20,884 nucleotides of DNA from a virus: positions 1 through 20,884 of the IMG/VR virus record IMGVR_UViG_3300035665_000283. One strand, given 5' to 3'. The number at the start of each line of letters is the position of its first letter. Position 1 is the stretch's first letter. A program made the translations under genes and the position numbers. The notes beneath the pieces were generated by a model. It saw only the letters and a program-made list of their open reading frames with translations, was not told the origin of the DNA and searched no databases. Positions 1 to 20,884 of the stretch are shown here, one piece after another.

Positions 1-2
1 TA

Positions 3-401
3 AAAAACTTTAGTTGCTTTTGGCCTCCGTTTCCATTAATTCCTCAAGCTGCTGTAGATGTTAGACGCGCTACAGTATTAGTTAATGGAATTCCAATTAT
101 GTTACATGGGGATAAATTTACACCTCATATTTCACCATGCACAAATATTATTGTTTATATGTGCCCATGTGGTAACTCAGTTTGCCCAGTTCCAACTCCC
201 GTTAATTGTAGCTTACTTACAACAGAAGATGGGATGGGAAAAGGTCACCCTAGAGTAGTTCAAGCTACTACAGCTAAAGTATTTGCATTGAAGAGACCTG
301 TAGCTAGGGCGCTAGATCCTCTTGGAGCAGGCAAGCCAGGAAAATCGTATCCATGCTCTTCAGTGGTTGCATATGGGTCACCAAATGTGCTATCATCATA
401 G
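3..401 (+). CDS. PAAR-like baseplate spike-tip protein (5' end missing)
   Basis: The frame is open from the left edge, so the true start lies outside the window; 132 residues remain. PAAR proteins form a small cone that caps the central spike of contractile tails; in T4 this is gp5.4, which sits on gp5. Two diverged PAAR-type half-repeats are visible. The first, about residues 23-42, reads ATVLVNGIPIMLHGDKFTPH. The second runs from KVFALKRPVARALDPLG (about residues 90-106) to the terminal VAYGSPNVLSS. 'NGiP..hGD...PH' and 'GSPNV' are typical of the family. The middle is unusually Cys-rich (CPCGNSVCPVP), giving possible extra metal ligands. T4 also places 5.4 just upstream of gene 6, which agrees with the order here. 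The family call is by motif recognition; a structural role is the natural inference. Confidence 0.72.
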   Translation, partial: KNFSCFWPPFPLIPQAAVDVRRATVLVNGIPIMLHGDKFTPHISPCTNIIVYMCPCGNSVCPVPTPVNCSLLTTEDGMGKGHPRVVQATTAKVFALKRPVARALDPLGAGKPGKSYPCSSVVAYGSPNVLSS

Positions 402-409
402 GGTCTCTT

Positions 410-414
410 GGAGG
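410..414 (+). promoter_or_regulatory. Ribosome binding site of the 42-residue gene
   Basis: GGAGG lies four bases before the ATG at 419. It decides the start: the same frame is open from an ATG at 353, but that one lies inside the PAAR gene and would add 22 hydrophobic residues with no ribosome site of its own. Confidence 0.7.
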
Positions 415-418
415 TATT

Positions 419-547
419 ATGGCAATTAAAAACACATCCTTTGTTCCTGGCAAGCCCAAAAAGTCTCGTCAAGGAACTGGCAAAAATACAAAGTATGCTG
501 CAACTTCTCGCAATAACGCAAAAAAACGCTATAGGGGGCAAGGATGA
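419..547 (+). CDS. Small, very basic conserved phage protein (42 aa)
   Basis: A 42-residue protein starting MAIKNTSFVPGKPKKSRQG and ending KKRYRGQG. It is dominated by Lys, Arg, Gly, Ser and Asn, has no predicted membrane segment, and looks largely unstructured. I recall short proteins of this pattern (FxPGxPKKsRQG ... YRGQG) in T4-like cyanophage genomes near baseplate genes, but know no assigned function. Such a charge could suit binding to nucleic acid or to an acidic virion surface; this is inference. The gene follows the PAAR gene by 17 bases and its TGA overlaps the next start in ATGA, so it is probably translated in series with both. The strong GGAGG site supports real expression. Confidence 0.7.
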   Translation: MAIKNTSFVPGKPKKSRQGTGKNTKYAATSRNNAKKRYRGQG

Positions 548-1140
548 ACGATAGAGATGATCTAGCCTGGCTAGATTGTCGTAATGAAGACCTTTGGATT
601 TTCGATAAACTGATTTTAAGTCGGGAATTGGGTTACACTTGTGGTCCTGCGGGAGCACTTGTGCCCAAGCCCGACTTTTATATTGTCAGACCAATAACAA
701 ATGTTCTCGGAATGGGAAGAAACGCCCGAATTATTTGGATCGAAAGTGAGACTTCAGACCTACATCCTGGAGAATTTTGGTGCCAAGTCTTTGAAGGGGA
801 GCATATTAGTGTTGATTATTTGAATAAAGAACAAATTCTTACAGTTAAGGGATATAGAAGTCAAAACAAAGACCTCTACCTGTGGGAAAAATGGGAAAAA
901 GTAGAAAAAAATATTGATTTTCCAAAAATTTTGCAAAAATTGGTTGGCAATTACCCAAAAATAAACTGCGAATTCATTGGAGAGCACCTAATAGAAGTGC
1001 ATTTGAGGCATAATCCTGATTTTGAACATGGCAATAGTGTCGCTTTGCCTGTTTGGGATGAAAATATAACCCCACCGTCTGATGAGTATCGTTATATCGC
1101 TAGTGAAGACTTTAAAAGAAGAGGATTTTTCATTAAATAG
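544..1140 (+). CDS. Conserved hypothetical protein of T4-like cyanophages (198 aa)
   Basis: The ATG overlaps the previous stop by four bases (ATGA), with a purine-rich AGGGGG about five bases upstream. The protein is soluble, rich in Trp, Tyr and acidic residues, with no signal peptide or membrane segment. Recognisable stretches are LAWLDCRNEDLWIFDKLIL (about residues 7-25), VPKPDFYIVRPITNVLGMG (about 40-58), and INCEFIGEHLIEVHLRHNPD (about 140-159). I recall homologues of similar length in cyanomyoviruses with the same blocks and no firm function. The pattern 'cEFIG..LIEVHLR.NPDF' loosely resembles the metal- and ATP-binding C-terminal strand of ATP-grasp enzymes (E-x-N), but glycine-loop evidence is weak, so I do not assign that activity. 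Its position between a spike-tip gene and gp25 could equally mean a virion or assembly role. Confidence 0.72.
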   Translation: MNDRDDLAWLDCRNEDLWIFDKLILSRELGYTCGPAGALVPKPDFYIVRPITNVLGMGRNARIIWIESETSDLHPGEFWCQVFEGEHISVDYLNKEQILTVKGYRSQNKDLYLWEKWEKVEKNIDFPKILQKLVGNYPKINCEFIGEHLIEVHLRHNPDFEHGNSVALPVWDENITPPSDEYRYIASEDFKRRGFFIK

Positions 1141-1143
1141 GCG

Positions 1144-1151
1144 TATAAATA
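1144..1151 (+). promoter_or_regulatory. T4-type late promoter upstream of the 67-aa gene and 25
   Basis: TATAAATA is an exact match to the T4 late promoter -10 element read by the phage sigma factor gp55. It lies in the only clear intergenic gap on the left (1141-1210), three bases past the preceding stop codon. With the usual spacing, transcripts would start near 1160-1165, giving a leader of about 45-50 bases before the ATG at 1211. It would drive the 67-residue gene, gp25 and gp6. Confidence 0.72.
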
Positions 1152-1210
1152 TTTTTAAAGTGATAGCAACCACTATAAAAGTTCCATTTTTTACCTTTAT
1201 AGAGAAAAAA

Positions 1211-1414
1211 ATGGCAATAAATCCAAACCCTGAAACGGTTCCTTCGTTAATGGAAAGAGATTTTGGAACATGTGTTTTAATTACAAATCCAAAATCAGAT
1301 ATTTTACTCAAAAAACTTCAAATTGCACCAAATTTACCTCCAAATAATCGATATTCTAGACCTTGTGGAGGAAAAGGTGGATTTGATGACTACGCAGAGT
1401 GGCTAACCGAATAA
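1211..1414 (+). CDS. Small hypothetical protein upstream of gp25 (67 aa)
   Basis: I do not recognise a family with certainty. The 67-residue product begins MAINPNPETVPSLMERDFG and ends with RPCGGKGGFDDYAEWLTE. It has two Cys residues (CVL and PCGG), is Pro-rich in the middle (IAPNLPPNNRYSRP), and has no membrane segment. The frame is open upstream to 1082, inside the previous gene, but the late promoter at 1144-1151 implies translation starts after about 1163; ATG 1211 is preferred over GTG 1160. The ribosome site is weak (AGAGA about six bases upstream). The TAA is followed directly by the ATG of gp25 with no gap, so the two are almost surely translationally coupled, which suggests a virion-related role. 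Confidence 0.72.
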   Translation: MAINPNPETVPSLMERDFGTCVLITNPKSDILLKKLQIAPNLPPNNRYSRPCGGKGGFDDYAEWLTE

Positions 1415-1828
1415 ATGGCATCATATAGATTCCGATCAGAAAAATTTACAAGTAGGGGATTTCGAGATCTATCGATATCATTTTCACAAAATCCAGCTAC
1501 TAATGATTTTGGCACGGTTAAAAATGAAAATTCAATAAAGCAATCTATTAGAAATTTGCTATTGACTAGTTTAGGGGAAAGACCATTTCAACCAGAAATT
1601 GGATCTAAACTAGCTGGTCTTTTATTTGAGCCATATGATGCATTTTTAGAAGAAGATATTAAAGAGGAAATATATAATACAGTTCAAAGATTAGAACCTA
1701 GAGTTCAATTACAAGATGTTAGGATCTATTCTGCTGAAGATAATAATGAGTTAAATGTTGAAATTGATTACACTATTGTCGGTCAATCAATTATCCAAAC
1801 TGTAGAATTCCTACTAGAAAGAACATAA
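1415..1828 (+). CDS. 25: Baseplate wedge protein gp25
   Basis: A component of the baseplate wedge of contractile tails. In T4, gp25 joins the gp6-gp7-gp53 inner ring near the central hub and helps start sheath assembly. The 137 residues are close to T4 gp25 (132). The signature of the gpW/gp25 family is clear at about residues 41-67: SIRNLLLTSLGERPFQPEIG followed by SKLAGLLFEPYD; the LxxSxGERPFxPxxG block is the family core and includes the EPR-type loop region further on (RLEPRVQLQDVRIY, about 92-105). The C-terminal strand DYTIVGQSIIQTVEF completes the fold. The start is the ATG immediately after the preceding TAA, without a strong ribosome site, so coupling is likely. Only one base separates it from gene 6. 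Confidence 0.95.
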   Translation: MASYRFRSEKFTSRGFRDLSISFSQNPATNDFGTVKNENSIKQSIRNLLLTSLGERPFQPEIGSKLAGLLFEPYDAFLEEDIKEEIYNTVQRLEPRVQLQDVRIYSAEDNNELNVEIDYTIVGQSIIQTVEFLLERT

Positions 1829-1829
1829 A

Positions 1830-3893
1830 ATGGCACAAGTCTCGGTTCCATCAAATTTAACTGCAATTGATTTCTTTGAAATCAAGGAATCGATTCGTTC
1901 TTATCTCAGAACTAGGGAAGAATTCACAGATTATGATTTTGACGGTTCAGCAGCATCATATTTACTTGATATTCTATCCTATAATACATATTATCTTGCA
2001 TTTAATGCAAATATGGCATTAAATGAAGCATTTCTAGAAACCGCTTCAGTTAGAGATAATATTGTAAAAATTGCTAAGCAATTAAACTATACACCCAAAT
2101 CAATTAAAGCACCAAAAGCATGTGTGCGCTTTGATGTTCAAACTTCGCTAGATGGTGATAGATATCCAACTTTTGTCACTATAAAACAGGGAGATGTTTT
2201 TATAAGTTCTAATAATTTTGGAACATATACCTTTGCCTTATTGGATGATGTTGTTGCAACTGTTGATCAACAAACTGGTATAGCATCATTTGAAAAAGTT
2301 GTAATTTATCAAGGCAATTTATTAGAGTATAGTTATGTTGTAACTGATCCAAATAGATTCTTATATCTAATTCCATCTGAAAATGTTGATACTGAGTTAT
2401 TAAAAGTAATCATCAGCCCAAACGTTCAATCAACACAGTCTGACCAATATTCACTCGCAAGCAATATTACTACATTAGATAAAACATCCAGAATTTATTT
2501 CCTAGAGGAAACTGATGATCTTAGATATAATGTAATTTTTGGTGATGGTATTATTGGAAGAAAATTAATCAGCGGCGAATTAATCCAATTAAAATATGTT
2601 AGAACTGAAGGATCTAGCGCAAATGGATGTGTGAAGTTTAATTATATTGGTGTAATTACTGATAATTTAGGAAGAGCTATAGCACCAAATTCTGTGTCTA
2701 TGGCAACTATTGATGCATCCCAGGATGGTGAAGAAAGGGAAAGTATAGAATCTATAAAATATAGGGCTCCACGAGCATTTACTACTCAAAATAGAGCAGT
2801 TACAGAGGCAGACTATGAATATATTGTATCTCAAATATATCCTCAGGCTGTTTCTGTGAGGGCATTTGGTGGAGAAAAATTAAGCCCTCCAGTGTATGGA
2901 AAGGTTTTCATTTCGATTAGAAATAAAGGTGGAACTAAGTTAAATGAAACATCTAAAAAGAGAATTAAGAATTCTCTAGAAAAATATGCAATTGCATCCA
3001 TCCAAACAGAAATTATAGATCCAAGATCTTTCTATATTCTACCTAATGTATATCCATTCTTTGATAGTAATAAAACAACGCTAGACAACTCTGGATTGAG
3101 AACTAAAGCTTTGGATACATTAAACACATTTAATGAAAATGAATCTACTAATAGATTTGGTGGAAGATTAGATTCATCTACTTTAAGTGGTATTGTCAGT
3201 AATGTCGATTCTTCTATTAATGGAACTACCGTTCAGATTAGGCTCGGTCAAAATCTAGATCAATTTGATTTTAATACTACATTCTCACAATGTATTAACT
3301 TCAATAATCCTATTGTCAATGCTGGAGATTTCTCTGGTTCTAATTCTGGAGGTAGCTGTTCTCCTAAGTTCTCTACAGTAAAAAGTGGAATATTTTATTC
3401 TGAAGATTATACATCTACAGCTTTTGATAATTTAGTAAATCTATCTGCTTCTGATGTAACTCAAGAATTTGTTGTAGCTAACTCTCAATTTCAATTGCCA
3501 GTGTATGTCAGAGATGATGGTAGAGGAAATTTAGTTCTAGCTACAATATCAGATGAAAATGAAATTATTTTAAATTCAAATGTAGGTTCTGTTAATTATT
3601 CTACAGGTGAAGTGTGTGTGGGTCCAATTAAAGTAACCAGCACTCCTGATGGCACTCCAAGGCTACCTGTAGTTGTGTTGCCAAGTGGGGGTGGAATTGA
3701 TATTCCTAGAGATGTCGATCCGACATTATTCAATCCAAATATAACTCCAGTAGACTATACGTTAACTGATTTTAAGGTTCCAGTATTTGATCCAAATAAT
3801 TTTGATGCATTTAACTATCAGCCTGGAGGTATAAATATCATTGATATTCCAACTACCACATTTGAGTATCCAGAAATTGATACTTGTTTCTAG
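1830..3893 (+). CDS. 6: Baseplate wedge protein gp6
   Basis: The main ring-forming protein of the inner baseplate; in T4, gp6 dimers link the wedges and rearrange when the tail contracts. The 687 residues compare with 660 in T4. The conserved N-terminal helical region is clear at about residues 10-90, with LLDILSYNTYYLAFNANMAL and AFLETASVRDNIVKIAKQLN. A second conserved block at about 312-360, RAPRAFTTQNRAVTEADYEY then IVSQIYPQAVSVRAFGGE, is the region shared with gpJ-type baseplate proteins. A middle strand motif reads YNVIFGDGIIGRKL (about 235-248). The C-terminal 80 residues form a Pro-, Asp- and Asn-rich tail (PRLPVVVLPSGGGIDIPRD...) beyond the T4-like core. The gene ends in tandem stops TAG TAA and is in the same frame as the following giant gene. 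Confidence 0.94.
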   Translation: MAQVSVPSNLTAIDFFEIKESIRSYLRTREEFTDYDFDGSAASYLLDILSYNTYYLAFNANMALNEAFLETASVRDNIVKIAKQLNYTPKSIKAPKACVRFDVQTSLDGDRYPTFVTIKQGDVFISSNNFGTYTFALLDDVVATVDQQTGIASFEKVVIYQGNLLEYSYVVTDPNRFLYLIPSENVDTELLKVIISPNVQSTQSDQYSLASNITTLDKTSRIYFLEETDDLRYNVIFGDGIIGRKLISGELIQLKYVRTEGSSANGCVKFNYIGVITDNLGRAIAPNSVSMATIDASQDGEERESIESIKYRAPRAFTTQNRAVTEADYEYIVSQIYPQAVSVRAFGGEKLSPPVYGKVFISIRNKGGTKLNETSKKRIKNSLEKYAIASIQTEIIDPRSFYILPNVYPFFDSNKTTLDNSGLRTKALDTLNTFNENESTNRFGGRLDSSTLSGIVSNVDSSINGTTVQIRLGQNLDQFDFNTTFSQCINFNNPIVNAGDFSGSNSGGSCSPKFSTVKSGIFYSEDYTSTAFDNLVNLSASDVTQEFVVANSQFQLPVYVRDDGRGNLVLATISDENEIILNSNVGSVNYSTGEVCVGPIKVTSTPDGTPRLPVVVLPSGGGIDIPRDVDPTLFNPNITPVDYTLTDFKVPVFDPNNFDAFNYQPGGINIIDIPTTTFEYPEIDTCF
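3830..3837 (+). promoter_or_regulatory. T4-type late promoter upstream of the giant gene
   Basis: A second exact TATAAATA, inside the 3' end of gene 6 (it spans codons for Gly-Ile-Asn-Ile). It lies 68 bases before the ATG at 3906, close to the 59-base distance of the first late promoter from its gene. It would let the giant gene be transcribed late independently of 25 and 6. These are the only two exact matches I noticed on either strand. Confidence 0.65.
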
Positions 3894-3905
3894 TAAGTAG
3901 ATAAG

Positions 3906-4100
3906 ATGCTAACAAATAGTGTTAAGATTTCCGATAGAGTTGAGTCACAAATTCCTCAGTTTATTAGAGAGGAAGATAGACAGTTTGTAGAATTATTAAA
4001 AAATTACTACAAATCTCAAGAAAAAGTAGGTAAGCCCGTTTATATACTCAATAATTTATTGAGCCTACTTGATGTCCAAAATTATGACTTTAAAACACTA
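3906..4100 (+). other. N-terminal helical module of the giant protein
   Basis: Residues 1-65 contain IPQFIREEDRQFVELLKNYY, which matches the amphipathic N-terminal helix I recall from many cyanomyovirus structural proteins (qlPeFvr..yp.Fv.fL.aYY). In those proteins it precedes the same KGT and HPAGFK modules, so it probably marks the virion anchor end of the family. That role is inferred. Confidence 0.55.
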
Positions 4101-7100
4101 AATGCAACAACAACAACTTTAAATGAGGTTGGTGTTTATGATGATTCCATTCAAGTAGAAAATGTTAGTGGATTTTTAGAATTTGATGGAACTGTTATTA
4201 TTGATGATGAAGTCATCTATTACGATAGAATTTCAAAAGGTCCTGAAGTTGTAATTACGCCAGGAATTAGCTCTGCTGAATATTTAAAGAGACAGCAAGA
4301 ACTAGAGAATATTTTCCTGCAACTAGATGGAACAAAGACTGTATTCGATCTAAGATTATTAGGTAATCCAGTAACCCCAGTAAGTGAGGATCACTTAATT
4401 GTTACCATTTATGGTGAAACCTTAATTCCTAATGTTGATTATTTCCTTGAGGGAGATAAAATTAGGTTTGCTGTAGCTCCTAGGCAAAGAGTAGGAACAG
4501 ATTCTGAAGGTTCTACGAAAATTATATACTTAATTGGTTTTTCTGATTCTACTATTAGAACTTTAGATGATAATACACAAAATAATACTAAATTTTATTC
4601 TACTAAGTTAAATTCCCAGCCATATAGCATTATTTCAGAAATTTCTGCTATTATTATTAGAAATGGTATATTACAAAAGCCATATATTGATTTTAGTATT
4701 TTTGATAATCAGATTATCTTTAAAAATAATATCTATGCTGCAGAAGCAGTTCATATTAGAACTATTGAATTTGCGACTCCGATAGTTGGGTCTGGAGCTG
4801 AAGCAATTGCTGAAATTACATCAGAGCACAAATTAGGTAGACTAATAGTAAAAAATGGTGGGTCTGGATATGACCTAAATTTCACTCCTAAAGTAACTAT
4901 TTCTAGAACAAATAATGGTGGTTTTGGTGCAACTGCAACTTCCTTAGTTTCTGGAGTAAAATCAGTAGCACTTATTGATGGTGGATTTGGGTATAATTCA
5001 TATAATCCACCATATGTTGTTGTTGAACCCCCAACAAATCCTAATGGAACTGCAGCTAAAATTTCATTAGAAGTTAATAACACTACTGGAAAAATTTCTT
5101 CTCTAAATGTAGAAGATAGTGGTAGTGGATATGATTTTATTCCTGCTATAACTTTTAGAAATCCTGGTGGAGCTAAAATAACAAAGCCAACAATTGATTC
5201 TTTAGGTAGAGTTAATATCGGATCAATTCAGGTAATTTCTGGTGGATCTGGATATAAAAATCCTCCAGTAGTTTACATAGATCCTGCTCCAGAAGGTGGA
5301 ATAAGAGCTTTAGCTGAGGCTGTAGTTAGCCCAGATGGAACTGTAGTTTCGGTCAATATAATTAATCGTGGAAGAGGGTATACCTCTATTCCTAGAGTGG
5401 CAATTGTTGATCCTGTTGGGGCTCAAGTCTTAGATGTAAGAGTCGTTGATGGTAACGTTACTGATATTGAATTGTTAACTGGTGGAGAAGGATATGAAGA
5501 CGTCCCATCAATTTACATTGTAGATAATAGAAAAGATACTAATGGTAATCCTATTGGTGGAACTGGAGCTAAAGCTGCAGCTACTATTTTTAATGGTCGT
5601 ATTACTGATATTAATGTATTAGATTTTGGTAGTGGGTATAGCGAAACTGAGCCACCTTCTATTTTTATTGCATCACCATCAGCAGCAAAAGCATCGTGTG
5701 AAGTTGGCTTTAATGAAGTTACTGGCTTCACGATTATTGAAAGTGGTCAAAATTATGAACCCTCAGCTTTAGTTGGTTGCAAGAGGGGAGTAAGTGGCGT
5801 AACAAGCTTTGACCTAAATGGGCATCAAGTATTCAAAAAAGAATCTGAATTAACACAAAGTTCACATCCTCAAGGATCAACAGTAACTAATTTAGACTCA
5901 TTATTCGTAAAGCATCTTTTAAAGAAATTCTTAAATCAATATATTCCAAATTCAAATATTGATATTAGTTCTATTAATCCTGCAGAGATTATTAAGAATA
6001 TAAGACAATACTATTCTTCAAAGGGAACTAAACTTTCAACGCAATTCATATTTAAGATTCTATTTGGTGAAAATGCTGATGTTGCATATCCCAGAGATGA
6101 AATCATCTCTCCATCTGCAGCTACTTGGTCTATTGATACAATCATTCGTGTTGAGGTAATTTCTGGCGATCCAGTAAATATTAAAGAATCTCAATTAATT
6201 CAATATGATAGTGAAGTAGATCAAAATGTAAAGGATGCTTCAGCACTAGTAGAAAACGTAATTGCAATCAATCAAGAAAATTCTACAATTTATGAATTAG
6301 CAATCTCAGAAGAGACACTAGTTGGAAATTTTGTTATTCCATACAAAACTACATTAGTTGAGCCTTTAAGTGTAGACGATCAGATCATTACAGTCGATTC
6401 TACTATTGGCTGGCCAGCTAGAAACGGAACTATCTTAATTAATAATGAAGAAGAAGTTCAATATAAAGAAAAAACATTAAACCAATTTATCGAATGCACT
6501 AGATCCGAAAATGGATTAGTTGAAGATTGGGATCCAGGCACTCCCATCTACTCTGATATTTTTGTTTATGTTAATAGAGGAACTTCATTAGAAGTTAAAA
6601 TGCGTATTTTGGGTATTGCTGAAGCAAATACCACAGTTTTGGATGATACTGGTTCATATTATCTTCCTGGTGATAAACTAACGGTATCGAAATTAGGATC
6701 TTCTGCAACTGATGAAAGATTACAAACATGGTTGTATAATGTTAAGAAATTAGTTAGAGTAGTAAGCATTTCTCCTGGTAGTATTGATGTTGGAACAAAT
6801 CAACAAACTGCTACGGTTGTATGTTCAAATGCTCATGGTTTACTAGTTGGTGATAGTGTAACAATATATGGTGCAAATCCTGTAATTTACAACGGAACGT
6901 TCTTTGTTACTTCAAGACTTGATGAATTTACTTTTAGCTATCAAATTCCTCAACCATCTATTATCGCTCCTCAGGGCAATATCTTAGTTTCCGTTGACTT
7001 AAATCGTGGTAAGTCAGATGTTTTATCGATAAACAATACTATATCAGATTATACAACAAATATACAAAATGCATTTTTCAATGCACAATATGTTTATATT

Positions 7101-10100
7101 GCTGCTTCTGGTTTACCAAACTATAAAGTTGGACCTTTTGTTGGATCAGCATTAATTCCTGGTAACCAAAGAAAATTATATAGATTCCCAAGAAAACCTC
7201 TTACTGTATCAAATAGAAGAGAGATATTGCCAGGACCAATTGCATCATTAATTAATGGTGTTTCAGTTTGGTCGTATAAAGCAAACGAAAAGGTTTTATT
7301 TGGTGGCATTACTTCAGTTTCTATTGTAAACCCAGGTCAAGGATACGATGCAGGAACTGTTCCAAATCTAAGCATTGTAGGTGGCGGTGGAACTGGAGCT
7401 GCAGCTCGTGTTACTATTAATGGCAGTCTGTATAGTTTTGATGTTGTTAATGGTGGTTCTGGTTATACATCATCTCCTCTTATTTCAATTGTTGGTGGTG
7501 GAGGTGCTGGAGCTACTGCTACTGCAGTAATTACTAATGGTAGAGTTAGCAGAGTATTAGTAGAAAATCCTGGTTCTGGATATACTTCACAGCCTACAGT
7601 TTCAATCACTGGTGGAGGTGGAAGTGGTGCAGAGGTTACTGCTCAAGTAAGAGGACCTGTTCAGTCAATTGAAGTTTTAAGTGAGGGTCAAGGATATACT
7701 TCTCCTCCATCTATTATTCTTTCCTCTGGTGAAGATGCTCTAGCTCAACCTGTAATCATTAATGGTAGAATTGTATCAATTGCTATCATTAATTCTGGTC
7801 AAGGTTACACTAGCCCACCAAATGTCATTATTAATGGTGACGGATTTGGTGCTCAGGCTAAAGCTATTATTGGCACAATAGGTGAAGATAAAGGAAAAGT
7901 TATTAGTGTTCAAATTACCAATAAGGGTATTGGTTACACTCAGGGCAATACTACTATTAGATTAGAAGCAGTTGGTCAGTCTGCAACTTTTGAAGCTGAA
8001 ATTTTCAGTTGGATTAAAAACCAAGAATACTTATTAAGTAGTAAGTATGATAAGGCAAGAGGATATGTATTTTCTGGTTATAATAACCAATATGGTGGAG
8101 AATATGCACATATTTCTGATCCTAAAGAATTAAGATATGTTGTTGGTGATAATGTATTCTTAGATCAGCAAACTAATAGATTTAAAGAAGTATCCAGTAA
8201 CTATAAGCATTCGCCAATTATTGGATGGGCGTTTGATGGAAATCCAATATATGGTCCATATGGATATTTAAATCCCACTGAACCAACTCAAGGCATAAAG
8301 AGGATGAATTCTTCTTATGCTATAAAAGAGAACTTAATATATGATCCAGACACTAATCCACAGCCAACTAGAATTGATGGTCCTTCATTAAGTGAGTATC
8401 CAGCTGGAACGTTTATCAATGATTATGAGTTTAGATTCCAATATGGAGATTTGGATCCATATAATGGAAGATTCTGCAAAACTCCAGAATACCCAGAAGG
8501 AACATATGCATACTTTATTACTATTGATGCTTCTGAAGCAGGTCTACCAGTATTCCCATACATTTTAGGTCCTAACTATAATTCACTACCAGATGAGTGG
8601 AATTTCAACCAAAGTGCAATTCAGGAAAATATCCCAACTGGTGTTGTTAGATATAGAGACCCATATGAGAATGTTGATATTGACATTGAAAGGCAGCCAA
8701 ATAGAGCCCAAGATGGCATAACCCTAGAAACTGGGGATGCCATAATTTTAGAATTAGAAGATTTGAATAGAGATGGTGTAATTTCTCCTCTAGAGGAAGA
8801 TGACATTGTAGTATTAATTGAAGAGCAAACTTTACAAATTTTTGATTATTTCCCAGCAGTTAGCTTAGCATCTCAAGTTGATATTGAAGTAGAAACTACA
8901 ACTAAATTTGAAGACGCAAAAATTGATGGTTTTGTTATTGAAAATCCAGGAATATCATATCAAGTTGGTGATATTTTATTCTTCGACAATACAGATACTC
9001 AAGGTTTCGGCGCCTCTGCAGAAATTGAGTCTATTGTTGGAAATAAAGTAGTTTCATATAACAAATCTTTAGTAAATGATCAACCATACGGAACGATCAC
9101 AACTGAAGGTGAGCATGAACTCAGAGTTGGTGATGAAGTTATTGTTGATACTTATCCTTTGCTTGATGCAACAGATAAGAGATTTAAAGTTAAAGTTGTC
9201 AGTGGTGTTGAAACAATTGAAGTAACTCAAGAAGGAGTTGGATATATTGATGACATTCCACCAGTATATGAATTAATAACAACTCAAGGTCAAGATGCAG
9301 ATTTTAAAATTAATCTAGAATCTACTGGTAATATCAGAACTGTTGATATTATCAATTCTGGTAATAATTATAGCACTACAAATCCACCACAAATACGAGT
9401 TACACATCCACAAGTATATAAGAAAGCCCGCTATTTCTTCTCAGATTTGAAAGAAAGTAATGGAGGTAAATTTGAAATTGCAGATTCTACAGTAACTTTA
9501 AATCGTGAATTATATGTTTGTGGAAATATTAATGAGTCTAATGGTAATGTTGTTAGCTATTTGGCAAAATATGATGATCAAGGAAAATTAATTTGGTGGA
9601 GAACATTAATACCTGCTGTTCCAGAATCTGGTAGCAAGAGATGCATCTTTAAAAAATTATATGTAGATACTAATTCGGGAGAAAATGATACAATTTATGT
9701 TGTTGGTGAAACTTATCCAAATGTAACTAACTTAAACTACAATCCTGATGTATTTGTAGCGAAATATGTATCTACTGTAGATTTTGCTAACAATCCAATT
9801 GGATCTATAGTTTGGAAAAAAGAAATTGCAGGTATTTCTGGTTTAACTAGAAGAGATTATGTAACTAGTGTTGTTCTAGATCAGGATAAAAATGTATACA
9901 TCGGGGGATATACTGACACCAATTCATTAAATCCCGATGATATGTGGATTATTCAAATGAATAATGATGGTGATGTTAAAGAAAAGAGAAAAATAGCTTC
10001 AGCTTCTGGATCCGAACGCTTAAATGATATTATTTGGTTAAATGATAATGAATTGCTATTTGTTGGAACTTCAGCTACTCTTGGAACTTTATTGTTAGGA

Positions 10101-13100
10101 AAAATATTCTATGATGGAGCTAATATTGAAGTTGAATATATGAATAGCGTTGCATTTAATGCAACTGTTGTAAATAACCCAAGAATAGTAAAAGATGAAG
10201 AAGGTGATTTTTATGTTACATTTAATGCTGTTAATAGCAGCACACAGAAGCGCGAAAAAGTAGTAGTATTTAAATTTAATCCAGAAAATCCAAATACTTT
10301 GATTTGGAGTAAATCATTTACACCTTCTCTGGCATACAATTCTATTGAACACGCAAATATCAAGACAGATATTTTTGGTAATATTGCATTAGTTACATCT
10401 ATAAACTATGGAGTTGTAGATAAGCAAATTGTAGTGACTACAATTAAATACGATGGTACAATTTTATATCAATCTACAATTAAAACTCCAAATTTTGCAG
10501 GATTAATTGCAAAGACGCATTCTGTAGATAATTCTGGCGATATTATAATTACGTCAGAAAAAGAAATATCTAGGGAATTAGCATACTATGAATTTAATGA
10601 TACAGCAAATATTGCTACACCTACAGACTCATCAAAGAGAAGTTTGGGGGTCACATCTTGGTTTAATTCCTCTAATGTAGAGTATGATTCTACCTTCTTT
10701 AAGTTTGGAGGTAAATCAGCAAAAACCACATCTCAGAATTCACTTTCTCTGGCAGATATCAACACAGCAGAAATTAAAGAATGGACAGTTGAGGGATTCT
10801 TCCAAATGGAATCTGCTCGTCATGCAGTAAATCATAAACCAGAAATTATAAGTGTTGGTGTATCTGATGTAATCAAATATAAAGTCATTGTTGATGGAGA
10901 TACTACTAGTGCAAATTATGGAAAAATACAGCTAATTTCTGCTAATTCTGCAGATGTCAATACTGTATTAGTCAGTTCTACTTCAACTTCTTATTGGAAC
11001 ACCATTGGTGTTAATAATTTCAATCTATTTACATTAGAAAAAACAAATCCTTCCTTAGGTAATTACGTTTATAGGATATATTTTAATGGTTCAAAAGTTG
11101 TAGAATATACAACTACAAATAGTGTAAATTTAAATGATGTTAGATTCTTTGGTCCTGCAACCCCAACATCTACGAATTCATGGATTGGTAGAGCAGATGA
11201 CTTAGTTGTTGCTCCATACGCAATGTATAATGAATCTGTGGCATTTACACCAAGAACTAGTTCTTTTGTATTGTCTACACAAAAGAGTAATATTATTATT
11301 AATAAATTTGATAGACAGCACACTAAAGTTGGAACTTGGGTATTAACAAATTCTGATTTGGATATTGATACAGCAGTTATTGAAAATAACAGCAATGCAC
11401 TATCGGCAACTAACTTTAGTGCAAATATAGCTTCATATGACCTCGGTGCTGGTGGTTTACAAAGCTTAGATTATAATGATGTTGTTTCCACTGCAGTTCC
11501 TGGTGTATATTCACTTGCGAGTGAATTTGAAATTTTTGATAGTAAAACCGCAACAATTCCATCACCACTAGGTAAAAAATTAAAGCTCACACCAAAAGTT
11601 ATTGAAAAATTCTATATTAAAGATTCTACTGTATCTAAAATTGATAATGTTAGAGAGTTAACTTTAAACCAAAATGCAATATTCACAAAAGGTTCTGTAT
11701 TACAGCAGTATTCTATTGTTAATGGTCAGAAGGTAGTATCGGTATTTGGAACAATTGTTGATGCTCCTACTATTAATGATGAGAATCAAGTCACTTATCG
11801 TGTTGGTAAAGTATTTCCTGCAGGATCAACATTTGATACAGTTAGCACCACAAAATACTTAAGATCTACAGAAAACGATATTAATGAGATGCCAGCAACA
11901 TTTACTGTTGCTAGAACTGAAGAATTATGGTCATCTTCTGCTGTATATGCTGTAGGCAATCGAGTATTTAATGATGGTAAAGTTTATGAGGCACAAAGTG
12001 CAGGAACTGGTGGAACTATTCCACCAACACATACAACAGGAACAATATCTGACGGTGTTGTTACATGGGCATTTGTTGAAACTGCAAATTATTTTGATAT
12101 TGATTTGAATGATTTTACTTATCCAGAAGGAGAAGCTACAACATATGCAGATTATTCTAGATTTAAGCCATATTCTGAAGGAGTTTATATTGTTCAAATA
12201 TTAACAGTATATTCTGGTTCTAATTTTATTCCAAATGATATTGTAAGTATTGGTAATACAATTACTGTAAATTATGCACCAAATAATGATACCGAAAAAG
12301 TAATACGAGTAAGTGGATTAGATAAAGTAAAGAGTATTTCTGTTCGCGTTCTCTTAGAGAAAGATGTAAAAGTTGTTGACTCGGAAAGAACCGATCTTCT
12401 TTATATTTCTACAAATAGCCGCCACAACTATGAGAAAAATGACATTCTATTTGTAGAAGGATTCTCCACTGCCCAATTTAATGGATCCTTCTTTGTCGAA
12501 GAAGTATTTTCTAGTAGAGATTTTACATTTAAACTAAGATCTGTAGCATCTCAAGATCCTAATTATGTTCAGGGTGTGATTAGTAGTGTGAACTTCTATA
12601 CTAAGCATCCCAAGCTTCTTTTTGTTAGAGGTCATCAGTATGTGTTCGATTTGAGTGATTCTTCAAATTTTGGATTCTATTTATCATTCTCTCAAGATAA
12701 CCAATATAAGCTAGAATATTCATTCAATAATATTATCAGAAGTGGTATTCCTGGTGTCAGTTCTTCTGGAAATGAACCATTTGTAAGATTTATCGTCGCT
12801 GGTGAAGTTACTAATATTTCTTACTACTTCGACCCATCTAGAACAGAGGAGAATTCTCCTATTGGTACAAATTCGTTTATTGACGTTATTGATACCCCAT
12901 ATGCAGGAACATTTAGAATTACTGAAGTTCCTTCTGTATTCTCATTCAGATTCATACTGGAAAACGAACCAGAATTCAGTAGTGCTATAGTTCAAGATGA
13001 CTCAGAAGGAAATCCTATTACAAAGTATTCTACCACTTCACCAAGAGCTATTGGTCCTATCAATTCAATCAAATTGATTAATGGTGGTGGATTCTATCAA

Positions 13101-16100
13101 AAATTACCTATCGTTTCCGATATTGCATCATTTAGACAAATCGAAAAAGTAGTTATAGTAAGTGGCGGATCCGAATATGCTCCAGGGGTATACTATGAAG
13201 TTCCTATTCTTGGTGATGGAGAGGGAGCACTTGCAAAAATTACAGTTACTAATGATCCTATTTTAGATACTGGTGTCATAACTGAAGCCTTTGTAACTAA
13301 TCCTGGAAAAGGATATACTTTTGCGTCTATTGATATCGATGGTATTCAAGGTATCTTAGGTCCAAGTTTAAGTGGTTCTGGTGCAGAGTTGAATGTAGTT
13401 ATTCCAGATGAAGGAAGTGGTGCATCAGTTTTCCTAACAGGCAAAAATATTGGTAAGATTAAAAAATTAAAGAATAATGAATTTGGTTTTGGATATTCTC
13501 ACGATTATACATTAAAACCAGAAATTACATTCCCAATCAATTTACAACTATTCAATACTTCAATTCTATCACAAATTAAAATTATAGATCCAGGTTCTGG
13601 CTATAGTTCAGCACCAGTTGTAGTAATTGAAGGTGGTGGTGGATCTGGAGCAGAGGCAGAGGCGATTGTTAAAAACAATAGACTATCTGAGATTTTAATT
13701 AAAAATCCAGGATCTGGATATTCTTCTGAGCCTGCAGTTACATTGAAATCTGAGTTTAACTATGTTGTTAACGTAGATTTAGGCTACCTTCAGTTTAACG
13801 TTCCTCATGGAATTACGACTGGTTCTGAGGTTCAACTAAGAGCAGAAAATATTGGTTCTGAAGTTGGCATTTTACCACAGCCATCATCTGCTGGTTTGAC
13901 TGCTCTCATTCCTGGTCAGGTATATTATGCAATTTCTGGAGATGAAAATTCATTAGAATCCGACCAATTGAAAATTGCGTTAACTTTAGCTGATGCTTTA
14001 AGCGGCAACGCAATTACATTCTTGACTCAAGGTTCGGGAAGACAGGTAATCTTAACAGAAGTATTTGGAGGTAAAGCAGAAGCTATCGTAGAAACTTCTA
14101 GATTCTTAGAAGGTGAAAGAGTATATCAAGGAGATAATATTGAAACAGCTTCAGCGTTTGGATATGTTTCAAAGAATAGTGGCTGGCAAATCGGACCTAA
14201 GATCTTAAAGATTGAAAATTATACAGGAGATTGGAAAGAAGGTGAAAAGGTAACTGGTATTATTTCTAGAGCATCTGGTGTTATTGATAACTTAAGTAAT
14301 GCTAGAGGTGTATTGAATATTGATTCAATTACTACTACTCCAGGTAAGTTTATTGATGACATTGGAAAACCATCAGAAATTGTTCAGAAAATTCAAGATT
14401 CCTTCTTCTACCAGAATTTCTCCTACATTATTAAATCAAGTATTCCAATTAATAATTGGAAAACTACAGTTCTCGAAAATAATCACCCAGTTGGCTTCAA
14501 GTTATTTGGTCAGCTAGAAATTTCAGGTGGTAAAGATATTTCTGGTAGAAAGGTAATTACTGATGCAGTAAAACAAGTTAATATTACAAACTATGCAAAT
14601 TCTAATCAGATAACTTCATTTGCTGCAGCACAGCCAATTTATACAACATATAATAATACTGAAGTTCTTTTCAGAAAGAAGAGACTTACCTCTTCAGAAG
14701 AAATTCTGACTTCAATTGTTAAAAAAATTGATGATATCAGTTTAGATTTTGATGGAGCTAGAACTTCATTCCCAATCTATGTTGAGGGTCAGCAAGTAAT
14801 TGCAAATGCTAATCAAATAATGATTACCTTGAATGGTATTATTCAAGCTCCAGGGCAAGCATTTGTAACTGATGGCGCAAATATTATTTTCACAGAGCCA
14901 CCTAAGCCACCATCAAAAGTTGTATATAGAACTGCTAGATTTAATCAACTTCAGATTTATAGAATTGAATTACAAAACATTAGCGGGATTTTCCCAGAAT
15001 TGGGCGCTAGAGTTAGTGGATTAACTACTGAATCTATTGCTACTGTTATTGATAGTGGAACAACTAGCATTGATGTCGTAGAAATACAAGGGAACTTCCA
15101 AATTAATGAAATTTTATTAGCAAATGCATATGGATTCCAAGCAAATATAGTATCAGTAACACCAGTAACAAGTAGAACTATTTTAGAGACAAAAGAAACA
15201 ATAACAAATACCAAAGGTGATATTGCTATTGTAGAGGAATCCAATTTAGAAAATGGTGTCATTACTAATGAAATTGCTATTAGCAGAACATCAGGAACTG
15301 CTGAGTTTGAATCTGGAAAATTCAATATTAAATTAAATGACATTATCTATTCATTAAGCTCCAAGATTGCAGCTAAAGTTGTATTCATTGCTCCATATAG
15401 AGATCCTGTTACAAATGGAGTAGTAGACACTGTAGAGATTAGTTCTGGATCATCTTTCTTTGGATTAATCTTCCAGAGACTTGTTTCCACTACAAATCCA
15501 AATATTATTCTAGATGATATCTCAAAAACTGTAATTAATCCAACAAAACTATATGACTCTCAAGTATTAATAAATGATGATTTCCTAGACTTCGAAGAAG
15601 CTAGAAATATCGAAATTGTATATACTGGAGCTACTGGTGTATTTGATGAAAAAGAAACTATTAAAAATACCAAGATAAAATATGGTTCTTTAACTGGGAA
15701 TTTCTTGCAAGGGGAGACCGTAAGAAGTAATAAAATTTCATATGCAAACAAATCTGCAGGATTATTTGCATTCAATGATACTATAACAGGAATATCTTCA
15801 GGAGCTACTGCTTCTGTGATTGGTGTTAATACTTCTTTCAAGTGGATTTATACTAAGAACATATCTGGTTCATATACACAAGATGAATACATCACCAATA
15901 GTTTAATTACTAATGTTGGTGTGACAACTTCAAAAAATATTGCGCCATCATCTACTGGATCGTTTGTATTTTCTGCTGGTGCTCAATATTTAAGGTATCC
16001 ATCTAGCGATAGAGTAGCATTTGGAGCATCTTCTGATTTTACTATTGAATTTTGGTATAGAACTTCTAGAAATAATTTAACCCAAACTTTAATTGACACT

Positions 16101-19100
16101 AGAACTAGCGGCGCTAGTGATACGGCTCTTCGTATTATATTGGATAATGCAGATTTGAAAGTATATTATTCTGGAATTTTATTAGTTCAAATATCTTCTG
16201 CAGTAACTATTAATACTTGGAAGCATATTGCTTTGGTTAGAAGTTCAGGTGTATTAAAACTATACCATAATGGAACTGTAGCTGCCACAACATATACAGA
16301 TACTAATAATTATTCAAATAAGCAAATTACTGTTGGTGCTGCATTTAATGGTGGAAATGGATTATATGGTCACTTAAGTAATTTACAAATCAAAAAAGGT
16401 GTTGCTGATTACAATGCAAACTTTACCCCAAACACTGGATATGATAACGATGATGATGCATTATCATTTGGTTTAGCTGCAAATAAGCCATTTATTCTTG
16501 CTGAGCATGAAGTATATGCTCAGTATAGTGGAAGAACTGCATCATCTACTACTATTAAATCAGTTAATACTCAAAATAGTATAATCTTAATTGAAGATGT
16601 TGATCTATCTAGAGATAATAATAGAATTGCTGCTTCGGTCATTGAAAAAAATATAGATTTTATTGCAGAAGAAGTTGTTGGTAGGTTGAGAAATAGATAT
16701 CCTGGATTTACTTATCCTTCATATGGAAGTGGATTGGATTATTGCATCCGTGATACAAAGGAGTTTATTCTTCCTGCTATAATATCTGATATCAAGTATG
16801 GTGGTAATTTTAATAGCATAATTGCAGCTAAAGGATATATCAATAGAAACAATTCTGTTGAATATATTTCAAATGAATTATTACAATCGGTTTATGCTTG
16901 GAGAGAAACTGTTCAATTATGTGTAGAACTTCTCGAAAAAGCAGACACTGATCCTCTGGAGGGAGAGTATACAAATATCCTTAGAGTTCCTGGTATTTTA
17001 ACAACTAGTATATCGCAAACAATACTTGATGAAATAATTGATCTTGGAGATATTATAGTTGATCATTTAGCTCCAACTGGTCATAGATTTAGAGATGCTG
17101 GTGATTTAATTTGGCTTAATAGAGACTTCATTGCTGATGAAGTTGTTGGTTGGCTAGAAGATCGTTATACAGTAACTGTAGGAAATGTTAATGAAGATAA
17201 GTTGAATATGCCAGGTCTTCCTGGTAAATGTGCTAGAGATATCAGAGAATATATTTTACCAGCTATAATTACAGATATAATAACAGGTGGTAATTCGGCA
17301 ACCAATAATGCAATTGATTTCTATATCGATCAAGATGAGAATGTTGTGTTGGTTGAGGATGAGTTACTTGCAATGTCAGATGCGTTGGAATTTACTAAAT
17401 TCTTAACTCTAAAGGCAATAAACAACTTATTGACAGCGCAAGGTCAAGTATATCCTCCTGGAACTCCAGTTACATATCAAGATGATTATTATTCCGCAGC
17501 ATATACTATCAAGCAACCTTACAGAGATCCAACAATTACTGTAGATCCTAAGGGCTATGATCCATCCCGTTCAAATTATAATCTATACATCGATGCAGCT
17601 AATGCTCTAGAGAGAAATAAAAAAGTTATTGCAGAAGAAGCTGTATTAACTATGCAGAATTTCACTAAGTATCATACTTTTGAAGTTCCTGGTGGCAGAG
17701 TTAATTGCACTGATGATGTTGAGGATATTCTAGATGCAATGATCCATGACCTTAGATTTGGTGGAAATTCTAGAACATATGAAGCAGCATCAATGTATAT
17801 TGATCCTGAAGATAATGGTTTGTTACATATTGAATCAGAAGCTGAAGCAACTAAGCAGGTATTCAAACTAGTTCGTGATATTGCTGCAGTAGCTATAAGA
17901 AATGGATTTGGTAGAGATAACATCAGAGGAAATGAAAATGAGCCTGTAGAAACTTACATGCGCAATGCAGTATCTGATAGTCATCTCGATGCAGCAGGAA
18001 TTATTGAAAAGAATATTAATTTTATTGCAAATGAAGCTGTATATCTAGGAACTCAACAATATCCAGCATTGGTAATTCCTGGTGGAAGTCAAAATTGTAT
18101 TGATGATGTTAAAGATGTTCTTAAAGCATTGGTATTTAATCTTCAGTATGGTGGAAATAATTGGGTATTCTATGCTGCAAATGAATATGTAAATTCTTCA
18201 AATAATTTACAACATATTACATCACAAGCAGCAGAATCTGTTTGGATTTTCAATAAAGCTCGTGACTTAGCTATTAGTGTAATGAGAAATACAACTATTA
18301 GCGTTCAGGGAACACATGGTATAACACAAACATTCTATTCTCCCGTTCCTACCTTAGATATTCAAAATCCAACTTGTCAGGCTGTAGCATCTTCAATTAC
18401 AAGCTTAATGTCTGTAATTACGGATACTATTAATAATCCTATTTCAATCACTAATGGAACTATACCATTTACTCTTCCAACTATTTGGCCAGTTCAGTAT
18501 TCATCTGGAAGTGTAGAGAGAGATGTAACTGTTGTATATGACACATCTGCTCCATCTTGGGGTCAAGTTTGTGCGGATGTAATTAGTGCAGTATTTACAC
18601 TTTCTGATATTTTAATTGAAACCGTAGAAAATGCAGAAAATAATGTAAACTATCTTACATCTATCACAAAAACTTTACCATATTCTGGCAATACAGAGTA
18701 TCAAGAATATACTTGCGATAATGTAAAATCTGCAATTAGTATCTTATTTGATACTATGATTGAGGCATTAGTTCCTGCAGGAAGAACTGAAAAGAATGCA
18801 TCACGCCTAATTCATAATAATGATCGTTACATTAGAGAAGAATCATACGCTCAAGTTTTATTAAATAATCCATCTTATACTGGAACCGTTGATTTTGCAG
18901 ATGAGATTATTAAGTCAATACGTCATGATTTAGTTACTGGCGGTAATGCTAATGTAATTAAGCACATCAATAGTTGGTTTGATGGTGAAGGTAATTTCAT
19001 TGCATTCTCAAATATTAATAGAACTAGATTATTATCACATTTAGATAATATTAGAACTCTATCGATAAATGCATGTAAACAAACACTAACTAATCCATCT

Positions 19101-20884
19101 CCAATAACATTTGAGCCTTCTTGGGTATTCCCAGATGATTTTGATATCAATGAAAAATATCTAATATCTATGGAATTATTAGATATTGAAACTTCAGAAT
19201 TTAAACTAAGATCCCTATTTAATCTTTATGATTATTCATTAAGATATAGCACATTACCTCTTAATAATTCTGTAACATTTATTGCTTCCAGTAATGTTGC
19301 TTCTAGCGGGTCAACTATCAATAGACCACACAAATTTGTAGTTGGTGATATATTAGAATATATTCCTTTGGGTGAATCAATTACATCATTAGTATCTAAT
19401 GATTATTTCTATGTTACTAGTGTAACTGGATCATCATTCACAATCAAACCAGAAATAAAATCTCAAGATAAACCATTCAATATTGGCAATACAAACAATG
19501 CATCTCAGCAATTAAGAATATCTAGAAGAACTGGTATTGAGAGAGTTACAACATTCAATGGCGATAGAAGTAAAACCCCAACTCCAATTTCTGGCGGATT
19601 TAATCCTGCTGATGTAATTTATGGAACTACTAGTGATGCTTATAGTGAATTGATTTTTGTGACTTATAATAAAGCTAAGATTGTAAAACTTTATAATAAG
19701 TTTACTATTTCTAATGTTCCAGAAAACTTTGGATTTGCAAACGGGGAAACTGTAGTTGTTCAAGGATCAACAACTAATAGAGGAGTGATTTATGAAACCA
19801 ATGGTTCGACTTATATTAATTTAATTGATATTGTTGGAACAATATCTATTGGAAATATTATCGAAGGATTAGAAACTGGAACTACTGCAACAATTGCATC
19901 AGTAAGTAACAATATGTTGATTAATCCATTTATGGGTGAATTTGTAAATGGTGATATAATCTTTAAAGAAGAAGATTCGGTTGAAGCCACAATTTCGAGT
20001 TATAATCCTTCTTATGGAAGCATCGTATCCACTGTTGGTGGTAAGTTAACTCTAGATGTAGAAACTGTAAATGGTTCCTGGAATGTAAATGAAGTTGTAT
20101 ATGGTTCCATAACTGAGAAAATCTTGGTTATGTATGATAACAGCACCACAGAATTAGTTCTTGGTGATTATATCAATGGAACAGAAATAATAAAACTATC
20201 AATTTCTAATAATGTAGTAGATACTGGCATTGCAGCTACATATAATCCAGGAGATGAAGTATTCCTTCTACAAGGAGCAGTTAAGAAAAATCCTGGCTGG
20301 AGAGCAACAGTTACAAAATATGATTATAGACCATTAGAAGGTATACACGATCTTTATATTGCAGATGTTCAATATTCCGCTATTGACGTAAGTGGTGAAG
20401 CAACTATTGAAGATCTTCTAACTCCTGGTGTGTTCATTGGTAAGTTTGCTGGATCTAATTTCCCAGTTATCTATTCATTAATTTCTGATATTGATAGAAC
20501 AGATACCATTTCATATGGTAAAGTTGTAAAAATTGATAAACTTGGAAATAATTCCACAATCTGGTTACAGGATGTTAGGGGAGAATTCTACGACAATATG
20601 ACTGTTGTAGGAAATAATGGATGGTCTGCTGCTGTTGTAACAGCAAAAGACTTGATGGCAAGGATTTCTAGATATTTCCGTGGTTTTGATGGAAGTCAAA
20701 CGACATTTAAATTATCCATTGCAAATGGTCAACCATACTTCCCAGATCCTGCTGGTCACTTATTAATATTTGTAAATGGTATCTTGCAACCTCCTGGTGG
20801 TAATAATGCATTTACTGCATTCTCAGACCAAATTCAATTTACTGAAGCTCCATCGGCTAACTCTGAATTTATCGGATTCTATGT
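3906..20884 (+). CDS. Giant modular virion structural protein / probable baseplate-linked adhesin (3' end missing)
   Basis: A single frame of at least 5,659 codons (over 600 kDa at about 110 Da per residue) runs off the right edge; I read no stop or frameshift. The start is ATG 3906, 12 bases after gp6; the ribosome site is weak. Approximate domain order by residue: 1-60 helical N terminus; 80-108 and 824-856 GFPe.NG modules; 140-290 two NG..Q.P-type modules; 313-628 GxGY block A; 655-740 KGT helical module; 1135-1363 GxGY block B; 1396-1565 YHYH-type; 1619-1630 EF-hand; 1670-1838 GxGY block C; 1860-2219 beta-propeller-like; 2225-2455 LamG 1; 2672-2726 CBM5/12-like; 2899-2980 cupredoxin-like; 3051-3288 GxGY block D; 3496-3534 HPVGFKLFG; 4016-4178 LamG 2; 4242-5069 helical repeats; then a beta-rich tail. 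No signal peptide or membrane segment. It occupies the place of T4 gene 7, but I see no gp7 homology. A host-binding fibre or baseplate adhesin is inferred. Confidence 0.93.
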   Translation, partial: MLTNSVKISDRVESQIPQFIREEDRQFVELLKNYYKSQEKVGKPVYILNNLLSLLDVQNYDFKTLNATTTTLNEVGVYDDSIQVENVSGFLEFDGTVIIDDEVIYYDRISKGPEVVITPGISSAEYLKRQQELENIFLQLDGTKTVFDLRLLGNPVTPVSEDHLIVTIYGETLIPNVDYFLEGDKIRFAVAPRQRVGTDSEGSTKIIYLIGFSDSTIRTLDDNTQNNTKFYSTKLNSQPYSIISEISAIIIRNGILQKPYIDFSIFDNQIIFKNNIYAAEAVHIRTIEFATPIVGSGAEAIAEITSEHKLGRLIVKNGGSGYDLNFTPKVTISRTNNGGFGATATSLVSGVKSVALIDGGFGYNSYNPPYVVVEPPTNPNGTAAKISLEVNNTTGKISSLNVEDSGSGYDFIPAITFRNPGGAKITKPTIDSLGRVNIGSIQVISGGSGYKNPPVVYIDPAPEGGIRALAEAVVSPDGTVVSVNIINRGRGYTSIPRVAIVDPVGAQVLDVRVVDGNVTDIELLTGGEGYEDVPSIYIVDNRKDTNGNPIGGTGAKAAATIFNGRITDINVLDFGSGYSETEPPSIFIASPSAAKASCEVGFNEVTGFTIIESGQNYEPSALVGCKRGVSGVTSFDLNGHQVFKKESELTQSSHPQGSTVTNLDSLFVKHLLKKFLNQYIPNSNIDISSINPAEIIKNIRQYYSSKGTKLSTQFIFKILFGENADVAYPRDEIISPSAATWSIDTIIRVEVISGDPVNIKESQLIQYDSEVDQNVKDASALVENVIAINQENSTIYELAISEETLVGNFVIPYKTTLVEPLSVDDQIITVDSTIGWPARNGTILINNEEEVQYKEKTLNQFIECTRSENGLVEDWDPGTPIYSDIFVYVNRGTSLEVKMRILGIAEANTTVLDDTGSYYLPGDKLTVSKLGSSATDERLQTWLYNVKKLVRVVSISPGSIDVGTNQQTATVVCSNAHGLLVGDSVTIYGANPVIYNGTFFVTSRLDEFTFSYQIPQPSIIAPQGNILVSVDLNRGKSDVLSINNTISDYTTNIQNAFFNAQYVYIAASGLPNYKVGPFVGSALIPGNQRKLYRFPRKPLTVSNRREILPGPIASLINGVSVWSYKANEKVLFGGITSVSIVNPGQGYDAGTVPNLSIVGGGGTGAAARVTINGSLYSFDVVNGGSGYTSSPLISIVGGGGAGATATAVITNGRVSRVLVENPGSGYTSQPTVSITGGGGSGAEVTAQVRGPVQSIEVLSEGQGYTSPPSIILSSGEDALAQPVIINGRIVSIAIINSGQGYTSPPNVIINGDGFGAQAKAIIGTIGEDKGKVISVQITNKGIGYTQGNTTIRLEAVGQSATFEAEIFSWIKNQEYLLSSKYDKARGYVFSGYNNQYGGEYAHISDPKELRYVVGDNVFLDQQTNRFKEVSSNYKHSPIIGWAFDGNPIYGPYGYLNPTEPTQGIKRMNSSYAIKENLIYDPDTNPQPTRIDGPSLSEYPAGTFINDYEFRFQYGDLDPYNGRFCKTPEYPEGTYAYFITIDASEAGLPVFPYILGPNYNSLPDEWNFNQSAIQENIPTGVVRYRDPYENVDIDIERQPNRAQDGITLETGDAIILELEDLNRDGVISPLEEDDIVVLIEEQTLQIFDYFPAVSLASQVDIEVETTTKFEDAKIDGFVIENPGISYQVGDILFFDNTDTQGFGASAEIESIVGNKVVSYNKSLVNDQPYGTITTEGEHELRVGDEVIVDTYPLLDATDKRFKVKVVSGVETIEVTQEGVGYIDDIPPVYELITTQGQDADFKINLESTGNIRTVDIINSGNNYSTTNPPQIRVTHPQVYKKARYFFSDLKESNGGKFEIADSTVTLNRELYVCGNINESNGNVVSYLAKYDDQGKLIWWRTLIPAVPESGSKRCIFKKLYVDTNSGENDTIYVVGETYPNVTNLNYNPDVFVAKYVSTVDFANNPIGSIVWKKEIAGISGLTRRDYVTSVVLDQDKNVYIGGYTDTNSLNPDDMWIIQMNNDGDVKEKRKIASASGSERLNDIIWLNDNELLFVGTSATLGTLLLGKIFYDGANIEVEYMNSVAFNATVVNNPRIVKDEEGDFYVTFNAVNSSTQKREKVVVFKFNPENPNTLIWSKSFTPSLAYNSIEHANIKTDIFGNIALVTSINYGVVDKQIVVTTIKYDGTILYQSTIKTPNFAGLIAKTHSVDNSGDIIITSEKEISRELAYYEFNDTANIATPTDSSKRSLGVTSWFNSSNVEYDSTFFKFGGKSAKTTSQNSLSLADINTAEIKEWTVEGFFQMESARHAVNHKPEIISVGVSDVIKYKVIVDGDTTSANYGKIQLISANSADVNTVLVSSTSTSYWNTIGVNNFNLFTLEKTNPSLGNYVYRIYFNGSKVVEYTTTNSVNLNDVRFFGPATPTSTNSWIGRADDLVVAPYAMYNESVAFTPRTSSFVLSTQKSNIIINKFDRQHTKVGTWVLTNSDLDIDTAVIENNSNALSATNFSANIASYDLGAGGLQSLDYNDVVSTAVPGVYSLASEFEIFDSKTATIPSPLGKKLKLTPKVIEKFYIKDSTVSKIDNVRELTLNQNAIFTKGSVLQQYSIVNGQKVVSVFGTIVDAPTINDENQVTYRVGKVFPAGSTFDTVSTTKYLRSTENDINEMPATFTVARTEELWSSSAVYAVGNRVFNDGKVYEAQSAGTGGTIPPTHTTGTISDGVVTWAFVETANYFDIDLNDFTYPEGEATTYADYSRFKPYSEGVYIVQILTVYSGSNFIPNDIVSIGNTITVNYAPNNDTEKVIRVSGLDKVKSISVRVLLEKDVKVVDSERTDLLYISTNSRHNYEKNDILFVEGFSTAQFNGSFFVEEVFSSRDFTFKLRSVASQDPNYVQGVISSVNFYTKHPKLLFVRGHQYVFDLSDSSNFGFYLSFSQDNQYKLEYSFNNIIRSGIPGVSSSGNEPFVRFIVAGEVTNISYYFDPSRTEENSPIGTNSFIDVIDTPYAGTFRITEVPSVFSFRFILENEPEFSSAIVQDDSEGNPITKYSTTSPRAIGPINSIKLINGGGFYQKLPIVSDIASFRQIEKVVIVSGGSEYAPGVYYEVPILGDGEGALAKITVTNDPILDTGVITEAFVTNPGKGYTFASIDIDGIQGILGPSLSGSGAELNVVIPDEGSGASVFLTGKNIGKIKKLKNNEFGFGYSHDYTLKPEITFPINLQLFNTSILSQIKIIDPGSGYSSAPVVVIEGGGGSGAEAEAIVKNNRLSEILIKNPGSGYSSEPAVTLKSEFNYVVNVDLGYLQFNVPHGITTGSEVQLRAENIGSEVGILPQPSSAGLTALIPGQVYYAISGDENSLESDQLKIALTLADALSGNAITFLTQGSGRQVILTEVFGGKAEAIVETSRFLEGERVYQGDNIETASAFGYVSKNSGWQIGPKILKIENYTGDWKEGEKVTGIISRASGVIDNLSNARGVLNIDSITTTPGKFIDDIGKPSEIVQKIQDSFFYQNFSYIIKSSIPINNWKTTVLENNHPVGFKLFGQLEISGGKDISGRKVITDAVKQVNITNYANSNQITSFAAAQPIYTTYNNTEVLFRKKRLTSSEEILTSIVKKIDDISLDFDGARTSFPIYVEGQQVIANANQIMITLNGIIQAPGQAFVTDGANIIFTEPPKPPSKVVYRTARFNQLQIYRIELQNISGIFPELGARVSGLTTESIATVIDSGTTSIDVVEIQGNFQINEILLANAYGFQANIVSVTPVTSRTILETKETITNTKGDIAIVEESNLENGVITNEIAISRTSGTAEFESGKFNIKLNDIIYSLSSKIAAKVVFIAPYRDPVTNGVVDTVEISSGSSFFGLIFQRLVSTTNPNIILDDISKTVINPTKLYDSQVLINDDFLDFEEARNIEIVYTGATGVFDEKETIKNTKIKYGSLTGNFLQGETVRSNKISYANKSAGLFAFNDTITGISSGATASVIGVNTSFKWIYTKNISGSYTQDEYITNSLITNVGVTTSKNIAPSSTGSFVFSAGAQYLRYPSSDRVAFGASSDFTIEFWYRTSRNNLTQTLIDTRTSGASDTALRIILDNADLKVYYSGILLVQISSAVTINTWKHIALVRSSGVLKLYHNGTVAATTYTDTNNYSNKQITVGAAFNGGNGLYGHLSNLQIKKGVADYNANFTPNTGYDNDDDALSFGLAANKPFILAEHEVYAQYSGRTASSTTIKSVNTQNSIILIEDVDLSRDNNRIAASVIEKNIDFIAEEVVGRLRNRYPGFTYPSYGSGLDYCIRDTKEFILPAIISDIKYGGNFNSIIAAKGYINRNNSVEYISNELLQSVYAWRETVQLCVELLEKADTDPLEGEYTNILRVPGILTTSISQTILDEIIDLGDIIVDHLAPTGHRFRDAGDLIWLNRDFIADEVVGWLEDRYTVTVGNVNEDKLNMPGLPGKCARDIREYILPAIITDIITGGNSATNNAIDFYIDQDENVVLVEDELLAMSDALEFTKFLTLKAINNLLTAQGQVYPPGTPVTYQDDYYSAAYTIKQPYRDPTITVDPKGYDPSRSNYNLYIDAANALERNKKVIAEEAVLTMQNFTKYHTFEVPGGRVNCTDDVEDILDAMIHDLRFGGNSRTYEAASMYIDPEDNGLLHIESEAEATKQVFKLVRDIAAVAIRNGFGRDNIRGNENEPVETYMRNAVSDSHLDAAGIIEKNINFIANEAVYLGTQQYPALVIPGGSQNCIDDVKDVLKALVFNLQYGGNNWVFYAANEYVNSSNNLQHITSQAAESVWIFNKARDLAISVMRNTTISVQGTHGITQTFYSPVPTLDIQNPTCQAVASSITSLMSVITDTINNPISITNGTIPFTLPTIWPVQYSSGSVERDVTVVYDTSAPSWGQVCADVISAVFTLSDILIETVENAENNVNYLTSITKTLPYSGNTEYQEYTCDNVKSAISILFDTMIEALVPAGRTEKNASRLIHNNDRYIREESYAQVLLNNPSYTGTVDFADEIIKSIRHDLVTGGNANVIKHINSWFDGEGNFIAFSNINRTRLLSHLDNIRTLSINACKQTLTNPSPITFEPSWVFPDDFDINEKYLISMELLDIETSEFKLRSLFNLYDYSLRYSTLPLNNSVTFIASSNVASSGSTINRPHKFVVGDILEYIPLGESITSLVSNDYFYVTSVTGSSFTIKPEIKSQDKPFNIGNTNNASQQLRISRRTGIERVTTFNGDRSKTPTPISGGFNPADVIYGTTSDAYSELIFVTYNKAKIVKLYNKFTISNVPENFGFANGETVVVQGSTTNRGVIYETNGSTYINLIDIVGTISIGNIIEGLETGTTATIASVSNNMLINPFMGEFVNGDIIFKEEDSVEATISSYNPSYGSIVSTVGGKLTLDVETVNGSWNVNEVVYGSITEKILVMYDNSTTELVLGDYINGTEIIKLSISNNVVDTGIAATYNPGDEVFLLQGAVKKNPGWRATVTKYDYRPLEGIHDLYIADVQYSAIDVSGEATIEDLLTPGVFIGKFAGSNFPVIYSLISDIDRTDTISYGKVVKIDKLGNNSTIWLQDVRGEFYDNMTVVGNNGWSAAVVTAKDLMARISRYFRGFDGSQTTFKLSIANGQPYFPDPAGHLLIFVNGILQPPGGNNAFTAFSDQIQFTEAPSANSEFIGFY
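4143..4226 (+). repeat. GFPe.NG-type beta module, copy 1
   Basis: Residues 80-107 (DSIQVENVSGFLEFDGTVII then DDEVIYYD) resemble residues 824-856 (VDSTIGWPARNGTILINNEE, then VQYKEK). Both have the pattern 'I.V....GF...NG.i.I..E.v.Y'. The two copies flank the first GxGY block and the KGT module. Confidence 0.6.
4323..4773 (+). repeat. Two tandem 'NG..Q.P' type beta modules
   Basis: Residues 140-213 (HLIVTIYGETLIPNVDYFLE, then GDKIRFAVAPR) and 222-290 (AIIIRNGILQKPYIDFSI, then DNQIIFKN) share 'lLv..NGilQ.P..dF...g..I.F...P'. The same module returns at 14745-14943 and at the right edge (from 20676), making four copies. The pattern is common in T4-like marine phage structural proteins; the function is unknown to me. 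Confidence 0.65.
4842..5790 (+). repeat. GxGY repeat block A (8 copies)
   Basis: Eight diverged repeats whose motif Tyr residues fall at about 322, 363, 409, 450, 492, 530, 578 and 617, a period of 38-48 residues. Motifs read GGSGY, GGFGY, GSGY, GGSGY, GRGY, GGEGY, GSGY and GQNY, each preceded by a strand of the type 'v..i.v...' and followed by '..PP.v.i'. The DNA copies are well diverged, so this is an old protein-level repeat, not a recent tandem duplication. Confidence 0.85.
5850..6123 (+). other. Helical 'RxYYSSKGT' module
   Basis: Residues about 655-740 contain FVKHLLKKFLNQYIPN, then NIRQYYSSKGTKLSTQFIFK and ILFGENADVAYPRDEII. This matches the block 'iR.fYrsKGTe.SfkllFrilF.e...i.YP' that I recall in many cyanomyovirus virion proteins. 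It is helical and most likely a virion-assembly module. Confidence 0.65.
6123..6783 (+). other. Conserved beta region following the KGT module, with GFPe.NG copy 2
   Basis: Residues about 740-960. It includes VDSTIGWPARNGTILINNEE (from about 830), then NQFIECTRSENG and GTPIYSDIFVYVNRG. The block 'VDSTiGfPe.Ng...i..EeI.Y..Kt.nqF..CtRg' is typical of this cyanophage family. No catalytic motif is seen; the region reads as a stack of small beta modules. Confidence 0.55.
6807..6956 (+). repeat. 'AHGL-VGD' beta module, copy 1
   Basis: Residues 968-1016: CSNAHGLLVGDSVTIYGANP, then YNGTFFVTSRLDEFTFSY. The pattern 'aHgl..GD.v.i.g....fNGtf.V......F.f' recurs at about 2828-2880 and, more weakly, at 5140-5183. 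I know it as a recurrent Ig-like or beta-sandwich unit in phage structural proteins. Confidence 0.6.
6990..7308 (+). other. Conserved linker with 'NGV..YK' strand before block B
   Basis: Residues about 1029-1134: AASGLPNYKVGPFV and GPIASLINGVSVWSYKANEK, then VLFGGITSV. The 'gp...INGV..wsyk....v.yG.i' pattern is one I recall just upstream of GxGY and YHYH modules in cyanophage proteins. I can assign no function. Confidence 0.45.
7308..7995 (+). repeat. GxGY repeat block B (6 copies)
   Basis: Six repeats with motif Tyr at about 1147, 1187, 1226, 1264, 1301 and 1344, a period of 37-43 residues. They are the most regular set: NPGQGY, NGGSGYTSSP, NPGSGYTSQP, SEGQGYTSPP, NSGQGYTSPP and NKGIGYTQGN, several followed by a Gly run (GGGGTGAAA, GGGGAGATA, GGGGSGAEV). 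Each unit looks like two or three strands joined by the Gly-rich loop. Confidence 0.88.
8091..8600 (+). other. YHYH-type module
   Basis: Residues about 1396-1565. HSPIIGWAFDGNPIYGPYGY (residues 1435-1454) is the signature of the YHYH family ('siGya.DG.pIYGp.gy'). It is followed by PAGTFINDYEFRFQYGDLD and NGRFCKTPEYPEGTYAYFIT, which belong to the same module in other phage proteins. The literal Tyr-His-Tyr-His string that names the family is not seen; YKHS stands just before the block. Function is not established. Confidence 0.72.
8760..8795 (+). other. Canonical EF-hand-type calcium loop
   Basis: Residues 1619-1630 read DLNRDGVISPLE, matching D-x-N-x-D-G-x-I-x-x-x-E at all key positions (1, 3, 5, 6, 8 and 12). 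Flanking residues are acidic (LELE before, EDD after), and the segment after it is helical or strand-like (IVVLIEE). Calcium binding is a reasonable inference for a sea-water phage; a single loop of the dockerin type is possible. Confidence 0.6.
8910..9420 (+). repeat. GxGY repeat block C (3 diverged copies)
   Basis: Three weaker copies with motif Tyr at about 1685 (ENPGISYQVGD), 1780 (QEGVGYIDDIPP) and 1822 (NSGNNYSTTNPPQIRV). Spacing is irregular, with the first pair separated by another beta segment. Confidence 0.6.
9483..10563 (+). other. Beta-propeller-like region
   Basis: Residues about 1860-2219 hold six or seven strand-rich units of the SBBP or quinoprotein-like type. Examples: ELYVCGN ... 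YLAKYDDQGKLIWWRTL; TIYVVGE ... DVFVAKY ... IVWKKEI; VVLDQDKNVYIGGYTD ... WIIQMNNDGDVKEKRKI; ELLFVGTS; VVVFKFNPENPNTLIWSKSF; VTTIKYDGTILYQSTIK. Each has 'g..yv.G.t' then 'a.yd..G...w...'. In other phages this module often precedes LamG, as here. Binding of a surface ligand is inferred. Confidence 0.6.
10578..11268 (+). other. LamG/concanavalin A-like domain 1
   Basis: Residues about 2225-2455 begin LAYYEFNDTANIATPTDSS and include FKFGGKSAKTTSQNSLSLAD, then EWTVEGFFQME, YWNTIGV, YRIYFNGSKVVEYTT and SWIGRADDLVVAP. This order (small Gly-Lys-S-A start, 'wTvEgff', 'f.i..nG..v', 'igr.ddl.v') is that of LamG-type jelly-roll lectin folds. These usually bind carbohydrate or protein surfaces. Confidence 0.65.
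11919..12083 (+). other. CBM5/12-like carbohydrate-binding motif
   Basis: Residues 2672-2726: ELWSSSAVYAVGNRVFNDGK, then VYEAQSAGTGGT, IPPTH and VTWAFVE. Trp at 2675 and 2721 bracket 'Y.vG..V...g..Y.a...G....P.....v.W', the layout of family 5/12 chitin- or cellulose-binding modules and of similar short modules in phage fibres. Ligand is unknown. Confidence 0.55.
12387..12545 (+). repeat. 'AHGL-VGD' beta module, copy 2
   Basis: Residues 2828-2880: STNSRHNYEKNDILFVEGFS, then QFNGSFFVEEVFSSRDFTFK. It aligns by eye with the copy at residues 968-1016 ('H.y..gD...v.g.....fNGsF.V.......F'). Confidence 0.55.
12600..12845 (+). other. Cupredoxin-like beta module without copper ligands
   Basis: Residues about 2899-2980: HPKLLFVRGHQYVFDLSDSS, then FYLSFSQDN and ISYYFDPSR. 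The pattern 'hP.l.l.rG.tY.FdlSdsSn.g..l.fS' followed by a 'YYf' strand is a cupredoxin-like module common in cyanophage structural proteins. The usual C-x-x-H copper site is absent, so it is probably only a structural fold. Confidence 0.5.
13056..13770 (+). repeat. GxGY repeat block D (6 copies)
   Basis: Motif Tyr at about 3064, 3091, 3137, 3197, 3233 and 3272. The last two are close to consensus (DPGSGYSSAPVVVIEGGGG and NPGSGYSSEPAVTL); the first four are diverged (GGGFY, GGSEY, PGKGY, GFGY). Spacing is 27-60 residues. Confidence 0.75.
14103..14340 (+). repeat. 'GExVxG' beta repeats, first group
   Basis: Residues about 3400-3478: FLEGERVYQGDNIETASAFG and WKEGEKVTGIISRASGVIDN. The unit 'f..GE.V.g..S.A.g.v' of about 20-30 residues recurs at about 15060-15150, 15640-15830 and 19730-20240. 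Confidence 0.5.
14340..14520 (+). other. 'QDSxFYQ...HPVGFKLFG' module
   Basis: Residues about 3479-3534: KIQDSFFYQNFSYIIKSSIP, then NNWKTTVLENNHPVGFKLFG. It matches the block 'QDs.yYQdySYvIks...i..W...v...HPaGfk.FG' that I recall near the end of shorter cyanomyovirus virion proteins of this family. In this giant protein it is followed by more than 2,100 further residues. Confidence 0.65.
14745..14943 (+). repeat. 'NG..Q.P' type beta module, copy 3
   Basis: Residues about 3614-3679: DFDGARTSFPIYVEGQQVI, then MITLNGIIQAPGQAFVTDG and ANIIFTEPPKPPSKVVYRTA. It is very similar to the module at the right edge of the window and clearly related to the two at the N terminus. Confidence 0.7.
14950..15950 (+). 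other. Beta-rich linker with further GExVxG repeats
   Basis: Residues about 3682-4015. No named domain is evident. It holds GExVxG-like units (FQINEILLANAYGFQANIVS; FLQGETVRSNKISYANKSAG; FAFNDTITGISSGATASVIG) and stretches rich in Thr, Ile and Asn (ETKETITNTKGDIAIVEES). It links the HPVGFKLFG-NG..Q.P end of the core to the second LamG domain. Confidence 0.45.
15951..16440 (+). other. LamG/concanavalin A-like domain 2
   Basis: Residues about 4016-4178. A textbook LamG_3 pattern: GSFVFSAGAQYLRYPSSDRV, then DFTIEFWYRTS, LRIILDNADLKVYYSGILLV, TWKHIALVRSSGVLKLYHNG and YGHLSNLQIKKGVADY. 'FTIEFW', 'W.HiAlvR..g.l.ly.nG' and 'G.lsnlqi.kG.A.Y' are diagnostic. It is a jelly-roll lectin fold; a cell-surface glycan ligand is inferred. 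Confidence 0.85.
16629..19110 (+). repeat. Array of about six alpha-helical repeats with a conserved Cys
   Basis: Residues about 4242-5069. Repeat starts near 16629, 17100, 17592 and 17988, with more diverged units near 18370-18780 and at 18795. The unit is 'n..fIAeEav......P.f..PGG..nC.dDv.diL.a...dl.yGGN....aa..Yi.......i..e...s......rd.a..amrn'. Clear cases: IEKNIDFIAEEVVGRLRNRY; LNRDFIADEVVGWLEDRY; RNKKVIAEEAVLTMQNF; IEKNINFIANEAVYLG. The Cys before the acidic pair is kept at residues 4280, 4442, 4601, 4731, 4889 and 4937. I recall the same repeat in other cyanophage virion proteins; its function is unknown. Confidence 0.78.
19323..19455 (+). repeat. 'AHGL-VGD' beta module, weak copy 3
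   Basis: Residues about 5140-5183: RPHKFVVGDILEYIPLGE, then NDYFYVTSVTGSSFTIKPE. It keeps 'pH.f.vGD.l......n.yFyV..v...sFti' but lacks the NG pair. Confidence 0.45.
19728..20240 (+). repeat. 'GExVxG' beta repeats, last group
   Basis: Residues about 5275-5445 carry four or five units: FANGETVVVQGSTTNRGVIY; IGNIIEGLETGTTATIASVS; FVNGDIIFKEEDSVEATISS; WNVNEVVYGSITEKILV; and a weaker GDYINGTEII. They are short beta hairpins with Gly-Glu or Gly-Asp at the turn. Confidence 0.5.
20676..20884 (+). repeat. 'NG..Q.P' type beta module, copy 4, cut by the window edge
   Basis: Residues from about 5591 to the edge: FRGFDGSQTTFKLSIANGQP, then YFPDPAGHLLIFVNGILQPP and FSDQIQFTEAPSANSEFIGF. This is the strongest copy. 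In other cyanophage proteins I recall this same sequence followed by several hundred residues more, so the gene probably extends well past the window. Confidence 0.75.

Follow-up and report, generated by a model that had tools for sequence, protein, structure and literature searches.

We show by sequence comparison that a giant open reading frame in a metagenomic virus record (IMGVR_UViG_3300035665_000283) stands in the gene order 25-6-7 and contains a gp7 core in two stretches with a huge insertion between them, and an arm in which five phycobiliprotein-homologous domains accompany a LamG-like domain. The frame probably encodes the greater part of a Kyanoviridae gp7, a structural protein that would also have a role in host contact. 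Giant gp7 proteins are already known, some of them annotated as such; tandem phycobiliprotein-like domains in a virion protein appear to be the new element, judged from the open-licence literature, our search of which found no report of such modules in phage tails.

The gp7 locus and its giant proteins

The window, i.e., the whole stretch of DNA analyzed here, is the entire 20,884-nt virus record, and the giant gene (3906..20884, + strand) is thus cut by the contig end. Its frame begins with an ATG at 3906, 12 bases past the gp6 stop codon (3893), and continues stop-free for 5,659 codons to 20882 with an open 3′ end, occupying 16,977 of the 20,884 bases (81%), as the first-pass annotation had described. 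On the same strand lie gp25 (1415..1828; PF04965, 1.2e-17) and gp6 (1830..3893; PF21379, 9.5e-18; PHROG 219), both baseplate wedge proteins, the latter being the partner of gp7 in T4. The order 25-6-giant, which is also found in the isolates read, matches the T4 order 25-6-7 and, together with the homology to T4 gp7 detailed below, bears out the baseplate-linked gene 7 position proposed earlier. The contig start truncates a PAAR-type protein (3-401; PHROG 281) that lies, together with two small genes (PHROG 3577 and PHROG 1414), upstream of gp25.

The first-pass annotation was also right in expecting a protein above 600 kDa; its view that such a size is rare did not stand, and it overlooked that the gp7 core is split and that phycobiliprotein-like modules are present. 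In tblastn searches against 50,697 phage records, 487 match the first 3,000 aa of the window protein, 282 doing so in a single place over 80% or more, and 462 match the last 2,959 aa; nearly all of these are cyanophages and every one shows <60% identity. The protein at this locus measures 896 aa in Melnitz-2, 1,007 in phiM12, 1,032 in T4, and 1,937 in S-CREM2, 3,007 to 4,307 aa in six further Kyanoviridae, 5,512 to 7,351 aa in nine phages, and 8,573 aa in P-RSM6, so that the ten closest giants compared span 5,512 to 8,573 aa. By these searches, giant gp7 proteins are common in cyanomyoviruses; size by itself is already a known kind of observation, and we rejected it as news since giants are usual in Kyanoviridae. 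Their genes count among the larger ones in abundant marine phages, and the annotation is mostly “virion structural protein,” other record names being gp7, baseplate wedge initiator, and putative fiber. PHROG 701, whose category “head and packaging” poorly fits a baseplate wedge protein, matches the window giant along its full length. With the PHROG 701 giants of S-SZBM1, P-TIM40, S-WAM1, and P-RSM6 it forms one family along the whole length, at 42 to 55% identity in the main BLAST segments, the differences being in module count and arm length. The modules are unnamed in the annotations of the cyanomyovirus giants seen. A second very long gene occurs after gp8 (locus L002, 348-7688; locus L004, 35464-40001); in S-SZBM1 the gene after gp8 is 7,341 nt long and named tail fiber connector, with a DUF4815 counterpart in P-TIM40.

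Integrity of the frame and selection on it

With the last 300 aa of the window frame as the query, 25 IMG/VR loci were matched. Two contigs from these loci, G001 (98.7% nucleotide identity to the window, 0 gaps across 20,884 bases) and G002 (91.2%, 2 gap columns), whose metagenome numbers differ from that of the window, continue the frame uninterrupted to the stop that the first-pass annotation had sought beyond the contig, giving a protein of 6,021 aa. The intact G001 copy is 657 kDa with a pI of 4.7, 619 kDa of which corresponds to the portion in the window. Downstream of the stop on both contigs are genes of about 530, 505, 614, and 515 aa.

Between the window and G002, dN/dS is 0.041 over the 5,659 codons (0.355 synonymous and 0.020 nonsynonymous differences per site), and no 150-codon bin exceeds 0.10, the top bins being 0.10 (codons 1-150) and 0.08; between the window and G001, it is 0.139 overall, from 187 differences. 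Judged by these codon comparisons, the giant frame is under purifying selection throughout. The gene at this locus has 0 internal stops in 19 phages, including T4, that of P-RSM6 having been read for 8,398 of its 8,573 aa. That the frame is an assembly artefact or chimera, as might be suspected of a gene truncated at the end of a single metagenomic contig, is vanishingly improbable, given the identical frame on two other contigs and in isolates and the purifying selection along its whole length; on these comparisons, chance, chimera, and hidden frameshift can for practical purposes be excluded as its source. Diversifying selection in the arm was rejected too, with bins 4201-4950 at 0.01 to 0.03 between the window and G002; in the same comparison of close relatives, dN/dS across the phycobiliprotein-like modules is without sign of such selection.

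A small gp7 core split by a huge insertion

Two window segments, aa 560-1000 and aa 3360-3700, were aligned as profiles by hhalign with a family profile of four T4-type gp7 proteins. Window aa 694-729 align with T4 gp7 726-761 (96% probability, E 2.5e-9; score 81.3), and window aa 3513-3539 align with T4 gp7 870-896 (68%, E 4.8e-5; score 48.7), the second half being the weaker one. The best control scores were 22.9 among 30 column shuffles per core half, 13.0 and 20.4 with the reversed gp7 family, and 17.9 among seven other T4 baseplate-region proteins. A profile search of the first half against PDB recovers T4-type gp7 at 6.4e-5 and 1.0e-4, with no further match below E 0.6. By BLAST, the window protein aligns with Melnitz-2 gp7 at aa 668-810 (160-297) and aa 3432-3540 (567-673; 8e-16 for the second half), and the first half also matches phiM12 gp7. 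On these lines of evidence, the core halves were placed at aa 621-870 (5766..6515, + strand; hhalign, PDB profile search, and BLAST) and aa 3400-3545 (14103..14540, + strand; BLAST and hhalign).

The interval between the core stretches is 108 residues in T4, where it holds domain V (PF21427, aa 766-861; Pfam), and 2,783 residues in the window protein. Hence, a huge insertion separates the halves of a small gp7 core, to which about 2,480 further residues are added as an extension. T4 gp7 (PDB 5hx2 and 5iv5) shares with the giant its place after genes 25 and 6 and the two core stretches in equal order, but it has 1,032 aa against 6,021 and lacks a counterpart of the phycobiliprotein-like modules. 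In the window and ten giants, the spacing of the core anchors is steady (2,397 to 2,609 residues), whereas the stretch between two arm anchors, in the window and ten relatives, varies from 1,387 to 4,109 residues; T4, phiM12, Melnitz-2, and six shorter relatives were left out of the arm measurement, and the Bellamy value was dropped because one anchor matched at the wrong place. Thus, the wedge part is short and constant, the insertion is constant within the group, and the arm is the part that changes in size.

The homology to T4 gp7 marks the giant as a probable baseplate wedge component. The name “putative fiber” given to the syn9 protein, and the fact that BLAST from the window protein misses T4 gp7, could suggest instead an unrelated tail fibre that took the place of gp7 at this locus. 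We consider this very improbable, because both core halves occur in the T4 order with the controls passed, the first half matches gp7 in PDB, and shorter intermediates occupy the locus, namely, the proteins of Melnitz-2 (896 aa), phiM12 (1,007 aa), and S-CREM2 (1,937 aa).

T4 gp7 is present in six wedges of the baseplate. We propose that, as in T4, the short gp7 core would anchor the giant in the wedge alongside gp6 and gp25, in which case the insertion and arm would project from the baseplate rim and touch the cell. The split core would thereby tell how giant gp7 proteins are held in the virion.

Repeats and accessory domains

The N-terminal part and the insertion carry about 20 GSGY-type repeats of some 38 residues each, including seven at aa 309-597 (4830..5696, + strand) and six further ones at aa 1133-1361 (7302..7988, + strand), both sets recovered with an iterated HMM. 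The latter set is predicted to be beta-rich, with model pLDDT mostly above 90. A Foldseek search with a 481-aa model gave no match at E <0.001 (probability ≤0.08 among the 50 matches listed), and the sequence search of the repeats was likewise without a known family. A stretch of 67 residues at 57% identity to them occurs in Escherichia phage ET-SD-TH (6889-7089; unannotated record, H142). The insertion further contains a YHYH domain (PF14240, aa 1395-1542; 8088..8531, + strand; E 2.9e-28), for which the 481-aa model has low pLDDT, and the arm contains a LamG-like domain (PF13385, aa 4026-4162; 15981..16391, + strand; E 7.3e-13 and 1.7e-14). Candidate CBM5/12, SBBP, and kelch matches were all under their cut-offs. 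The last 362 aa of the intact G001 copy match 0 Pfam families at E ≤0.1, and an Ig-like end of the giant was dropped on that result.

Phycobiliprotein-like modules in the arm

Five helical modules span aa 4242-5063 of the C-terminal arm on the + strand: module 1 (aa 4242-4349; 16629..16952), with CIRD at Cys4280; module 2 (aa 4397-4511; 17094..17438), with CARD at Cys4442; module 3 (aa 4563-4668; 17592..17909), with CTDD at Cys4601; module 4 (aa 4695-4799; 17988..18302), with CIDD at Cys4731 and then a helix with Cys4824; and module 5 (aa 4964-5063; 18795..19094), in which the cysteine is lost. Their earliest sign was a match of the window to the Phycobilisome family (PF00502) at 21.7 bits, below its curated cut-off of 22.2; in 5 of 19 phage genomes, PF00502 exceeds this cut-off, with in-frame neighbors. 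Single modules match PF00502 at E ≤0.1 in 9 of 27 cases (best E 0.0044), the sole other family being matched by 1 of 27.

Against PDB sequences, profiles built from two modules (A3), 27 single modules (A6), and nine extended modules (A7) reached best E values of 9.3e-4, 4.2e-6, and 2.1e-5, respectively. Among the best 60 of 107 matches of A6 at E ≤10, 58 carry names of phycobiliprotein or phycobilisome subunits, and the other two are a “bacterial fluorescent protein” and an unrelated entry; the best 60 of 90 for A3 comprise 54 phycobiliprotein or phycobilisome subunits and 6 smURFP or near-infrared fluorescent proteins, which are themselves allophycocyanin derivatives. The matches lie mainly within the first half of the module, and the A6 alignments place the module cysteine and aspartate on the KCARD of phycocyanin alpha. 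The profile matches thus show the modules to be homologous to phycobiliproteins.

Structure prediction points the same way. The AlphaFold2 model built from the 13 sequences of A3 has middling confidence (pLDDT 60.7, pTM 0.60). Foldseek against PDB lists the phycobiliprotein fold in 40 of 50 matches, including ranks 1 to 18, with probabilities of 0.97 to 1.00, against ≤0.38 for the remaining ten listed, and with E values never <0.001 (0.11 or more). All 50 matches listed by VIA-align have this fold (Z 14.7 to 15.8, above the warning level of about 13 for helical models; 124 to 141 residues, rmsd 2.1 to 2.7), spanning model residues 1-151 and chain residues 35-38 to 167-184. Hence, a globin-type fold is predicted for the modules. 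Foldseek against BFVD has no phycobilin name among the 50 matches listed, and 15 matches at E ≤0.001, the named ones being structural and tail proteins of cyanophages or uncultured phages. A pattern search of bacterial genome contigs with one module as its single-sequence query gave 116 pattern matches and no relatives.

The modules thus share with phycobiliproteins (PF00502) and the BBAG bilin-binding globins described in PMC10151467 the sequence of the first half and the Cys-x-x-Asp motif, and with solved phycobiliprotein chains the predicted globin-type fold over residues 37-177, the N-terminal part (residues 1-36) being outside the match. Unlike phycobiliproteins, they are tandem domains within a probable virion protein, with a putative bilin. 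Their number in gp7 ranges from 0 to 10 among the relatives, some counts including fragments. The same modules also occur in P-HM2, MED4-213, S-PM2, and S-RSM4, there in a different gene, that for the short tail fibre or a YapH-type tail protein, and a module search of the S-PM2 protein at the gp7 position was without a match. The smallest module-bearing frame seen, of 928 codons, holds a single module in S-SKS1 (W22, 17448-17774).

A conserved candidate site for bilin attachment

We counted cysteines in 27 nonredundant modules from the window and nine IMG/VR loci. A single column, that of the attachment cysteine, holds 22 of the 28 module cysteines, with an aspartate three residues later in 23 of the 27 modules; CxxD is complete in 21 of 27, including 4 of the 5 in the window (CIRD, CARD, CTDD, and CIDD), and CXRD in 8 of 27. 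The window protein has 16 cysteines in its 5,659 residues, 9 of them within 4242-5063. CXRD is a frequent chromophore site of phycobiliproteins, in which the cysteine bonds the bilin, and related globins with CXQD are described, some of which load bilin without a lyase (PMC10151467). A second conserved cysteine lies in the helix after the module (4824 in the window; GGCANV in relatives), its pattern being present in 4 of 27 modules and, by eye, in one more. Its resemblance to the second site of the beta subunit (beta-153-like) is a hint only, the alignment of this helix with phycocyanin beta scoring −1.4 bits.

One possibility is that phycobiliproteins or sister globins gave rise to the modules, which serve the host-contact arm only as spacers or protein-binding domains, bilin-free and with cysteines used for packing or disulfides. 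The absence of CxxD from 6 of 27 modules, the presence of the CXRD arginine in just 8 of 27, the variable number of modules (0 to 10), and the further cysteines in linkers would all fit such spacers. Against this stand the concentration of the cysteines exactly in the attachment column with the aspartate three residues on, the linkers after modules 1 and 2, which have no cysteine as a pairing partner, and the link of the modules with CpeT genes described below. We would give this bilin-free alternative an even chance; that at least some modules bind bilin is a tentative proposal that we hold with slightly less confidence. Under the latter proposal, the modules would be globins that still bind bilin, which the host or the phage would supply, or would at least be shaped to bind phycobiliprotein-type ligands.

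Co-occurrence with CpeT

The survey of accessory genes covered 23 phage genomes, of which 19 had been picked by gp7 length before the CpeT question arose and 4 were added later; CpeT was counted at E ≤0.001 (Pfam), and modules were detected by A6 anywhere in the genome. Of the 16 genomes with modules, 12 encode CpeT, a bilin-lyase family, versus 0 of the 7 without (one-sided Fisher 0.0013, kinship ignored), the latter lacking it even at E ≤10. Weaker CpeT frames in ACG-2014d and P-SSM7 rise above the cut-off when their pieces are summed, bringing the count to 14 of 16 versus 0 of 7, and ACG-2014f has a subthreshold frame and only two weak modules. In P-SSM7 (NC_015290, 13416-14535), the weak CpeT-like frame is directly upstream of a bilin reductase gene. 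Bilin reductase was found in 4 of 19 genomes, 3 of these with modules, and heme oxygenase in 2 of 19, 1 of these with modules; on these counts, we rejected both as close followers of the modules.

Equally well poised is the alternative that phage CpeT acts on host phycoerythrin, with the link to modules stemming from the shared descent of one large phage group. PMC10452541 gives this host-antenna reading and has CpcT serving the beta-Cys153 position and not the Cys84-type site, which is the site that most modules keep. The statistics ignore phylogeny, psbA is itself associated with modules (16 of 16 versus 4 of 7, p 0.02), and the CpeT link weakens to 12 of 16 versus 0 of 4 when the count is confined to the 20 genomes with psbA (p 0.014, kinship ignored). 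S-SKS1 has one module and no CpeT, and S-SSM7 has bilin reductase and heme oxygenase and no module. S-CREM2 is module-free, though its group is reported to have another lyase type, cpcV. On the other side, plastocyanin, also an auxiliary gene, is not clearly linked to modules (10 of 16 versus 2 of 7, p 0.15), and the CpeT count reaches 14 of 16 versus 0 of 7 once both weak frames are included. In S-SRM01 (NC_070963, 207459-209450), a psbA-like match falls into three pieces, two of which read through stop codons, possibly an intron or a broken gene.

Host contact and light

Returning to the proposed structural gp7 with a projecting insertion and arm, the LamG-like domain, the YHYH domain, and the highly length-variable arm make host binding a plausible role of the giant, and the modules may take part in this contact. 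A shorter, module-free gp7, ORF122 of S-CREM2, is a virion protein (91 unique peptides, 27.2% coverage; Table 3 in PMC10665884). When S-PM2d was kept with Synechococcus in a chemostat, S-PM2d081, S-PM2d088, and S-PM2d218 were among the genes that changed (PMC9910659), and S-TIM4 adapted to poor hosts mainly via tail and baseplate genes (PMC6224464). S-PM2d081 lies directly after gp6. S-PM2d088 (43949-53965; 21950-31966 in L106) holds modules at 46019-48388 and is thus a module-bearing giant outside gp7, and S-PM2d218, judged on length alone, probably corresponds to a 3,792-codon frame, also module-bearing, at 156.7-160.7 kb.

Some cyanophages adsorb exclusively, or more efficiently, in light. 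S-PM2 is said to have been among the phages with light-dependent adsorption in the 2010 work of Jia et al. PMC7112961, which cites Jia et al. 2010 for light-affected adsorption of Synechococcus phages, estimates the dark adsorption of P-HM2 as near zero and that of P-SSP7 as not so. Three places in P-HM2 match the MED4-213 modules, including one within a tail fibre protein that is 88% identical. Phage genes for bilin synthesis and lyases are, in the passages of PMC10452541 and PMC13198022 consulted, explained only as help to the host antenna. The modules bring together two matters, the light-dependent adsorption of cyanophages and the use of phage bilin genes. A bolder proposal, which we regard as unlikely on present evidence, is that the tails of many cyanomyoviruses are biliproteins, in which gp7 and tail-fibre modules with covalent bilin would make adsorption light-dependent, the bilin coming from the host or from phage pebS/pcyA/ho1 and being attached by the modules themselves or by phage CpeT. 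If so, phage bilin genes would gain a target within the virion itself, and pigment on the tail would make both matters testable by zinc-fluorescence and absorption assays.
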